Positions 1 through 64,000 of a stretch of 64,000 nucleotides of DNA are shown piece after piece. Location: the NCBI RefSeq assembly GCF_028748185.1, contig NZ_CP118164.1, forward strand, positions 4,613,814-4,677,813. Direction: 5' to 3'. The notes beneath the pieces are model-generated. The model was not told the origin of the DNA and did no database searches. It saw only the letters and a program-made list of their open reading frames with translations. The position numbers and the translations under genes were made by a program. The stretch is from Bremerella sp. P1 (GTDB taxonomy: Bacteria; Planctomycetota; Planctomycetia; Pirellulales; Pirellulaceae). Positions within the stretch are counted from its first letter, which is position 1; the number at the start of each line of letters is the position of its first letter.

Positions 1-701
1 GTGGTGGACACATTACTGTAGGTGTCCAGCGACATGGCAACAAAGTTCATGTTATCTTTCGAGACAATGGGATTGGTATCGATCCGGAGCTGGTGCCGCG
101 CGTGTTTGAGCTGTTCACTCAGTCGTCGCGTTCCTTTGACCGGGAGCCGGGTGGTCTTGGTATCGGCCTGACGATCGTAAAGAGCCTGGTGGAACTCCAC
201 CGAGGAACCGTTGAAGTCAAAAGCGAGGGACTAGGGCAGGGGAGCGAGTTTGTCGTTCAATTGCCCATCCTAAAGAAGGCACCCGAAGAAGTGACCGAGG
301 CAAAGATTTTTCAAGACTCAGGCACACAGAAGATTCTTATCGTCGATGACAACAAGAGTGCTCGGCACTTGCTGTCTCGATTGCTTGCCGCACTAGCCAA
401 TCATGAAATTGAATCCGCAGCCAGTGGCCGAGAGGCGCTCGATAAGATCGGCGAACTCAACCCGAGTGTGGTTATGCTGGACATCGGCTTACCTGAAATG
501 GACGGCTACGAAGTGGCACGGCGCATTCGTGGTATTGATCCTGAGAATCGAATCTTGTTGGTCGCCGTCACTGGTTATGGTCAAAGCGAAGATCGGATTC
601 AATCAGAAGCTGCTGGCTTCGATGTGCATCTGGTAAAGCCGGTCGGTATCGACGATCTACGAACGCTGATGATGCATGCCAAGCTACAGAAAGAAGAGTA
701 A
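1..701 (+). CDS. Hybrid sensor histidine kinase, C-terminal part (5' truncated by window edge)
   Basis: The reading frame is open from the first bases of the window, so the start and sensor part lie outside. What is visible is the end of a HATPase_c domain, with the G1 box DNGIGI and the G2-type run GGLGIGLTIVK, followed by a REC receiver domain beginning KILIVDDN, with the phosphoacceptor Asp in VVMLDIGLPEMDGYE and the conserved Lys in HLVKPVG. A kinase with a C-terminal receiver is a hybrid kinase that autophosphorylates on a His and passes the phosphate to its own Asp. No output domain follows the receiver, so the partner (phosphotransfer protein or another receiver) is unknown. A strong stem-loop lies directly after the stop codon. 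Family call is firm; the signal sensed cannot be told. Confidence 0.93.
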   Translation, partial: GGHITVGVQRHGNKVHVIFRDNGIGIDPELVPRVFELFTQSSRSFDREPGGLGIGLTIVKSLVELHRGTVEVKSEGLGQGSEFVVQLPILKKAPEEVTEAKIFQDSGTQKILIVDDNKSARHLLSRLLAALANHEIESAASGREALDKIGELNPSVVMLDIGLPEMDGYEVARRIRGIDPENRILLVAVTGYGQSEDRIQSEAAGFDVHLVKPVGIDDLRTLMMHAKLQKEE

Positions 702-737
702 CGGACGCCACGTTATGTAAGGATAACGTGACGTCCG
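702..737 (+). terminator. Stem-loop after the hybrid kinase gene
   Basis: Starting one base after the stop codon, cggacg-c-cacgttat pairs with ataacgtg-a-cgtccg: 13 base pairs around one C/A mismatch and an 8-base loop (716-723). Only a weak T-rich stretch follows, so it could be a terminator or an mRNA-stabilising hairpin. Confidence 0.6.
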
Positions 738-912
738 CTCTTGAGTTTTCAGTTTCGGCAGATAAGTCAGGTAGAAGGAACGGCACCGGCGGGAGATGCA
801 GTGGGCCATTGTTGTGCCTGGTTAGGCCGTCTCGGCCAGACACGCGGGGGGAAACAAGGCCAACGCTCTGATGTCGTGGCCGTCGCGCAAGGTAGGTAGC
901 TTGACTGAACTC

Positions 913-1761
913 TTATCGTCGCAGTGAAGCTACAAATTCGTTGGCTGAATCGTCGGGTACCGTAACCGGAACCGGGGTTCGCAAGACGACTCGATCATCC
1001 TGTTTGCGCACCAACTCGGCGACCGAGTCGATGATCAAGTCAGGCTGATAAGGATGCTTGGGGATATCCTCTAGTTGGGTTCCGCCTGAAAGTACCAGGA
1101 TGGTCTGGTATCCCATTTGGACGCCGCCGAGGATATCGGTTTCCATCGTGTCGCCGATCATTACGGTCTCGGAGGTCTCCAGACCGATTTCTTTGCGAGC
1201 CATGCGCATCATCAGCGGGCTTGGCTTGCCAATGCTCAGCGCTTTGCGACCAGTTGCCTTCTCGAGAAAAGCAATCGTCGCCCCGGCACCTGGGCGTGTA
1301 CCACGCGAGGTCGGGCAATTCGGATCATCATTAGTCGCAATCAATTTGGCCCCGTCCAAGATCATCTGGGTTGCCGTTTCGACCATGTCCCAGTTCAAGG
1401 TACGGCCCTCACCGACAACGACAAAGTCTGGATCGTGGTCAACGACCGAGTAACCATTCTGGTGAAGCGCGTTGAGCAGCCCTCCTTCGCCAAGCACGTA
1501 GGCAGTACCGTTAGGCTTTTGGCTGGCAAGAAAGCGTGCTGTTGCCATAGCACAGGTAAAGACCTGCTGTTCTTCCACTTCGATTCCCATACGAGCCAAC
1601 TTCGTCACGACGTCGCGTCGCGTGCGTTGACTGTTATTGGTTAGGAACAGAAACGGAGTACCGTCATCTCGAAGCTGTCGAATGAATGCATCTGCGCCAG
1701 AGATCATTTGTCCCCCGCGATACATGACGCCATCCATGTCGATCAAAAATCCCTTACTCAT
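913..1761 (-). CDS. HAD-superfamily (subfamily IIA) phosphatase, NagD / p-nitrophenylphosphatase-like
   Basis: 282 residues, typical for the NagD/PNPase group of HAD phosphatases. Motif I is DMDGVMYRG (nucleophile Asp8, acid Asp10), motif II is LTNNS (41-44), the motif III lysine is in GKPSP (Lys179), and motif IV is GDTMETD (203-209). The IIA cap sits between motifs II and III. Known members dephosphorylate small sugar or nucleotide phosphates such as UMP or 2-phosphoglycolate; the substrate here cannot be read from sequence. The start ATG is preceded by AGAGG at good spacing. It faces the hybrid kinase gene and has no operon partner. About 30 C-terminal residues beyond the HAD core look unstructured. 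Confidence 0.93.
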   Translation of the reverse strand: MSKGFLIDMDGVMYRGGQMISGADAFIRQLRDDGTPFLFLTNNSQRTRRDVVTKLARMGIEVEEQQVFTCAMATARFLASQKPNGTAYVLGEGGLLNALHQNGYSVVDHDPDFVVVGEGRTLNWDMVETATQMILDGAKLIATNDDPNCPTSRGTRPGAGATIAFLEKATGRKALSIGKPSPLMMRMARKEIGLETSETVMIGDTMETDILGGVQMGYQTILVLSGGTQLEDIPKHPYQPDLIIDSVAELVRKQDDRVVLRTPVPVTVPDDSANEFVASLRR

Positions 1762-2325
1762 CAGTTACCTCTTGCGGGTAAAAGTTGTGGTTCACCGTAC
1801 TTACCTCCGGGTTAGTCCCAAGCGAACCCAAAACCTCTTTTCAATTCCACTGGACCGATTGGCAACGTGCGTGCCAAGAATTTGGTAAGGGCAGCGTCTT
1901 TTGTGACCACTTCAACAGAACGCGGAGAAACGGCGTGGCAGTTTTCATTAGTGGTTGATTATCTCACTTACGCAAAAAAGTACGTTTTGTGAAATAAGCT
2001 TGTTGATGGGAGTGCCAGTACAATGTGCGAACGACATGCTGAAGGAGGCAGCAAGTGGTGAACTCAACGAATCCACATAGCCCCAGTGCGAGGTGCTAGC
2101 GAGAATTTCCTCAAAAACCGGGACCTGATAACGACAATAGTCGTGAAGAAGTCATAACAGAGTACTGCGCACTGAGTGATCAGTTGTTGTGCAAAATGCG
2201 CAGGATCGGTTAGTTGCGGAAGCCGTTCCGTAAGTCTAATTTCTCAGAAAAGATCACTTCCAGGTCACCGCATGAACCCTTGGAAAGACCACTTAACTGC
2301 GAGATGGTGTTGGCAGATCCAAATA
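1762..2325. other. Gene-free stretch between the HAD phosphatase and SPFH genes
   Basis: No convincing coding region on either strand. It should hold the promoter of the minus-strand HAD phosphatase at its left end. A hairpin can form at 1967-1998 (CTTA-CGCAAAA pairing with TTTTGTG-AAA-TAAG). An AAGGAGG at 2042-2048 stands nine bases before a GTG that opens only a 13-codon frame. I see no tRNA, repeat or transposon remnant. Confidence 0.5.
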
Positions 2326-2364
2326 AGAAAAGGCAGTACGCCGCAGAGGACATACTGCCTTTTT
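2326..2364 (-). terminator. Rho-independent terminator of the SPFH protein gene
   Basis: AAAAGGCAGTA (2328-2338) pairs perfectly with TACTGCCTTTT (2353-2363) around a 14-base loop, giving an 11-bp stem with A/T tracts on both flanks, a few bases past the stop codon of the minus-strand gene. Confidence 0.85.
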
Positions 2365-2367
2365 CGC

Positions 2368-3471
2368 TTACAACAAGTTCACCACGCGGTCGGCTAAACC
2401 CTTTTCGCCTAGGACGATGTTCAGCTTTCCGCTGGCAGCAATCTTCTCGAGAACTTCCAGTTCCCGCAGACGCATAAGCGTTGGGCTATCTGCCAACATC
2501 TTGGCCGTGTTGGCCTGGCTACGCATAGCAGCCGTTTCTTCACGACGCGAGATCAGGTTGGCTTCAGCCGCCTTCTTGGCTTCCGTGACCTTGTTCATCA
2601 GGTCCTTCATATCTCCTGGCAGGATCACATCGCGAATACCTACCCGGATCAAATTCAAACCGAGTTCACTTGCACGAGGCCATACAGTCTTCTCGAGTTC
2701 TTCCGCAACCGTGTCCTTATCGGTCAGGAACTCGTCGAGTTCGCGAGCTCCCACGACACACCGCAGGGCGAACTGGACTTCCCGATACAAAGCCTGTTGT
2801 GCGTCGCCAGCGACCGTAACCGCCTGCTTCGCATCAACAATCTTGTAGGTTGCCACGGCGTTCATCCGTAGCGTGACCTTGTCGGAGGTCATGATGTCCT
2901 GCCCCGAGACGTCGATCATCACTTCACGCAGGTCGACCTGCACAATCCGTGCATCAGCCGGGCCGCGCCAGAACGCGTACGTACCTGGTGCCAGCGTTTC
3001 AACATAACGTCCATCGAAGAACAGAACTCCTGCACATTCGCGATCGACATCACAGATATCGAGCTGAAAACGAGCAGTCGGATCACGGGTGATCGCCTTG
3101 AGGTCCTTATGGGTGAAACGAACTTCCCGCGCGTCATACGTTTCGATCTGAATATCACGGAACGTCGTCCAAAGTGCGTACAGGCCTGGGCCTAGCACGC
3201 GATTGAAACGACCGTCGATCCATACCGTCGCCCGCTGATGCTGCTTCAAGTCGACAACGACTGCGCGGTCCTTGAGTACGCCCGACTTCGCGATCACGTC
3301 AAGCTGATCGTGTTCCAACCATGGATCACGCTGCGAGGTAACCGTCACACGGACCTTGCCCCATGGGTTGAAGAACCGGTGCGTACCTGGCTCGAGGAGT
3401 TCCACGAAGTTGCCTTCGCGAAATAGTAAGCCGATTTCGTAGTTGCGAATCTTAATCTTCTTAAACAACAT
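2368..3471 (-). CDS. SPFH/band-7 domain protein (slipin-like)
   Basis: 367 residues. The second half is an SPFH (band 7) domain, roughly residues 145-310, ending in the usual Glu/Ala/Lys-rich helix (MNKVTEAKKAAEANLISRRE) typical of slipins/stomatins, which assemble into membrane-bound rings or scaffolds. There is no clear transmembrane segment at the N-terminus; the chain starts MLFKKIKIRNYEIGL. Upstream of the SPFH core the same short pattern occurs three times, an acidic-Gly-x-aromatic segment followed by L-x-PG-x-aromatic: LLFREGNFVELLEPGTHRFF (about 15), VWIDGRFNRVLGPGLYALW (about 82) and VLFFDGRYVETLAPGTYAFW (about 149). The start has an excellent ribosome site (AAGGAGG eight bases upstream). 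Monocistronic, with its own terminator. Role in the cell is unknown beyond membrane organisation. Confidence 0.88.
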   Translation of the reverse strand: MLFKKIKIRNYEIGLLFREGNFVELLEPGTHRFFNPWGKVRVTVTSQRDPWLEHDQLDVIAKSGVLKDRAVVVDLKQHQRATVWIDGRFNRVLGPGLYALWTTFRDIQIETYDAREVRFTHKDLKAITRDPTARFQLDICDVDRECAGVLFFDGRYVETLAPGTYAFWRGPADARIVQVDLREVMIDVSGQDIMTSDKVTLRMNAVATYKIVDAKQAVTVAGDAQQALYREVQFALRCVVGARELDEFLTDKDTVAEELEKTVWPRASELGLNLIRVGIRDVILPGDMKDLMNKVTEAKKAAEANLISRREETAAMRSQANTAKMLADSPTLMRLRELEVLEKIAASGKLNIVLGEKGLADRVVNLL

Positions 3472-3940
3472 GTTGCACCTCCTTGCGGTACAACGCGACG
3501 TAACAGGAAGGTCTGCTCTCAGACCAGAATGATTATGAAATGGTTTGTGACTTGGTTAGAAAAATGACACCTTTGGCAAGCGAACGTTCGCGATAGTCCC
3601 AGGAAAACATGCGGAGTTGTGCGCTCGTAGTCACGGCAAGCGGTTGCCAGGACCTTCTTCCCAAACGCGAGACAACGGCCGAAGCACGCTTTCCGGCAAA
3701 TGGAGATCCGATCCTTTTCATCACTCGCGGATGAATACGAATCATCAAACTGCAAGGCATGTTCGACTGGTGCCTTAGACTGCGACTTGCTTCGACCGCA
3801 CAGACATCCTACCGAAGTAAGATGAACTGATTGGTGTCCGCTCCTCTGCAACGAAAGGCCGACCTCACGATCGCCCGCTCACCGCCGGCTCTAATGGTGG
3901 AGGGCTTTCGCCCCCTGGTGGTCAAGGTTGGAAAAACCTT
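3472..3940. other. Gene-free stretch between the SPFH gene and the tRNA genes
   Basis: Carries the promoter region of the SPFH gene at its left end. A GNRA-capped hairpin (GGGC-GAAA-GCCC on the minus strand) lies at about 3900-3915 and a second short hairpin (CCAAGG...CCTTG) at about 3921-3942, both downstream of the minus-strand tRNA genes, so they may end or process the tRNA transcript. Short open frames here lack ribosome sites and recognisable motifs. Confidence 0.45.
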
Positions 3941-4012
3941 GGATCGGAACAGGAATCGAACCTGTAACAGCCAGTTTCACAGACTGGTGCTCTACCTTTG
4001 AGCTATCCGAAA
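3941..4012 (-). tRNA. tRNA-His(GTG)-like gene with a defective acceptor stem
   Basis: On the minus strand the D arm (GCTC-AAAGGTA-GAGC), the anticodon arm (CCAGT-CTGTGAA-ACTGG, anticodon GTG, decoding CAC), a 5-base variable loop and the T arm (ACAGG-TTCGATT-CCTGT) are all intact. The acceptor is not: only five pairs form (TCGGA with TCCGA). The two outer positions are T/T and T/C mismatches, and the extra G at position -1 that marks bacterial tRNA-His is an A. The discriminator position is C, as expected for tRNA-His. It lies about 105 bases downstream of tRNA-Cys on the same strand. It may be a degenerate copy, or a working tRNA with unusual ends or editing; a canonical tRNA-His may exist elsewhere in the genome. 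Confidence 0.6.
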
Positions 4013-4117
4013 TGAGGCCACCGCTTAGAACCTGTTCACGGCACAACCAGTGCTAACCCGCTTACCGCTTGAGCATGATTGCCGCCAGTAAAGCGACCTC
4101 AGTCCTTGCTTAAAAGG
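4013..4117 (-). other. Spacer between tRNA genes with tRNA-like fragments
   Basis: On the minus strand the run GCTCAAGCGGTAAGC resembles a D arm, followed by GCACTGGTTGTGCCGTG and AACAGGTTC, which recall anticodon-arm and T-arm pieces. They do not fold into a complete cloverleaf, so I treat them as a possible remnant only. Confidence 0.25.
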
Positions 4118-4189
4118 AAATGCCGGTGGGAGTCGAACCCACTTCGAGCTGTTTTGCAGACAGCCGCCGGACCGTTTGGCTTCGGCATT
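4118..4189 (-). tRNA. tRNA-Cys(GCA)
   Basis: Complete cloverleaf on the minus strand: acceptor AATGCCG pairs with CGGCATT over seven bases, D stem GCC/GGC, anticodon arm GCTGT-CTGCAAA-ACAGC with anticodon GCA, variable loop TCGAA, T arm GTGGG-TTCGACT-CCCAC. The discriminator base is T, the identity element of tRNA-Cys. The 3' CCA is not encoded. It is the first gene of a small minus-strand tRNA group with the His-like gene downstream. Confidence 0.95.
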
Positions 4190-4366
4190 CTATGAAAAAG
4201 GAGACACGCAACCGGGCAAAGTGTTCGCGGCTTGCGCGATGATGCATGAATTGTTCGCTTAGAAACGGTAGTCCGGTCTTTTGCAAACAGACCTTTTCCG
4301 CGACGATATATGCTTGGAATCCGTCGAATTCGCTGCTTTCGCCTGCCCCTGGGGCACCTGAGTTTT

Positions 4367-6292
4367 ATGCCGCTGATCACGCTGAAAAACGTTCGCCATT
4401 CTTACCACGACCGGCCTCTGTTTACGGACGTTTCGTTCGTTTTGGAGCCTGGGCAACGGGTATGCCTGATGGGGCGCAACGGGGCTGGTAAGTCGACCCT
4501 GTTGAAGATCCTCGCTGGAGAAGTCATACCGGACGACGGCGAAATCGCTCTTTCAACGGGCCTGACGCGTGCCCAGATGGCTCAGACAGTGCCTACCGAC
4601 GATCGGGGCACGATCTACGACGTGGTTGCCGACGGCGTGGGTGAGCTGGCGGAAATCCTGCGAGAGTATCACACGCTGACCCATCAGCTGGCCGAGAACG
4701 CAAGTGATGAAACAGCCAAGCGCCTGGATGAGCTTCAACACGAAATCGACACCCAGGACGGCTGGAATTTACAGAATCAAATCGAACAAACGCTGACGAA
4801 AACGGGCCTCGACGGCGAGTTGATCTTTCAGAAGCTATCGGCCGGTATGAAACGTCGCGTGCTGCTCGCCCGGGCGCTTGTTAACGAGCCGGACCTCTTG
4901 CTTTTGGATGAACCGACGAACCACTTGGACATCGATTCGATCCTGTGGCTGGAAAAGCTTTTGACAAACATTCCGTGTTCCATCGTTTTCGTGACGCACG
5001 ACCGGGCGTTTGCCCGGAAACTGGCGACTCGCGTAATCGACGTGGATCGCGGTCGGGTAACTAGCTGGTCGTGCGGCTATGATGAGTTCCTGAAACGCAA
5101 GGCCGCCGCACTCGAGGCTGAGGAAAAGGAACAAGCCCTCTTTGATAAGAAACTAGCCCAAGAAGAGGTTTGGATCCGCCAAGGGATTAAGGCACGCCGT
5201 ACGCGGAATGAAGGTCGTGTACGTGCTTTGAAGAAGATGCGGGACGAATACCGCGACCGTCGCAAGCACGTCGGCAGCGTGAAGATGGAAGCCCACGTCG
5301 GTGATCGTTCTGGGCAACTGGTTTTTAAGGCCGATCAACTCGCGCATCGTTTCGGTGATCTGCGGATTGTGAACAACTTTTCGACCGTCATCATGCGGGG
5401 GGATAAGGTCGGCATCATCGGGCGGAACGGTATCGGCAAGTCGACTTTGCTGCGTATCCTGCTGGGGCAAATGAAACCTGACCAAGGCGAGGTTAAAGTC
5501 GGCACGAATGTGCAGATTGCCTACTTCGACCAGCTTCAGGCTCGACTCGATCCGGAACAGACGCTTCGCGAGAATATCGGCGAAGGAAACGAGTTCGTCA
5601 AAATCAATGGTAAGTCGAAGCACGTGGTGGGCTACCTGCAGGAGTTTCTCTTTACACCTGAGCAAGCCAATCGAGCCATCAAATATTTGAGTGGCGGCGA
5701 ACGGAATCGGTTGCTATTGGCCCAGTTGTTTGCCAAGCCGTCGAATGTGCTGGTGCTGGACGAACCGACGAACGACCTCGACTCCGATACTATGGAACTA
5801 TTGGAAGACCTGGTCGTAAACTACCCCGGCACCGTCTTGGTGGTCAGCCACGATCGAGAGTTCCTCAACAACGTCGTGACCAGTACCATCTCGTTTGAAG
5901 GGGATGGCGTGGTCTTGGAATACGCAGGCGGTTACGACGACTACCTGATTCAACACAAGAAGGACACCACGCCTCCGTTCGAGGCTGCCAAGGTGGAAGC
6001 TAAGCCAGTCGAGGCCTCAAAGCCTGCGGTCGAGAAGAAGGAAGCCAACAAGCCACGAGGGCGAAAGCTCAGCTACAAAGAACAGCGAGAACTGGACGGC
6101 CTGCCCGAGAAGATCGAGAATCTGGAAGCGGAGCAGGAAGAGCTCCAAGCCAAGATGGCCGATCCGAGCTTCTATCAAAAGTCACAAGACGAAATCAAAC
6201 AGGTTTCGCAGCGTCTGGAAGCGGTGGGCGAAGAACTGATGGCTTGCTTGGAACGGTGGGAGGAACTCGCCACGATTCAGGAAGCGAGCTAA
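4367..6292 (+). CDS. ABC-F family ATPase (Uup-like), two nucleotide-binding domains
   Basis: 641 residues from the ATG at 4367; I chose it because the domain begins at once (MPLITLKNVRHSY), while an upstream in-frame ATG at 4310 would add 19 residues unlike the family. First ATPase: Walker A GRNGAGKST (36-44), signature LSAGMKRR, Walker B LLLDEPTNHLD. Second ATPase: GRNGIGKST, signature LSGGERNR, Walker B VLDEPTNDLD. The arginine- and lysine-rich linker between them matches the P-site tRNA interaction motif of ABC-F proteins. A charged coiled coil occupies about the last 90 residues, as in Uup. There are no membrane segments; ABC-F proteins act on the ribosome or on branched nucleic acid rather than in transport. 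Its stop overlaps the stop of the convergent cox gene by four bases. Confidence 0.93.
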   Translation: MPLITLKNVRHSYHDRPLFTDVSFVLEPGQRVCLMGRNGAGKSTLLKILAGEVIPDDGEIALSTGLTRAQMAQTVPTDDRGTIYDVVADGVGELAEILREYHTLTHQLAENASDETAKRLDELQHEIDTQDGWNLQNQIEQTLTKTGLDGELIFQKLSAGMKRRVLLARALVNEPDLLLLDEPTNHLDIDSILWLEKLLTNIPCSIVFVTHDRAFARKLATRVIDVDRGRVTSWSCGYDEFLKRKAAALEAEEKEQALFDKKLAQEEVWIRQGIKARRTRNEGRVRALKKMRDEYRDRRKHVGSVKMEAHVGDRSGQLVFKADQLAHRFGDLRIVNNFSTVIMRGDKVGIIGRNGIGKSTLLRILLGQMKPDQGEVKVGTNVQIAYFDQLQARLDPEQTLRENIGEGNEFVKINGKSKHVVGYLQEFLFTPEQANRAIKYLSGGERNRLLLAQLFAKPSNVLVLDEPTNDLDSDTMELLEDLVVNYPGTVLVVSHDREFLNNVVTSTISFEGDGVVLEYAGGYDDYLIQHKKDTTPPFEAAKVEAKPVEASKPAVEKKEANKPRGRKLSYKEQRELDGLPEKIENLEAEQEELQAKMADPSFYQKSQDEIKQVSQRLEAVGEELMACLERWEELATIQEAS

Positions 6293-6882
6293 CGGCCCAG
6301 CAGAAACGTGCCAAGCATCACGATCCAGACAACATCTAAGAAGTGCCAGTACAACGCACAGATGTCTACGCTCCAGTGCTTTTCATGGTCGTAGACATCG
6401 TGCCGGGCTCGAACCAGGACGCCGCTCAAAAAGGCGATCCCGCCGACGACGTGCAGGGCGTGGACCAGCACGAGGAAGAACATCAAGCCAAACTGCTTGG
6501 TCACGCCATCTAATAGAGCCTCACTATGCATCCCCAGCAGTGCATGCAGCCCCAGCGACTGGAAGATCAGGAAGACAAGCGAAATGACCGCAGCCGTGAT
6601 CAGCCACCGCCGGAATGGTATCTGACGCTCGCGACGCACGTTGACCACAGCCTTATGCATCGCAAAGCTGACACCAAACATGCTGATCGTGCTGGCGATC
6701 AGGCTGAGTGGGAACGAGCCGAGCGAAATGGCTGGTGCCCCTGAGCTGCTGCGAATGATTCCGTAAGCCGCGAGACTGGCGAGAAAAAACATCGTCAGCG
6801 ATGCGATGAAAAGGGCAAAGCCGAACTTGGCTTGATATTCATCGCGGCGCATCGACATCGCAGTGAAAGAATTCCTGAGCAT
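6289..6882 (-). CDS. Cytochrome c oxidase subunit III-like membrane protein (second copy)
   Basis: 197 residues with about five transmembrane helices and the subunit III hallmarks HALHVVGGIAF and the C-terminal WSVDICALYWHFLDVVWIVM, where the YWHFxDxVWI pattern is diagnostic. It is the last gene of the caa3 cluster, following ctaF, and is a second, shorter relative of ctaE (302 residues) without that protein's His-rich insertion. Subunit III does not bind metal; it stabilises subunit I and its proton uptake path. Whether this copy replaces ctaE in the complex or belongs to an assembly variant is not known. The start is uncertain; an in-frame ATG eight codons downstream is an alternative. Confidence 0.85.
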   Translation of the reverse strand: MLRNSFTAMSMRRDEYQAKFGFALFIASLTMFFLASLAAYGIIRSSSGAPAISLGSFPLSLIASTISMFGVSFAMHKAVVNVRRERQIPFRRWLITAAVISLVFLIFQSLGLHALLGMHSEALLDGVTKQFGLMFFLVLVHALHVVGGIAFLSGVLVRARHDVYDHEKHWSVDICALYWHFLDVVWIVMLGTFLLGR

Positions 6883-6920
6883 GGGGTGTCAGGGCTCCAC
6901 CGATGACCATCAGCGACAGA

Positions 6921-7316
6921 CTATTCCGCGGCTGGTGCCGCTGGAGCCTCGCTGACCGTGACGGTCGTGGTCGCTTCGTAGTAATCTTGAATCTGTGGCT
7001 GGTATTGTTCGGAGTCAATCAGAGTGATCCCAAAGAACAACGCAACAAATCCGAGCGTAAACAGGAACAGCAAAACGTTAATTGGCTTGTCGTACCGAAG
7101 GTGCATGAAGTAGGTCGCGACAAGACCAGCCTTAATCGTGGCGATGGCCAACGCGATCCAAATATCGATTTCACCCAGGTGCTGATCCGCCAGGAATACG
7201 GTCAGCCCGGTGAAAAAGAGCAAGGCGATGAACGTGCCGAACAAGATCGACAACGGCATGACGTGGGCCAAGCCATGGGTAGGATCGTCGGAATGATTGT
7301 TCGAGTGGTCAGACAT
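6921..7316 (-). CDS. ctaF: Cytochrome c oxidase subunit IV (prokaryotic COX4-like)
   Basis: 131 residues with three hydrophobic helices (roughly 19-41, 51-72 and 80-101), and the family pattern IKAGLVATYFMHLRYDK in the middle. These small subunits sit beside subunit III in haem-copper oxidases and help assembly of the CuB site. The N-terminus is His/Asp rich (MSDHSNNHSDDPTHG) and the C-terminus ends in an Ala/Pro tail. It lies 21 bases after ctaE and 38 bases before the extra subunit III gene, in a single transcript. Confidence 0.88.
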   Translation of the reverse strand: MSDHSNNHSDDPTHGLAHVMPLSILFGTFIALLFFTGLTVFLADQHLGEIDIWIALAIATIKAGLVATYFMHLRYDKPINVLLFLFTLGFVALFFGITLIDSEQYQPQIQDYYEATTTVTVSEAPAAPAAE

Positions 7317-7337
7317 ATCAGTATCCCAAAATTGGGT

Positions 7338-8246
7338 TTAGGAACGAATGAGATAGAGCAGCGGGAACAGGTAGATCCAGATCAAGTCGACCAAGTGCCA
7401 GTAAAGACCGACGTAATCGACAGGACCAAAGTACTCGCCGCTGAAATCGCCACGGATCGAGCGGACGAGCAACCATCCGATCGCGACCATGCCAAACACA
7501 ATATGGAAACCATGCAACCCGGTCATCATGTAATAGATGCCGAAGAAGATCTGTGTATTGCGTGGAGCATCGAGGAACTGCTCGGGACCGCCATGGCCGT
7601 GTCCATGGGAATCACCGTGATCTGATGCATGCGTGTCGGCGTGTTCGCCTGGATGCTCGTCCTCGTGTTCGGCTTCGGCAACTGCATGTGCCTCTTCCGC
7701 CTTATGCTCGGCTTCTTCATGTTTTTCAGCCGCAATCGCCTTGTCGTACAACTCTTTGTTGTGATCGCTCTCGTCGGGATGCTGCAGCTGATACATGACG
7801 TTCGATCGGCCGGTATACAGACCAATATCGAACTTGTGCGTGTATTCAAAGTACTTAACGACGAGGAACACACCAGCGAGTGCCAGGGTAGCGCTGAGCA
7901 TAAAGACCAGCAGTTTCTTCTGGCTAAGCTGAGCGGCACGAACGGCCCAAGCCATTGTTAAGCTGCTCACGATCAGCACGACCGTATTGATGGCACCCAT
8001 CGTCGTGTCGAGCTGCTTGTGAGCGTACAAGAAGACTTCAGGGTGGTTATACCGATAGATCAGGTAGGCACAAAAGAGCCCGCTGAACATCAGAATTTCC
8101 GTGAACAGAAAGAGCCAGATGCCAAGCTTACCCGCATCGAACTGCTGCTGCATCGTTTCGAAGTGGTGAGCCTGGAAAGGACTGTGACCGTGGTGGTCAC
8201 CATCCTCATGGTGGGCCTGATCTTGGGTTTCGACGGCGGCGCTCAT
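7338..8246 (-). CDS. ctaE: Cytochrome c oxidase subunit III with a His/Glu-rich insertion
   Basis: 302 residues, longer than the usual bacterial subunit III of about 200. The core is typical: KLGIWLFLFTEILMFSGLF near residue 40, further helices, and the C-terminal GFHIVFGM and YVGLYWHLVDLIWIYLFPLLY. Between two helices, about residues 150-225, lies a soluble insertion very rich in His, Glu, Ala and Asp, including HADTHASDHGDSHGHGHGG. The N-terminus is also His rich. Such a stretch could bind copper or zinc, but that is inference. It lies between ctaD and ctaF in the caa3 operon. The oxidase assignment is firm. Confidence 0.92.
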   Translation of the reverse strand: MSAAVETQDQAHHEDGDHHGHSPFQAHHFETMQQQFDAGKLGIWLFLFTEILMFSGLFCAYLIYRYNHPEVFLYAHKQLDTTMGAINTVVLIVSSLTMAWAVRAAQLSQKKLLVFMLSATLALAGVFLVVKYFEYTHKFDIGLYTGRSNVMYQLQHPDESDHNKELYDKAIAAEKHEEAEHKAEEAHAVAEAEHEDEHPGEHADTHASDHGDSHGHGHGGPEQFLDAPRNTQIFFGIYYMMTGLHGFHIVFGMVAIGWLLVRSIRGDFSGEYFGPVDYVGLYWHLVDLIWIYLFPLLYLIRS

Positions 8247-8306
8247 AGGGCAATTTCGTTTCTAATCGTCGTCACGTTACGTAATGAATGGGATACAGGG
8301 GCTTGC

Positions 8307-10010
<1,704 letters not shown>

Positions 10011-10034
10011 GGCTTGGCTGCCCTATGCAAATTT

Positions 10035-11060
10035 CTACTTAATTGACTTCAAGTAGGCGATGATCGCCGTGATTTCTTCGTCCTTGAGCAACTGCGGCGT
10101 GAACACGGTCATGCCAGGCTTGCGTCCGACGACGATCTCGGAATTCGGTTGACGTATCGACTGACGTACGTAGTTTTCGTCCATCGTAACGGTGATGGGA
10201 GAACTGGAACCGCGGGGAAGAACTTGACGCTCCTTGCCCCATTGTTCATTAAGCGGCGGGCCTGGGTATTTGGCGGAGTTGTCACCAGTCACCGAGTGGC
10301 ACTGGGCACAACCCTTGCGCTTGAACAGAATCTCGCCAGCGACTTCGGGTGGATTGTTTTCCAGAATGTTGGCAGCCTTCTCGGCCCATTGGTCGAATTC
10401 GGCCGTCTCGTGAACAAAGACTTTGCGGTGCATCACCGAGTGCTGTTGGCCACAATATTCCGCACAGAAAAGGCGGAGTGGTTCGTGAGCACTTTCATCC
10501 AGGCCGCTGCCCGTTGTCTGTGTTGCTCGTGCCCAGGTCGACGTGTAACGGCCTGGAACGCAGTCCATTTTGATGCGGAATGCAGGGATGTAGAAACTGT
10601 GGAGCACATCCTGAGACTGCAACAGGAACTTGACGTCACGATCGACGGGAATATGCAAGTCGCTCGATTCAGCTCCATTGGGATACTTGAATACCCAGTT
10701 CCACTTGCTCGCAACGACTTGAATTTCGTACGCATTCTCCGGTGCTTCTCGAACGTTGAGATACCCCGTGAAACCGAAGAAGAAGATCACGCCGACCAGG
10801 ATCGACGGAATCACACTCCAGGTAATCTCCAGCGTTTCGTTATGCGATGGAGAGGGCATTTCGGTGTGACCCGGGCGCTGATAATACTTCAGGACGAAGT
10901 AAACCATGAAGCCGATGATCAACACAAAGAAGAACAACGACAGGTAGTAGATGAAGTCAAACAACCCGTCGACACTTCCAGCGACCGTCGACCGCTCGGG
11001 CGGGAAAAACATCGTATCCGCCAGGATGGAAAGCATGGTTGAACCTATTTCTGGGACCAT
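10035..11060 (-). CDS. ctaC: Cytochrome c oxidase subunit II with fused cytochrome c domain (caa3)
   Basis: 341 residues. Two N-terminal transmembrane helices (about 37-57 and 78-98) are followed by a periplasmic cupredoxin domain with the CuA ligands: DVLHSFYIP, CAEYCGQQHSVMH (two Cys, His, Met). A C-terminal cytochrome c domain carries the haem motif CAQCH and the distal Met in GMTVFTP. This fusion defines caa3-type oxidases, which accept electrons without a separate soluble cytochrome. No lipoprotein box or clear signal peptide precedes the first helix. The start is uncertain between the GATG context at 11060 and an internal ATG eight codons later. It follows the Sco gene and precedes ctaD. 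Confidence 0.96.
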   Translation of the reverse strand: MVPEIGSTMLSILADTMFFPPERSTVAGSVDGLFDFIYYLSLFFFVLIIGFMVYFVLKYYQRPGHTEMPSPSHNETLEITWSVIPSILVGVIFFFGFTGYLNVREAPENAYEIQVVASKWNWVFKYPNGAESSDLHIPVDRDVKFLLQSQDVLHSFYIPAFRIKMDCVPGRYTSTWARATQTTGSGLDESAHEPLRLFCAEYCGQQHSVMHRKVFVHETAEFDQWAEKAANILENNPPEVAGEILFKRKGCAQCHSVTGDNSAKYPGPPLNEQWGKERQVLPRGSSSPITVTMDENYVRQSIRQPNSEIVVGRKPGMTVFTPQLLKDEEITAIIAYLKSIK

Positions 11061-11083
11061 CTCGTCTCTGTCTTATTTCGTAT

Positions 11084-11956
11084 TTAAGTCGCATTGGACG
11101 GAAGGTGTCCGTCCATTGAACTGGAATGGAAATTCGCGTTTTCGTTGGCTGTTCTGCGGCGTAGGACCCAGAACGGAATCAACCCAATCGCCAGGCAAGC
11201 CACCGTAGTGAATGCACCTAGCTGCATCAATCGGACCGCCTGGGGACCGTAACGACCGGCCGTTTCGTCGTACATAAAGCACGTCAGGATGATCTGATCG
11301 ACGGTCGTTCCAATCTTGCCTTCGCTCGCTTCGACCAACGACAACCGCAAGGTTGGCTCGTCGAATTGAACGCCGTAAATGTAGCGAGAGATTCGCCCGT
11401 CCGGCGTGCACAACATCAGCACGGCGTTATGGGCATACTCTTTTCGCTCGGGGACAAAGCGGTATTGAAATCCGGTCGCCTTGGCAACGGCCATGATCGA
11501 CGTGACGTCGCCTACCAAAAAGTGCCACCCTTCGGCCGTGCCTGGGCGGTCATATTCCTGGTAGTACCGCATCCGTGTCTTACTTGCTCGCTGGTACGAC
11601 TCGCGTGGGTCGATGCTGATCGACACCACGTGAAAATCTTCCCCGACGCTGGCGTCCATTTCGCTTAACGTTCTTACGAGTCCGTTAAGCTGCTGCTGGC
11701 ACAGCATCGGGCAGTTCGAGTAGTTGAGCGACAAAATGACAGGCTTCTCGCCGTCAAAGTAGTCGCCCAGGCGAATCAACGCACCGCGATCATCCGTGAA
11801 TGGTGTTTCGAGGGGAAGCAATTCGTTTAAGTGCTCGGTCACTCCGAGTCCATCGACGGCGTCGGGAGTCTCATTCAGCTGAGCCTTCACCGAAGTGGCC
11901 AGTGCCAGGCAGAAAATTACTGCCCACGTCCAACGAAATGTCCCTAAACCTCGCAT
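11084..11956 (-). CDS. Sco1/SenC-family copper chaperone for cytochrome oxidase, with C-terminal membrane anchor
   Basis: 290 residues. An N-terminal signal peptide (about 1-25) leads into a thioredoxin-fold SCO domain with the copper site Cys82-Pro-Met-Leu-Cys86 and a downstream His in EYAHNAVLML. Sco proteins deliver copper to the CuA site of subunit II and keep its cysteines reduced. Unlike classical Sco proteins, which are anchored at the N-terminus, this one has a hydrophobic helix near residues 242-263 (LGAFTTVACLAIGLIPFWVL) followed by Arg residues, so it looks C-terminally anchored. It sits directly before ctaC, its expected client. Confidence 0.93.
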   Translation of the reverse strand: MRGLGTFRWTWAVIFCLALATSVKAQLNETPDAVDGLGVTEHLNELLPLETPFTDDRGALIRLGDYFDGEKPVILSLNYSNCPMLCQQQLNGLVRTLSEMDASVGEDFHVVSISIDPRESYQRASKTRMRYYQEYDRPGTAEGWHFLVGDVTSIMAVAKATGFQYRFVPERKEYAHNAVLMLCTPDGRISRYIYGVQFDEPTLRLSLVEASEGKIGTTVDQIILTCFMYDETAGRYGPQAVRLMQLGAFTTVACLAIGLIPFWVLRRRTANENANFHSSSMDGHLPSNAT

Positions 11957-11983
11957 TCGATCCGTGTTTAATCCCGTGAGGGG

Positions 11984-12370
11984 TTAATTCGATTCGTACT
12001 TGTCTGCAACAACCTTCATGGCCTGCTCGATAGGCATGCCGATGGTCTTTGTTTCTTTATTAACCCAGCTGTATCCGTCGTTCAGCTTGGCTTTTTGAGC
12101 ACTCACGATGCTGTCTTCAACCTCAAGCTTGACGTTGACGACCTTCTCTTCGTACTGCTGTTTCTCGAACTGCAGGTAAGCCGCTTGCAGTCCAATGATG
12201 CAGATGAATGTGACCGCCGCGCTGACGAAGCCAACCAGAGCAATCACTGGAGTGTTCATGTCGTCATACATCGGAAGGTCCGACGCGGCGAGATCATGAT
12301 GCTCTGTCGTCTCGACGACAGCTTCATTTACTTCTTGTTCGGGAGTGTCTTCAGTGATTTCCGTCATCAA
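11984..12370 (-). CDS. Small single-helix membrane protein of the ACIII/caa3 operon
   Basis: 128 residues; no named family recognised. An acidic N-terminus (about 1-40, rich in Glu, Thr and Asp) is followed by one transmembrane helix (about 45-67) and a charged C-terminal part of about 60 residues with the run GYSWVNKETKTIGMPIEQAM. Its place between actF and the Sco gene suggests an accessory subunit of Alternative Complex III or the oxidase; such small subunits (ActG/H-like) are known in ACIII loci but vary too much to identify by eye. The C-terminal segment resembles a short linker found in operon-specific proteins that precede Sco in related loci; this last point is an impression, not a match I can show. 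Confidence 0.7.
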   Translation of the reverse strand: MMTEITEDTPEQEVNEAVVETTEHHDLAASDLPMYDDMNTPVIALVGFVSAAVTFICIIGLQAAYLQFEKQQYEEKVVNVKLEVEDSIVSAQKAKLNDGYSWVNKETKTIGMPIEQAMKVVADKYESN

Positions 12371-12379
12371 ATCACCTTA

Positions 12380-13633
12380 TTAATGATTCTGAAGTGCCAG
12401 CGATTCGCTCAGGCGTGGATCCTTAACAGGAACCAACGGCTTATCGGTGGCGAACCAGATCAGCGAACTAATGTATAAACCGCCAATTCCGACGATACAG
12501 CACAGGTCAATCAGGCCAAAACTCGGAGCGGCCGTGCCGTGGGCAACCTGGGGCATCACAATGTAGTAAAGGTCTACATAGTGCATGACCAGAATGAATA
12601 CGGCCCACCCGGTCAGGATGTACTTGTTGCGACGAATGTGTCGCGACATAACACCGAAGAATGGGATGAAGAAGTGGCCGAAGATCAACATGATCGCCAC
12701 AATGGCCCAACCATTTTCCTGGCGACGCAGGTACCAGCCGGTTTCTTCTGGAATGTTCGCGTACCAGATCAAAAGGAACTGGCTGAAAGCGATGTATCCC
12801 CAGAAGAGGGTAAAGCCAAAGGTGTACTTACCCAGATCGTGGTAATGCTCTTTGGTTACGATTTCAGCCATCTTGCCATCCTGCTGGAGGAGGAAGATGA
12901 CAACCGTCATGAATGCGAAGAAGCTGAGCGCACTTCCGGCAAAGAAGTAAACACCAAAGATCGTACTGAACCAATGCGGGTCGAGTGACATCAGCCAGTC
13001 GAACGAAGCAAAGGTGACCGTCAGTGCAAACAGCACAACGGCCAGCGAGCTCCACTTCTGAAGCTTCAAGGTGATTTGCTTATCACCGTTACCGTCCTGA
13101 GCCAGGGAGTTCAGGAAGAAGTAGCGGGCAATGCAGATCCAGGTGGCGAAGTAAACAATCGCCCGGATCGTGAAGAAGATCGGATTCAAGTAAGGTGACT
13201 TGTGAGCGATCAGCTGATCATACTCAGCCGAGGCTACGTCCCACTTTGCCGGGTCATTCCACTCGAATAACGTGTGGCTGCCGAACAATACGGGAAACAA
13301 GATCACCAGAAACAAGATCGCCATGGGGATCAGGTTCTGGCTCAGCAGTTCCGCCACGCGTCGAACAACGACACTCCAGCCAGCCCGACTCAGGTGGTGG
13401 ATCGGCACGAAAAACAACGCGCCGAGCGAGATGCTCAGGAAGTAAACGAAACTGGTCAGGTAGGAATGGAAGAAGTAGGAAGAGCTTTCCTGCGTCATTC
13501 CAAGAGCCATGGCCAGCAGCAGCGCCAAGACGCCAACCGCCATCGCGACCAGTCGCACCGACTGCCAGGCCGGATTGAGGCGGATCGATTCGTCGTCCGT
13601 CACTGTGATCGTTGGTTTGTGGTGACCGCCCAT
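12380..13633 (-). CDS. actF: Alternative Complex III subunit ActF (quinol:cytochrome c oxidoreductase membrane subunit)
   Basis: 417 residues with about ten transmembrane helices, the length and layout of ActF, a membrane subunit related to ActC and NrfD. Recognisable segments are ASFDWLMSLDPHWFSTIFGVY and HDLGKYTFGFTLFWGYIAFSQFLLIWYANIPEETGWYLRR (read in parts), both conserved across ActF proteins. It contributes to the membrane arm of ACIII, which replaces the bc1 complex in passing electrons from quinol to cytochrome c. The start ATG lies three bases after the stop of actDE, so the genes are translationally close. The N-terminus MGGHHKPTITVTDDES is cytoplasmic. Confidence 0.93.
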   Translation of the reverse strand: MGGHHKPTITVTDDESIRLNPAWQSVRLVAMAVGVLALLLAMALGMTQESSSYFFHSYLTSFVYFLSISLGALFFVPIHHLSRAGWSVVVRRVAELLSQNLIPMAILFLVILFPVLFGSHTLFEWNDPAKWDVASAEYDQLIAHKSPYLNPIFFTIRAIVYFATWICIARYFFLNSLAQDGNGDKQITLKLQKWSSLAVVLFALTVTFASFDWLMSLDPHWFSTIFGVYFFAGSALSFFAFMTVVIFLLQQDGKMAEIVTKEHYHDLGKYTFGFTLFWGYIAFSQFLLIWYANIPEETGWYLRRQENGWAIVAIMLIFGHFFIPFFGVMSRHIRRNKYILTGWAVFILVMHYVDLYYIVMPQVAHGTAAPSFGLIDLCCIVGIGGLYISSLIWFATDKPLVPVKDPRLSESLALQNH

Positions 13634-13636
13634 TGC

Positions 13637-15124
13637 TTACTGACCTTTAATTTCCAATTCTTTCAACTCAACGGCTGGAATCTCTTCCGGCGTACCTGTT
13701 CGCGTCTTCTGCAAGGCTCGAACGTACGTCACGATTGCCCAGCGATCCTCAGCGGGAATCTGGTCGCCGTAGCCTTTCATCTTGCGGATACCGTGCGTGA
13801 TGGTGTTATAGAGCTTGCCATCAGGCTGGGTAAGCAAGTAATCGGTGTGCAAGTTGGTTGGAGGAATCCAGGTAGGCTGCTCCAACTGAATCGCACGCTG
13901 TGAAACCAACCCGTCGCCATCGCCTGCCAGGCCGTGGCACACGGAGCAGTAGATGTTGTAGCGGTTGCGTCCGCGTTCCAGGGTCGATGCGGTAACGGTG
14001 ATCGGTGCGATCTTAACCCAGTTTGGTTCTGGTTCCTCAGGCTGAGCCGGAGCTTCGCCCTCGGCGGGCTTCTCCTCAGCGGGTGCTTCTTCCGCTGGCT
14101 TATCTTCAGCCGGTTTGTCCTCTGCTGGCTTTTCTTCGGCCATTGGCTTATCAGCATCTGGCTCGTCGGCAGCAGGTTTATCTTCGGCCGGCTTTTCGTC
14201 CGCTGGTTTCTCTTCTTCAGCGGGCTTGTCGCCGCCTTCTTTCGGCGTCTCTTCATCTTGCAGGAAGATGACGTTTTGCTCGCCGATTTCAGGAACGATA
14301 CCGGTCAACATGATCGGGTCAACCCATTCGCCTCGAGCGACGGTGCCTGGAATGCGAGGACGCATGGTGCGACCGTCGGCAAAGACAGGGCTAACCGTTT
14401 GCGTGTCGCCACGAAGCTGGATGTCCATGTCACGAATCGGATTGATACGCGGCACGGTCGAAGTCTGGTAGTAGGCTCGCCACAGCAAGATCGGCGGAAT
14501 CAGGGCGACGACCGTCGCACCGATACCAACAAACTTGATGATCTTCGGCAGGTCGGCTGGGCTTGGATCTTCGAAGACTTCGATGACGCCGGTTTGTCCA
14601 GTGCAGCCATCAAGCAGATCGCGAGTCTTGTTGGGCTTATATTTTTCGTCGTTGACGTCAATCGTCAGGAAGAACTTGTCGTCGGTTGCCCGAGCGAACT
14701 CAGGAACGCGGAACAATGGATTCGAGAAGGTTGGCAACTTGTTCAGGAACAGCATCCCGATGAACACGGCGAAGGCCGCATGCAAAATGACCAACTCGAA
14801 GATAACCGGAATGTTGGCCGGCAAGCTCCAAACTGGTTTGGCCGAAATGATAAACGGATACCATTCGGCATTCGTGATGAACTGCAGACCGAGACCGGCG
14901 AATCCACCCATGATGCCAAGCGTTAGGACGATCCATGGCAGGATGGTCGGCTTAATCCCGAGAGCTTCGTCGATGCCATGCAGAGGGAAAGGCGTGTAGG
15001 CGTCGGTCTTGGTGTAACCAGCCTTTCGCACTTTCTCGCACGCCGCCAACAAGGAGTCGGGGTCGTCGAACTGCGCCATCAGCCCGATCAGCTTGGGTTC
15101 CGTGTTGTTCGTATCTTCTGACAT
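13637..15124 (-). CDS. actDE: Alternative Complex III ActD-ActE fusion: membrane subunit joined to a mono-haem cytochrome c
   Basis: 495 residues. Residues 1-240 are ActD (DUF3341): an N-terminal soluble part (LMAQFDDPDSLLAACEKVR) followed by two close helices (about 61-83 and 107-129); a third helix falls near 198-216. Residues about 292-366 are a low-complexity linker of repeated Lys-Pro-Ala-Glu units. The C-terminal part is the ActE cytochrome c, with haem motif CSVCH (Cys393-His397) and a distal Met in IRKMKGYGDQIP. In other ACIII operons ActD and ActE are separate genes. ActE passes electrons on to the oxidase. The helix near 198-216 and the segment after it probably come from the N-terminal anchor of ActE. 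Confidence 0.93.
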   Translation of the reverse strand: MSEDTNNTEPKLIGLMAQFDDPDSLLAACEKVRKAGYTKTDAYTPFPLHGIDEALGIKPTILPWIVLTLGIMGGFAGLGLQFITNAEWYPFIISAKPVWSLPANIPVIFELVILHAAFAVFIGMLFLNKLPTFSNPLFRVPEFARATDDKFFLTIDVNDEKYKPNKTRDLLDGCTGQTGVIEVFEDPSPADLPKIIKFVGIGATVVALIPPILLWRAYYQTSTVPRINPIRDMDIQLRGDTQTVSPVFADGRTMRPRIPGTVARGEWVDPIMLTGIVPEIGEQNVIFLQDEETPKEGGDKPAEEEKPADEKPAEDKPAADEPDADKPMAEEKPAEDKPAEDKPAEEAPAEEKPAEGEAPAQPEEPEPNWVKIAPITVTASTLERGRNRYNIYCSVCHGLAGDGDGLVSQRAIQLEQPTWIPPTNLHTDYLLTQPDGKLYNTITHGIRKMKGYGDQIPAEDRWAIVTYVRALQKTRTGTPEEIPAVELKELEIKGQ

Positions 15125-15171
15125 CTATTTAAGGCCCTGCTGGATATCCAGGGAATGGAATCACTTAGGAG

Positions 15172-16608
15172 TTATTGATCTGGGTCGTCGTGAAAATCGC
15201 CGTGAGGGTTGATCGGTTCTTCCGGCGTGTGATGCGGGAATGGCATGACCGATTTCACTTCCGCCATGGCAACAATCGGACCGAAGCGGACGAACAGCAG
15301 AAACAGGGTGAAGAACAACCCAAAGCTGCCGATCAGCATTCCATAGTCGACCGGTGTTGGCTCGAACATGCCCCACGAGGAAGGCAGGAAGTCACGGGCC
15401 AGCGAAGTGACGGTAATCACGAAACGCTCGAACCACATACCGATGTTCACGAAGATGCTGATCACGAACATCAACCACGGCGTGGTGCGACAAACTTTAA
15501 ACCAGAACAGCTGCGGGCTGATCACGTTGCAGGAAACCATGATCCAGTAGGCCCACCAGTAGGGACCGAATGCACGGTTGACGAACGCGAAGCCTTCGTA
15601 CAGGTTGCCACCGTACCAGGCGATGAAGAATTCCATCGCGTAGGCGTAACCCACCATCGAGCCAGTCGCCAGCAGAATCTTGCAGACGTTTTCCAAGTGA
15701 CGCAGCGTCACGACGTCTTTCAGGCCGAACCATTGGCGGGCAGGAACCATCAGGGTCAGCACCATCCCGAACCCAGAGAACACCGCACCAGCGACGAAGT
15801 AAGGTGGGAAGATCGTGGTGTGCCAACCGGGAAGTTGCGAGACGGCAAAGTCGAAACTAACGATGGTATGCACCGAAAGAACGAGTGGGGCCGCCAGGGC
15901 AGCGAACAGCGTATATGCTTTTTCATATCGCGACCAGGCACGAGCCGAACCCGTCCAGCCGAGCGACAGAATCGAGTAAACGATACGAAGGATCTTGTTG
16001 TTGGTACGATCTCGCAGGGTTGCCAGATCCGGAATCATGCCGGTGTACCAGAAGATTAACGAAACGGTCGCGTACGTCGAAACGGCGAACACGTCCCACA
16101 GCAGCGGGCTGCGGAACTGTGGCCACATGGCAAGCTGCAAACTCGGCAGTGGGAACAACCAATAGAAGACCCAGACTCGACCAATGTGAATGGCCGGGAA
16201 GAGGCCAGCACACACGACTGCGAAGATCGTCATGGCTTCCGCGAAGCGGTTGATACTCGTACGCCAGTTCTGACGGAAGATGAACAGAATGGCGGAAATC
16301 AGCGTTCCAGCGTGACCGATACCGACCCAGAACACGAAATTCACGATCGGGAAGCCCCAGTAGACGGGGTTGTTGTTACCCCAGACACCGACACCGGTGA
16401 AAACCAGGTAGCCGACCAAGGCGCCCAACATGCCCAGCAGGCTTAACGACACAAGCATGCCGATATACCAGGCGATGGGAGTCTTGCTCTCGTTGATGCC
16501 GCACACCAACCGGGTAATCGAGCCGTAGTCGTGCCCGCCAATCACAAGCGGCGTCCGTCTGCCCGGATCGTCGATCGTGGTGTCAATGACTTCGTTTACG
16601 GTGGCCAT
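15172..16608 (-). CDS. actC: Alternative Complex III subunit ActC (NrfD/PsrC-like quinol-binding membrane subunit)
   Basis: 478 residues with about ten transmembrane helices and the NrfD-type features [37 protein letters not shown] and [25 protein letters not shown] (quoted in parts), which match ActC of ACIII. ActC forms the membrane quinol-oxidation site below the iron-sulphur subunit ActB. It lies between actB (67 bases) and actDE (47 bases) in the same direction. The family and role are known from purified ACIII of Rhodothermus and Flavobacterium; assignment here is from sequence and order. Confidence 0.95.
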
Positions 16609-16674
16609 TCGTACTCTTGGTTATGTGAACTTTGGCTGACTGCTTAAGGAATATGGGGAACGCACGAAAAGCAA

Positions 16675-19600
16675 TTAGTGCTTCTCTTCTTCTTTCTCAT
16701 GGTCGTGATCATCTTTGTGATCACCGTCGGCATGCTCGTGGTCATGGTCTGACTCGGCATGGCCGTGTCCATGATGGTCGTCGACTTCCGGAGCCAGCCA
16801 CGGATGTGGGTTGGTGATCCGAGCCAAGTAACGTGTGCGAGGCTTGGTATTCAGCTCGGCGAGCATCGAATACGAACGCGGATTCGCGTGAGCCTTGGCG
16901 ACATCGCTTTCTGGATTGTTGAGGTCGCCGAACTCGATCGCGTTCGACGCACAAGCTTCCTGGCAAGCGACTTGAATCTCGTTGGGCCCAATGGCTCGAC
17001 GATCGGCCTTGGCTTCGATCTTCGTGTTTTGGATACGCTGCACGCAGTAGGTGCACTTTTCCATCACACCGCGGTTACGCACGGTAACCTCGGGGTTGAA
17101 GATCAGCTTGGCCAGTTCCTGGTTACCGGCTTCAAAGCGGTGATCGCTGGCACGCCAGTCCAGGTAGTTAAAGCGGCGAACCTTGTACGGGCAGTTGTTA
17201 CCGCAGTAACGCGTACCGATACAGCGGTTGTAAACCATGTCATTAAGGCCTTCGTCGCTATGGACGGTCGCAGCAACCGGGCAAACGCTTTCGCACGGAG
17301 CTGTTTCGCACTGCTGGCAGGTAACCGGCTGCGAAACTGCCTTCGGGTCTTCCATGTCGCCGCTGAAGTAGCGGTCGACGCGAATCCAGTGCATTTCGCG
17401 ACCAACCGAGACCGCTTCCTTACCGACGATCGGAATATTGTTTTCCGACTGGCAAGCAATCGTACAGGCATTACAGCCAGTGCACTTGGTCAGGTCGATC
17501 GACATACCCCAAGCGTGGCCGTCGTACGATTCCTTCATCCACTCTTGTTCTTCCCACAGGGATTTCAGTGGTGGATGGTGAACGACGTGCTTGGCGAAGT
17601 CAGGATGATGTTCGTATTCTTCGACGGTGCCTTCGCGAACCAGTTCGGCGACGCGGCGGCCGATCTCTCGCATGCCTAACAGGTCGATTGCGAAGTGATC
17701 TTGGGTCGTAGCCAGTCTGAACTCTTTGCCCGTCGGCTTGACGGTCACGTCAGTGGCCAGGTTCATCGTCGCTTTGGTGCGAAGCGGACCGACGTCCACG
17801 CCGACCGGAGCGACATCGGCCTCGACATCACCGCCGACGGCACCTGCGTGCGTGCGACCGTAGCCAAGCCCCACAGCCAGCGTGCCGTGTGCTTGACCTG
17901 GTTGAATGAACACAGGCAGGGTGACCGTGTTGCCATTAGCCGAGACTTCCATCAACTCAGCCTGATTGACGCCGATGCTTTCGGCCGTCTTGGGGCTGAT
18001 GGTGACGACGTTGTCCCAGGTCACCTTGGTGATCGGTTCCGGCAGTTCCTGCAGCCAACCGTTGTTGGCAAAGCGGCCGTCATAGGTGCCGGCACCAGGA
18101 TGGAAGATCAGTTCGTAGGCGTCACCGAGGCCGGCTCGCCAGGTGGAAACCGAAACGTTGCCCAGTTCCAGCGATTCGTTGAGCGTGACGCTGGCGGCCT
18201 TCGCAGCCGAGTCGGCGATGAATCCGTCGTGTAGAACCTTGGTCCAGGCAGCATCGGTGACCGAGCTGGAGAACGAGGTGGCGACGGTTTGCTTGACGGC
18301 TTCCAGTGTTTCGCTGATCGGCGAACCCGCAATCAGGCTGAGGAACTCGACCGGATCTTTCGTCTTGAAGATCGGCGTGATCAGCGGCTGGGCGATGCAG
18401 AAGCTGCCATCGTAGGCGAGTGCGTCACCCCATTGTTCCAGACCATGCGAAGCGGGCAGATGCCACGTGGATAGCTTCGAGGTTTCGGTCTCGTAGTCGC
18501 CGTAGTAAACCTGGGTGTTGGTCTTGTCCATGGCGGCAACGAAGTCGACGTCAGCAGGGGCGTCATAAATCGGGTTACCACCCAGGAAGATGATCGTGTC
18601 GACTTCACCAGCGTTCATGGCGGAAGCTAGATCTTCGATCGTGCCAACGTTATCGCGAGCCAGTTTGGGCTCTTCGATAAAGGTGACCGTCTTGCCGAGG
18701 TTTTCCAGCTTGCTGTTAATTCGCCAGATGCGTGCCTGAGTTTCTGCATCGAGCGACTCACCACCGACGACCAGGCTCTTGCCCTTGTGGCTGATCAAGT
18801 CGTTCACCATGGCCGTGACGACGATGTCGATCTTCTCGGCTGGCTTCTCTTTGGTTTCACCACTTTCGAGAGCTGCGTCGAGCTTCTGTTCCAGATCGGC
18901 GACAAAGCTCGGCATCTGCGAAGCGGCAACAGCCAGACGGTGATCGGCAGCAATGCCGGTAACCGTGAAGCGACTTTCAACAACATAGAGACGGCTCATG
19001 GGGCCATCTTCAGGAGCACGACGCTTGGCGAAGCCCTGATTGTTTACACCGTGGGTCGCATGGTCACCCAGGACATCGGCACTCAGGTCAACAATGATGT
19101 CGGCCGATTCAAGATTCAGCAGAGGACGCAGCTTCTTGCCGAAAGCCAGTTCGGTTCCCAGCGTGCTGTTGCCAGCGATCGATTCGTACTGGAACCACTT
19201 CGCTTGTGGGAACTTCTTGGCCACTTCGTTCATTTGGCTGAGAACGGTTGGCGAAGTGTTCGTCTGGTGCAGGATGGCCAGCTTCGACGAGTTGCCGCCT
19301 TCCAACTTCTTGGACTGCTCTTTCCACCAAACGGCGAATTCGTCCCAAGATCGCTGATTCGAGGTGTTACCTTCTCGAATGACAGGATATTGGCTGCGAT
19401 CCGGATCGTACAATTGCAGGATCGTGGACTGGGCGTAGGTGTCCGCACCAGCAACCATTGGATGCATCTGGTTGCCATCGACCTTGATCGGGCGACCGTC
19501 GTAGCTAGTGGCCACAACTGGACAGGCCTTGCCGGCGACCGAGAGAGTCGTGGCGAATTTTTCAGGCTTACCCGGGATGCGACCTTCAGGACGACGCGAG

Positions 19601-19860
19601 AAGGGAGCGATCTCTTCTTCCGGATAACGGAAGCCAACCACTTCTTCTTCTGGGTAACGGCAGCCGGCGGCACCTGTGGCCAAAGCCATCGAGGCACCCA
19701 TCAACTGCATCCAGCGACGACGCGGCATTCCCGTGGGGGCCACTTCGGCAGCTTCCGGAAATTCTTGTTTCAGAAACTGCTCGAATTCAGGAGTTCCCTC
19801 GAGTTCGCCGAGGCTACGCCAGTATTTCGGTTTATTGTTCTCAGGCATTATCGATGACAT
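16675..19860 (-). CDS. actB: Alternative Complex III subunit ActB (molybdopterin-like plus four [Fe-S] cluster protein)
   Basis: 1061 residues, usual for ActB. N-terminus: a soluble leader, then a Tat-type run MPRRRWMQLMGAS near residue 45 and a Cys following it, with two RYPEEE copies. Residues about 90-740 form a molybdopterin-oxidoreductase-like domain that in characterised ACIII binds no cofactor. Residues about 785-1000 are a ferredoxin-like region with the cysteine groups CTGCNACTIAC, CQQCETAPCESVC, CIGTRYCGNNCPYKVRRFN and CTYCVQRIQ...CQEAC, binding four clusters that carry electrons from the quinol site to the haems. The last 27 residues are His/Asp rich. Its start overlaps the end of actA by 13 bases, indicating translational coupling. 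Confidence 0.96.
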   Translation of the reverse strand: MSSIMPENNKPKYWRSLGELEGTPEFEQFLKQEFPEAAEVAPTGMPRRRWMQLMGASMALATGAAGCRYPEEEVVGFRYPEEEIAPFSRRPEGRIPGKPEKFATTLSVAGKACPVVATSYDGRPIKVDGNQMHPMVAGADTYAQSTILQLYDPDRSQYPVIREGNTSNQRSWDEFAVWWKEQSKKLEGGNSSKLAILHQTNTSPTVLSQMNEVAKKFPQAKWFQYESIAGNSTLGTELAFGKKLRPLLNLESADIIVDLSADVLGDHATHGVNNQGFAKRRAPEDGPMSRLYVVESRFTVTGIAADHRLAVAASQMPSFVADLEQKLDAALESGETKEKPAEKIDIVVTAMVNDLISHKGKSLVVGGESLDAETQARIWRINSKLENLGKTVTFIEEPKLARDNVGTIEDLASAMNAGEVDTIIFLGGNPIYDAPADVDFVAAMDKTNTQVYYGDYETETSKLSTWHLPASHGLEQWGDALAYDGSFCIAQPLITPIFKTKDPVEFLSLIAGSPISETLEAVKQTVATSFSSSVTDAAWTKVLHDGFIADSAAKAASVTLNESLELGNVSVSTWRAGLGDAYELIFHPGAGTYDGRFANNGWLQELPEPITKVTWDNVVTISPKTAESIGVNQAELMEVSANGNTVTLPVFIQPGQAHGTLAVGLGYGRTHAGAVGGDVEADVAPVGVDVGPLRTKATMNLATDVTVKPTGKEFRLATTQDHFAIDLLGMREIGRRVAELVREGTVEEYEHHPDFAKHVVHHPPLKSLWEEQEWMKESYDGHAWGMSIDLTKCTGCNACTIACQSENNIPIVGKEAVSVGREMHWIRVDRYFSGDMEDPKAVSQPVTCQQCETAPCESVCPVAATVHSDEGLNDMVYNRCIGTRYCGNNCPYKVRRFNYLDWRASDHRFEAGNQELAKLIFNPEVTVRNRGVMEKCTYCVQRIQNTKIEAKADRRAIGPNEIQVACQEACASNAIEFGDLNNPESDVAKAHANPRSYSMLAELNTKPRTRYLARITNPHPWLAPEVDDHHGHGHAESDHDHEHADGDHKDDHDHEKEEEKH

Positions 19861-20555
19861 GTCGAGCAGTTGGTCGATGGGTTAATGTTCAACTCTTCAC
19901 GTAGCTGCTTGCCGAGGAGTCGCTTCTCTTCTTCCGACATAGCGTTGCCGCCTGCCTCGGTACCCCAAGCAAGATTCGTGACTTCGTCAGCTGGGCGAAT
20001 GTGCGAGTCTGGATCGCGATGGCATTCCAAACACCATGCCATGGAGATGGGCTCGACAACCTGAACAACGTCCATCTTGTCGACGCGGCCGTGGCACTCG
20101 ACGCACGAAACGCCTTGAGTCACGTGAGCACTGTGATTGAAGTAGACGAAGTCAGGTAGATTGTGCACCCGCGTCCAGTCGATCGACTCGCCGGTGGCCA
20201 GGCTTTCTCGAACTGGCTCCAGGGCAACGCTCGTCGAGTGAACTGCGGCATACTTCGTTGCACCGCTCGAGTCCGCACCGCTGTGGCAGTTGCCGCACGT
20301 TTCGGTTGGAGGTACTGCCGCATGACCGGCCTTTTCGACCGTGTTGTGACAGTAGCGACAGTCCATTTTTAATCGCCCAGCATGAAGCTTATGGCTGAAT
20401 GGAACTGGCTGCTCCGGGCGATAACCCCGATTTAGAATCTCGGGCGAACTGGTGACAAAAAGCACGGATCCACCGTAGGCGGCCCCAACGAGGACAACGC
20501 CAAACATGAGTGGTACGAACTTATTTACCCATCTGGGAAATAGAAAGCGGTCCAT
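19848..20555 (-). CDS. actA: Alternative Complex III subunit ActA (pentahaem cytochrome c)
   Basis: 235 residues. One N-terminal helix (about 12-34) anchors the protein; the rest is periplasmic with five c-type haem motifs in order: CRYCH, CGNCH, CVECH, CLECH and CSTCH, the last at the very C-terminus. Further His residues (FSHKLHAG, FNHSAHV) are likely axial ligands. ActA collects electrons from ActB and passes them to the mono-haem ActE. It is the first gene of the ACIII-caa3 operon; 259 bases separate it from the upstream response regulator gene, and that space holds candidate operator sites. Ribosome site is weak. Confidence 0.95.
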   Translation of the reverse strand: MDRFLFPRWVNKFVPLMFGVVLVGAAYGGSVLFVTSSPEILNRGYRPEQPVPFSHKLHAGRLKMDCRYCHNTVEKAGHAAVPPTETCGNCHSGADSSGATKYAAVHSTSVALEPVRESLATGESIDWTRVHNLPDFVYFNHSAHVTQGVSCVECHGRVDKMDVVQVVEPISMAWCLECHRDPDSHIRPADEVTNLAWGTEAGGNAMSEEEKRLLGKQLREELNINPSTNCSTCHR

Positions 20556-20574
20556 GTTTTCTCAGTCGTTAGTG

Positions 20575-20589
20575 GTCTCGCAAAGAGAC
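20575..20589 (-). promoter_or_regulatory. 15-bp inverted repeat in the actA leader
   Basis: GTCTC-GCAAA-GAGAC, perfect 5-bp arms, lies 20-34 bases before the actA start codon. It could be a small mRNA hairpin near the ribosome site or an operator. Nothing else supports it. Confidence 0.35.
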
Positions 20590-20768
20590 ACGGCGACAGA
20601 AAATTGCTTAACCCAAGGGCCGACAGGAGCTAGGCATCCGGCCAGAACTCAAGCAAAGCAGATTGTTGTTAATTGCAACGTTGTAAGCGATAAGTAGCGG
20701 TCCAAGAGGAGCTTCAACTCATAGCTATCAGCGTGTAAATCGTAAAATAACCACCACTTTCGCACGAC

Positions 20769-20783
20769 GTGACAATAGGTCGC
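20769..20783. promoter_or_regulatory. Candidate RegA/PrrA-type operator upstream of the ACIII operon
   Basis: GTGAC-AATAG-GTCGC on the plus strand, i.e. GCGAC-N5-GTCAC on the minus strand. RegA/PrrA proteins recognise loose inverted half-sites GCGNC...GNCGC with variable spacing, and this differs at one position. It lies about 215 bases before actA and just downstream of the gene for a RegA/PrrA-like protein. The consensus is degenerate, so the match could be chance. Confidence 0.4.
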
Positions 20784-20798
20784 ACTAGAATGGGGGGT

Positions 20799-20813
20799 GT
20801 GAATTAAATTCAC
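20799..20813. promoter_or_regulatory. Perfect 15-bp palindrome after the response regulator gene
   Basis: GTGAATT-A-AATTCAC, seven-base arms around one base, beginning one base beyond the regulator's stop codon on the minus strand and followed there by an A/C-rich stretch, not a T tract. It looks more like a dimeric-protein binding site than a terminator. Confidence 0.45.
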
Positions 20814-20814
20814 C

Positions 20815-21348
20815 TTAAGGAGCAAGCTTCTTCAGTTTTCTTTGAAGCGTTCTCCGGGGGATATCTAACAGTCTCGCCGCTTCCGAGAGATTGCCACCGC
20901 AGTCGTTGAGGACCCGATGAATATGCTCCCACTCGGCTTCGGCCAGGGATTGCGGATTGTAGGATTGGCCGGTTGATTCCGGCGCGGCTGCCTCTTGGTT
21001 ATCGAAAGCAGCCAATATCTCATCCACGTCCGCAGGCTTGGTTAGGTAGTTAACCGCACCCAAACGTACGGCTTCAACGGCATTGGTGATGCTGCCGTAG
21101 CCTGTCAGGATGACTGCCTGCGTTAATGGAGATACTTTAAGAAGATCTTTGAGAACTTCAATGCCCGAAGTCTCTGGCATCTTCAGATCCAAGACGGCTC
21201 GGTCAGGTTGAGCCTCATGAGCCTGTGAAACCGCATCCTCTTTTGTCTTGGCGGAATAAACGTCGAAACCACGTGACGAGAACGCCCGGGTCAATCGGTT
21301 CCGCAAGATATCGTCGTCATCGACGAGGAGGATTGTAGGTCGCGACAT
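20815..21348 (-). CDS. RegA/PrrA/ActR-family redox response regulator
   Basis: 177 residues, the size of RegA. Receiver domain at 1-120 with acidic pocket VDDDD (9-13), phosphoacceptor Asp54 (VLDLKMPETSG), Thr in ILTGYG and Lys in YLTKPAD. After a short linker the C-terminus (about 130-177) is a Fis-type helix-turn-helix, LNDCGGNLSEAARLLDIPRRTLQRKLKK, the pattern of RegA/PrrA. These regulators control respiratory, photosynthetic and carbon-fixation genes according to redox state. It is preceded by its sensor kinase gene (97 bases) and followed by the ACIII operon on the same strand, which makes that operon its obvious target. Target and redox role are inferred. Confidence 0.92.
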   Translation of the reverse strand: MSRPTILLVDDDDILRNRLTRAFSSRGFDVYSAKTKEDAVSQAHEAQPDRAVLDLKMPETSGIEVLKDLLKVSPLTQAVILTGYGSITNAVEAVRLGAVNYLTKPADVDEILAAFDNQEAAAPESTGQSYNPQSLAEAEWEHIHRVLNDCGGNLSEAARLLDIPRRTLQRKLKKLAP

Positions 21349-21445
21349 GGTCTCGCCGATTCCGGAATGCGTAGCTAGGTACTCACCTGACTAATCATGG
21401 CGGCGTCAGAACACTGACTATAGGAAATACCGAGGGAAATTCCTA

Positions 21446-22831
21446 TCAGTCACCGCGAGAGTTCGGCGGGGTTTTTTCATTATTTGTTGGTGCGATACGA
21501 GGAATTCGCACGATCACCGTCGTTCCCTGTTCAGGGATCGAGTCGATGTTGACGTCTCCACCAAGCTTTTCCACGACGTTTTTCGCGAGGAACACACCCA
21601 GGCCCGTTCCAGAACCGGGTTCTTTCGTGGTGAAGAAAGGTTCGCCGATACGTGCCAGGATATGAGGTGGCATGCCGGCACCCCGGTCGCGGATCGATAC
21701 GATCAAACTGTCTTTTGTTGAACCGAGATTCAAATGAATCGACTCCTTGGCTGGCGTCGCGTCGAGGGCATTCTTGACCAGCCCGCGAATTGCCTGCGAA
21801 AGGAGGTGCAGCGGGGCGTTGATCTCGACCTCGGGGATATTCCGATCGACTTTGATACGACTTCTAAGCTGGATATCGATCCTTTCGGTCACTTCTTCCA
21901 GTAGCTTTCCCGCCGTAAAGCGAACAATCGGTTCTCCCGTCGCTTGGCCGGCGTCGGTTGACATCTGATCCAGGATGGCCCGGCAACGATCAAGCTCGCT
22001 ACGAATCAGCGAAATGTCTTCCTTAATCTCCGTCGCTACTTCAACTTGTGCCAGTTCTCGCTGCACTTCCTTGGCAACAACAGCGATGGTGGCCAGGGGC
22101 GTCGATAACTCATGGGCTGCGCCTGCCGCTAGAGTACCCAAGGCCTCTAATTTCTCGCTGCGAGCTTGTTTCATCTCGTTCAAGCGGAGGCTTGCTTCTT
22201 TTCGTTGTAGTTCGACGTTCAGGCGCGTTGTGAAGTACACAACAACCATGGCACAAGTAACTAATGCCACGGAGGTTCCTGCCAGTAAGACATGAACAGG
22301 GATTGTGCTCGCTGCCAGGTTTTCGATCTGCCAGCTGCCCAAAACTTCAAAGGGATAACTCGCCAACAGTAGTAGACCGATGCATCCGACGGTTACGAGG
22401 GCCAGGATACCGGTGTTCTTGGGGGTAAGCACAATGGCGGCCAGGGCGAGGTTTACCAGGTAAAACACAGCAAACGGGTTGGTAATACCGCCTGTGAAGT
22501 ACAGCATCGCGGTGAGAAATCCCAGGTCCATCAGCATGACCGCGAAGAGAAGCGTTTCCCAAGCGGTCAGGCTTTTCAGATCGCGCGATCGGAGCGACTC
22601 AAATAAATAGGTGAGCAACAGATTGCTGCTCGCGGTTAGGAAGATGATGCTTGCCAGTGGCTGCCAGCGAATCTCGATGCCCAGCAGAAACATGGCCGTG
22701 GCGATCGTGATCCATTGACCGAACGCCGCCACCCATCGCAGTTTGATTAGCCAAGCCGTGTTGATCGTCAGTCGTGCCTTGCGCCCTTCCAGAAGGTGCG
22801 GCCCGTTATCAAAATGGGAGGTTTGCGGCAT
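21446..22831 (-). CDS. RegB/PrrB-family redox sensor histidine kinase
   Basis: 461 residues. The N-terminal part (about 26-200) has six hydrophobic helices. It contains GGITNPF (114-120), matching the GGxxNPF heptapeptide that binds quinone in RegB. The dimerisation/H-box is AAGAAHELSTPLATIAV with His240 as the phosphorylated residue. Cys283, 43 residues further on, sits where RegB has its redox-active cysteine (40 residues after its His in Rhodobacter). The ATPase domain shows the N box (RGLVKNALDATP), G1 (RDRGAGMP) and G2 (GSGTGLGVFLAKNVVEKLGG in part). It pairs with the downstream regulator gene and would report quinone-pool redox state. The start follows upstream in-frame constraints and lacks an obvious strong ribosome site. 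Confidence 0.93.
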   Translation of the reverse strand: MPQTSHFDNGPHLLEGRKARLTINTAWLIKLRWVAAFGQWITIATAMFLLGIEIRWQPLASIIFLTASSNLLLTYLFESLRSRDLKSLTAWETLLFAVMLMDLGFLTAMLYFTGGITNPFAVFYLVNLALAAIVLTPKNTGILALVTVGCIGLLLLASYPFEVLGSWQIENLAASTIPVHVLLAGTSVALVTCAMVVVYFTTRLNVELQRKEASLRLNEMKQARSEKLEALGTLAAGAAHELSTPLATIAVVAKEVQRELAQVEVATEIKEDISLIRSELDRCRAILDQMSTDAGQATGEPIVRFTAGKLLEEVTERIDIQLRSRIKVDRNIPEVEINAPLHLLSQAIRGLVKNALDATPAKESIHLNLGSTKDSLIVSIRDRGAGMPPHILARIGEPFFTTKEPGSGTGLGVFLAKNVVEKLGGDVNIDSIPEQGTTVIVRIPRIAPTNNEKTPPNSRGD

Positions 22832-22911
22832 GAGGCGGGTAGCCGGCTTGTGGGTTAGAAGCGAAAAATAGAAGTAAATATGGCGATCCCTGCCTGAGGA
22901 CAGATTAATTG

Positions 22912-23403
22912 ATGAACGAAATCGCTCAAGATCCCAATGAATTGCGACTTTCGAGATTTGGGCTTAGCTGCTTTCTAGCAGTTGTGGTCCTGATGCCGCT
23001 TTCGATGCTGATTTTCCTGTGGGTTTCCCTTCCCAAGAAGTCTGACAACCCGCTTCCGATCACCATTCGCGTCGCGGAAGTCGACTCCCAATTAGCTGTT
23101 ATTTTGAGGAATGAATCGGATGGGCCGCTCGCGAATATCGGGATTACGCTCAATGACGCGTTTCACTTCTATAGCAAGGATGAGCTTCCCGGCGGACAGG
23201 AAATGACGATCGCGCTAGGTGCTTTTACGCGCAAGAATGGCATTCCATTCGACCCCGCAAGCCATCAACTGACGGAAATCGGTGTGTACGCCAAACTCGA
23301 AGACAATTCTCGTGGCGTTTGGGATCGACATTCGGACGAGCTTTTACAGGAACTTCAGGCGTCTCCTGAGGAACCCAGCGAGAGCGAACCCGTCGGGAAT
23401 TGA
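22912..23403 (+). CDS. Membrane-anchored protein of unknown function
   Basis: 163 residues from the ATG at 22912, which has TGAGGA at suitable spacing. One transmembrane helix at about 17-38 is followed by a soluble part of about 120 residues. The pattern of alternating hydrophobic residues (ITIRVAEVDSQLAVILRNESDGPLANIGITL, in part) suggests a small beta-sandwich such as those in redox-enzyme assembly proteins, but I see no metal-binding motif. It is divergent from regB, with 80 bases between, and precedes the DAHP synthase leader. Function is unknown; a link to the kinase is only positional. Confidence 0.75.
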   Translation: MNEIAQDPNELRLSRFGLSCFLAVVVLMPLSMLIFLWVSLPKKSDNPLPITIRVAEVDSQLAVILRNESDGPLANIGITLNDAFHFYSKDELPGGQEMTIALGAFTRKNGIPFDPASHQLTEIGVYAKLEDNSRGVWDRHSDELLQELQASPEEPSESEPVGN

Positions 23404-23471
23404 TGATTTTTCCGGCGGAAATCGGCAAAATCCCTCCATCCGCACGCAATTTTGTCCACCCCGGCGACTAG

Positions 23472-23534
23472 CCGCCTAGGAGAATCGTGGACGTTGAGAC
23501 ATGATAGAGGTTTACCCCTCGTTCGATTAGGCGG
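23472..23534 (+). promoter_or_regulatory. Structured 5' leader of the DAHP synthase gene with a Tyr/Phe mini-ORF
   Basis: CCGCCT (23472-23477) and AATCG (23483-23487) pair with CGATT-AGGCGG (23524-23534), an 11-bp stem with a five-base bulge; inside it GAGG...CCTC (about 23507-23520) can form a hairpin. A nine-codon frame, ATG at 23501 to TAG at 23528, reads MIEVYPSFD, with Tyr and Phe codons, and its stop lies in the 3' arm. It ends 18 bases before the gene. This would fit translation-sensing control by aromatic amino acids, but there is only one Tyr and one Phe codon and a weak ribosome site. Confidence 0.4.
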
Positions 23535-23551
23535 CCCTTGTAGGCAGGATC

Positions 23552-24610
23552 ATGCACCAAACCGACAACATCAACGTTCACCGAATTGAAAAGCTGGCTC
23601 CACCCACGGAGATCAAACGCGAATTTCCGATCTCTGAGGCAGCCCAGGACTTTGTTTTTGATTCGCGCCAGCATATCCAAAAGATTTTGGCCGGGGACGA
23701 AGATCGCCTGATCGCCGTGGTTGGTCCGTGCTCGATTCACAACGTCGATATGGCCATCGAATACGGCAAACGCTTGAAGAAGCTTTCCGACCAGGTTGCC
23801 GACACGATGCTCGTCGTCATGCGAGTTTATTTCGAGAAGCCACGTACGACGGTTGGCTGGAAGGGGCTGATCAACGACCCACACCTGAACGATACGTTCG
23901 ACATGGTCGAAGGTTACCGCTTGGCTCGGAAGCTCCTGATGACCCTTGCCGAGATGGGAATCCCGGCCGCCAGCGAAGCTCTGGAGCCGATCACGCCGCA
24001 GTACATCGCCGACTTGATCTCGTTGGCTTCGATTGGTGCTCGGACGACCGAGTCCCCCACGCATCGTCAGATGGCCAGTGGATTGTCGATGCCAATCGGA
24101 TTCAAGAACGGTACCGACGGAGACTTACAGATCGCCCTCGACGCGATGACGTCTTCCAACGCTCCTCACAGTTTTCTGGGTATCGATCCTGAAGGAGCCA
24201 CCTGTGTGGTTCACTCGAAGGGGAATCCTTGGGGTCATTTGATTCTGCGTGGCGGACGTTCCGGCCCAAACTATTCGCGGGAATCAGTAGCCGAAGCGAT
24301 TGCCGCTCTGGAAAAGAGAAACCTGCCGGCTCGCCTTTTGGTTGACTGCAGCCATGGTAACTCGCTGAAGGATCACACGCGTCAAGCGGGTGTCTTCCGT
24401 GATGTACTCGATCAGCGAATGTCCGGCAGTCGGGCGATCGCAGGCGTGATGCTGGAAAGCAATCTCATGCCGGGCAATCAAAAGCTGACGGACGATCCAA
24501 GCAAGCTCGAATATGGTGTTTCGATCACCGATGCATGTATTGGTTGGGACGAGACGGAAGAACTGCTTCTAGAAGCAAACGAACGTCTTAAGTCGCTGGT
24601 CTCTGCCTAA
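23552..24610 (+). CDS. aroG: 3-deoxy-7-phosphoheptulonate (DAHP) synthase, class I (AroF/G/H type)
   Basis: 352 residues, like the E. coli AroF/G/H enzymes. It condenses phosphoenolpyruvate and erythrose 4-phosphate, the first step to chorismate and the aromatic amino acids. Features: VVGPCSIHN with the metal-ligand Cys60; RVYFEKPRTTVGWKGLINDP (PEP site); GARTTESPTHRQMASGL; GFKNGTDG; HLILRGG; VDCSHGNS with metal-ligand His. The N-terminal 45 residues correspond to the part that forms the regulatory site in feedback-inhibited isozymes; which amino acid inhibits it cannot be told. A structured leader precedes it, and a Rieske protein gene follows after 14 bases. The symbol denotes the family, not the isozyme. 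Confidence 0.94.
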   Translation: MHQTDNINVHRIEKLAPPTEIKREFPISEAAQDFVFDSRQHIQKILAGDEDRLIAVVGPCSIHNVDMAIEYGKRLKKLSDQVADTMLVVMRVYFEKPRTTVGWKGLINDPHLNDTFDMVEGYRLARKLLMTLAEMGIPAASEALEPITPQYIADLISLASIGARTTESPTHRQMASGLSMPIGFKNGTDGDLQIALDAMTSSNAPHSFLGIDPEGATCVVHSKGNPWGHLILRGGRSGPNYSRESVAEAIAALEKRNLPARLLVDCSHGNSLKDHTRQAGVFRDVLDQRMSGSRAIAGVMLESNLMPGNQKLTDDPSKLEYGVSITDACIGWDETEELLLEANERLKSLVSA

Positions 24611-24624
24611 GGCGACGCTCGATT

Positions 24625-24966
24625 GTGTCTCAGTTCGTCCCACTCGCTGCGATAACTGACCTTCCCGATCAAGGAGGAAGGTTAGTCGTGGTGGACGATC
24701 AGTGGATCGGGCTCTTTAATACCGACGATGGTATCTTTGCCATCGATGCGATGTGCCCTCATGCCGGGGCCAATCTCGCGAAGGGAAGCGTTTGCGAGGG
24801 CATCGTATCCTGCCCCGTTCATCTGTGGCGATTTCGACTTTCCGATGGAAAGTACCTGGATGCGGATGCCGATCGCTTCAACGTTAAGACGTACAACGTG
24901 CGCAGCGAGAACGGGCAGATCTTGGTGGAACTGCCAGCCCTACCCACTTCGATACGGCTCATTTAG
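24625..24966 (+). CDS. Rieske-type [2Fe-2S] ferredoxin (NirD-like)
   Basis: 113 residues, starting at a GTG. The cluster motifs are Cys44-Pro-His46 (CPHAGANL) and Cys63-Pro-Val-His66 (CPVHLWRF), the spacing of soluble Rieske ferredoxins and NirD. No signal peptide or anchor, so it is cytoplasmic. It follows the DAHP synthase by 14 bases, but there is no oxygenase or nitrite reductase large subunit nearby, so its partner is unknown. These proteins carry electrons to oxygenases or form a NirBD subunit. Confidence 0.9.
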   Translation: MSQFVPLAAITDLPDQGGRLVVVDDQWIGLFNTDDGIFAIDAMCPHAGANLAKGSVCEGIVSCPVHLWRFRLSDGKYLDADADRFNVKTYNVRSENGQILVELPALPTSIRLI

Positions 24967-24987
24967 CATTCTGAGACCGGCCAGTTG

Positions 24988-25974
24988 CTACTCAGAATTT
25001 GCTTTCTTCACGGCATCAGTCACTGCCAGGTGAAGCGCACCGTTGGTTGCGATGATGCCCTGGTTTTCCGAGAGCAGTGCGCCGCGCGAGAAGTCGAGCG
25101 GATGGCCGTGGATATCGGTCACCGTTCCGCCTGCTTCTTCGATGACAAGTGAGCCTGCCGCGTGATCCCAAATTTTCTCGACGTAGCCAGGCTTTGTCGG
25201 GAGACGAAGGTAGATTTCTGCCTCGCCTCGTCCAACTACGGCATACTTAGCTTGGCTATCGAGACGAACCGGTTCACGCGTGATTCCTAGTTCACTGGCG
25301 ATGTCCAGCGCCCAACTGTGATCACTGTGACCTGATTCAACCGATTCGCAGAAGCGTGCGTCGCGGCCGATGATGCAGCCCGACGTGGAAATGCGAGTGC
25401 GGTCGGTGGGATCGGAGAGTGGCGAAACATAGGCACCTTCGCCGCGAACGGCCGTAAAGAGGTAGCCAATTTCGTCACTTTCAATCGTGCCGAGGTTCGG
25501 ACAGGCCAAGGCCGCGACCTTCACTTGCCCGTCGATCAGCAAGGCCAAGGCAATCGCATACTGTTCGTTACGCAGGAAGCCCTTGGTTCCGTCAATCGGG
25601 TCCAGGGTCCAGGTTCGTGGAGCTGGATCGCGAGAGATACCCTGATCGATCCATCCGAGTACTTGCTGCTCGGTTGCGTCGGGGACGACCTTGGCAACTT
25701 CCTTCACCACTCGATTAAGCACCGAAACCTGATCAGGGAGACGTAGTGCCGCCGAGTCTTCTTCGGCGATCATCGGGTCGTCGGGGAATGCTTCCGAAAT
25801 CGCTTTGCAGACGACGGCCTGACTACCAAAGTCAGCGACCGTGACCGGGCTGCGGTCGTTTTTGGACAACTCCGCAAAGTCTTCAGTCGACTGGATGTGG
25901 CGGCAGATCTTACTGGCTTCAACGACGGCATGAACGGCGACGTGAAGTTCCTCGGTGTATTGGCTATCGGCCAT
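24988..25974 (-). CDS. 3'(2'),5'-bisphosphate nucleotidase / inositol monophosphatase family (CysQ/HAL2-like)
   Basis: 328 residues from the ATG at 25974; an upstream TTG would add three. Metal-site motifs of the Li-sensitive phosphatases are present: EEDSAAL, WTLDPIDGTKGF (metal Asp residues) and the C-terminal WDHAAGSLVIEEAGG. The spacing and length (over 300) fit HAL2/CysQ-type 3'-phosphoadenosine 5'-phosphate phosphatases better than the 260-residue inositol monophosphatases. PAP hydrolysis clears the by-product of sulfate assimilation and sulfotransferases. No sulfur genes are adjacent. Convergent with the Rieske gene. Confidence 0.88.
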   Translation of the reverse strand: MADSQYTEELHVAVHAVVEASKICRHIQSTEDFAELSKNDRSPVTVADFGSQAVVCKAISEAFPDDPMIAEEDSAALRLPDQVSVLNRVVKEVAKVVPDATEQQVLGWIDQGISRDPAPRTWTLDPIDGTKGFLRNEQYAIALALLIDGQVKVAALACPNLGTIESDEIGYLFTAVRGEGAYVSPLSDPTDRTRISTSGCIIGRDARFCESVESGHSDHSWALDIASELGITREPVRLDSQAKYAVVGRGEAEIYLRLPTKPGYVEKIWDHAAGSLVIEEAGGTVTDIHGHPLDFSRGALLSENQGIIATNGALHLAVTDAVKKANSE

Positions 25975-26125
25975 GGGCTGCAATTCAGGGGCTAAAGGAC
26001 GTCCTTGCAGATCTTGGCTGGTCAGCCTACGATCGGCGGTTCTACTTGTTTACCAAGCAACTCCATATTTTAAAAAGTCTTACCGACGTTTCACAACACC
26101 CCACAGCTGACCGGCGGATAACCCG

Positions 26126-27013
26126 ATGCAGACATACGAAGCTCAGTGCGTTCTCGATATTCAGGCTACGCTCGGAGAAGGACCTTCCTGGGATGCCGCG
26201 ACCGGGAAGCTGCTGTGGGTTGATATCGAAAACAGCCTGGTGAATCGCTTTGATCCAGTGAGCGGAGAAAATGAGACCTGGACGGTCGAGAAAGAGTGCA
26301 GTTTCGCGATTGCGTCCTCGAAGGGGGATATCATCGTCGGCACGCGAGATGGCATCGTGCGTCTGGATCCTGAGTCGGGGCAGATTACCCAAGTCGCCAA
26401 TCCAGACACGAATTCGGATACCAACCGCTTTAACGATGGTAAATGTGATCCCAAGGGAAGACTGTTCGCCGGCACGATTTCTGATACGCGTACACCTGGC
26501 GACGCTAACTGCTACCGCTTCGACAGCCAGTTTAACTACGAAACAGTTGTCCCCGGAGTCGTAAACAGCAACGGCCTGTGCTGGTCGCCTGATCACAAGG
26601 TGTTCTATTACATCGATACGGCTACGCGAAAGATTGACGCATTCGACTACGAAATCGAGACCGGCGAGATTTCCAACCGCCGCACCGTAGTCGATATTCC
26701 CGAGTCGCTGGGAATCGGCAAGCCTGACGGAATGACGATCGACAGCGAAGGTCTGCTGTGGACTGGAATGTGGGGAGGCGCCTCGGTTTGCCGTTGGAAT
26801 CCACAGACCGGGCAGCTGATCGGGAAAATCGAGCTTCCCTGCCCGAACGTCACTTCCTGCTGCTTCGCGGGCGAAAACCTCGATCAGCTCTATATCACAA
26901 CGCCTCGCAAAGGTCTCAACGACGACCAGCTCAAGCAGTTTCCGAAGGCCGGCGGTCTCTTCCTTTGCGAGCCGGGGGTGAGCGGAGCGGCGACATTCCC
27001 ATTTGCTGGTTAA
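26126..27013 (+). CDS. SMP-30/gluconolactonase/LRE family lactonase
   Basis: 295 residues forming a six-bladed propeller. Hallmarks are LGEGPSWD (metal Glu18), NRFNDGKCDPKGRLFAGT, NSNGLCWSPD (metal Asn) and GKPDGMTIDSEGLLWTGMWGG (metal Asp, in part). Members hydrolyse sugar lactones such as gluconolactone or arabinonolactone, or bind calcium (regucalcin). No signal peptide, so cytoplasmic. It stands alone; the next gene begins 78 bases downstream. The lactone substrate is not evident. Confidence 0.92.
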   Translation: MQTYEAQCVLDIQATLGEGPSWDAATGKLLWVDIENSLVNRFDPVSGENETWTVEKECSFAIASSKGDIIVGTRDGIVRLDPESGQITQVANPDTNSDTNRFNDGKCDPKGRLFAGTISDTRTPGDANCYRFDSQFNYETVVPGVVNSNGLCWSPDHKVFYYIDTATRKIDAFDYEIETGEISNRRTVVDIPESLGIGKPDGMTIDSEGLLWTGMWGGASVCRWNPQTGQLIGKIELPCPNVTSCCFAGENLDQLYITTPRKGLNDDQLKQFPKAGGLFLCEPGVSGAATFPFAG

Positions 27014-27091
27014 ATTGATTTGGCAAGATCTGTATACGTATGTATACTCTCGGGTGCCGTTATCAATCTTTGAAGCTGATGGTACCTGGCA

Positions 27092-28174
27092 ATGGAATCT
27101 GCCCGAAAAGCTGTGGGACGTGGGACCAGCGAGAATCCTACCAATCGATTCGAGCGGCTGAGTGTTGCGCGCGATCTTGAGCATCTTGATCCATCCGATT
27201 CCGAGGAGTTCACCGCTCGGAAGGTACCGACCCAGTATTTTGCGGATTTGACTCAGTCTCTCATTACGAAGAATGACAGTCCCGACATTCCCTTCACGTA
27301 CAGCCTAAACCCATACCGCGGCTGTGCGCATGGATGCAGTTACTGCTATGCCCGGCCCTATCACGAGTTTCTCGGCTTTAGCAGCGGGCTCGATTTCGAG
27401 ACCAAGATCATGGTCAAGAAGGATGCCCCGCATCTGTTCCGTAATTTCCTCCGCAAGCCAATCTGGAAATGCGAAGTGATCGCCATGTCAGGCGTGACCG
27501 ATTGCTACCAGCCGGCGGAACGCGAGTTTGAAGTCACGCGTGGTTGTCTGGAAGTAGCGCTCGAAGCACGGCAACCGATTGGCATCATTACCAAGAACGC
27601 TTTGGTCCTGCGCGATATTGACCTGCTTGCCGAGATGGCCCGACATAATTTGGTTTGCGTGAATCTGAGTATCACATCGCTCGATCAAAAGCTGACACGG
27701 CTGATGGAGCCACGCACGTCGAGCCCCGCGGCACGGTTCTCGGCGATGGAGCAACTCACCACAGAAGGTATCCCCGTGAATGTGATGGTCGCCCCCGTTG
27801 TGCCAGGATTGAACGACACCGAGATCCCGGCAATTCTCGAAGAGTCCTCGAGGAGAGGTGCCGTGAGCGCCGGCTATACTCTCTTGCGATTGCCGCACGG
27901 AGTGAAAGAGATTTTCATGGACTGGCTCGAGGAGCATTTGCCGGAGCACGCCGAGAGGGTTCGTTCCCGGATTGAATCTTGTCGCGGTGGACAACTGACC
28001 GATGCGCGGTGGGGTTCGCGAATGCGGGGTGAAGGCGTGATCGCGACGACGATCATGAAAGCATTCACTCTCTTTCAGCGTCACTTCGGTCTGGAAAGAC
28101 GCAGGATCGCGTTAGATACGTCTCAGTTTCGCGGCCCTGGCGAAAAGGGAAAGTCCCAAATGCGGATGTTTTGA
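27092..28174 (+). CDS. PA0069-family radical SAM protein (SplB-like)
   Basis: 360 residues. The cluster motif is Cys78-x3-Cys82-x2-Cys85 within YRGCAHGCSYCYARPYHEF; this, with SLNPYRGC before it, is characteristic of PA0069-type proteins related to spore photoproduct lyase. About 75 residues precede the domain. Further family features are SGVTDCYQPAERE and PVVPGLNDTEIPAILE. The reaction of PA0069 proteins is not established; photoproduct repair has been suggested by similarity. The C-terminal end is basic and about 40 residues longer than the core. A stretch of about 100 bases with a small hairpin and a T run follows. Confidence 0.9.
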   Translation: MESARKAVGRGTSENPTNRFERLSVARDLEHLDPSDSEEFTARKVPTQYFADLTQSLITKNDSPDIPFTYSLNPYRGCAHGCSYCYARPYHEFLGFSSGLDFETKIMVKKDAPHLFRNFLRKPIWKCEVIAMSGVTDCYQPAEREFEVTRGCLEVALEARQPIGIITKNALVLRDIDLLAEMARHNLVCVNLSITSLDQKLTRLMEPRTSSPAARFSAMEQLTTEGIPVNVMVAPVVPGLNDTEIPAILEESSRRGAVSAGYTLLRLPHGVKEIFMDWLEEHLPEHAERVRSRIESCRGGQLTDARWGSRMRGEGVIATTIMKAFTLFQRHFGLERRRIALDTSQFRGPGEKGKSQMRMF

Positions 28175-28271
28175 GCGGACTTTGGGAACTGGCTGAGATG
28201 CCGTGGCGCCCCGTGGCAGCGGATAAGCCTGCTGTAGGACGTAAGCCTGGATAATCATGAACCTAATTTTG

Positions 28272-28299
28272 GGGTTTCGACCCTGAAAAGGGGCTTTTT
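28272..28299 (+). terminator. Two overlapping hairpins followed by a T run (terminator or attenuator)
   Basis: GGGT-TTCG-ACCC (28272-28283) and CCCT-GAAA-AGGG (28281-28292) share the CCC bases, so only one can form; the second is followed by GCTTTTTC. Each loop is a stable tetraloop (UUCG, GNRA) but the stems are only four base pairs. It lies between the radical SAM gene and the DUF1080 gene. Confidence 0.4.
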
Positions 28300-28404
28300 C
28301 TGTGCATTTGGGTGACGCTCGGTTGAAGCGCGATGGTGGGCCAAGGATAATAACCATCCCTCTCCAAACCCCATCCATTCACTCAACTTAGGAGTTTCCT
28401 ACCC

Positions 28405-29055
28405 ATGCGAAAATCGTGGCTCATGCTCGGTCTGTTGCTGTTCTGTTTCACGGCAACCGTTCAGGCCGAAGAAGGTTGGACCGAACTGTTTAACGGCAAA
28501 GACCTCACTGGTTGGACGCAGAAAAACGGCACCGCAACCTACGAAGTGAAGGACGGTACGGTTCTCGGTACGACCAAGACCGGCAGCCCTAACTCGTTCC
28601 TTTGCACCGACGAAGAATACGGCAACTTTGAACTCGAGTTCGACGTGAAGGTTCACGATCGCTTGAACTCCGGTGTGCAGATTCGCTCTCAGACCAAGGG
28701 CAATACGAACGAAGGTCGCGTGAATGGACCGCAGGTCGAAATCGAATCTGGTCCGGCCGAAGCGGGCTATGTCTATGGCGAAGCAACCGGTCGTGGTTGG
28801 TTGACGCCTAAAGAACGCCTCAAGGCGCACCCGCACTTCAAGAACGGTGAGTGGAATCACTATCGCATCGTTGCCAAGGGCCCACGTATTCAAACTTGGA
28901 TCAACGGCGAACCAATCGAAGACCTGACCGATGAAGAAATCTACAAGACGCACTCGAAGGGTTTCATCGGTCTGCAAGTGCACGGCATTGGTAAGGACCA
29001 AGGACCATACACCGTGGCTTGGAAGAACATCAAGCTGAAGAAACTTGACGACTAG
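28405..29055 (+). CDS. DUF1080 (3-keto-disaccharide hydrolase family) exported protein
   Basis: 216 residues: signal peptide (about 1-22, ending VQA), then one DUF1080 domain, a LamG-like beta-sandwich beginning EEGWTELFNGKDLTGW, the family signature, with LDVKVHDRLNSGVQIRSQ-like core (here EFDVKVHDRLNSGVQIR). Several family members hydrolyse 3-ketoglycosides; the family is greatly expanded in planctomycetes. A TAGGAG ribosome site precedes the ATG, and a strong terminator follows the stop, so the gene is monocistronic. Substrate unknown. Confidence 0.92.
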   Translation: MRKSWLMLGLLLFCFTATVQAEEGWTELFNGKDLTGWTQKNGTATYEVKDGTVLGTTKTGSPNSFLCTDEEYGNFELEFDVKVHDRLNSGVQIRSQTKGNTNEGRVNGPQVEIESGPAEAGYVYGEATGRGWLTPKERLKAHPHFKNGEWNHYRIVAKGPRIQTWINGEPIEDLTDEEIYKTHSKGFIGLQVHGIGKDQGPYTVAWKNIKLKKLDD

Positions 29056-29083
29056 TTTCACCGTAAGTTTGTAGGCAAATCAT

Positions 29084-29116
29084 AAAAAGGCCGTTCCCTT
29101 GGGTACGGCCTTTTTT
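29084..29116 (+). terminator. Rho-independent terminator of the DUF1080 gene
   Basis: AAAAAGGCCGT (29084-29094) pairs with ACGGCCTTTTT (29105-29115) around a 10-base loop, ending in a run of six T. Confidence 0.9.
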
Positions 29117-29355
29117 CGTTGAATGAGGAAATGCCACCATGATTGCCGCACGACCAACGGCAAGCAAAATGAACAGCCATCGCGTTTTCATGGAAATGCG
29201 GAATATGCCAGGAAATTGCGGGCATATGAGCCAAAAGCCCCCGTTAATCAAGGTTTTTCTCAAGTGGCCAAGTGAATTGGCATGCCTCTTGCCATTAACA
29301 AATTCCAAATCAATTCGTGAAAGATCGTCATTCGGAAACGGATGACGCATCCCCT

Positions 29356-29394
29356 ATGCGTTCGCAAAGGTGTGAATACCAATGCGTTCACGAA
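29356..29394 (+). repeat. Two 13-bp direct repeats upstream of the acidic repeat protein gene
   Basis: ATGCGTTCGCAAA at 29356-29368 and ATGCGTTCACGAA at 29382-29394, eleven of thirteen identical, start to start 26 bases. They lie 38-76 bases before the start codon, a usual place for activator or sigma-factor contacts. Confidence 0.4.
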
Positions 29395-29431
29395 TAGAAA
29401 ACTACCCCTTCTCACGAGAAAGGAATTTGAA

Positions 29432-30625
29432 ATGAAGATTTCGTCCAGAAATTGGATTCTTGGCCTGGTCACAGCGACGGGGCTTGCCTTCGCTGGCTCG
29501 CTGAACGCCCAGGACGTTGGAGGCGCCGTGGGTGCAGCTGGCGATACCGCAAGTGGTGCTGTCGAAGCATCCGGCGATGCTCAAGCGGACGTGCAAGACA
29601 CGGCTAACGCTCCCAAGGTCGACGCTCCTGAAATCACGGATCCACCTAAAGCGGACGTTGATGTCAAAGCGAATACGGAAGCTGATCTAGCTACTCCAGC
29701 TGAGGATCCAAAGGCCAGCGTTGATGCTTCTACCGAAGCTCAGGCTGATGTCAAAGCCAATGTGGATGCTCCGAAGACGGACGTTAAAGCTGACGTGAAG
29801 ACTGATACCGACGTAGATGTGGACACCAAAGCTGAAATGACCCCTCCTTCGACTCCTGAAGCTCCGAGTAAAGAACTAACGGAATCGATTGAAGGTACTG
29901 CCGAGGCCCAAATCGATTCGTCGGTTGACGGGAAAGCTCCGAGTCTGAATGACGACATCCCTATGCCACCAGTCGAAGCTGACATCGATGCGAATATCGA
30001 TACCGACATCGACAATCGTGTGGATGCGGAAACTCAGCTAGACGCTGATGCACGCTTGGATGCCAACTCGCGTCTTGATGCCGATGCGAGGCTAAACGCT
30101 GAAAGTCGGGTCGATGGTCGTCTCGATGCTGATACGCGTATGCGTGACCGAAATCGCGGCGACTTCGATCGCGATCGTCGTGACAACGATCGAACCGCTC
30201 GCTGGCGTTTTAAGAACCAGAATGGTGTCTGGTGGTACTGGACTCCTGCCAACAGTTGGATGGTCTACCGTAACGGTGGATGGGTCCATTATCACGGACC
30301 AGGCTATGGTCATGGTGGTGCTTGGTACGATAACTACCAGCCACGCCGTACGACCGGTTACCGTGGTTCGACCTACAGCGATGGTTACTACTACCGCGAT
30401 AACGACGGTATGCGGTTCTACTACGACAATGGACGTCAGTACTACTACGACAACGACGGTCGATATTACTTCGACGGTGGTCGTCGAACCTACGATCGTC
30501 GATTCGCTGACCCTGACGTCCGCCGTGGTGCCGGTATCGGTGCTGGAATTGGTGGAGCCATCGGTGGTCAAGAAGGCGCCCAGATTGGCGCAGGTATCGG
30601 TGCCGCGATTGGCGCTGGTAACTAG
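29432..30625 (+). CDS. Exported acidic repeat protein with Tyr-rich and glycine-zipper segments
   Basis: 397 residues from the ATG at 29432, which has a GAGAAAGGA ribosome site; a longer frame upstream lacks one. Signal peptide about 1-25 (ending LNAQ). Residues about 25-230 are a low-complexity Asp/Ala/Val/Lys region: irregular repeats such as ADVKANVDAPKTDVKADVK, then a denser run of DADARLDANSRL units. Next comes a basic stretch (MRDRNRGDFDRDRRDNDR), then a Trp/Tyr/Gly-rich segment with repeated YYxDNDG and YYYDN motifs. The C-terminus is a glycine zipper (GAGIGAGIGGAIGG and a second copy), as in membrane-inserting or outer-membrane proteins. I do not recognise the whole protein. It ends in a strong terminator. 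Function unknown; surface or envelope location is likely. Confidence 0.8.
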   Translation: MKISSRNWILGLVTATGLAFAGSLNAQDVGGAVGAAGDTASGAVEASGDAQADVQDTANAPKVDAPEITDPPKADVDVKANTEADLATPAEDPKASVDASTEAQADVKANVDAPKTDVKADVKTDTDVDVDTKAEMTPPSTPEAPSKELTESIEGTAEAQIDSSVDGKAPSLNDDIPMPPVEADIDANIDTDIDNRVDAETQLDADARLDANSRLDADARLNAESRVDGRLDADTRMRDRNRGDFDRDRRDNDRTARWRFKNQNGVWWYWTPANSWMVYRNGGWVHYHGPGYGHGGAWYDNYQPRRTTGYRGSTYSDGYYYRDNDGMRFYYDNGRQYYYDNDGRYYFDGGRRTYDRRFADPDVRRGAGIGAGIGGAIGGQEGAQIGAGIGAAIGAGN

Positions 30626-30658
30626 TCGATAGTCGACTGAAACAATAGCTGCATGAGA

Positions 30659-30695
30659 AGGCCCCGCGAAGAGTAATCTTTGCGGGGCTTGTTTT
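30659..30695 (+). terminator. Strong terminator between the acidic repeat protein and the thioredoxin-PDZ gene
   Basis: GCCCCGC-GAAGA (30661-30672) pairs with TCTTT-GCGGGGC (30677-30688) around a GTAA loop, twelve pairs with one G-T, followed by TTGTTTTT. It also lies 14 bases beyond the stop of the convergent gene. Confidence 0.88.
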
Positions 30696-30708
30696 TATGT
30701 GCTGGCAG

Positions 30709-32055
30709 TTACTTCTGCATTCCCAGGGTAAGCGTCATCTGCTTGTTGCCTCGGACGAAATCAATCTTCACCTTCTCGCCAGGCATGCAGTTCTGCGCGC
30801 CGTACGCCAACACGTCGGTCTCTCGCATCAGGTCATCCTGTCCATCGAAGGCAACCACGATATCGTCGACCCGGAAGCCTGTGTTTTTGGCCAATGCATG
30901 TTTGTTGTAGCGACCGACGAAGCGAACACGCAGAGCCATTTTGTTGGGATCGGTGACCCCGGCACGTTCACGCTGCTCAGGCGTCGCTTCTTCCAGGCCC
31001 ATGCCTCCGAGCACCATGGCACGCATGGGCCATGAACCCACACGCCACGAAAGGTCGTCTTTTTGCCGCCAGCCTGAAGGAAGTTCGATTGGCATCAGGA
31101 CGTGCTTATTGTTGCGGACAATGTCGGCCTGGACCGTGTCCTGGTCTTTCGCATGATGCAGCACCCACTGGATATCAGCGATCGAAAGAATGACTTGTCC
31201 GTTTAAAGCAAAGACGCGATCGCCTGCCTGCAGCCCAGCCTTGTCGGCGATCGAGCCTTTGGCGACCTCTTTCAGCGTATTCATCTCGCTCGGATCGATG
31301 ATCATCCCAATCGCTTTGGGGTGGGGATATGGGAAGAGGTATTCATCGGGGATCGCTTTCCCGCGGTCGCGAAAGACTGCCTTCTGGGCGTCGCCAATCT
31401 GGTGGCAATGAATACAGCTTTTGACCACATCTCCTTCATAGTTCAGTGTGTCGGTGTACTTGTCTTTCAGCGAAGGGAATTTCTCAGGCGAAGCGAACAG
31501 CGGTTTGTCACCATGTTTGCCGGCGAAGTACGACTTGTTCCTTGGGTAGTTCGCGTGCAGCTTCAGTCCCGCGTCGAGCGCCTTGGTCAGGCCTTCAATC
31601 GATACGTCGCTAGTCCAGTCGGTACGATGCGAACGCGTGCCGAAACGGCCATAGATTGTCTTGTCGGCGTTCATCAGAAAGACGGCAAACGATTGATCGT
31701 AGTCGTACTGAAATAAATCGAGGTCGAGCCCATTAGTACCAACGATCCGTACGCGAACGTATTGGTCGAGTAGCGGTCGTAGGACGGGATCCTTTTCCAT
31801 GATCTCTTCGTCAAGCTTGACGCACTCTTCGCAGGGAATGCAACGCAAGACGACCAGCATTGGTTTGCCGGTTTCCTTGGCCTGTTTGATCCCTTCTTCA
31901 AAACCGTTGTAAATCCAGTATCCGTCGGAAAGGACCTTCGCTCGGTCCCCCAAAACCTTTTGTTCGCGGGTCTGCTTTCCGTCTTCCGCTGAGAGTGGCA
32001 AGCTACAGGCAAGGCAGATTACCAGCGCGCACGCGGAACGTGAGAAGAGATTCAT
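30709..32055 (-). CDS. Exported thioredoxin-fold / c-type haem / PDZ domain fusion protein
   Basis: 448 residues with an N-terminal signal peptide (about 1-22). Residues 40-190 are a thioredoxin-like domain with CxxC-type cysteines Cys72-Ile-Pro-Cys75 and a further Cys78 (LRCIPCEEC). Residue 214 begins a single c-type haem motif, Cys-Ile-His-Cys-His218. Residues about 245-330 are a PDZ domain (KGSIADKAGLQAGDRVFALNGQ, in part), and a second PDZ-like stretch near 390-448 (TGFRVDDIVVAFDGQ). Thiol-disulfide and haem modules with PDZ protein-binding repeats in one chain suggest a periplasmic redox sensor or scaffold, perhaps for cytochrome handling; this is inference. The next gene on the strand, 53 bases upstream, encodes a PQQ-like propeller protein. 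Confidence 0.88.
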   Translation of the reverse strand: MNLFSRSACALVICLACSLPLSAEDGKQTREQKVLGDRAKVLSDGYWIYNGFEEGIKQAKETGKPMLVVLRCIPCEECVKLDEEIMEKDPVLRPLLDQYVRVRIVGTNGLDLDLFQYDYDQSFAVFLMNADKTIYGRFGTRSHRTDWTSDVSIEGLTKALDAGLKLHANYPRNKSYFAGKHGDKPLFASPEKFPSLKDKYTDTLNYEGDVVKSCIHCHQIGDAQKAVFRDRGKAIPDEYLFPYPHPKAIGMIIDPSEMNTLKEVAKGSIADKAGLQAGDRVFALNGQVILSIADIQWVLHHAKDQDTVQADIVRNNKHVLMPIELPSGWRQKDDLSWRVGSWPMRAMVLGGMGLEEATPEQRERAGVTDPNKMALRVRFVGRYNKHALAKNTGFRVDDIVVAFDGQDDLMRETDVLAYGAQNCMPGEKVKIDFVRGNKQMTLTLGMQK

Positions 32056-32108
32056 CGAAGGTCTCCCATGGACAAGACGAGTGGCACGATGGAGTTGAAA
32101 AGTTGAAG

Positions 32109-33365
32109 CTATGGCTGGGGCTTACGGAAGCAGTAAAGCCCTTTGACACTTCTTAAGTAGAGCGAGTCATTCAACGGGACGCCAGATGCCTGAAATCCCG
32201 ATGGGAAGTCTGCCTGGCTGATCTCGATGTATTCTTCCGGCGAAGCTTTGAACACGGTCGTGTGCCCGTCATCGGTCAGCGCGTATAAGTTGTCGCCAGC
32301 ACATACGAGCGAGGCACGGTAGTTGCCGCCAATTCGTTTGATCCAATCGACATCGCCGGTTTGGGAGTCTCGGCAGGAAACAACGCCGTCGTCATCCAGC
32401 ATGTAAATCTTGTCTTTGATGAACACTGGACCGGGACGCAGCGGAACCCCTTTGCCGGCCGTCCACTTCACGTGGCTGGCCGTAACGTCGCCGCTACCAG
32501 ATGGATCGACCACTACCAACAAGTTCTTGCCATGGCCAGGGAATACGTAGACCAGTCCATTGCGATAGATCGGACGAATGGCCGCATTCATTCCGCCATG
32601 CTGCACGCTCCACAGAATGTCCCCGGTTTCCGGATCGAATGACTGGGTCGCAAACGCGCTGGGATAGATTAACTGTCGTCGTCCGTTGTGAGTAATCAAC
32701 AGACCGGTACCGTAAGCTTTCATCCAGTCGCCGTTGTCGGTGTTGTACTTGATGTTACGGTCAGTTTTCCAAACGGTTTTGCCGGTCTGTTTGTCGAGGG
32801 CAACTACATACTGTACGTCGAATCCATCGAAGGCGACGTACAGATTCTTGTCGTCAATAATCGGAGACGACGCTGGTCCGCGATGATGATCGCAAGGCAA
32901 GTCACGTCGCTCCCAAATCTTTTCGCCGGTCTTCGTATCAAGACACGTCGTGCCGTAGCGGCCGAAGTGCACGTAGATGCGTCCTTCTTCGATTGCCGGC
33001 GTGCACGACGCGTAGCTGTTGGTCATATGGGCTTCGTCGACTTCGTCGTTCTCGAATAGCAGCAGATCGAACTTCTTCTCACCTGTGTTGCGGTCGTAGC
33101 ACAATGCGTACTGCTTCTTGCCATCTTCGGTGGCGGTTGTGATCCACAGTTGATCTCCCCAAACGACGGGGGACGACCAGCCCTTCCCGTGAGGCTCGGC
33201 TTTCCAGGCAATATTTTTGGGGTCACTCAGATCGGTGGGAACATCCGCCGAAAAGTTAGCTCCGTTCCCATCCGAGCCACGAAACTCAGGCCAGTTGTTG
33301 TCAGCCGACAGAGTGTTCAACGAAAGCAGTGTCAGGCAGAAAGAAAGGTAAATCGGCAGACGCAT
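32109..33365 (-). CDS. Exported PQQ-like beta-propeller protein
   Basis: 418 residues, signal peptide about 1-21 (ending LSA). The mature part has repeats of the propeller type: SSPVVWGDQLWITTATEDG, CYDRNTGEKKFDLLL, CLDTKTGEKIWERRD, ALDKQTGKTVWKTDR and SFDPETGDILWSVQHG, each with the W-x-x-x or TG-x-x-W outer strand pattern of PQQ repeats. It lacks the metal and cysteine ligands of true quinoprotein dehydrogenases, so it is a structural propeller (BamB-like or planctomycete type) rather than an enzyme I can name. It is followed on the same strand by the thioredoxin-PDZ gene, perhaps in the same transcript. Confidence 0.88.
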   Translation of the reverse strand: MRLPIYLSFCLTLLSLNTLSADNNWPEFRGSDGNGANFSADVPTDLSDPKNIAWKAEPHGKGWSSPVVWGDQLWITTATEDGKKQYALCYDRNTGEKKFDLLLFENDEVDEAHMTNSYASCTPAIEEGRIYVHFGRYGTTCLDTKTGEKIWERRDLPCDHHRGPASSPIIDDKNLYVAFDGFDVQYVVALDKQTGKTVWKTDRNIKYNTDNGDWMKAYGTGLLITHNGRRQLIYPSAFATQSFDPETGDILWSVQHGGMNAAIRPIYRNGLVYVFPGHGKNLLVVVDPSGSGDVTASHVKWTAGKGVPLRPGPVFIKDKIYMLDDDGVVSCRDSQTGDVDWIKRIGGNYRASLVCAGDNLYALTDDGHTTVFKASPEEYIEISQADFPSGFQASGVPLNDSLYLRSVKGLYCFRKPQP

Positions 33366-33544
33366 TCAGCAATACCCTTAACGAGGTTGGAGCGGGGAGG
33401 ATCATTGCGCTAGGCGGCGGGAAGCCACATTATCGTCCGCAGACTCTAGCCGAGTCAACTCAAATGCCCTTCATTCAAAGGACATAGCATCTACAATAGC
33501 GGGAACAGAGAAGAAGCAATTGCGCACCATTAAGAGGCATTCCT

Positions 33545-34135
33545 GTGGAATTTGAAGGCTATATTTTTGACTTGGACGGCACTCTGGCCGACACGATGCC
33601 AGCCCATTACTTGTCGTGGCGTCAGATCACGCAGAAGCATGGGCTCGAGTTTTCGGAAGATCGCTTCTACTCGCTGGGGGGTGTTCCCACCGAACGCATT
33701 TTCAATATCCTGGCCGAAGAGCAGGGCAAAACGATTAATGCGGCTGAATGTGCCCACGAAAAAGAGAATGCCTTCGTCGACTTGATTTCCGAAGTTGAGG
33801 CGATTGAGCCAGTCCTGGAAGTCGTTCGACTCAACCACGGCAAAGTGCCGATGGCGGTGGCCACCGGTGCGATGCGCTGGGTGATGGAACTGATCCTGAA
33901 TCAATTGGAAATTGCAGAATACTTTCAGGCTTTTGTATGCTCGGAAGATACCACGCGTCATAAGCCCTTTCCGGACGTCTTTCTGGAAGCGGCCACGCGG
34001 CTGGGGGTTGCTCCCGAAAAGTGCTGCGTTTATGAAGATGCTCAACTCGGAATCGAAGCCGGTCAGGCGGCCGGAATGCACGTGATCGATGTCCGAGAAT
34101 TTCACACCCCGCGGCGGATCACGGCCGGGGCTTAG
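33545..34135 (+). CDS. HAD-superfamily hydrolase, beta-phosphoglucomutase-like (subfamily IA)
   Basis: 196 residues from a GTG with AAGAGG upstream. Motif I is FDLDGTLADT, motif II region VAVATGA, motif III lysine in RHKPFPDVFLEAA and motif IV VYEDAQLGIEAG, in the order and spacing of beta-phosphoglucomutase/YqaB (fructose-1-phosphatase) relatives. The small helical cap follows motif I. The substrate is a sugar phosphate or similar small phosphate. The stop codon is directly followed by the next gene on the strand, so the two are probably cotranscribed. Confidence 0.9.
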   Translation: MEFEGYIFDLDGTLADTMPAHYLSWRQITQKHGLEFSEDRFYSLGGVPTERIFNILAEEQGKTINAAECAHEKENAFVDLISEVEAIEPVLEVVRLNHGKVPMAVATGAMRWVMELILNQLEIAEYFQAFVCSEDTTRHKPFPDVFLEAATRLGVAPEKCCVYEDAQLGIEAGQAAGMHVIDVREFHTPRRITAGA

Positions 34136-34150
34136 TTGCTGTTACATTCC

Positions 34151-34579
34151 ATGCTTACCAATATCTATCATCATAGAATCGAAGTTGTTACCGGTGACAT
34201 CGACGTCCAAGGGCACGTTAACAACCTCGTTTACTTGAAGTGGATGCAAGATGCCGCGGTGGCTCATTCCTTGGAAAAAGGATGGGGGCATGACGAGTAT
34301 GGCAAGTTAGGTTGCAGTTGGGTCGTCCGGGCCCATCAGATCGAATATCGGTTCCCCGCGTTCGAGAACGACCAGCTTGAGGTGGTTACCTGGGTCGATT
34401 CATTTCGTCGCGCTTCCTGCGTTCGCAAGTACGAGATTCTCCGCAAGAGCGACGACAAGATTCTCGCCATTGCCCAGACCAACTGGGCATTTGTCGACCT
34501 GGAAAAGCGAATGCCGGCTCGTGTTCCCCAAGAGGTGATCGAGGCCTTCAAGTCAGATCCAATGGCTCAAACGTCGTAG
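34151..34579 (+). CDS. Acyl-CoA thioesterase (4-hydroxybenzoyl-CoA thioesterase family, YbgC/FadM-like)
   Basis: 142 residues from the ATG at 34151; a TTG further upstream at 34136 would add five. Single hot-dog fold. The catalytic signature is DIDVQGHVNNLVYLKWMQDA, with the Asp and His-Val-Asn of the YbgC/FadM group. It cleaves acyl-CoA or similar thioesters; chain-length preference is not readable. It starts 15 bases after the HAD phosphatase gene and is probably in one transcript. Confidence 0.9.
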   Translation: MLTNIYHHRIEVVTGDIDVQGHVNNLVYLKWMQDAAVAHSLEKGWGHDEYGKLGCSWVVRAHQIEYRFPAFENDQLEVVTWVDSFRRASCVRKYEILRKSDDKILAIAQTNWAFVDLEKRMPARVPQEVIEAFKSDPMAQTS

Positions 34580-34712
34580 GTTTTCTCGCTCTGGGCTCCT
34601 GCATGATGCCTACAACCCGCATTTCCTGATTTCTGCCGCCAAATCTTGGAATCGAAACTAACTGGTTCGTATACTTAGGGATAGGTTCTCTCTACCCCTT
34701 TCCCGCTGGAAT

Positions 34713-35948
34713 TTGCCGGTGCCGAGCCAGAGTCACCTCAAATCGCTATGCGCTTCCCTCGTCATCACTGCGATGATCGTGCTGGGCAGCTGCGCGGTTG
34801 CTCAGGCCGAGATCTTTCATCTGGCTAGTGGGGGAACGATCGAAGGAACCTTGCTGAATCCGGACGAATCGCCACGCTCGACGTTCCAGGTTCAGACCGA
34901 TAGCGGCACGCTTGTCCTGGGGCGAACGGCGGTTCGCGAAGTGGTTGCCTTCTCGGCTCAGCTTAAGCAGTACGAACAGTTTCTACCTCGTATGCCAGAC
35001 ACCATCGAAGGCCAGTTTCAGATGGCCAAGTGGTGCGATCAAAACAACCTGCCTGAGAAACGCGACTACCACTACAACGAGATCCTGAAACGCGAGCATG
35101 ATAACGTGGAAGCACGTAAGGCCCTCGGCTACGAACGATTTCAAAACAAGTGGATCATTCGCGACGATTGGATGCGGAAGCAAGGCTACGTACGTGACGG
35201 CGGACGATGGCGATTTCCACAAGACATCAAGATGATGGAGAACGATCGCAGTATCGAGGATCAGCAAGTCGAATGGCGGAAGCAGGTTCGCATCTGGCGT
35301 TCGTGGCTCAAACGTGGCGGGGACAAGGCCCAGGAAGCTGCCGGGGAACTACGAAAGGTCACCGATCCCAACGCCGGCCTGGCGGTGATCGAGTTGCTGG
35401 AAGATGAAAACCATCCCGCCGTACGAGAACTGTTGGTCGATACCTTGTCCAACATCAAGACTCCCCAAACGACGATGGCCCTGGTAAAGCTGGCCGCGAA
35501 CGATCCGAACGATTCGATCCGCGATCGAGCGACCATTGGGCTCGAGCAGCGAAACAACCAGGTAGCCGTGAGCTATCTCATCGGGCAACTGAAAAGTTCC
35601 GACAATACGGTCGTGAATCGTGCCGCAATCGTCCTGGGACGACTAAAGCACCCAGCGAGCATCCTGCCCTTGATGGACGCGCTGGTGACGACGCATAAGT
35701 TTCAAGTGACCCGCGGCACGCAGCCTGGTCGGACCAACGCGGCGTTCGATAGCACTGGTGGTGGCGGGATGTCTTTCGGTCAGAAGAAGCCGGAGATCAT
35801 CGAGCAAGATATTCAGAACCAGGGAGTGCGTGTCGCCTTGCGTCAGGTCCTCGAAGAGGAAGTCGACTATCAGTTCGACGAAGCCGCCTGGAAGACCTGG
35901 TACGCCAACAAAAAGATTCCGCTGAACGTCGACCTTCGCCGAGATTAA
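34713..35948 (+). CDS. Exported HEAT-like repeat protein of unknown function
   Basis: About 411 residues; the start is a TTG at 34713 or the GTG two codons later, no ATG fits. Signal peptide about 1-33 (ending AQA). Residues 34-80 are a beta-rich segment (FHLASGGTIEGTLLNPDESP) that recurs in planctomycete secreted proteins. A helical middle (80-190) follows, with Trp/Arg-rich KWIIRDDWMRKQGYVRDGGRW. Residues about 195-310 look like HEAT/PBS-lyase repeats (AVIELLEDENHPAVRELLVDTL, ALVKLAANDPNDSIRDRATIGL). I recognise no enzyme signature. Not in an obvious operon. Confidence 0.75.
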   Translation: MPVPSQSHLKSLCASLVITAMIVLGSCAVAQAEIFHLASGGTIEGTLLNPDESPRSTFQVQTDSGTLVLGRTAVREVVAFSAQLKQYEQFLPRMPDTIEGQFQMAKWCDQNNLPEKRDYHYNEILKREHDNVEARKALGYERFQNKWIIRDDWMRKQGYVRDGGRWRFPQDIKMMENDRSIEDQQVEWRKQVRIWRSWLKRGGDKAQEAAGELRKVTDPNAGLAVIELLEDENHPAVRELLVDTLSNIKTPQTTMALVKLAANDPNDSIRDRATIGLEQRNNQVAVSYLIGQLKSSDNTVVNRAAIVLGRLKHPASILPLMDALVTTHKFQVTRGTQPGRTNAAFDSTGGGGMSFGQKKPEIIEQDIQNQGVRVALRQVLEEEVDYQFDEAAWKTWYANKKIPLNVDLRRD

Positions 35949-35954
35949 TCGCGA

Positions 35955-36866
35955 TTACTTCTGGGCGAATCGCTCGGCCTGTTTGCGGATATCGACACCA
36001 ACCATTTCTTCCCAGGCCGCAATCAATCGCTTGAAGATCGGGCCAGGCTTGCCCACGCTAATGGGCTTTCCGTTCCACTGATTGCACGGCACGATGCACG
36101 GCGATGTGCTGGTTAGCAAGACTTCGTCCGCCGTCGCGAAATCTTCCGGCGTGAGTTGCCGATGCCTTACCGGAATGGCTAACTCGTCGGCCAGCTTCTC
36201 GAGCGTTGCGATGCTAATGCCTGGCAGGACCAGGTCTGCCGGAGGAAGCTCGAGGCCCGTATCGGGATGATACTTGGCAATGTTGGCCGTGGTGGCTTCC
36301 ATCACGTAACCTTCGTGGTCGAGCAGAACGGCCCTGGCGGCAGGATCATCTCGCTTGGCTTCCAGGTCGGCCAGGTAATAGTGCACCCGCGAGCGAACCT
36401 TTAATTCCCGTGGCCAGCAATCAACCGGCGTTTGACGCGTTTTCGGAACAATCAACGCTTGCCCAGCTTCGTAAAGACTAGCGAACGTATCGAACGCGAC
36501 CATCTGGGTATGGACAGCCAGTCGGCCCGTCTTATGAGGCCGGTAGAGCTGATCCATCGATCCCGGCGTGATGAAGATCGTGACCCCCAGATCCGCACCG
36601 GCCGGGAGCAAGGGATAGTTGTGCTCGATGATCTGGTGAATCACGTCGATCAGCGACTCGCGTGACTCGGGCGACTGGACATCGACTATCTCCAGGCTTT
36701 TCCAAAGCCGATCGAGATGCTGATCCAGGCGAAAGACCTTGCCATTAAAGGTTCGACACTGCTCGGCGATGGTCGTTCCCAGTTGAAACCCAGCGTCGTT
36801 CAAGGGAATGGTCAGCTCACTGCGTGGAATCCAAGTTCCTTCCCAATAAGCGATCGGCTGAGCCAC
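35955..36866 (-). CDS. Class IV pyridoxal-phosphate aminotransferase (IlvE / D-amino acid transaminase / ADC lyase family)
   Basis: 303 residues starting at a GTG with AAAGGA upstream. Fold-type IV features: the N-terminal WEGTWIPRSELTIPLNDAGFQLG, the PLP lysine in RELKVRSRVHYYLAD, the EATTANIAKY loop, and LPGISIATLEKLADEL (in parts). The three activities of the family (branched-chain aminotransferase, D-amino acid transaminase, 4-amino-4-deoxychorismate lyase) cannot be separated by eye. Next upstream on the strand is the FeoB-associated peptide gene of the iron operon, 46 bases away. Confidence 0.9.
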   Translation of the reverse strand: MAQPIAYWEGTWIPRSELTIPLNDAGFQLGTTIAEQCRTFNGKVFRLDQHLDRLWKSLEIVDVQSPESRESLIDVIHQIIEHNYPLLPAGADLGVTIFITPGSMDQLYRPHKTGRLAVHTQMVAFDTFASLYEAGQALIVPKTRQTPVDCWPRELKVRSRVHYYLADLEAKRDDPAARAVLLDHEGYVMEATTANIAKYHPDTGLELPPADLVLPGISIATLEKLADELAIPVRHRQLTPEDFATADEVLLTSTSPCIVPCNQWNGKPISVGKPGPIFKRLIAAWEEMVGVDIRKQAERFAQK

Positions 36867-36911
36867 GGGCGTGTCCTTTCAAAGCAGGAAATGCGATACG
36901 TTCAATCTTTG

Positions 36912-37145
36912 TTATGAACGAGTCGAGCTTACCGCAGATGATTGGTCGGGGGAAGCTGCCGCGTCGTCTTCTTGTGGCGATGAAGTCAGTTGAACGAGGT
37001 CGCCTGCTTGAGACTTGGCACCGCATCCGGAACCGCAACCGCCACCACACGAGCCCGCAGCGCCTTGAATGCCGCGAATGATGGTCCAGCCGATGTAACT
37101 CGCGGCCGAGGCAACAATGACCAACACGATTAGATTCTGCCACAT
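36912..37145 (-). CDS. FeoB-associated Cys-rich membrane peptide
   Basis: 77 residues: one transmembrane helix at about 3-25, then a Cys/Gly-rich turn SCGGGCGSGCG (three Cys) and a hydrophilic tail. This is the layout of the small FeoB-associated proteins that follow feoB in many bacteria and are thought to bind metal or assist FeoB. Good ribosome site (AAGGAG). It is the last gene of the feoA-feoA-feoB set, 53 bases after feoB. Confidence 0.85.
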   Translation of the reverse strand: MWQNLIVLVIVASAASYIGWTIIRGIQGAAGSCGGGCGSGCGAKSQAGDLVQLTSSPQEDDAAASPDQSSAVSSTRS

Positions 37146-37197
37146 GGAAAGCTCCTTGGTCCAATCGTTGCGAATTGCATAGGAAAGTCAAATGCAA

Positions 37198-39414
37198 CTA
37201 ACTTAGCATGATCGCGGCCGATACCTGGTAAGTGATCAGGGCACCCAGGTAGGCAAGTACGGTCATGTACACGAAGGTGAAGATAGGCCATCTCCAACTG
37301 TTGGTTTCTCGTTTGATCACTGCCAGTGTCGCTGCGCATTGGGCACACAGGGCAAAGAAGACCATGATCGACAAGGCCACCGGAATGTTAAATACGTTCT
37401 CATCGGTTCCGGCCCACTTGGCTTCCTTAATGGTTTCGCGAAGCGGTGCGGACTCTTCGTCTTCTTCGCCACCGAGGTTGTAGAGAACGCCCATCGTGCT
37501 GATGATCACCTCGCGTGCCGGGAACGAAGCGATCGCCGCACTGCCGATCTTCCAGTCCCAGCCTAACGGCTTGACGACCGGCTCGATCCAGTGCCCAGCC
37601 ATGCCCAGGAAGCTACCGCGAAGCAGTTCGCCATCGATCTGGTTATTGATTTCGACTAGACGCTCTTCGATTTGGGCGGCCTCTTCCTCGTTGGCACCTT
37701 CCAACTGCGATTCGAGCTGAGCAATCTCGTTGGCAAACGGAGCGGTCGCAGCTTCTTCGTTTCGGGGGAAGTAAGAAAGGGCCCACACGATGATGGTCAT
37801 CGCAAAGATCAACGTTCCGGCACGTTTGACAAACGCCCAGCCCTTTTCCACCATCACCATCAGCACGCCGGAGATCGACGGGAATTTGTAGCTGGGAAGC
37901 TCCATCACAAATGGGGGCGTTTCGCCCGGCAGGATCGTCCGGCGAAGCACGAAGGCCACACCGACGGCCGCCAGGATCCCCAGCAGATACATGCTGAGCA
38001 TGACCAGCGTATGCAGCGAAAGGAATCCGCCGATCGTCTCATCGGGAATGAAGGCCGCCGTCAGCAGCACATAGACTGGCATGCGAGCGCTACAACTCAT
38101 CAGCGGAGCCACCAGAATCGTGATCAGGCGATCGCGACGGTTCTCGATCACGCGCGCCGCCATGATTCCGGGAATGGCACAGGCAAAGCTGGACAGTAGC
38201 GGAATGAACGACTTGCCGCTCAGTCCGATCTTGCTGAATAAGCGATCCATTAAGTACGCCGCCCGGGCTAGGTAGCCGCAGTCTTCCAGGATCGCGATGA
38301 AGAAAAACAGGATGCAAATCTGCGGTAGGAATACCAGCACGCCACCGACGCCAGCGATCACGCCGTCGATCAGTAGGGACTTCAGGGCCCCATCGGCCAG
38401 GCTGGCATCGACCAAGCCAGCGATGAGTTCGAAGAACCCTTCGATGTACCCCATCAGGTTGCCGGCGACCAGGTCGCTGAACACGGCCTGGAACATGAGG
38501 GTCATAATGAGGATGAAGAAGATTGTGCCGCCAACTCGATTGGTCAGGATACGGTCGATGCGATCCGAGAGCGTCACCTTGCGGGCTGCTTCTCGAGTGA
38601 TGATTCCGTCGAGGACGCTTTGCACCCACTTGTAGCGTGAGATGGCTTCAATGGCCGGAACCGGCTGGCCGAGCTCTGCGAGTTGATTGCGAGACTCAAC
38701 AATCCAGTTGTGCAGTTCCTGACCACCGCTGGTCAGTTCTTTTTCGAGATAACCACTTGTATCCAGCAATAGGCGTTCGGCCAGGTAGCGAGTCGACTCC
38801 GCATCGTGCTTCTGTAGCTTTTCGTGAAGCTGGCTGACCTTATCGCAGAACTCGGCTGGGAAAGGGCTTTCGGGTGAAATGCTATCTCGGTCCAGCAGTG
38901 AAACAATTGTGTCACGCAGCTGATCGAGGCCTCCCTTACGGTTGGCCTGGGTAGCGACGACAGGCACGTCCAACCGCTCGGCAAGCTTGTCGACATCGAC
39001 CGAGATCCCTTTGTCCTTGGCGATGTCGCCCATGTTCAATGCAACAACGGTCGGCAGGCCCAGTTCCTTGACCTGACTGACGATGTACAAGTTACGCTCA
39101 AGATTACTGGCATCGACGATCACCAGTACGGCATTCGGCTTGGCTTCGTTTGCTTGCCGACCCAGCAGGACATCGACCGTCACCATTTCGTCGGGAGAAC
39201 GCGGCGCTAGGCTGTAGGTGCCCGGCAGGTCGATCAGTTCAACCTTTTGACCCTTGTGCGTGAACGAGCCATGCTTTTTTTCAACGGTCACGCCGGGGTA
39301 GTTGCCTGTTTTTTGACGGATCCCGGACAGGGCGTTGAAGAGGGTCGATTTGCCGGTGTTGGGGTTTCCGACCAGAGCGACGTTTAATGTTCGAGCAGGT
39401 GCGTCGACAGACAT
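37198..39414 (-). CDS. feoB: Ferrous iron transport protein B (FeoB)
   Basis: 738 residues from the ATG at 39414, chosen because the GTPase domain begins there (MSVDAPARTLNVALVGNPN); a TTG upstream would add 19 unrelated residues. G domain with GNPNTGKST (P-loop), DLPGTYSL (G3) and NMGD/ VDASN (G4/G5 region), then a helical spacer and about eight transmembrane helices with gate motifs such as PLLSSFACAIPGIMAARVI and FPAREVIISTMGVLYN (in parts). FeoB is a GTP-dependent Fe(II) importer in the inner membrane. The Cys residues in the two Gate motifs (SSFACAIPG, LMSCSARMP) are present. Third gene of an operon preceded by Fur-type boxes. Confidence 0.97.
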   Translation of the reverse strand: MSVDAPARTLNVALVGNPNTGKSTLFNALSGIRQKTGNYPGVTVEKKHGSFTHKGQKVELIDLPGTYSLAPRSPDEMVTVDVLLGRQANEAKPNAVLVIVDASNLERNLYIVSQVKELGLPTVVALNMGDIAKDKGISVDVDKLAERLDVPVVATQANRKGGLDQLRDTIVSLLDRDSISPESPFPAEFCDKVSQLHEKLQKHDAESTRYLAERLLLDTSGYLEKELTSGGQELHNWIVESRNQLAELGQPVPAIEAISRYKWVQSVLDGIITREAARKVTLSDRIDRILTNRVGGTIFFILIMTLMFQAVFSDLVAGNLMGYIEGFFELIAGLVDASLADGALKSLLIDGVIAGVGGVLVFLPQICILFFFIAILEDCGYLARAAYLMDRLFSKIGLSGKSFIPLLSSFACAIPGIMAARVIENRRDRLITILVAPLMSCSARMPVYVLLTAAFIPDETIGGFLSLHTLVMLSMYLLGILAAVGVAFVLRRTILPGETPPFVMELPSYKFPSISGVLMVMVEKGWAFVKRAGTLIFAMTIIVWALSYFPRNEEAATAPFANEIAQLESQLEGANEEEAAQIEERLVEINNQIDGELLRGSFLGMAGHWIEPVVKPLGWDWKIGSAAIASFPAREVIISTMGVLYNLGGEEDEESAPLRETIKEAKWAGTDENVFNIPVALSIMVFFALCAQCAATLAVIKRETNSWRWPIFTFVYMTVLAYLGALITYQVSAAIMLS

Positions 39415-39506
39415 TCGGCGGGCTATAGGGGTTGGCTGCTTGTGGAATCTGAGATACGTCGCAATTAGCAACAGGCAGAGCGGCGAGGACGGTATGTGCT
39501 ACGAAG

Positions 39507-39731
39507 TTAACTCACGAGTTCCACCAGGTCGGCTTCTGTCTTTCGCAGGCTCAGGTGATAGCCGCGAATCTCCACCTCCAAGGGATCGCCGAACGGGGCC
39601 GATCCGATCATCTTAACACTGCAGCCAGGGGTCATTCCCATTTCCATCAGTCGCACGGCTGCCACATTGGTGGCATCGATCGAGGCGATGACGGCTTTCT
39701 GGCCCACCGCAAGCTGCGACAATTTTGACAT
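39507..39731 (-). CDS. feoA: FeoA-like SH3 protein (second feoA)
   Basis: 74 residues from the ATG at 39731. FeoA fold: a small beta-barrel with the pattern RLMEMGMTPGCSVKMIGSAP, then PLEVEIRGYHLSLRKTEADLV. It partners FeoB and is thought to modulate its GTPase. It is the second of two consecutive feoA genes; the two proteins differ widely, so this is an old duplication. Five bases separate it from the first feoA, and feoB follows after 92 bases. Confidence 0.9.
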   Translation of the reverse strand: MSKLSQLAVGQKAVIASIDATNVAAVRLMEMGMTPGCSVKMIGSAPFGDPLEVEIRGYHLSLRKTEADLVELVS

Positions 39732-39736
39732 AGTGC

Positions 39737-39964
39737 TTAGTCCGTGCTGACTAGAATGTTCAAGACGTCCGATTGTCGAAAACAGAGCTTTGACTGCCCT
39801 ACTCGTACGATGCAAGGACTGCCACTCTGCAGCATCTCGACTTCCGTTCCCGTCTGAAGGCCCATCTCGGCCATACGCTTCACATCGTCTTGCCCGCCAA
39901 CGACTTGGGAGATCCGTACTACGGACCCGGGCTGAACCATGTTTAGGGGAATATCGGGAAACAT
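39737..39964 (-). CDS. feoA: FeoA-like SH3 protein (first feoA)
   Basis: 75 residues. FeoA barrel with PGSVVRISQVVGG, KRMAEMGLQTGTEVEMLQSG and PCIVRVGQSKLCFRQSDVLNILV (in parts). First gene of the ferrous iron operon, with overlapping Fur-type boxes just upstream of the start. Two separate FeoA proteins in one operon are found in several phyla; whether both bind FeoB is not known. Start is the first ATG in frame after the boxes. Confidence 0.9.
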   Translation of the reverse strand: MFPDIPLNMVQPGSVVRISQVVGGQDDVKRMAEMGLQTGTEVEMLQSGSPCIVRVGQSKLCFRQSDVLNILVSTD

Positions 39965-39976
39965 CTATTGCCTGCT

Positions 39977-40003
39977 AATTGAGAGTAATTCTCATTAGAG
40001 AAT
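39977..40003 (-). promoter_or_regulatory. Overlapping Fur-type boxes before the feo operon
   Basis: TGAGAGTAATTCTCA (39980-39994) is the common Fur box TGAGAATnATTCTCA with one change, and it overlaps TTCTCATTAGAGAA (39989-40002), a perfect palindrome with 5-bp arms. They lie 13-39 bases before the first feoA start. Repression of Fe(II) uptake when iron is plentiful is the known role. Confidence 0.8.
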
Positions 40004-40147
40004 CTTAACTGAGGCAGGCCTCTATGGCAAGGTGCTGGTTATCGCGTGATTCGGATGGAGGAAAAGAAAACCAGAAGGATCACTTATTCGTCTCGACTTA
40101 TGGCGAAAGTTTTCGATTAGGAAGAATGATCTCGGAGCGAAAGCAGT

Positions 40148-41407
40148 ATGAATGTACGTGCGACGATTGCCCTGGTTTTCCTAGGGCTGATGGCGATTGA
40201 ATTGCCGGCACAACAGCCGTTCCGATATACCAGTCGAGAAGAAGACGATCGACGACGAGCCGAACAGCAGGCGGCCCAGTTGCAGCAGAGGCCCGTGCTG
40301 CCAGAAAAACTTCTTGAGAAGCTCGATCAAATTCGCAAGAGCGGCGAGCTTTCTGGTTCCGGAGGTGGGAAGGACACTGCCTACTATCACTATCACATCC
40401 TCTTCTACGATGTGCTCCGCCCCAATGTGGAGGCTCCCTTCGATACGCAGGGACTTCGGCCTGAGATGACATCCCAGGTACTCAGCCTGTGTGGTCTGGG
40501 GGATGCCAAACCGCCCCAGCGATTTCCGTACGAGACGGTGCTGCTCTTAGGCGAACTGCGAAAGAATAAAATGGCCAAGGAGTTGTCGGAGCTGGCCGAA
40601 GATTCATCGCAGCCGACCGCCGTGCGGTATGCGTGTATCTTTGCCCTATACCGAGCAGGCGAACCATTCCGCGCTGACTTGTTGATCTCGATTTTGGAGA
40701 ACGAATCCAATTTTGAAAGTCGAGTCATCGGCCTGATTGCCCTGATGCATGGTGGCGAAAAGAGTGTGCCGACACTCGTGAAGCATCTGCAGGATGCGAA
40801 TGTCGAGATCGCGACAGCCGCGGCATGTGGTCTGTACTATGCGCGTCCGCCTGAGGCCGTTCCACTTTTGGACAAGGCATACCGTCGCTATGCTCATGGA
40901 AGCCCGCCGCTGTTGATTCTGTCGGCGCTAGAACGATACGAAAACGAGCCATGCCGGCAAGTACTGGCCGGATTGATTCGCGATACGCTGGATGGCAAGC
41001 TGCCGATGCAAAACATGTATCGGATTCTGTCGGCATTCGAGGATGCCTGCGACCAGGATTGGCAGCGTGTGGCCGGCATCAAAGAGTTTGACCCGGTCGT
41101 CGAAGCGGAGGCGGCACTCGAGTGGTACGCTCAGCACCGCATGAAATGGGAGCAACAGCAACAAACGCTCTTGGCCAAAGTTGTCAATGCCAAAGTACAG
41201 TTAGAAGTCGCCCAGCACGTGGAAACCGTACGGCATGAGGAATACAAGCGTCTCTTGCTGCTGCAAGGTGACGAAATCGTCACCCCAGAAATGTCCCAAG
41301 CCGCCCACGCCAGGTGGCAAACCGTGAAAGAAGAAGTCGCCCAGATGCAGCAAGAGCTAACGCAATCCGAAGCCCAGCTTAAGGGACTGAATGCTGACGG
41401 GCGTTGA
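40148..41407 (+). CDS. Exported helical (HEAT-like) protein of unknown function
   Basis: 419 residues with a signal peptide (about 1-21). The middle, about 130-260, shows HEAT-like repeats (AVRYACIFALYRAGEPFRADLLISILENE, VPTLVKHLQDANVEIATAAACGLYYAR, in part). The last 80 residues form a charged coiled coil (LLAKVVNAKVQLEVAQHVETV and TVKEEVAQMQQELTQSEAQ). A small beta part may lie at 20-110. I recognise no catalytic motif. It resembles the 34713 gene in architecture (signal peptide, basic helices, HEAT-like repeats) but not in close sequence. It overlaps the convergent gene by 29 bases. Confidence 0.7.
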   Translation: MNVRATIALVFLGLMAIELPAQQPFRYTSREEDDRRRAEQQAAQLQQRPVLPEKLLEKLDQIRKSGELSGSGGGKDTAYYHYHILFYDVLRPNVEAPFDTQGLRPEMTSQVLSLCGLGDAKPPQRFPYETVLLLGELRKNKMAKELSELAEDSSQPTAVRYACIFALYRAGEPFRADLLISILENESNFESRVIGLIALMHGGEKSVPTLVKHLQDANVEIATAAACGLYYARPPEAVPLLDKAYRRYAHGSPPLLILSALERYENEPCRQVLAGLIRDTLDGKLPMQNMYRILSAFEDACDQDWQRVAGIKEFDPVVEAEAALEWYAQHRMKWEQQQQTLLAKVVNAKVQLEVAQHVETVRHEEYKRLLLLQGDEIVTPEMSQAAHARWQTVKEEVAQMQQELTQSEAQLKGLNADGR

Positions 41408-42008
41408 GTTCGGCAAGTTTCTGATAGGCATACTCGCTTACATCGAAGGGCTCTCCTTGAATCCCCCGAGCGTGAACGTTCAGGCCGAAACAGCAATCGG
41501 GGCCGTAGAGAATGCTGAAGCCGTTGCCGCAGTGGCGAAACTGTCCTTCAATGCCCGCATCACGCTGGATGGCATCCAAAGTTTGACGTACCGTTGGATT
41601 CTTCGAAGGTAAGTGGATGACCTTATCTTTGTCCGCATCCGAAAACGTGAAGGAGGAAAGTACCGGATGCTCGTCATTCCAACGGGAGAAATAAAAGGAT
41701 AGATCGGCAAGTGTGACGTCATCTGCCGGCAAGCTTACACGCCGCTCCATTAATTGCCGTTCCCGCTTGGCCGGTTGATACCAGTGGGCTGCCAGCACAA
41801 TAGTGGTGAATAGGCCAATCGCGACCAGGGTTCCCAGCAGCGGCATCGGCGAAAGGTTCTTGTCTCGCCGCGAATTCGATCGCATGTACAGTAAGGCAAA
41901 CCAAACGCTCGACACGGCCATCATGAACATCACGTGTAAGATGAACAACGTGCCAAAAACGATGGGCAGCAAGATATCAAAGCCAATCGATAGGGAGTGA
42001 CGCGGCAT
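41379..42008 (-). CDS. Two-helix membrane protein with a possible STN-like soluble domain
   Basis: 209 residues. Helices at about 10-40 and 58-77, then a soluble C-terminal part from about 85. That part contains LSSFTFSDADKDKVIHLPSK and TVRQTLDAIQRDAGIEGQFRHCGNGFSILYG, which has the beta-alpha pattern of STN (secretin/TonB N-terminal) domains. This is a resemblance only. Two cysteines are present in the DCCFG turn. The gene runs into the convergent 3' end of the upstream helical protein by 29 bases, so their transcripts overlap. No function assigned. Confidence 0.65.
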   Translation of the reverse strand: MPRHSLSIGFDILLPIVFGTLFILHVMFMMAVSSVWFALLYMRSNSRRDKNLSPMPLLGTLVAIGLFTTIVLAAHWYQPAKRERQLMERRVSLPADDVTLADLSFYFSRWNDEHPVLSSFTFSDADKDKVIHLPSKNPTVRQTLDAIQRDAGIEGQFRHCGNGFSILYGPDCCFGLNVHARGIQGEPFDVSEYAYQKLAELNARQHSVP

Positions 42009-42166
42009 CGGTCTATCCGGGATGAGATGAAGAGTTGGTTAATGATACCACTTCATCTTTTGTGTACCATCAAGTTCTCTTAACCGGCAATGGTTATGTT
42101 CTTCGCGTTTCTCTGGTAAAATACCGGTATTTCCATTCCTACCCCGGTCCCTAGGAGGGCGATTCG

Positions 42167-42988
42167 ATGCAACAGCTTACGCCAGAAGGTAACCGAATCG
42201 TCAATGATTTGGCTCAGCGATATGGTTTCAGTACGGATGCTGTGACCCACATGATGTTTGCCGTACTCAATGGCAATGGCGGAATGGCGCAGTTCAATCA
42301 CCCTGAATTTGGCGGCTCCGGGCAGTGGATGCAGGGCGGGATGATGATGTTGGGGGACATGTTCAACTACGGACTGAAGAACTCGGTAGGGGGACTGTGT
42401 CAGGAAATCTCCAACATTCTGGCCAACCAACCCGGGTTGCTGCGGACCGGCAGTTTTCAGTCACAAAGCCAAAGTGGCGGTGGCCAGCAAAATCAAGCTA
42501 CCGGCGGCCAAATGGGACAATCGAGTCTGTTCGTGCCAGATCCCGATCAGAATTGGTGGCCTCAAGATCTTGGTTCTCCCAGTTCAACCGGATCACAAAA
42601 CAACGTGCAATATGCTTACTTTCCCAATATTTCTCGCTTGGCGGTAAAGACTGGCGGCGACGTGTGGGTTTACGATACCCAGAATCATCAGATCGGCGGT
42701 TTCTCGCAGCAGCAGGGAATGGGTAGTTCGATCATCTTTTCCAGCCAATTCGGTACTGTCAGTTTGGCAACGCTGCCGGTTGTTTCGCGCAATGGTCAAA
42801 CCATTCAAGCCCAGCCGCAGTCGTCGACAGCACCTCCTGCACAGCCGACTCCAGCCCCAGCGGCCCCTTCGGCCAATGAAGCGAATGTCTTCGACGCGAT
42901 TGCGAAGCTTGGCGAGCTTCGCGACAAGGGATTTCTTAGCGATGAAGAGTTCAACTCGAAGAAGTCAGAACTGCTGGGACGGCTGTAA
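42167..42988 (+). CDS. SHOCT-domain protein with low-complexity linker
   Basis: 273 residues with an excellent ribosome site (AGGAGGG). The first 95 residues are Met- and Gly-rich helices (MMFAVLNGNGGMAQF, MQGGMMMLGDMFNYG). A Gln/Gly/Ser-rich stretch and a beta-rich part (residues about 145-215, FPNISRLAVKTGGDVWVYDTQN in part) follow, then a Pro/Ala/Gln-rich linker. The C-terminal 35 residues are a SHOCT domain (IAKLGELRDKGFLSDEEFNSKKSELLGRL, in part), a short two-helix module often found at the end of membrane or PH-like proteins. There is no signal peptide. Function unknown. Confidence 0.85.
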   Translation: MQQLTPEGNRIVNDLAQRYGFSTDAVTHMMFAVLNGNGGMAQFNHPEFGGSGQWMQGGMMMLGDMFNYGLKNSVGGLCQEISNILANQPGLLRTGSFQSQSQSGGGQQNQATGGQMGQSSLFVPDPDQNWWPQDLGSPSSTGSQNNVQYAYFPNISRLAVKTGGDVWVYDTQNHQIGGFSQQQGMGSSIIFSSQFGTVSLATLPVVSRNGQTIQAQPQSSTAPPAQPTPAPAAPSANEANVFDAIAKLGELRDKGFLSDEEFNSKKSELLGRL

Positions 42989-42989
42989 T

Positions 42990-43002
42990 GGCAATCGTTG
43001 CC
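42990..43002. terminator. Small hairpin between convergent genes
   Basis: GGCAA-TCG-TTGCC directly after the SHOCT gene stop and before the stop of the SASA esterase gene. Stem of five pairs and no T tract; weak evidence. Confidence 0.3.
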
Positions 43003-43020
43003 CTTAATGCCAAGTGTCGA

Positions 43021-44001
43021 TCAATTCTGCTTCGTTAAGTCCACCATCGCTTCACCAAACGCGTGTCCGATATTGAAGAACGTGTCGGCACGCCCGTAGT
43101 AGTGATAGCCTCCGTCGAACGACTCGCCGTCCTTCACGATGTAAGGGCTCGTTTTCACGAAGGCGACGTTGCCTTTGAATTCCGGCACCTTGGAAACGTC
43201 TTCCTGCAGCTTGCGGAATGCGAAGTGTTTCTCCGCGTATCGCTTCTCGGGCTCGACCCCTTGCTGGCCCAGTTCGCCGATAACGAAGGGGAGCTTGGGG
43301 GCATCAAGATCTTTGCGAACGTCACGAACGAGGTTTTCCAGGTTCTGGCCGTACTCGCCCATCTTCTTCTGGTCGATGATGTCGTTGAAGCCTTGGAAGA
43401 AGACAAAGCCTGAAAGTTCGTAGCCGTCTTTGGGGTTATAGCCAGGCACCACTTGCTCGATGTTGGCCAGTGTTTCCTTGACGATGCGAATGGTATCGCG
43501 ATACGCCTCGCCGTACGTTTCCTCTGGCAGCGGTTCAATCTCTTTCGTTTGGCGATTGCGCTGCGTGTAGTCTCCCTTGCCGGAGCTAGGTGGGCGAAAA
43601 CGAACCGCCAGGGCACGTCCGCCCCAGGCACACTTGATGATCAGGACCTTCTCGTCGAACGCATTGCCGACGACATGGCCGAACTCGAGTTCCGGACCGA
43701 AGCGATTGGTTGGCGTGCCGTAGCCGAGGCCGAGCTTGCCTTGCCCGCGGTCGTCGTTGTATTTGATGAATACGTCGTTGCGTTCAATCCAGCCATTGTC
43801 GTCCCGCAGGTGCTGATATGCTTTCGCCGTTGCGGGATCTGCGAGTAACTGTTCCAGGTGCTTGATCGCTCCTTTCCCTTCCATGTTGGACTGACCGCAA
43901 AGGACAAACACTTTCACCGGCGCCGCCTGGGATACGGAAGCCGAGAGGATCAAAGCAAGGGTGGCCAGTGCTGGCACGGTAATGGACGAAAAGACACGCA
44001 T
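43021..44001 (-). CDS. Exported SASA-family carbohydrate esterase (SGNH hydrolase)
   Basis: 326 residues with a signal peptide (about 1-26). The SGNH nucleophile block is CGQSNMEGKG with Ser38, as in sialate O-acetylesterase and DUF303/SASA proteins. Further family features are IIKCAWGGRALAVRFRPPSSG and GFVFFQGFNDI, then a C-terminal block GYHYYGRADTFFNIG with the likely catalytic Asp/His region. These enzymes remove acetyl groups from carbohydrates in the periplasm or outside the cell. The gene stands alone on its strand among exported carbohydrate-related genes. Confidence 0.9.
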   Translation of the reverse strand: MRVFSSITVPALATLALILSASVSQAAPVKVFVLCGQSNMEGKGAIKHLEQLLADPATAKAYQHLRDDNGWIERNDVFIKYNDDRGQGKLGLGYGTPTNRFGPELEFGHVVGNAFDEKVLIIKCAWGGRALAVRFRPPSSGKGDYTQRNRQTKEIEPLPEETYGEAYRDTIRIVKETLANIEQVVPGYNPKDGYELSGFVFFQGFNDIIDQKKMGEYGQNLENLVRDVRKDLDAPKLPFVIGELGQQGVEPEKRYAEKHFAFRKLQEDVSKVPEFKGNVAFVKTSPYIVKDGESFDGGYHYYGRADTFFNIGHAFGEAMVDLTKQN

Positions 44002-44101
44002 GGGGAGCTCCGAGGTGTGATGAGATCGCAGGAGTGAAGTAGATTTATTGTCTCTGGAGAATCCTTCGACTGCAAACTGTTTAATGGATCGGACTCGGGG
44101 T

Positions 44102-44908
44102 CTAGGCTTCGTGTGCCCAGACTTTAAAGTCCTTTAATTCGTTCACACCGAAGGTTGTCGTCAGGGCGACGTCGGCGGCATCACGGCCGCGTGCCATGAG
44201 AACACGACCAATCCTTGGTGTGTTGTTTCGTGCATCGAAAGCGTACCATTGCCCGCCCAGGTATGCCTCGAACCAGGCGCTGAAGTCCATCGGATCGGCC
44301 GAGGGGGGGACACCAATGTCACCAAGATACCCGGTACAGTAGCGAGCCGGGATATTGCAGTTTCGGCAAAAGGTTATGGCCAGGTGCATGAAGTCGCGGC
44401 AGACGCCGACACGTTCGCGATACACGCCCATCGCCGTGCGGGTAGCTCGCGCCTGCATGTAGTCGAACTTGACGTGCCCATGCACAAAGTCGCAGATGGC
44501 TTGCACGCGAGCCCAGCCTGGTGGCGTAGTGCCGAACAGTTCCCAAGCGATATCCTTCAGCTCGCTATCGACCTCGCAATAACGACTGGCCAACAAATAG
44601 GTGAGTGTCTCGTAGGGAAGGTCCTGGACTTCTGCCTGTTGTGCATAGGGTGCCTGCAGGTCGGGAAGCCCACTGTCTTGGACAAGGGCCGTATTGCGAA
44701 AAGTGATCTGACCGATCGGAGCAACGATTCGCCCACAACGATTTCCGTACATGTCATAGTACTCGGAAATCGGTAAGGGTGGAGTCGTTTGCAACTGATC
44801 CGGCTGGAGAGTTGTCTGCTCTCGCGTGGGATGCAGATAAAGCATCAACAGCATGGGAGCAGGTTGCAGCGATTCAAAGGAAATTTCGTATCCAACGCGA
44901 ATATGCAT
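44102..44908 (-). CDS. Transglutaminase-like domain protein
   Basis: 268 residues, no signal peptide. The N-terminal 110 residues match the bacterial transglutaminase-like N-terminal domain (SFESLQPAPMLLMLYLHP). The transglutaminase core holds the catalytic Cys in RERVGVCRDFMHLAITFCRNCNIPARY (about residue 170), His in FSAWFEAYLGGQWYAFDAR and Asp in the last (in parts). Such proteins are commonly putative cysteine peptidases; some are encoded beside circularly-permuted ATP-grasp and alpha-E genes, which are not seen here. Substrate unknown. Confidence 0.88.
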   Translation of the reverse strand: MHIRVGYEISFESLQPAPMLLMLYLHPTREQTTLQPDQLQTTPPLPISEYYDMYGNRCGRIVAPIGQITFRNTALVQDSGLPDLQAPYAQQAEVQDLPYETLTYLLASRYCEVDSELKDIAWELFGTTPPGWARVQAICDFVHGHVKFDYMQARATRTAMGVYRERVGVCRDFMHLAITFCRNCNIPARYCTGYLGDIGVPPSADPMDFSAWFEAYLGGQWYAFDARNNTPRIGRVLMARGRDAADVALTTTFGVNELKDFKVWAHEA

Positions 44909-45007
44909 AGGTTTCCATTCTCGCTTGTCGAAGTTCGCCTAGTACGATCGTACCAGACGTTCTCACTCATTTCTCGACAATTTCAAAAACGAAAGAGCCG
45001 TTCTGCA

Positions 45008-46678
<1,671 letters not shown>

Positions 46679-46734
46679 TTGGGGAAGGTCCAGGCAGGGA
46701 AACGTACGGGAGACAATGGAGAACAAGAGAGAGG

Positions 46735-47100
46735 TTACTTCCAACTGAAGTTGGGATAGATCATGTCAAATAGTGTGGCGTATTCGTAGATGAGTGTCAC
46801 TACGTAAAATCCCAAGAGCAAAAAACGGTAGCGTTCAGGAAAGAGCTGAAAGATCTTAGCACATGCGAGTCCGATGGATGCGGATAAACCCATCGCGACG
46901 AAGGGAAGAAAGAGGACAAAACCGATGAGGCCCCACCACGGCCCCGATGGTAGCCATGTGGGAATCATCATCATGATCGGCAACACCGCGAAAGGAAGCA
47001 AAAGTGTGCACCAAGCCAGCACACGTGACACGGCCAGCGAACTGGCAAGCTCCGCCGGAGCTTGCGGCGGAGCATAGGGGTTCGGTTCCTCTTGAAGCAT
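46735..47100 (-). CDS. Small membrane protein of unknown function
   Basis: 121 residues with three or four hydrophobic helices (about 22-44, 55-75, 78-98 and 92-112). It starts with an acidic/proline-rich MLQEEPNPYAPPQAPAEL, the NPYxxP motif common at the N-terminus of small planctomycete membrane proteins. No family recognised. It sits between the sulfatase (20 bases upstream) and FAD oxidoreductase (56 bases downstream) genes on the same strand, so the three may form one transcript. Confidence 0.75.
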   Translation of the reverse strand: MLQEEPNPYAPPQAPAELASSLAVSRVLAWCTLLLPFAVLPIMMMIPTWLPSGPWWGLIGFVLFLPFVAMGLSASIGLACAKIFQLFPERYRFLLLGFYVVTLIYEYATLFDMIYPNFSWK

Positions 47101-47120
47101 ATGGCGATGCCTCGCGTCTG

Positions 47121-48872
47121 TTACTTCTTATTCAACCACACGTAGCGAACTTCAATGGCACCTTCGCCAGGGATCTTCAATGCCGAAAGGGTCAACGTAT
47201 CGCGTCCCTTGGGAAGCTTCAGGGTACCAAGCGAAAGTGGTTTAAAGTCTTTCACGGGTGACTCCGATCCGCGATCGTAGCGATCGCGTTCGGGGCCGTA
47301 ACTTTCAGGATCATGTGCCCGCTTGATCGTGGCCGAGGTCTTCTGTCCGAGCAGTTCGGCTTGGATCTCGACGCCGACGTTTTCCTGTGGGCAGGTGTAA
47401 TAAACGACCGCCTCGTATTCGCCCGGTTCGCCAACTTCGACATCCCAGGTCACGGTGCCGTCGGCCGTTTTCCAGTTGGTGAAGTAGGAACAGTTCGGAG
47501 CCCTGGCACTTCGTTCGATACCGCCATGACCGTTGCCATCGCGAGCCGGAAGGGGCGTATTGGGGGAGTAACCGACGGTGAATGGACGGTCGTCCTGCGT
47601 GGGAAGCATCTCCGAGCGATACTTATCGGCGACTTTCTTCAATTTGGCGACGACATCAGGATGCTGCTTCGCCACGTTCTTGTGCTGGCCACGGTCCTTC
47701 GTGATGTCGAACAGCTGACCATTGTTGTCGAGGCGATAGGTCTGATTGCGAACACTGACCTGGTTGTTTTTCGACGCGATGAGATGGCGATCTTCCCACT
47801 CGACAGCGTCTTCGGTGAGCAGCGGCTTGAGGCTTACACCATCGATTGGTTTGGGGAACTCAGATTCGATTCCGGCAAAGTCGAGTAGGGTGGGCAGCAG
47901 GTCGACGGCACCTGCGATGGGCTCGATCTTTCGATCGGCCGGAATATGACCGGGCCAGCGAACGATGCACGGCACGCGGGTACCTCCTTCATCGAGCGAG
48001 CCTTTGCGTCCTTTCATGTCACCATTCCAGCGAAAACTGTTGGGGCCGTTGTCGGCAAAATAAATAACGATCGTGTTATTGGCCAGGTTGTGTTGATCCA
48101 GCTTCTTAAGGATGCGACCAACGTTCCAGTCGATGTTTTCGCACATGGCCAGTGCGGCCCGCGTCATGCCGAGAGCTTCCTTTTCAGGATCTCGGTTCTT
48201 CATCTTCGGATCCATCTTGGCGAACTTGTCGTAATACTTGTCCGGCACCTGCATTGGCGAGTGCGGCGTGCAGTACGGGATATAGCAGAAGAAGGGGTTG
48301 TCTTGGTTGTCCTCGATGAACTTCATGGCTCGGTTGGTGAAGTCGTCGGTGACGTAGCCATCGCCGCGGACCAGTTGGTTGTTGTGATCGAGTTCCGGGC
48401 TGAAGTAGTGCCCCCAGTGCCCCGAACAGAAACCGTAGTACTCATCGAATCCACGAGCATTGGGGTGATAAGGGAACTGCATACCGTTGTGCCACTTACC
48501 GAATGCTCCGGTCGTGTAGCCTGCTTCTTTGAAGTACTGAGCGATCGTCTTTTCGTCGATGTTCAAACGTTCCTGTCCGGTCGAAACACCGCGAACACCA
48601 GTTCGTGCATAGAACCGGCCGGTAAGCATTTCGGCACGCGTGGGTGCACAAAGGTGGCAGACGTAGAAGTTCTCGAACAACGCTCCCTGTTTTGCCAATT
48701 GATCAATGTTCGGCGTAGCAAGGTTTTTGTTGCCGTGCACGCTCAAATCGCCCCAGCCTTGATCGTCGGTGAGGATTACCACGACGTTCGGTTTGGACGG
48801 ATCGGCAGCATGAACAGCCGAAGGCAAAAACAGACCAAAAGCGAGCAGGAACAGGGGAAAAAGACGTGGCAT
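47121..48872 (-). CDS. Exported type I sulfatase with C-terminal extension
   Basis: 583 residues, signal peptide about 1-22 (ending VHA). The catalytic site is Cys75-Ala-Pro-Thr-Arg79 in VCHLCAPTRAEMLTGR, the CxPxR signature whose Cys is turned into formylglycine. Metal and substrate residues: VVVILTDDQGWGD (Asp), HWGHYFSPE, and NTIVIYFADNGPNSFRW. Residues 1-430 are the sulfatase core; about 440-583 is a further beta-rich domain (ANCSYFTNWKTADGTVTWDVEVGEPGEYEAVVYYTCP, in part) with a carbohydrate-binding look. It removes sulfate esters from glycans outside the cytoplasm. Sulfatases of this kind act on algal sulfated polysaccharides in marine planctomycetes. Confidence 0.94.
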   Translation of the reverse strand: MPRLFPLFLLAFGLFLPSAVHAADPSKPNVVVILTDDQGWGDLSVHGNKNLATPNIDQLAKQGALFENFYVCHLCAPTRAEMLTGRFYARTGVRGVSTGQERLNIDEKTIAQYFKEAGYTTGAFGKWHNGMQFPYHPNARGFDEYYGFCSGHWGHYFSPELDHNNQLVRGDGYVTDDFTNRAMKFIEDNQDNPFFCYIPYCTPHSPMQVPDKYYDKFAKMDPKMKNRDPEKEALGMTRAALAMCENIDWNVGRILKKLDQHNLANNTIVIYFADNGPNSFRWNGDMKGRKGSLDEGGTRVPCIVRWPGHIPADRKIEPIAGAVDLLPTLLDFAGIESEFPKPIDGVSLKPLLTEDAVEWEDRHLIASKNNQVSVRNQTYRLDNNGQLFDITKDRGQHKNVAKQHPDVVAKLKKVADKYRSEMLPTQDDRPFTVGYSPNTPLPARDGNGHGGIERSARAPNCSYFTNWKTADGTVTWDVEVGEPGEYEAVVYYTCPQENVGVEIQAELLGQKTSATIKRAHDPESYGPERDRYDRGSESPVKDFKPLSLGTLKLPKGRDTLTLSALKIPGEGAIEVRYVWLNKK

Positions 48873-49006
48873 GATGAAACCTTCAGTCGAGGAGAGACAT
48901 AGGTTGGTGGGCTTCTAGTGCTCGCTATTGTCCTCGCCTTGAAGCCGCTGGTCAAATTCGGACCAAGGGTATTCTTCGCTCGTAACCCTATTTTTCAGAA
49001 TTCTCC

Positions 49007-52000
49007 ATGATACGTCCACTTGTTTGTGTACTACTACTCCTGACCTTCGCAACTTTCGCACATGCCCAGCAGCGTGTGCAACTGATCGATGCCCAGCAGA
49101 AGCTGGGAGGCTGGACGTTTGATAACGGTAAGGAATTCCCCGGAGCGGTCGGGCATCTGGAACTTAAGCAGGAAGATCAGCCGACGCTGATGCTGCACGG
49201 CGATTTTTCCGCCGGAGGCATGTACGTGCAAGCCGCGAAACGCTTGCCGGACGTTCCGATCGATACGGTATCGTTTGAGGTGAATGTGCCTCGTGGCGTC
49301 TCGAAATTAACGACACGCCTGATCGACGGTACTGGGCAGTGTCATCAGTTGGATATTCGCTTGGGAGACAAGGGGGGCTGGCAGCAATTCACGTTTCCGG
49401 TCGCTCGCTACTTCGCCTCGCTGGAAGCGGGTGCACCGATGGATATCATCACGCGTTACGAGAAATGGAGCGGCGCGAATGATGGCCGGTGGCACCAGCC
49501 AGCGAAGTTGCTGGTTTTTCTTGCAGGCCGCGAAGCACTGCAAAACGGAAGCATATCCATTCGCAACGTTACCCTCTTGCCCACTCCACCGAAGGTCGAG
49601 ATCGCCCAGTCGATTCGCTTGGATGAATTGGGCGAAGAGGGGACCGGCACATGGCAGTACAACAATGGCAATGAGTTTCCCGGCGCCAAAGGAAGCCTTG
49701 TTCGTATCGAAGGACCGGCTGACGAGCAGCCTGCACTTCGGCTAAGCGCCGATTTCAGCGCGGGCGGACGATACGTTGGCACGCGCAATCGTCTTGGCCA
49801 CCTCGATGTCAAACAGACCAAGGCCATTCACCTTCAGGTACTCTCCGACGAGGTGAAGGAGTTCTCGCTTCGTCTGGTCGACAGCAGCGATCAAACCCAT
49901 CAGCGGCACGGGATCAAAATGGTTGCCGACGGCCAGTGGCATACGATGACCATCGATCCGGCAAAGATCGCTGGCGGCGAACACTGGGGTGGAGCCAACG
50001 ATGGCCAGTGGCATGGCGCGGTCAAGCTGATCGAAGTGATGCTCAACGGTCGCTCGTCCGATTCCCCTTCGATGCACCTCGACATGGGTGACATCCGCAT
50101 GGAAGCGATTGTCGAAGGCCAGCGTTCAAGCCATGTGTGGAATGAGGACTTCGAGACGCAGGCCGCCGACTGGCAGAGCGAAGGGGATGTCACGTTAGAG
50201 TCTCAACTGACACTCCGACGTACGCTCGAGAAACTACAGCAGTCGACACTGGCGACCAGTCCACGTTTTCCTGTCCAAGGAGGAACGTGGGAATTCGCTT
50301 ATCGCTGGCAATCGAAGTTGCATTCGCCTGATAACTCGTTTCATGGTGCCGTCGCCGTAAGAGCGTTCGATGCAGGTGGAAACCTGCTCGCGACGTTTCC
50401 CTTGGCCATTGGCTATGGTGACAACGACTGGACAAGCGTCAGCAAGTTAGTCCGACTACCTGCCGCGGCAACAACGGCCCAGTGGGACGTGCGGCTAAAC
50501 AAGACATATGGGCAGTTTTCGATCGATGATCTATCAGCGGCCCGGCTTGTCGTGCAACCAGCCGAACCGAGCGTGGAAAGTATTCGCATTGCTTCGGAGG
50601 CGGTGGGAAATCTGTTCTATCCAGACGATGCAATCGAATTTCACGTAAGCGTCCCGACCGTAAAAGCATTAGACGAGCACGGTCGTCAGCTGAGTTTGGA
50701 AGTTTGCGACTATCGCGGTGAGGTGGTTGCTCGGCCCAGCAGCGTTTCGTTGAATCCGGTCGCAGACAAGCGTCAACGTGAATACCAGGCGAACGTTTCG
50801 CTCAGTGCCGATGCTCTGAATGTGGGGCAGTTTTATGAACTGCATGTGTCTGTTCCACAAGGGGAAGGGGACCCCGTGACCGAGTTCTCAGGCTTCGCGA
50901 TCTTGCCGGAAGCGGTGAGCAAGCAGTACCGCCCCGAGCAGATCCCATTCACCATTCGCAACTGGGACAGCCGAATCGGGGATTACTTCTATCTCGCCGA
51001 TCGCTTGGGACTCCGCATGATGGGCGTCTGGGGTGGCTGGTCGAACAAGCCTCCTTACAAGCCGCATCTGCCCGGTCTTGAATTAGTTCAGAAGCTGGAT
51101 GCGAAGTGGGTAACCGGCACGCCCTGCTCGCGCGTCGAAGACGAAGGCTTCAAGAACGTGACCGAAGAGTCGCTGCGGGAAGGGATGACGAACTTCCTGG
51201 AAGAGTACGCCGATCAGGGACTCGCCATGATTGCCCTGGGCAACGAACCACATGGCAAAGGACAAGTCGTGCTGGATAATGTCAAAGCGTATAAGACGGT
51301 CTACGAAGCGGTCAAAGCGTTCGATCCTGAAATCCACGTCATCGGTACGTCGGTAGAACCGAACGATGAGTACTTTCGAGCAGGCTACCAGAACTACCTC
51401 GACTCATACGATTTCCATATTTACGAGCACTACACCAAGGTCCGCCGCACGATGGCCGAATACCGCGAGTTGATGCAGAAGTACGACGCGGTGAAACCGA
51501 TTCACTCGACGGAGCTTGGGCTCAACAGCCAAGGTCAGGCCCGCCTGGCGGTCGCGATTGAACTGATCAAAAAGTGCACGGTCTTCTTTGCCGAAGGAGG
51601 CGAGACGGTCAGTTGGTTTACGATCATGTATCCCGACAAGGACGGCAATGCCCGAGGCCAGTTCGGCGATGCTCACTGCGTCTTCGATTGCAAGTTCAAT
51701 AACTACAATCCGCGGCTCGATGCCGTGACGTACTACAACATGATCAACAGCCTGGGTGTGAAGAAGTTCCAGGAAGAGAAGCAGCATCCTGACGGAACGC
51801 AGGAGTTCCTGTTCACTGACGATCAGGGGGCGTGCTTGAAGGTCGTGTGGAACGACGAGCGTAAAAAAGTTGTCGACCTTGACGTCGCGGCGGACGCCAA
51901 GGTCGACGTGATCCGCATCGATGGGTTGAGGAAACGCATCGACGCGAACCGGGCATTGGTTTCAATTGAGGTCTCCGAGGAACCGGTGTTGGTCTTGTAT

Positions 52001-52027
52001 CAACAGCCACGCGAAGCGACCCAGTAA
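49007..52027 (+). CDS. Exported 1006-residue protein with two tandem carbohydrate-binding-like modules and a clan GH-A-like glycosidase domain
   Basis: Signal peptide about 1-21. Two tandem modules (about 25-195 and 200-375) share NGxEFPGAxG, DFSAGG and GANDGxWHxxxKL, so they come from a duplication. A third beta-sandwich follows (about 380-560). The rest (about 640-1006) looks like a TIM-barrel glycosidase: acid/base Glu747 in LGNEPHGKG (the N-E-P of clan GH-A) and a likely nucleophile Glu836 in HSTELGLNSQ, 89 residues apart. I could not place it in a specific GH family. It is divergent from the sulfatase (134 bases between starts) and may act on the same polysaccharide. The C-terminal 80 residues look like a closing beta domain. 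Confidence 0.75.
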   Translation: MIRPLVCVLLLLTFATFAHAQQRVQLIDAQQKLGGWTFDNGKEFPGAVGHLELKQEDQPTLMLHGDFSAGGMYVQAAKRLPDVPIDTVSFEVNVPRGVSKLTTRLIDGTGQCHQLDIRLGDKGGWQQFTFPVARYFASLEAGAPMDIITRYEKWSGANDGRWHQPAKLLVFLAGREALQNGSISIRNVTLLPTPPKVEIAQSIRLDELGEEGTGTWQYNNGNEFPGAKGSLVRIEGPADEQPALRLSADFSAGGRYVGTRNRLGHLDVKQTKAIHLQVLSDEVKEFSLRLVDSSDQTHQRHGIKMVADGQWHTMTIDPAKIAGGEHWGGANDGQWHGAVKLIEVMLNGRSSDSPSMHLDMGDIRMEAIVEGQRSSHVWNEDFETQAADWQSEGDVTLESQLTLRRTLEKLQQSTLATSPRFPVQGGTWEFAYRWQSKLHSPDNSFHGAVAVRAFDAGGNLLATFPLAIGYGDNDWTSVSKLVRLPAAATTAQWDVRLNKTYGQFSIDDLSAARLVVQPAEPSVESIRIASEAVGNLFYPDDAIEFHVSVPTVKALDEHGRQLSLEVCDYRGEVVARPSSVSLNPVADKRQREYQANVSLSADALNVGQFYELHVSVPQGEGDPVTEFSGFAILPEAVSKQYRPEQIPFTIRNWDSRIGDYFYLADRLGLRMMGVWGGWSNKPPYKPHLPGLELVQKLDAKWVTGTPCSRVEDEGFKNVTEESLREGMTNFLEEYADQGLAMIALGNEPHGKGQVVLDNVKAYKTVYEAVKAFDPEIHVIGTSVEPNDEYFRAGYQNYLDSYDFHIYEHYTKVRRTMAEYRELMQKYDAVKPIHSTELGLNSQGQARLAVAIELIKKCTVFFAEGGETVSWFTIMYPDKDGNARGQFGDAHCVFDCKFNNYNPRLDAVTYYNMINSLGVKKFQEEKQHPDGTQEFLFTDDQGACLKVVWNDERKKVVDLDVAADAKVDVIRIDGLRKRIDANRALVSIEVSEEPVLVLYQQPREATQ

Positions 52028-52179
52028 TATCTCCTTTGATTAGGTAGGCGAAGGGAGCAGCACCGATGTATTTGTGGTACGCCGTTAAGCCTGAATACTT
52101 CGGTTCAAAAACTGTCTCAAATCATATTCCTGCTTTTCCTTCTTCCGTTGAATCGTTGCGGTGGGAGTTGCTGCCGAGG

Positions 52180-52998
52180 TTACCCCATCAAGTACAAGTC
52201 GAACTGCGTGCGGTTGAGGAAATCTAAGGAGACATGTCCTCGGATTCTGCTCCAAAGGCCGGTGGCGCTTGGCACACCCATGGCAACAACGTCGGGAGCC
52301 CACTTCTGGGCGTAGGGAATGAGTACCTTTCGAAGCGAGCCGGCAAGACAACCGACCTCGAGATCGGATTGCCGGGCCTCGCAATAGTCACGCATCGATC
52401 GTAGGAGCTTTGCGTTGGGTTCAGCTGCGGCGCCAATTCCCAAAAGACGGCAATGTGCGTGCTTGATCGGCTTCTGGGTCAAGAAGGAGCGAATCGCCCG
52501 AGCTGACGATTCGCTCCCGTCGTATACCAGTAAGACACGGCGAGGATTCGTATTCGTTCCGCGCGAGATGTAAACCGGTTGTCGACTCTTTAGAACAAGG
52601 TTGATCAATTCGGAGGCATTCAATTCGCCGGGCAGTCGGCGAGCACGTTCGGCAGACCGAGTGATCAACAAGTCATAGTACTGAGCTTCGCGGACCAGGC
52701 TTTGGATAGGATCGCCCTCGATTCCCAGCGTGTCGAACTCGAGCTGATATTGCTGTCCGACCTGGATCATCTGCTGATGCGAAATCATCTGCCGTCGCTC
52801 GGCGTGCGCGATCCGACGTGACTCGGAAACGGTGTAGGCGGCGGAAACCAAATGTCCGTCTTTTTGCAGACCGCTGGTGTCGAGGATGGACAGGCCTCGT
52901 AGTCTCGCGGAAGTGCGATGCGAGATCATCGCTCCGAGTTCAATTACCTGATCCGCTCCAAAGGAGCCGCTCAAGTGAAGTAGCACTCGCTTTAGCAC
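52180..52998 (-). CDS. Universal stress protein (two-part USP)
   Basis: 272 residues starting at a GTG (52998) with AGAGG nine bases upstream; the frame also opens at a TTG seven codons earlier but without a ribosome site. Beginning MLKRVLLHLSGSFGADQVIEL, the USP pattern. Two Rossmann-like USP halves are visible, the second with VLLVYDGSESSARAIRSFL at about residue 157; the classic ATP-binding GxxGxGx(9)GS(S/T) loop is degenerate here (VVAMGVPSATGLWSRIRGHVSLDFL). Tandem USPs are linked to adaptation to stress or to energy status. No operon partner on its strand. Confidence 0.82.
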   Translation of the reverse strand: MLKRVLLHLSGSFGADQVIELGAMISHRTSARLRGLSILDTSGLQKDGHLVSAAYTVSESRRIAHAERRQMISHQQMIQVGQQYQLEFDTLGIEGDPIQSLVREAQYYDLLITRSAERARRLPGELNASELINLVLKSRQPVYISRGTNTNPRRVLLVYDGSESSARAIRSFLTQKPIKHAHCRLLGIGAAAEPNAKLLRSMRDYCEARQSDLEVGCLAGSLRKVLIPYAQKWAPDVVAMGVPSATGLWSRIRGHVSLDFLNRTQFDLYLMG

Positions 52999-53372
52999 GG
53001 CGTAGCCTCTTACGTCCAAAAGAAACTTGCGATCTTGAAAGCCGATTTCCGCATCGGCGATCCAACTGATGTTCCCGCCATTTAGAGTTATACGGACAAA
53101 CGGGCGTGAAAAGCCCCTACTTTCTTTCGTTGCTTTACATTCAAAATTTCTATGAAGGCGTCTATCTTGGTCAGGTATTTAAAATTTCTATGCAAGCAGT
53201 TTAATGGATGAAAACTGTCCCCTTTTCTTGATCAATTCACCCGGCAGCAGCGTACAAATGAATGCTGATAGCTAGAATTAGCAAGCACCCCCCTACGAGC
53301 TACTGCTGCATAAGAAACCCCAAGATGTCGCTACCCCACCGGCAATCTCGGGAATATTGGAAACATGAACTG
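52999..53372. other. Gene-free stretch between the USP gene and the LysR regulator
   Basis: Divergent intergenic region holding two direct repeats (53143 and 53181) and a small hairpin GGGC-GTGAAAA-GCCC at about 53102-53116. If the LysR protein starts at an upstream ATG (53325), the last 48 bases are coding. Otherwise nothing recognisable. Confidence 0.5.
53143..53197. repeat. Two 17-bp direct repeats between USP and LysR genes
   Basis: AAAATTTCTATGAAGGC (53143-53159) and AAAATTTCTATGCAAGC (53181-53197), differing at two positions, start to start 38 bases. Such paired sites upstream of a LysR gene may be where the regulator binds its own control region. Confidence 0.45.
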
Positions 53373-54356
53373 ATGATCGAGCGTCTCCAGGATCTGAACT
53401 TCCTGCACTTGTTCTACTTTTGGGTTGCCGTACGTCAGGGAAGCATCACCGCCGCCTGCGATCATTTGCATCTTTCGCAGCCGACCGTAAGTTCGCAGAT
53501 CAAGAAGCTCGAAAAGTCGCTCAATCATGAACTCCTCGATCGAAGCGGCCGCGAGCTTCGTCTGACCGATGTGGGATCAACCGTCTTCGAGTACGCTGAC
53601 GAAATCTTCTCGGCCGGACGCGAAATGCTTGGTAGCCTGCGCGGCATGCCATCGCAACGATCACTTCGACTGAGCGTGGGTGTTCCGATGTACGTGCCCA
53701 AGCTGATCACCTACCGGCTGCTGGAAGCCGTCCTCCGGTATCCTGAACCGGTGCAGATTGATTACCACGAAGCCCCGATGGAACAACTGGTCGCTGACCT
53801 TTCTCGGCATCGGCACGACGTGATCATCTCGGACCGTTCGATCTCGACCGATGGACACAAGCGATGTTTCAATCACCCACTAGGTGACTGTGCGATTGCG
53901 TTTTGTGCCGTGAAACCGATGGCCGAACAATTGCGGGCCGACTTCCCCCAGTCGTTGCAGCGAGCCCCGTTGTTGCTGCCATCCCCGTACACGGAATTGC
54001 GGAGGAGCCTCGATCGGTGGTTCGATGAGAACGACATCTGTCCGAAGATCGTGGCCCAGTTCGATGATAGCGCAATGCTGAAAGAGTTTGGCCGTGGCGG
54101 GGCAGGCGTATTCCCCACGCCAGAGGCCGTGCTGGATCAGGTACGTCGGCAATACGATGTGGAACTAGTCGGAACGCTGGAAGAAGTAAGAAGCCACTTC
54201 TTCGCCATCACCGCTCAGCGGAAACTCTTACATCCGGTCGTGATGGCGATCTCGGAAGAAGCCCCGAAGGTCCTCTTCGATATTCGCAATCGCACGAATC
54301 TCTCATACGAGCACGACGCTCAAAGTGAGCAGTCCGAGGGATCCGACTCGCAGTAA
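53373..54356 (+). CDS. LysR-family transcriptional regulator, NhaR-like
   Basis: 327 residues from the ATG at 53373 (MIERLQDLNFLHLFYFWVAVRQGS); an upstream in-frame ATG at 53325 would add 16, and the frame opens earlier without a convincing start. The winged helix-turn-helix is near the N-terminus (SITAACDHLHLSQPTVSSQIKKLEKSL, in part), and FLHLFYFWVAVRQGSITAA is the NhaR-type opening. The substrate-binding domain follows. NhaR-like regulators respond to sodium or other cations in E. coli; the ligand here is unknown. Ribosome site is weak. A cation/proton antiporter gene is in this window but 9 kb away, so no link is claimed. Confidence 0.88.
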   Translation: MIERLQDLNFLHLFYFWVAVRQGSITAACDHLHLSQPTVSSQIKKLEKSLNHELLDRSGRELRLTDVGSTVFEYADEIFSAGREMLGSLRGMPSQRSLRLSVGVPMYVPKLITYRLLEAVLRYPEPVQIDYHEAPMEQLVADLSRHRHDVIISDRSISTDGHKRCFNHPLGDCAIAFCAVKPMAEQLRADFPQSLQRAPLLLPSPYTELRRSLDRWFDENDICPKIVAQFDDSAMLKEFGRGGAGVFPTPEAVLDQVRRQYDVELVGTLEEVRSHFFAITAQRKLLHPVVMAISEEAPKVLFDIRNRTNLSYEHDAQSEQSEGSDSQ

Positions 54357-54451
54357 ATTAACAATTCTTGCGGCTTCGTTTCTGTTAGACTCCATGGGGT
54401 TAGGCACCCGCTGCGTGCTCACCTCACGTTGGTTCACCATGGAAATGTAGT

Positions 54452-55366
54452 ATGAGCGAAATCGATCCCACCCGAGACCAAGAGCGTTTGCACGAAGAAA
54501 TCCTCGATTCGTTGGACGAAGAATTCGAGGCCGAACTGGAAGACGCGATGATGGATCGCGTCGGCGAGCGTGATGAAACAAGCGAGCCGGGACGATTGCC
54601 GCGGAGAGTCTACTTTCGCGAGCTGTTGCGCCTGCAACGCGAGCTGATCAAGCTGCAAAGTTGGGTGGTCGAGCACAAGGCGAAAGTCGCGGTCGTGTTT
54701 GAGGGTCGCGATGCAGCAGGCAAGGGGGGAGCCATCAAACGCATCACGCAGCGGTTGAATCCTCGTGTTTGCCGCGTGGTGGCCTTATCGGCCCCAAGCC
54801 AGCGCGAGCAGACGCAGTGGTACTTTCAACGCTATGTACAGCATCTGCCTGCTGGCGGAGAGATCGTGCTGTTCGATCGTAGCTGGTACAACCGCGCCGG
54901 TGTCGAACGTGTGATGGGCTTCTGCAACGAGCAGCAGCTGGAAGAGTTCTTCCGCACCGTGCCGGAGTTTGAACGCATGCTGGTCCAATCAGGCATGTAT
55001 CTGATCAAGTACTGGTTCTCGATCAGTGACCAGGAGCAGCAATTCCGTTTTCAATGCCGCATCGACGATCCACTGAAGCAGTGGAAGCTCAGCCCGATGG
55101 ATCTCGAATCACGTCGCCGCTGGGAACAATACACCGTTGCGAAAGAAGAGATGTTTGCCCGCACGAACTTCTCAGAAGCCCCCTGGTGGGTCGTCGAAGC
55201 CGACGACAAGAAGCGCGCCCGACTTAACTGCATCCACCACTTCCTACAGCAACTTCCCTACACCGAGGTACCGCAGGAACCAGTCTCGCTTCCGCCCCGT
55301 GAACACGAGGAAGGGTACAAGCGGCAACCACTGCCGGAAGATGTGATTGTGCCTTCAGTTTATTGA
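54452..55366 (+). CDS. ppk2: Polyphosphate kinase 2 (PPK2 family)
   Basis: 304 residues. Walker A FEGRDAAGKGG (about residue 89), then a Walker B-type DRSWYNRAGVERVMGF (in part), KYWFSISDQEQ and WKLSPMDLESRRRWEQYT: the PPK2 core. An acidic N-terminal part (MSEIDPTRDQERLHEEILDS, about 45 residues) precedes. PPK2 enzymes use polyphosphate to phosphorylate ADP, GDP or AMP; class is not assigned here. The gene is followed by a strong bidirectional terminator facing groEL. Confidence 0.95.
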   Translation: MSEIDPTRDQERLHEEILDSLDEEFEAELEDAMMDRVGERDETSEPGRLPRRVYFRELLRLQRELIKLQSWVVEHKAKVAVVFEGRDAAGKGGAIKRITQRLNPRVCRVVALSAPSQREQTQWYFQRYVQHLPAGGEIVLFDRSWYNRAGVERVMGFCNEQQLEEFFRTVPEFERMLVQSGMYLIKYWFSISDQEQQFRFQCRIDDPLKQWKLSPMDLESRRRWEQYTVAKEEMFARTNFSEAPWWVVEADDKKRARLNCIHHFLQQLPYTEVPQEPVSLPPREHEEGYKRQPLPEDVIVPSVY

Positions 55367-55403
55367 ACGACACCGTTTGCTTAGCTCTCGCAATTTCAAG
55401 AAA

Positions 55404-55446
55404 CGAAAAAAGCCCACCGAGCGGTCACTCGGCGGGCTTCTCTATT
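55404..55446. terminator. Bidirectional terminator between ppk2 and groEL
   Basis: AAGCCCACCGAG (55410-55421) pairs with CTCGGCGGGCTT (55428-55439), twelve positions with one A/C mismatch, flanked by A6 on one side and TCTATTTTTT on the other, so it can serve both convergent genes. Confidence 0.9.
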
Positions 55447-55466
55447 TTTTAAGTACTAAACTCGGT

Positions 55467-57080
55467 TTAGTACATGTCGTCGTGGCTGTGGCCACCCTTC
55501 TTGTCAGCCTTTGGCTTTTCAGCGATCAGAGCGTCGCTGGTCAGCAGCAAGGTAGCGACCGAAGCGGCGTTTGCCAGGGCGGTCTTGGTGACCTTGGCTG
55601 GGTCGATGACGCCCGACTTGACCAGGTCTTCGTAGGTGTCGGTCAGAGCGTTGTAGCCCTGGTTGCCCTTCGAGTCCAAGATCTTTTCGCAGATGATGCT
55701 GCCATCTTTACCAGCGTTGGTGGCGATCGTGGTGATCGGAGCACGGCAAGCGCGGATAACGATGTTGAAGCCGATTTCTTCGTCATGCGACAAGTCGTCC
55801 GACTTGACCTTCGAGGAAGCACGCAGAAGAGCAACACCACCACCTGGCAGAATGCCTTCGGCAGCAGCAGCACGGGTAGCGTGCAGAGCGTCTTCAACGC
55901 GGGCCTTCTTTTCCTTCATTTCGCTTTCGGTCGCAGCACCAACGTTGACCTTGGCGACACCACCGGCGAGCTTCGCCAGGCGTTCTTCCAGCTTTTCCTT
56001 GTCGTAATCGCTGGTCGAGTTGTCGATTTCGCGACGGATCTGAGCGATACGATCCTTGATGTTCTGGGTATCGCCAGCACCTTCGATGATCGTCGTGTTG
56101 TCCTTGTCGATGATCACCTTCTTGGCGCGACCGAGTTCGGCCAAACCGAGGTTTTCGAGCTTAATGCCCAGGCTCTCGAAGATGGCGGTACCACCGGTCA
56201 GGATGGCAATGTCTTCCATCATGGCCTTACGACGGTCGCCGTAGCCAGGAGCCTTGACGGCAGCACAAACGAACGTGCCACGTAGACGGTTGATGACCAA
56301 GGTGGCCAGAGCTTCGCCGTCAACGTCTTCCGCGATGATCAACAGAGGCTTGCTCTGCTGAACCACAGCTTCCAGAACAGGGACCAGGTCCTTGATGTTG
56401 CTGATCTTCTTTTCAAAGACCAGAACGTAAGCGTCTTCCAATTCGACCTGCATGCTGGTCGGGTTGGTGACGAAGTAAGGCGAAAGGTAGCCGCGATCGA
56501 ACTGCATACCTTCAACCCATTCGACTTCGGTAGCCAGCGACTTACCTTCGTCGACGGTGATGACGCCGTCCTTACCGACCTTTTCCATCGCGTCGGCAAG
56601 CAGTTCGCCGATTTCGCGATCGTTGTTGGAAGCGATGGAGCCAACGTTGGCCATTTCTTCCTTCTTCTTGATCGGAATGGCCATGCCGTTCAGTTCGGCG
56701 GTGATGGCGTTAACGGCCTTTTCGATACCGGCCTTCATTTGAACTGGGTTTACGCCAGCGACAACAGCCTTCAAACCTTCGTTGAAGATTGCTTCAGCCA
56801 TCAGCGTAGCCGTCGTCGTACCGTCACCAGCGACGTCACTCGTCTTGCTGGCAACTTCGCGAACCATCTGAGCGCCCATGTTTTCGTAAACGTCTTCCAG
56901 TTCGATTTCCTTGGCCACGGTCACGCCGTCCTTGGTGACGGTCGGGCTGCCGAAGGACTTCTGGATAATGACGTTACGACCCTTGGGGCCCAGAGTCGTT
57001 TTGACGGCTTTCGCCAACTTGGATACGCCGCGACGGATGGCTTCGCGTGCTTCCTGATCAAAGGCGATGATCTTTGCCAT
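55467..57080 (-). CDS. groEL: Chaperonin GroEL (60 kDa)
   Basis: 537 residues, including the strictly conserved [18 protein letters not shown] (ATP site), [28 protein letters not shown] (in part) and [15 protein letters not shown]. It folds non-native proteins in an ATP-driven double ring capped by GroES. The C-terminus ends [17 protein letters not shown] instead of the repeated GGM tail of E. coli GroEL. That tail difference may change chamber lining but not the family. Downstream of groES by 70 bases on the same strand, so cotranscribed. Confidence 0.98.
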
Positions 57081-57150
57081 CGATGGTATCTCCTAAATGT
57101 TTCGATTCGTCTGAGAATGTGTACGAGAATGAATGACCGGAGGTCGATTT

Positions 57151-57483
57151 CTAGCCTTCGATGACGGCCAGGATGTCGTCTTCGCGAAGCAGGATGACTT
57201 CTTCGTCGGCGACGGTGAAGGTATCGCTACCAGCGTACAGGCTGAAAACAACCTTATCGCCTTCCTTCACTTGCAGTGGGCTGCGGCTGCCGTCGTCCAA
57301 GAGACGACCGCTACCAACGCTCACGACCACGCCGCGGGATGGCTTGTTCTTGGCGGTTTCTGGCAGGAAGATCCCGCCTGCGGTCTTTTCTTCCAGCTCG
57401 TCGCGACGAACGACAACGCGATCGCCCAGGGGCTGCAAACGTTGCTTGGTGCTCGAAGCCTTCTTTTTCGTAGCCGTTGCCAT
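57151..57483 (-). CDS. groES: Co-chaperonin GroES (10 kDa) with N-terminal extension
   Basis: 110 residues from the ATG at 57483, which has GGAGG at proper spacing. GroES core from about residue 15: LQPLGDRVVVRRDELEEKTAGGIFLP, mobile loop ETAKNKPSRGVVVSVGSG, and the DDILAVIEG end (in parts). About 14 residues before the core (MATATKKKASSTKQ) form a basic extension not found in E. coli GroES. It caps the GroEL ring. First gene of the groESL operon; the leader holds a 19-bp palindrome. Confidence 0.97.
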   Translation of the reverse strand: MATATKKKASSTKQRLQPLGDRVVVRRDELEEKTAGGIFLPETAKNKPSRGVVVSVGSGRLLDDGSRSPLQVKEGDKVVFSLYAGSDTFTVADEEVILLREDDILAVIEG

Positions 57484-57517
57484 GCTAATGCCTTCCTCCA
57501 GAAAACTAGGGGCTTGT

Positions 57518-57536
57518 GTCTCCTGACTCAGGAGAC
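57518..57536 (-). promoter_or_regulatory. 19-bp perfect palindrome in the groES leader
   Basis: GTCTCCTGACTCAGGAGAC, nine-base arms around one base, 35-53 bases before the groES start. Perfect dyad of this length suggests a regulator site or a leader hairpin controlling chaperonin expression. No full CIRCE element is present. Confidence 0.6.
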
Positions 57537-57601
57537 GCCGATGCGGGATATGAACGGTTGGCTTTCGCGAGCGCGGTTTGTCTGAACCGGGCCCGACTGC
57601 C

Positions 57602-57618
57602 ATTGTTGCGCGAACAAT
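57602..57618 (-). promoter_or_regulatory. 17-bp inverted repeat upstream of groES
   Basis: ATTGTT-GCGCG-AACAAT, perfect six-base arms, about 120 bases before groES. TTGAGCACTC nearby (minus strand, 57624-57633) resembles one half of CIRCE but the partner half is missing. Confidence 0.4.
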
Positions 57619-57758
57619 TGCGTGAGTGCTCAATGTTGCAATTGGCGTGCCAGAAAGTGTCTATCGAGACGCAAGTGGCTGTGAGGTATAGACTTGGGTG
57701 TAATAGAATTCGCAGAAGGCCATTCAGAAATGGCGGTCAGAGCCTCGTCTGCCATTAT

Positions 57759-57801
57759 GACAGAAAAAAAGGCCGTCCCGGTTTGGGGACGGCCTTCTGT
57801 C
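57759..57801 (-). terminator. Terminator of the first small membrane protein gene
   Basis: GGCCGTCCC (57771-57779) pairs with GGGACGGCC (57784-57794 region); an outer stem GACAGAA/TTCTGTC extends it, and on the minus strand a run of seven T follows the inner stem. Confidence 0.88.
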
Positions 57802-57826
57802 ATTTCGTGTGATTTTAAGGAGCTGG

Positions 57827-58123
57827 TTACTGTGGCGGAGCCAAGTCGCCGGCGCCCAAAGCGGAGCCGATGATGTTCAGGATCACGCTACCAACAATCG
57901 CCCCGGTCCAGATCAGCATCAACTGGCTGGCGTTGTACTTGCCGGCATTAATCCAGCCCATCACAAACGCGATCAGACCACCGATACCGCAGAAAATGGT
58001 CACGATGCAGATGATACCGAGCGTCGAATCGTCATTCTGAAACATTTTGACAATGATCAGGATGAAACAAACGAGACTTACGATGCCTAGGATGGCGGCT
58101 AAGCCGAGAAACAAAAAAGCCAT
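57827..58123 (-). CDS. Small four-helix membrane protein, paralog 1 of 3
   Basis: 98 residues from the ATG at 58123 with GGGGGAG upstream. Hydrophobic helices cover most of the chain. The shared family signature is KMFQNDD at about residue 26 and GWINAGKYNA near residue 54. No known family recognised. Two relatives lie directly upstream on the same strand (58499-58807 and 58934-59335) with the same pattern, so this is a tandem paralog set. It has its own terminator downstream, and the gene-free 58124-58498 holds its promoter. Confidence 0.8.
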   Translation of the reverse strand: MAFLFLGLAAILGIVSLVCFILIIVKMFQNDDSTLGIICIVTIFCGIGGLIAFVMGWINAGKYNASQLMLIWTGAIVGSVILNIIGSALGAGDLAPPQ

Positions 58124-58498
58124 GGTGTAGACTCCCCCACTTGACTGACGAAAGCACGTTTCACCCCGAAACGTCATTTAAGAAAGTGTTGTACCAGCAA
58201 GAGTTAGCCTCAATCAAGTGTTTTCCGCAAGCTTTGCCCAGGGATTTAAAAAGAACTTACAGGAAAGCTCCTTTTCAGGTCGGAGATACCCCTCAATCGG
58301 AATAGATTCGCGCGCTGCTATCGCCCACGGGAACTTCGATCCGACACCGCCCAGAACAGCAGTTCGAAAAACAACTCCAACAGGCAGCCCCCAAGCTCGA
58401 ATGGCAGCCCCACGATTTCCATGGCATTTCCCTTTAAATGACTTGGCTATGCGTAGTCATTCGGCGGCAAAATGCCATTCTTGGCTGCGATAGAAGAA
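58124..58498. other. Gene-free stretch between small membrane protein paralogs 1 and 2
   Basis: Upstream region of paralog 1. Near its right end AATGACT (58437-58443) pairs with AGTCATT (58455-58461), a seven-pair hairpin with an 11-base loop, followed on the minus strand by TTTAAA; it could end the paralog 2 transcript. Otherwise nothing recognisable. Confidence 0.4.
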
Positions 58499-58807
58499 TT
58501 AATTGAGGACCCCTTCGGCCTGTAAAAGGATCAGCGCGTAGGCCACGGCGAACATGAACTGAGCAAAGGATATAGCCGTCCAGAAGCCCATCAGCCGCAT
58601 CGCATCGTACTTGGCAACATTCATCCAGCCGGCGACGAAGCCCAAGAAGACGCCCACGCCCGAGCAGACGGTCAGCAGCAAGGTAAGGCCGGCCAGCCCG
58701 ACGTCTTCGTGGTGAAACATTTTCACGAGGACCATGATAAAGCAGATGACGTTGATGAAGCCCAAAAGCCAGCAAAGGCCCATCAGAACTAGCGCAATAC
58801 CTTCCAT
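58499..58807 (-). CDS. Small four-helix membrane protein, paralog 2 of 3
   Basis: 102 residues from the ATG at 58807 with GGGGGAGA upstream. Same layout as its neighbours: helices separated by a short loop with KMFHHED, then a turn GWMNVAKYDA. No cysteines in the loops. Sequence identity to paralog 1 is modest and concentrated in those two motifs. Function unknown; membrane location is clear. Confidence 0.8.
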   Translation of the reverse strand: MEGIALVLMGLCWLLGFINVICFIMVLVKMFHHEDVGLAGLTLLLTVCSGVGVFLGFVAGWMNVAKYDAMRLMGFWTAISFAQFMFAVAYALILLQAEGVLN

Positions 58808-58933
58808 CGAATGTCTCTCCCCCAAGAGCACCGGTCGCGAATGCTCCCCCGTTGAGGCATTCGGCTGTAGCTATCTAGGTTGCGGCAAGTGCGCAGGCAA
58901 GTAGCTTGGCCGAAAAAACTATGCCGAAGAGGG

Positions 58934-59335
58934 TCACGAATCAGACGGCGGACCGGTGGGAAGAGACATCACCATGAATTGGGCTAAGCCAACGGCTAGG
59001 GCAAAATACGCCAGAATGAGCACCGTTAGGATAATCATCCGCCAGGTCGCTTCATATTTGCGATGACGGATCCAGCCCACGGTTAAGACAATCAGAATGC
59101 CGATCAACGATCCGAATCCCAAGACGACGCCCGCGCCAGGGATGACTTTGCCGATCCAGTGATCGCCGATCCTGACAAGCGCCACCACGAGGGTCACCCA
59201 TCCCCAAGCATGGTCGCCGTGATCGAACATCTTTTGCATCAGCCCGAGCAATCCAAGAAACAAACCGAATTCGACTACGATAAACGCGATGCCGAACAGT
59301 TGAATCACACGGGCAAACGTTTCGGGTTCAAGCAT
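58934..59335 (-). CDS. Small four-helix membrane protein, paralog 3 of 3
   Basis: 133 residues, a longer version with the same two motifs: KMFDHGD near residue 35 and GWIRHRKYEA near residue 87, each between hydrophobic helices. It extends further at the N-terminus (MLEPETFARVIQLFG). The three genes probably arose by tandem duplication. Whether they form hetero-oligomers is not known. The start is the first ATG in frame. Confidence 0.78.
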   Translation of the reverse strand: MLEPETFARVIQLFGIAFIVVEFGLFLGLLGLMQKMFDHGDHAWGWVTLVVALVRIGDHWIGKVIPGAGVVLGFGSLIGILIVLTVGWIRHRKYEATWRMIILTVLILAYFALAVGLAQFMVMSLPTGPPSDS

Positions 59336-59379
59336 AGGGCAGAACTAAAGGGCAAGTGTTGCTTGAGCGAAACGCAAAG

Positions 59380-60423
59380 TTAGACGCGAACCGTCTTCCC
59401 CTTAGCCACTGAATCGGCCTGCTTCTGGCAAAGCACCAGCGCGTCGACCGCTAGTTCCCCTCCCAGGATGTCGGATGGGGTGCCTGATTCGATGCTCTTT
59501 TGAGCTTCCTTCAGTTCCGCGGCAAACGAATCGATCGGATCGCCACCCTTGAGCTTCGGTTGCTTCGACTTCCCCTTCTTGGGAAGCACGGTTAGCGGCA
59601 TCGATAGCACTGGGGCGTCGTCGATCACGGCGAAGTCCATCAGCAGCGTGGCGTTTTCGTAGTGGATCTCGAAGCCGTGCGTAAAGCTACGAGCAACTTG
59701 ATGCAGCACGCCACTGGTGGCTGTCACCACGTAGCTTTGATCGGCGAAGCCAAACTGTGTGGTGAAGTACTCGACGCAGTCGCCCCGCATGCGGCCGCTG
59801 CTGGTCACGCTGGTTGGCATGCCGAACATCAGGCGAATGAAGTGGGCGTCGTGAATGTGCAGGTCCAAAAGTGGACCGCCCACCTTTTCCAGGTTGAAGA
59901 AGTCCTTGATCCAGACCGGATCGTTGATCAGTCGCTTGAAGTGTCCGCCCAGCAGCTTGCCATATTTACCGCTGCGTGCGGCTTCCAAGGCGAAGTTGAA
60001 CTCGGCAAAGAAAGGAAGCACATGGGCGGTCAGCAGCAGCTTACCATTCTTATCGGCCGCTTTCTGCATCCGCTTGGCGGCGGCAGGATTTAGAGCGATG
60101 GGCTTTTCCACCAAGACATGCTTACCGGCATTCAGGGCCGCGATCGTCGCTTCTTCGTGCAGGGCAGGGGGAAGGCAAATGTCGATCATGTCGATCGAAT
60201 CGTCCGCCAACAGTTCTTCAAGTGTCGCACAAACGTTCATCTTCGAGACATCGATCTTCTCGCCTGGAGGTCCGAAGTTGCCTTTGATGCCTCGCCAATC
60301 CCCTTTTTGCTTCTTGGCATCGCGCGAGCAGAAGCCGGCCACGCTCATTCCTCGCACCTTCTGATAGGCAAGGTAATGAATCCAGCTCATAAATCCGACG
60401 CCGACGATGCCAACTTTGATCAT
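59380..60423 (-). CDS. Gfo/Idh/MocA-family oxidoreductase
   Basis: 347 residues, AGAGGA ribosome site. N-terminal Rossmann fold (MIKVGIVGVGFMSWIHYLAY) binding NAD(P), and the family EKP motif in HVLVEKPIALNPAAAKRMQ, where the Lys takes part in catalysis. The C-terminal beta-sheet domain holds the substrate site with LHIHDAHFIRLMFGMP. Members oxidise sugars, inositols or their derivatives; planctomycete genomes encode many. The substrate is unknown. No cytoplasmic sugar-uptake gene is adjacent, but rhamnulokinase lies close downstream in the window. Confidence 0.92.
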   Translation of the reverse strand: MIKVGIVGVGFMSWIHYLAYQKVRGMSVAGFCSRDAKKQKGDWRGIKGNFGPPGEKIDVSKMNVCATLEELLADDSIDMIDICLPPALHEEATIAALNAGKHVLVEKPIALNPAAAKRMQKAADKNGKLLLTAHVLPFFAEFNFALEAARSGKYGKLLGGHFKRLINDPVWIKDFFNLEKVGGPLLDLHIHDAHFIRLMFGMPTSVTSSGRMRGDCVEYFTTQFGFADQSYVVTATSGVLHQVARSFTHGFEIHYENATLLMDFAVIDDAPVLSMPLTVLPKKGKSKQPKLKGGDPIDSFAAELKEAQKSIESGTPSDILGGELAVDALVLCQKQADSVAKGKTVRV

Positions 60424-60609
60424 GGATGTTTTCCTCTTCTGATCAATCTTCTATCAAACAGGGGCTTGGCGAGATGTCTAACGGGGCGTTGAAGGAAATC
60501 CCGTATTTGACACCACCAATTTGGCGAAATAATTTCATGCAAGACTGCTGTACTATGAATGACGGCCGAGACAGTGGCAACCCAGTTAAACGCGGGAACT
60601 AAATATCTT

Positions 60610-61203
60610 ATGTCGCAAAAAGACTTGAACTCGCCGATCGAATTGCCTCTTGAAACGTCACGCACACGGCTGCGACGAATTGAATTGGGAGACTTCGATC
60701 GCTTACTAGCCATCTACGGGGATGAGGAAAGCAGTAAGTATGACTTTTATGGTCCCTTTGGGGCTTCGGATATCGAGCAGATCATCTTGTCCCAATCAGA
60801 GATCTATATCGGAGATCCAGGAGTTCCTTTTTATCTTGCTGTCGAGCAGCATGAATCCGGCGAGTTGATTGGGATAATCACCCTGGTAATCGAAAACCCG
60901 GTTGATCGCCAAGGATCGATCGGGTTCGTTTTCGACCCAGCGTATCAAGGCCAGGGTTTCGCCTCGGAAGCTGCTAACGCAGCGCTTCGGTTCGCATTCC
61001 TTCAGCTAGAGCAGCATCGAATTATTGCTGCTTGTGACACCCGGAATCAGCGTTCGTGGAAGCTCATGGAACGTCTCGGCATGCGACGTGAGGCTCATTT
61101 TGTCCATGACGGCTACGACGAAGACGAAGGCACTTGGACCGACAGTTTCATTTATGCGATGCTCGACGAAGAATGGCGGCCCATCGAGTCTTCCGGCTTC
61201 TGA
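60610..61203 (+). CDS. GNAT-family N-acetyltransferase (RimJ/RimL-like)
   Basis: 197 residues from the ATG at 60610 (MSQKDLNSPIELPLETSRTRLRRI); a start 17 codons upstream is possible. The GNAT fold is visible with ETSRTRLRRIELGDFD, then SIGFVFDPAYQGQGFASEAANAALRFAF (acetyl-CoA binding, motif A region) and NQRSWKLMERLGMRREAHF (in parts). This is the RimJ/RimL/[ribosomal-protein-alanine] acetyltransferase type. It acetylates an amino group; the substrate is unknown. Convergent with rhamnulokinase. Confidence 0.9.
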   Translation: MSQKDLNSPIELPLETSRTRLRRIELGDFDRLLAIYGDEESSKYDFYGPFGASDIEQIILSQSEIYIGDPGVPFYLAVEQHESGELIGIITLVIENPVDRQGSIGFVFDPAYQGQGFASEAANAALRFAFLQLEQHRIIAACDTRNQRSWKLMERLGMRREAHFVHDGYDEDEGTWTDSFIYAMLDEEWRPIESSGF

Positions 61204-61208
61204 TCGCA

Positions 61209-62705
61209 TCAATTGGCCTCGGTGACTCGCTCAAACCGCGGGAACGCGTCGTCCCACATCGTCGGGTTCTTTGGCTCGTAGGTCACGACCGGGAAGCTGT
61301 TGCGAATCACTTCGCGTCCCTCGGCCAAGCTACCGATGTCGCCGGCGGCGACAGCCTGCAGCATTAGGTTACCAATTGCCGTTGCTTCAACTGGCCCGCT
61401 GACAACTTGGCAATTGCAGGCATCGGCAGCCATCTGGCACAGCAACTGATTCTGCGTACCACCGCCGACGATGTGGATCGTGTCGATCTTGGTGCCGGTC
61501 AGATCTTGCAGCTTGCGATGCACCACGCGGTATCGCATGGCCAGGCTTTCCAGCACGCAGCGAATGACGGCCCCGTCCGATTCAGGGACCGTTTGTCCCG
61601 TTCGCTGGCAGAAGTCGCGAAGCTGAGCCGGCATATCTTGCGGAGCGGCAAAGTCGGGATGGTCTGGGTTCACAAACGAAGCCAATGGGGTGGCTTCCTG
61701 CGACATACGCACCAGGTCGGAATAGCCGTACTCGTGTCCGCCTTGCTTCCAAATGCGGCGGCATTCCTGCACCAGCCACAGTCCAGCAATGTTCTTGAGC
61801 AGACGCGTTGTCCCGTAGACGCCCCCTTCGTTGGTGTAGTTAAACTCGGCACACTGGTCGTTGATGATCGGATGCGGCGTTTCGACCCCCATCAGCGACC
61901 AGGTACCGCTGGAGATATAGCACCAGTTGGGCATCTGACCGGGCGAGCTCTTCGCAGGGACGGCCACCACGGCCGATGCCGTATCGTGCGTACCAGGACG
62001 GACGACCTTCGTGCCGCTCAAGCCAATTTGCTCGAGCACCGTTTCACGCAGTGGACCGACGACGGTGCCTGGGTCGACGATCTCTCCGAAGATGTGCCCT
62101 GGCAGGTTGAAGCCGTCGATCAGCTTCTGCGACCACTGCTTGGTGACCGGGTTGAATAGCTGGGTCGTGGTGGCGTTGGTCAGCTCGTTGCCCTTTTCCC
62201 CGGTCAGCAGCCAGTGGAACATGTCAGGCATCATGAGGAAACTTTTCGCTGAGTCGAGAATCGAACTGTTCGATTCCCGCATGGCGATCAACTGGTAAAG
62301 CGTGTTGATCTCCATGAACTGGAGACCTGTCTCGGCAAAGATCTCTTCGCGGCTGACCTTGGCAAATGCTCGGTCGAAGATGCCGTTGGTGCGGGGATCG
62401 CGGTAATGATACGGGTTACCTAGCAGTTCGTCATTGTTTCCCAACAGGGCAAAGTCGACCCCCCACGTATCGACCCCGATGCTGCTGATATCACGGCCAA
62501 ACTTGGTGCCGGCGGCGGTCAGACCGTCCTTGATGTTCTGCCAGAGCTTTAAAAGATCCCAGTGCAAATGCCCAGCGAAGGCGACGGGGCCGTTCTCAAA
62601 GCGATGGATTTCTTCCAGTTCCAGCTTGGTACCATCGAATCGGCCACCGAGAACTCGACCACTGGAAGCGCCCAGGTCGACGGCGAGATAGGTCTTGTTA
62701 GACAT
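61209..62705 (-). CDS. rhaB: L-rhamnulokinase
   Basis: 498 residues, usual for RhaB of the FGGY kinase family. It phosphorylates L-rhamnulose at C1. Features: AVDLGASSGRVLGGRF (phosphate-binding 1), GVDTWGVDFALLG, YHYRDPRTNG, GTHDTASAVVAVPA and GGGTQNQLLCQMAADACNCQVVSGPVEATAIGNLMLQ (adenosine region), the last being characteristic of rhamnulokinases. The rest of the rhamnose pathway is not in this window. The sulfatase and esterase 10 kb away would suit a rhamnose-containing sulfated glycan such as ulvan, but that is speculation. Confidence 0.94.
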   Translation of the reverse strand: MSNKTYLAVDLGASSGRVLGGRFDGTKLELEEIHRFENGPVAFAGHLHWDLLKLWQNIKDGLTAAGTKFGRDISSIGVDTWGVDFALLGNNDELLGNPYHYRDPRTNGIFDRAFAKVSREEIFAETGLQFMEINTLYQLIAMRESNSSILDSAKSFLMMPDMFHWLLTGEKGNELTNATTTQLFNPVTKQWSQKLIDGFNLPGHIFGEIVDPGTVVGPLRETVLEQIGLSGTKVVRPGTHDTASAVVAVPAKSSPGQMPNWCYISSGTWSLMGVETPHPIINDQCAEFNYTNEGGVYGTTRLLKNIAGLWLVQECRRIWKQGGHEYGYSDLVRMSQEATPLASFVNPDHPDFAAPQDMPAQLRDFCQRTGQTVPESDGAVIRCVLESLAMRYRVVHRKLQDLTGTKIDTIHIVGGGTQNQLLCQMAADACNCQVVSGPVEATAIGNLMLQAVAAGDIGSLAEGREVIRNSFPVVTYEPKNPTMWDDAFPRFERVTEAN

Positions 62706-62982
62706 AGTTGAACTTTTTTGTGCAGATGCAGGATTGGGGTAACCGTATTATCAGAGACAGGCAGACAAGAGGTTAACGCCTGTTCCGAGGGAAGTGGGAT
62801 TGCAGTTTAATAGACACAAGCGGCGTCAACAATCATCGTTTTCCAGCGAGATTCTGAAGAAAGTGCCCTCAGGCCCAATCGCTAAAAAGGGTGTGTCCGC
62901 TTAAAACTAATGGCTGTCCGATCGAAACAAAAAACAACCATGAATCACGCACCTTCGCCTATCGCTTCCGGGGTTATTGCCT

Positions 62983-64000
62983 GTGGAACCGCTTGAAATT
63001 CTGGCATTGAACCTGATCGTTATCCTGGCAGCAGGTTTCGTGTCGGGTGCGTTTTGTCGGTATTACCACCTTTCGACGATCGTTGGTTACCTGGTCGCTG
63101 GTGCTATCATCGGCGACGGCGGACTGCAGATCCTGCATACCGAGAACCACGACCTGAAGCACTTGGCGGAAATGGGGGCCCTGTTCCTCCTGTTTTCGAT
63201 CGGGACGGAAATCTCGTGGGAAGAGCTGAAGCACGTCGGGCCGTGGATCTTGATTGCCGGCTTTATCCAGCTGATCGCTGTCAGTGTGCCGGCCAGCTTT
63301 TTATTCGCCATGATTGGCATTCCCTGGCAAGGAGCCGCGCTTCTGGGGGCGGCCGTGGCGCTCAGTTCGACGGTGCTCGTCTTCCGAGCCCTGCACGAGT
63401 TGAACGTGGCTTCCGCGCCGGCTGGTATTCGCAGCGTGGGGATCCTGCTGTTTCAAGATATGGCAATCGTCCCCTTGATGTTAGCCGTGCCGCTTTTGGC
63501 CGCTACCGGCGAGAACTCCAGCTACGAGTTCATCCGTCTGGCGATCGTGTCGCTGTTATTCGTGACGACGATCCCGGTTCTGGCGTTCGTGACCCATCGC
63601 TTCGCGTTGCCGCTGTTCTCGATGCTTCGCAGTCGTGAGTTGCTGCTGCTATTCGCGTTGGCCCTGCTGGGTGGCGGCTGCTTCGTGGCCCACATGCTGG
63701 GACTTCCGGCCGCGTTTGGGGCATTTGGGGCCGGGCTGATCCTCGGTGGAAATCGCTTCACGCAGCAGGTCGATGCTCTGACGCTGCCGTTTCGCGAAAG
63801 TTTTGCGGCGGTGTTCTTTATCTCATTGGGTGGCTTGCTCGACATTCAAGCGCTGCTCCGCGATCCCATGTTGGTGCTGATCGGTTTCCCATTGATCATC
63901 GCCGTGAAAACGATTGGGGCTGGTCTCGCGTTGAAGCTTTCCGGCATGAATTGGAAGGTTGCCTTGCTGATGGGGTTGGGCCTGTCGCAGGTGGGTGAAT
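62983..64000 (+). CDS. CPA2-family monovalent cation/proton antiporter (KefB-like), 3' truncated by window edge
   Basis: Starts at a GTG (MEPLEILALNLIVILAAGFV) and stays open to the end of the window, 339 codons seen. Membrane helices alternate through the whole part. Typical CPA2 features: STIVGYLVAGAIIGDGGLQ, EMGALFLLFSIGTEISWEEL, GAAVALSSTVLVFRALHEL and ILLFQDMAIVPLMLAVPLL (in parts). These carry K+ or Na+ out in exchange for protons. The C-terminal regulatory domains (such as TrkA-N) lie outside the window. The LysR/NhaR-like regulator is 9 kb away. Truncated at the edge. Confidence 0.93.
   Translation, partial: MEPLEILALNLIVILAAGFVSGAFCRYYHLSTIVGYLVAGAIIGDGGLQILHTENHDLKHLAEMGALFLLFSIGTEISWEELKHVGPWILIAGFIQLIAVSVPASFLFAMIGIPWQGAALLGAAVALSSTVLVFRALHELNVASAPAGIRSVGILLFQDMAIVPLMLAVPLLAATGENSSYEFIRLAIVSLLFVTTIPVLAFVTHRFALPLFSMLRSRELLLLFALALLGGGCFVAHMLGLPAAFGAFGAGLILGGNRFTQQVDALTLPFRESFAAVFFISLGGLLDIQALLRDPMLVLIGFPLIIAVKTIGAGLALKLSGMNWKVALLMGLGLSQVGE

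What the first reader, a model, noticed from the sequence alone, without database searches (positions are those of the whole stretch)
6289..22831. Quinone-sensing RegBA pair placed directly upstream of a full ACIII-caa3 respiratory locus
Twelve minus-strand genes in a row encode a RegB-like kinase with GGITNPF and Cys283, a RegA-like regulator, all ACIII subunits, a Sco chaperone, and caa3 subunits including a second subunit III. The regulator that would sense the quinone pool sits with the enzyme that oxidises it. RegBA systems are known mainly from proteobacteria; linkage to ACIII is, as far as I recall, not a standard description.
Basis: partly seen in the sequence, partly recalled or inferred. 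Interest (0 to 1): 0.75.

Follow-up and report, generated by a model that had tools for sequence, protein, structure and literature searches.

The report
Redox switch wired to ACIII respiration
In this planctomycete, and in part of its phylum, a gene switch of the redox-sensing RegB/RegA type sits beside the genes of the respiratory chain, and a conserved DNA site in front of those genes suggests that the switch controls them, which can be tested at the bench.

Summary
RegB has GGITNPF, the H-box and Cys283. Both proteins are best hits to the NCBI RegB and RegA families but score under the curated cut-offs.
The linkage is conserved, patchily, in Planctomycetota: regBA is immediately upstream of actA in 13 of 26 genomes of the order draw that hold both systems; 9 of 21 of the phylum draw are linked, as is strain Poly30.
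New result: a RegA-like operator, GYGNC-N5-GNCRC, lies within 500 bp of actA in 30 of 43 RegB+ genomes but in 5 of 63 RegB-less regions. The excess is at spacing 5. A -10-like hexamer follows exactly 24 nt later in 10 of 23 genus-level units. The box is also present where regBA lies elsewhere (Rhodopirellula, Rubripirellula).
Best reading: RegA directly controls ACIII-caa3, probably as an activator near -43, with RegB reading the menaquinone pool. Control is well supported by comparison; quinone sensing is inferred from motifs. Nothing was tested at the bench. RegBA is a known kind; its wiring to ACIII was not found in the searches made.

The parts
21446..22831 (-). regB-like sensor histidine kinase, 461 aa, TM segments then HisKA/HATPase; GGITNPF 114-120, His240, Cys283
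   Evidence: NF033792 264 bits (cut-off 350), E 2e-78; motifs in 58 of 58 aligned RegBs; AF2 model pLDDT 75
20815..21348 (-). regA-like response regulator, 177 aa, receiver + Fis-type HTH
   Evidence: NF033791 172 bits (cut-off 250), E 1e-50; Pfam Response_reg and HTH_8
20769..20783 (-). proposed RegA operator GCGACCTATTGTCAC, -228 from the actA ATG
20792..20797 (-). C6 tract upstream of the box; C-rich tract also in the other close relatives of family f1 and in family f92
20739..20744 (-). -10-like hexamer TACGAT, 24 nt after the box
19848..20555 (-). actA, pentahaem cytochrome c (5 CXXCH)
16675..19860 (-). actB, molybdopterin-like / Fe-S subunit (TAT-type N terminus)
15172..16608 (-). actC, NrfD-type membrane subunit
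   Evidence: PF03916; 6f0k_C E 1e-187
13637..15124 (-). actD fused to actE (ActD domain + monohaem cytochrome c)
   Evidence: PF11821 + PF13442; one CXXCH
12380..13633 (-). actF, second NrfD-type subunit
   Evidence: 6f0k_F E 1e-88
11984..12370 (-). 128-aa single-TM protein between actF and sco
   Evidence: no Pfam, NCBIfam or PDB match; hit in several act loci
11084..11956 (-). sco (SCO1/SenC) copper chaperone
   Evidence: PF02630
10035..11060 (-). coxB with C-terminal cytochrome c (caa3 subunit II)
   Evidence: TIGR02866 over cut-off; PF00034
8307..10010 (-). coxA (subunit I)
   Evidence: PF00115 E 3e-144
7338..8246 (-). coxC (subunit III)
   Evidence: PF00510
6921..7316 (-). coxD (prokaryotic subunit IV)
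   Evidence: PF03626
6289..6882 (-). coxC2, second subunit III-like protein
   Evidence: PF00510 E 8e-9
22909..23403 (+). divergent single-TM protein with a predicted beta domain; candidate accessory gene of the system
   Evidence: divergent from regB in the 10 genomes examined of the window's genus and a sister genus, and in G657 and G553; a probable homologue (24% identity) in Rhodopirellula solitaria is itself preceded by a box

Best explanation
The locus is a RegB/RegA-type redox two-component system wired to the ACIII-caa3 respiratory operon. Proposed mechanism: RegB reads the redox state of the membrane quinone pool (here menaquinone) through GGITNPF, and of the cytosol through Cys283. 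In the reduced state it phosphorylates RegA. RegA~P binds the palindrome GCGAC-N5-GTCAC centred near -43 of the actA promoter and activates the 12-gene act-cox operon, so that quinol build-up raises the capacity to oxidise quinol. Shown here by comparison: the genes, the linkage, the operator-like box, its co-occurrence with RegB, its preferred spacing and, in many relatives, its fixed distance to a -10-like hexamer. Inferred: that RegA binds it, that the effect is activation, that RegB senses menaquinone, and the direction of the response.
For: Linkage: regBA directly upstream of actA in 13 of 26 genomes of the order draw that have both RegB and ActD, plus 3 on the same strand with inserts and 1 divergent; 9 of 21 in the phylum draw; Poly30; G553 and G521, with G511 downstream of coxD. 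Box: 29 of 42 RegB+ actA upstreams (5.3 expected from shuffles) against 5 of 63 RegB-less (7.7 expected), 30 of 43 with the window; tighter inverted half-sites peak at N5, 21 of 43 against 3 of 63. Out of sample: 3 of 3 named planctomycetes with an unlinked regB, with GCGACACAATGTCGC or GCGACAGAATGTCGC. TANNNT starts 24 nt after the box in 10 of 23 genus-level units; largest count at any of 59 offsets in 5000 shuffles 5. Strict box over 246 genomes: 36 hits (19 for the control pattern, summed by hand from the table), 9 in RegB+ genomes, of which 5 are at actA and 1 before ccoN. The box fits the RegA/PrrA consensus quoted in PMC5435760, with one mismatch in the window. GGxxNPF and the redox Cys are present in 58 of 58 RegBs.
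Against: RegB and RegA score under the NCBIfam equivalog cut-offs. Of 43 RegB+ genomes 13 lack the box, including Poly30, G140, G657 and 6 of 9 of family f92, and the 3 f92 matches are off-type; f92 has a variant element found only after the fact. In the window's own genome the loose box is no more frequent than its control (38 against 34), so no wider regulon is seen. Of 8 actA upstreams from 5 named non-planctomycete genomes 2 have a loose match and none the typical box. Linkage is often broken: 9 of 26 in the order draw are elsewhere. The -10-like hexamer is not at 24 nt in 13 of 23 units. The branch-independent test on the ActC tree goes the right way but lacks power (mean 2.7 pairs for, 0.0 against, of 6; median p 0.25). 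No binding, expression or redox data.
Confidence: 0.74

Rival explanations
1. RegA binds the box but represses: the aerobic ACIII-caa3 chain is shut down when the pool is reduced (low oxygen), as an alternative oxidase takes over.
For: PrrA/RegA both activates and represses in proteobacteria (passages of PMC5435760 and PMC7561615); a box precedes ccoN in G191, so a switch between oxidases is conceivable.
Against: The commonest position, about -43 from a presumed start, with no consensus sigma-70 promoter found in the window's stretch, is that of an activator by general knowledge of promoters.
Confidence: 0.25
2. RegB/RegA controls ACIII-caa3, but the signal is not quinone: oxygen, thiol oxidation at Cys283 alone, or another membrane signal.
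For: Only motifs speak for quinone; the genome has two genes of the futalosine menaquinone route (PF02621) while the ligand named in print is ubiquinone (passages).
Against: GGxxNPF is kept in 58 of 58 RegBs although the planctomycete kinases outside the family are only 34-43% identical to the window's.
Confidence: 0.35
3. The box belongs to another transcription factor that happens to occur in the same lineages as RegB; linkage of regBA to act is neutral.
For: RegB presence and the box need only 13 and 19 changes on the ActC tree of 105 rows, so kinship inflates their association; the branch-independent test lacks power.
Against: The box fits the published RegA/PrrA consensus; it is kept where regBA is elsewhere in the genome; in family f92 the seven RegAs seen have a changed helix-turn-helix region and the element at actA is changed too.
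Confidence: 0.12
4. Chance or inherited neighbourhood with no regulatory meaning.
For: Ten of the 13 adjacent genomes of the order draw are of one family.
Against: Linked in families f1, f22, f32, f84, f87 and f92 and in Poly30; the box excess and its spacing.
Confidence: 0.03

Closest known systems
RegB/RegA (PrrB/PrrA, ActS/ActR, RoxS/RoxR) redox two-component systems of Proteobacteria
   Same: Multi-TM kinase with GGxxNPF after the third hydrophobic segment, H-box, redox-box Cys; regulator with receiver and Fis-type HTH; operator of GCG-type inverted half-sites; a Sco/SenC gene in the neighbourhood (senC beside regBA in Rhodobacter is recalled); box before a cbb3 oxidase gene in one relative
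   Different: Below the NCBIfam equivalog cut-offs; the kinases of Planctomycetota, Myxococcota and Verrucomicrobiota branch apart from the six proteobacterial ones in the tree; no run of prolines between the domains of the window's RegA (the proline hinge of RegA is recalled); linked and apparently wired to ACIII, in an organism with menaquinone genes
Alternative complex III (ActABCDEF) with caa3 oxidase, as in Rhodothermus marinus (6f0k)
   Same: ActA to ActF in order, with sco and the caa3 genes following
   Different: ActD and ActE fused; a two-component pair upstream with a conserved operator-like box
regBA downstream of oxidase genes in Proteobacteria (e.g. Diaphorobacter, L110)
   Same: RegBA beside a quinol-oxidising enzyme
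   Different: The enzyme is of the bo3 ubiquinol oxidase type (cyoA, cyoC over cut-off in L110); gene order reversed
flgS-type (NtrC family) kinase drawn beside ACIII-like clusters of Planctomycetota MAGs (PMC10732223, Fig. 6 legend)
   Same: A sensor kinase near an ACIII-like cluster in the same phylum
   Different: Named as an NtrC-family kinase; no RegA, operator or redox role is given in the section read. It might be the same gene in part; the figure is not held

Membership tests
RegB/PrrB/ActS kinase | Score over the NCBIfam NF033792 equivalog cut-off | tested here: not met
   264 bits against 350, but best of 80 families; 0 of 246 planctomycete genomes reach it
RegB/PrrB/ActS kinase | Six N-terminal TM segments | tested here: inconclusive
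   Hydropathy peaks begin near 34, 59, 94, 119-130, 140 and 173-188; the AF2 model (pLDDT 75) has five helices there, a short low-confidence one, and the start of the long kinase helix
RegB/PrrB/ActS kinase | GGxxNPF heptapeptide | tested here: met
   GGITNPF 114-120; present in 58 of 58 aligned RegBs, seven of them proteobacterial or verrucomicrobial
RegB/PrrB/ActS kinase | H-box and redox-box cysteine | tested here: met
   His240; Cys283 aligns with the redox-box Cys of the Rhodobacter and Rhizobium rows
RegB/PrrB/ActS kinase | Kinase activity controlled by quinone redox state | not testable with these tools
   needs protein
RegA/PrrA/ActR regulator | Receiver + Fis-type HTH, full-length match to NF033791 | tested here: met
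   residues 5-177 of 177 aligned, E 1e-50; PF00072 and PF02954
RegA/PrrA/ActR regulator | Score over the NF033791 cut-off | tested here: not met
   172 bits against 250
RegA/PrrA/ActR regulator | Operator YSCGGS-N0-10-GWCRM (Mao 2005, as quoted in PMC5435760) | tested here: inconclusive
   Window TGCGAC-N5-GTCAC has one mismatch; GCGGC-N5-GTCGC forms occur in relatives, read on one strand or the other. Binding untested
Alternative complex III | ActA to ActF subunits in one cluster | tested here: met
caa3 oxidase | Subunit I plus subunit II with fused cytochrome c | tested here: met
   PF00115; TIGR02866 and PF00034 with CXXCH in coxB

The most novel reading that the evidence does not exclude
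In RegB-bearing Planctomycetota, RegB/RegA is chiefly a local regulator of quinol oxidation: a menaquinol-reading RegB sets the level of ACIII-caa3 through one operator locked at about -43 (about -62 in the Rubripirellula group), with a small divergent membrane protein as a third part. The operator predates or outlives the gene linkage, and its sequence changes together with the RegA helix-turn-helix region in family f92.
Probability: 0.4. Interest if true: 0.72.

Novelty: new variant of a known kind. Interest (0 to 1): 0.64.

Why it matters
I found no described regulator of ACIII in the listings or in the passages read from them (PMC3534657, PMC10732223, PMC5492636; the other listed papers were not opened). 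Here regulator, operator-like box, core promoter and enzyme are laid out in one stretch, and the box is kept in named strains such as Rhodopirellula solitaria CA85. That makes two questions directly testable: how ACIII is regulated, and whether the RegB quinone site can read menaquinone. It would also carry RegBA-type control of respiration, with its operator, outside Proteobacteria.

Tried and rejected
Chance linkage was rejected on conservation and the box. Autoregulation through the same box was rejected: 4 of 49 regB upstreams (300 bp) hold it. A wider regulon in the window's own genome was not seen: 38 matches against 34 for the control pattern; 29 loci were returned, and of these the actA site was the only one covered by no ORF of 60 aa or more; five others were looked at more closely and remain uncertain or coding. 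A sigma-70 promoter scan of 20500-23000 found none. The small divergent protein gave no Pfam match over a cut-off and no convincing fold match (best E 4e-4, TM about 0.3). The 128-aa ORF had no match. Other spacings and direct repeats of the tight half-site showed no excess like N5; the loose half-sites also show 10 of 43 against 5 of 63 at spacing 10. Naming the window's species was not pursued; 16S identity of 88% to strain SV_7m_r and the phylum draws place it in Planctomycetota only.

Rows dropped before counts. RegB+ genomes with ActD but without an actA upstream in the fetched DNA: G173, G191, G018, G164, G511. RegB+ genomes without ActD, hence not in the box count: G064, G092, G115, G625, G661. 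Of 67 RegB-less regions 4 (L302, L303, L312, L334) had no actA; the 63 left hold two from G240. RegB-less means no NF033792 match at E <= 1e-40. G112 and G200 count as RegB+ by that threshold although their partner is of the NtrC type. G544 (RegB+) was not looked at further; G536 has the coordinates of G605. The phylum draws overlap heavily. The genus-level units were set by hand: three genera were collapsed, while G610 and G638 of one genus stayed apart. Pattern choice: GYGNC-N5-GNCRC was fixed from 10 family-f1 genomes before other families were scanned; the f92 element, TGYGAC-N5-NNCRC (28 of 43 against 1 of 63) and the -10 offset were found after looking. The Fisher p of 2e-11 ignores kinship. 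On recheck of the calls I moved G178 from 'cannot be judged' to 'not adjacent', because its act cluster lies inside a 141-kb contig without regB.
Full report
What is there. The minus strand of 6289-22831 holds fourteen genes: a RegB-like kinase, a RegA-like regulator, and a compact run of twelve genes for alternative complex III (ActA, ActB, ActC, fused ActD/E, ActF), a 128-aa single-TM protein, Sco, and a caa3 oxidase (CoxB with cytochrome c, CoxA, CoxC, CoxD and a second subunit III). Family matches are; ActC and ActF match the solved ACIII complexes. ActA has five CXXCH motifs, ActD/E one and CoxB one.

Is it RegB/RegA? The kinase's best NCBIfam model is ActS/PrrB/RegB (264 bits) and the regulator's is ActR/PrrA/RegA (172 bits); both are under the curated cut-offs of 350 and 250, and no planctomycete of 246 passes the kinase cut-off. 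The features named as RegB-specific in print (PMC8191878, passages) include GGXXNPF, the H-box and a redox-box cysteine. All three are in the window; the heptapeptide and the cysteine are in 58 of 58 RegBs aligned. In a tree of 58 kinases, those of Planctomycetota, Myxococcota and Verrucomicrobiota stand apart from the six proteobacterial rows on a starred branch. So this is a diverged branch of the RegB type. RegA/RegB of Planctomycetacia are listed in the legend of a published tree, so their presence in the phylum is not new.

Which organism. The genome is 6.96 Mb in one contig. Its phylum is that of Planctomycetes bacterium Poly30: a draw from Poly30's phylum returns the window's relatives with the same coordinates. 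The genome has two PF02621 genes, the mark of menaquinone synthesis by the futalosine route (recalled).

Linkage. In a draw of 117 genomes of the window's order, 28 have RegB, 52 have ActD and 26 have both. In 13 of the 26 regBA lies immediately upstream of actA: ten of family f1 (the window among them), two of f92, one of f87. In three more it is on the same strand with about 3 to 8 kb between, in one it is divergent some 8 kb away, and in nine it is elsewhere. In 246 genomes of the phylum, 24 have RegB, 137 have ActD and 21 have both; nine are linked (f1, f22, f32, and f84 with regBA downstream of coxD), six are not adjacent (G149, G173, G178, G199, G112, G200), and six cannot be judged at contig ends. 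Poly30 is linked, as are G553 and G521, and G511 downstream of coxD. On the RegB tree the linked state needs 8 changes against a shuffled mean of 12.6: clustered, but gained or lost several times. In the capped scan of named genomes, 1 of 80 loci showed actA to actF beside regBA, and that one is Poly30; 8 of the 80 carry oxidase genes just upstream of regBA, mostly Betaproteobacteria. In Diaphorobacter these include cyoA and cyoC, followed by a SURF1-like gene, so regBA beside a quinol-oxidising enzyme has a parallel.

The operator. Alignment of the regA-actA gap of ten f1 genomes shows one well-kept block with the palindrome GCGAC-N5-GTCAC in the window and a perfect GCGAC-N5-GTCGC in G205. 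The RegA/PrrA consensus quoted in PMC5435760 from Mao et al. 2005 is YSCGGS-N0-10-GWCRM (passage); another paper calls it a degenerate GCG inverted repeat and found no strong motif by ChIP-seq (PMC4263372, passages). With the pattern GYGNC-N5-GNCRC, fixed, 500 bp upstream of actA were scanned: 29 of 42 RegB+ genomes hold it (5.3 expected from shuffles) against 5 of 63 RegB-less regions (7.7 expected); with the window 30 of 43. With tighter half-sites and spacers from 0 to 12 there is a single peak at 5: 21 of 43 RegB+ against 3 of 63, other spacings 0-5 of 43. The box is present where regBA is not adjacent (G605, G665, G560, G574, G149, G178), and in three named planctomycetes not used before: Rubripirellula sp., Rhodopirellula solitaria CA85 and SV_7m_r. 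In five genomes of the last kind (those three, G605, G665) the near-perfect form GCGACANNATGTCGC occurs 9 times in all (control 1), once at actA in each, and in G605 and G665 nowhere else. One of the other Rhodopirellula sites lies about 400 bp before a probable homologue (24% identity) of the small membrane protein that flanks regB in the window.

Promoter geometry. Counting one box per genus-level unit, a TANNNT hexamer begins exactly 24 nt after the box in 10 of 23 units; over 59 offsets the largest count in 5000 shuffles was 5. In the window this is TACGAT at 20739-20744. The box centre is then near -43 of the presumed start, the place of an activator that contacts the polymerase (general knowledge). 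In Rubripirellula, SV_7m_r and G665 the hexamer is 43 nt away instead, about two helical turns further. In the other ten units neither distance is seen.

Whole-genome check. The stricter GCGACNNNWTGCCGCAT occurs 36 times in 246 genomes, against 19 for the reversed control pattern (my sum over the table): 9 hits are in RegB+ genomes and 27 in others. Five of the nine are directly upstream of actA (G179, G118, G134, G155, G229), and one, in G191, is about 100 bp upstream of ccoN (TIGR00780 over its cut-off). The other three of the nine (G236, G112, G121) were not explained. Compared by coordinates, none of the 27 lies near an ActD gene.

Limits. In family f92 the seven RegAs seen have a changed HTH region and the typical box is missing; 3 of 9 genomes have an off-type match. 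All 9 have instead a C-rich tract followed by GGGTGTGAC, found after the fact. Poly30, G140, G657 and some others have no box. Of 8 actA upstreams from 5 named genomes outside the phylum 2 have a loose match. The window's own genome shows no excess of the loose box. The tree-independent test has too few pairs. Binding, direction of control and signal are untested.

Print. Searches for alternative complex III with RegB, with two-component and planctomycetes, with histidine kinase and response regulator, and for RegA, RegB and planctomycetes, listed 16 entries in all; passages were read in PMC3534657, PMC10732223, PMC5492636 and PMC8191878, the rest were seen as listings only. None of what was seen describes RegBA control of ACIII. 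The library holds open-licence papers only. The nearest is a figure legend that draws an NtrC-family kinase, flgS, beside ACIII-like clusters of Planctomycetota MAGs (PMC10732223, section 10 read).

Verdict. The strongest new evidence is the operator-like box: RegA very probably controls the ACIII-caa3 operon in RegB-bearing planctomycetes. A known kind of regulator in a new wiring, with a mechanism that can be tested at the bench.

Noticed in passing
window 22909-23403 (+): Single-TM protein with a predicted beta domain, divergent from regB in the window's genus and a sister genus; a probable homologue in Rhodopirellula solitaria (L406) has a RegA-type box about 400 bp upstream. No family match over a cut-off and no convincing fold match.
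   Followed up: partly
L422 1501-1517 and 1618-3015: In RegB+ planctomycete G191 the box lies about 100 bp before ccoN (cbb3 oxidase subunit I): a possible second RegA target.
   Followed up: partly
L110 4922-12371 and similar loci L109, L113, L115, L116, L128, L141, L163: regBA downstream of oxidase genes in several Proteobacteria; cyoA, cyoC and a SURF1-like gene where checked (L110).
   Followed up: partly
L086, L087, L088: RegB-like kinases next to long (about 440 aa) regulators instead of RegA in G112, G200 and G115.
   Followed up: no
L262-L266, L284-L287 (family f92): C-rich tract plus GGGTGTGAC upstream of actA in 9 of 9 genomes, with an altered RegA HTH region in the seven RegAs seen: possible co-change of regulator and site.
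   Followed up: partly
window 3944-4010 and 4118-4189 (-): Two tRNA genes by Rfam, left of the locus.
   Followed up: no
G000:C1:4613423-4613611, just left of the window: A HisKA domain in a 1500-residue open frame.
   Followed up: no
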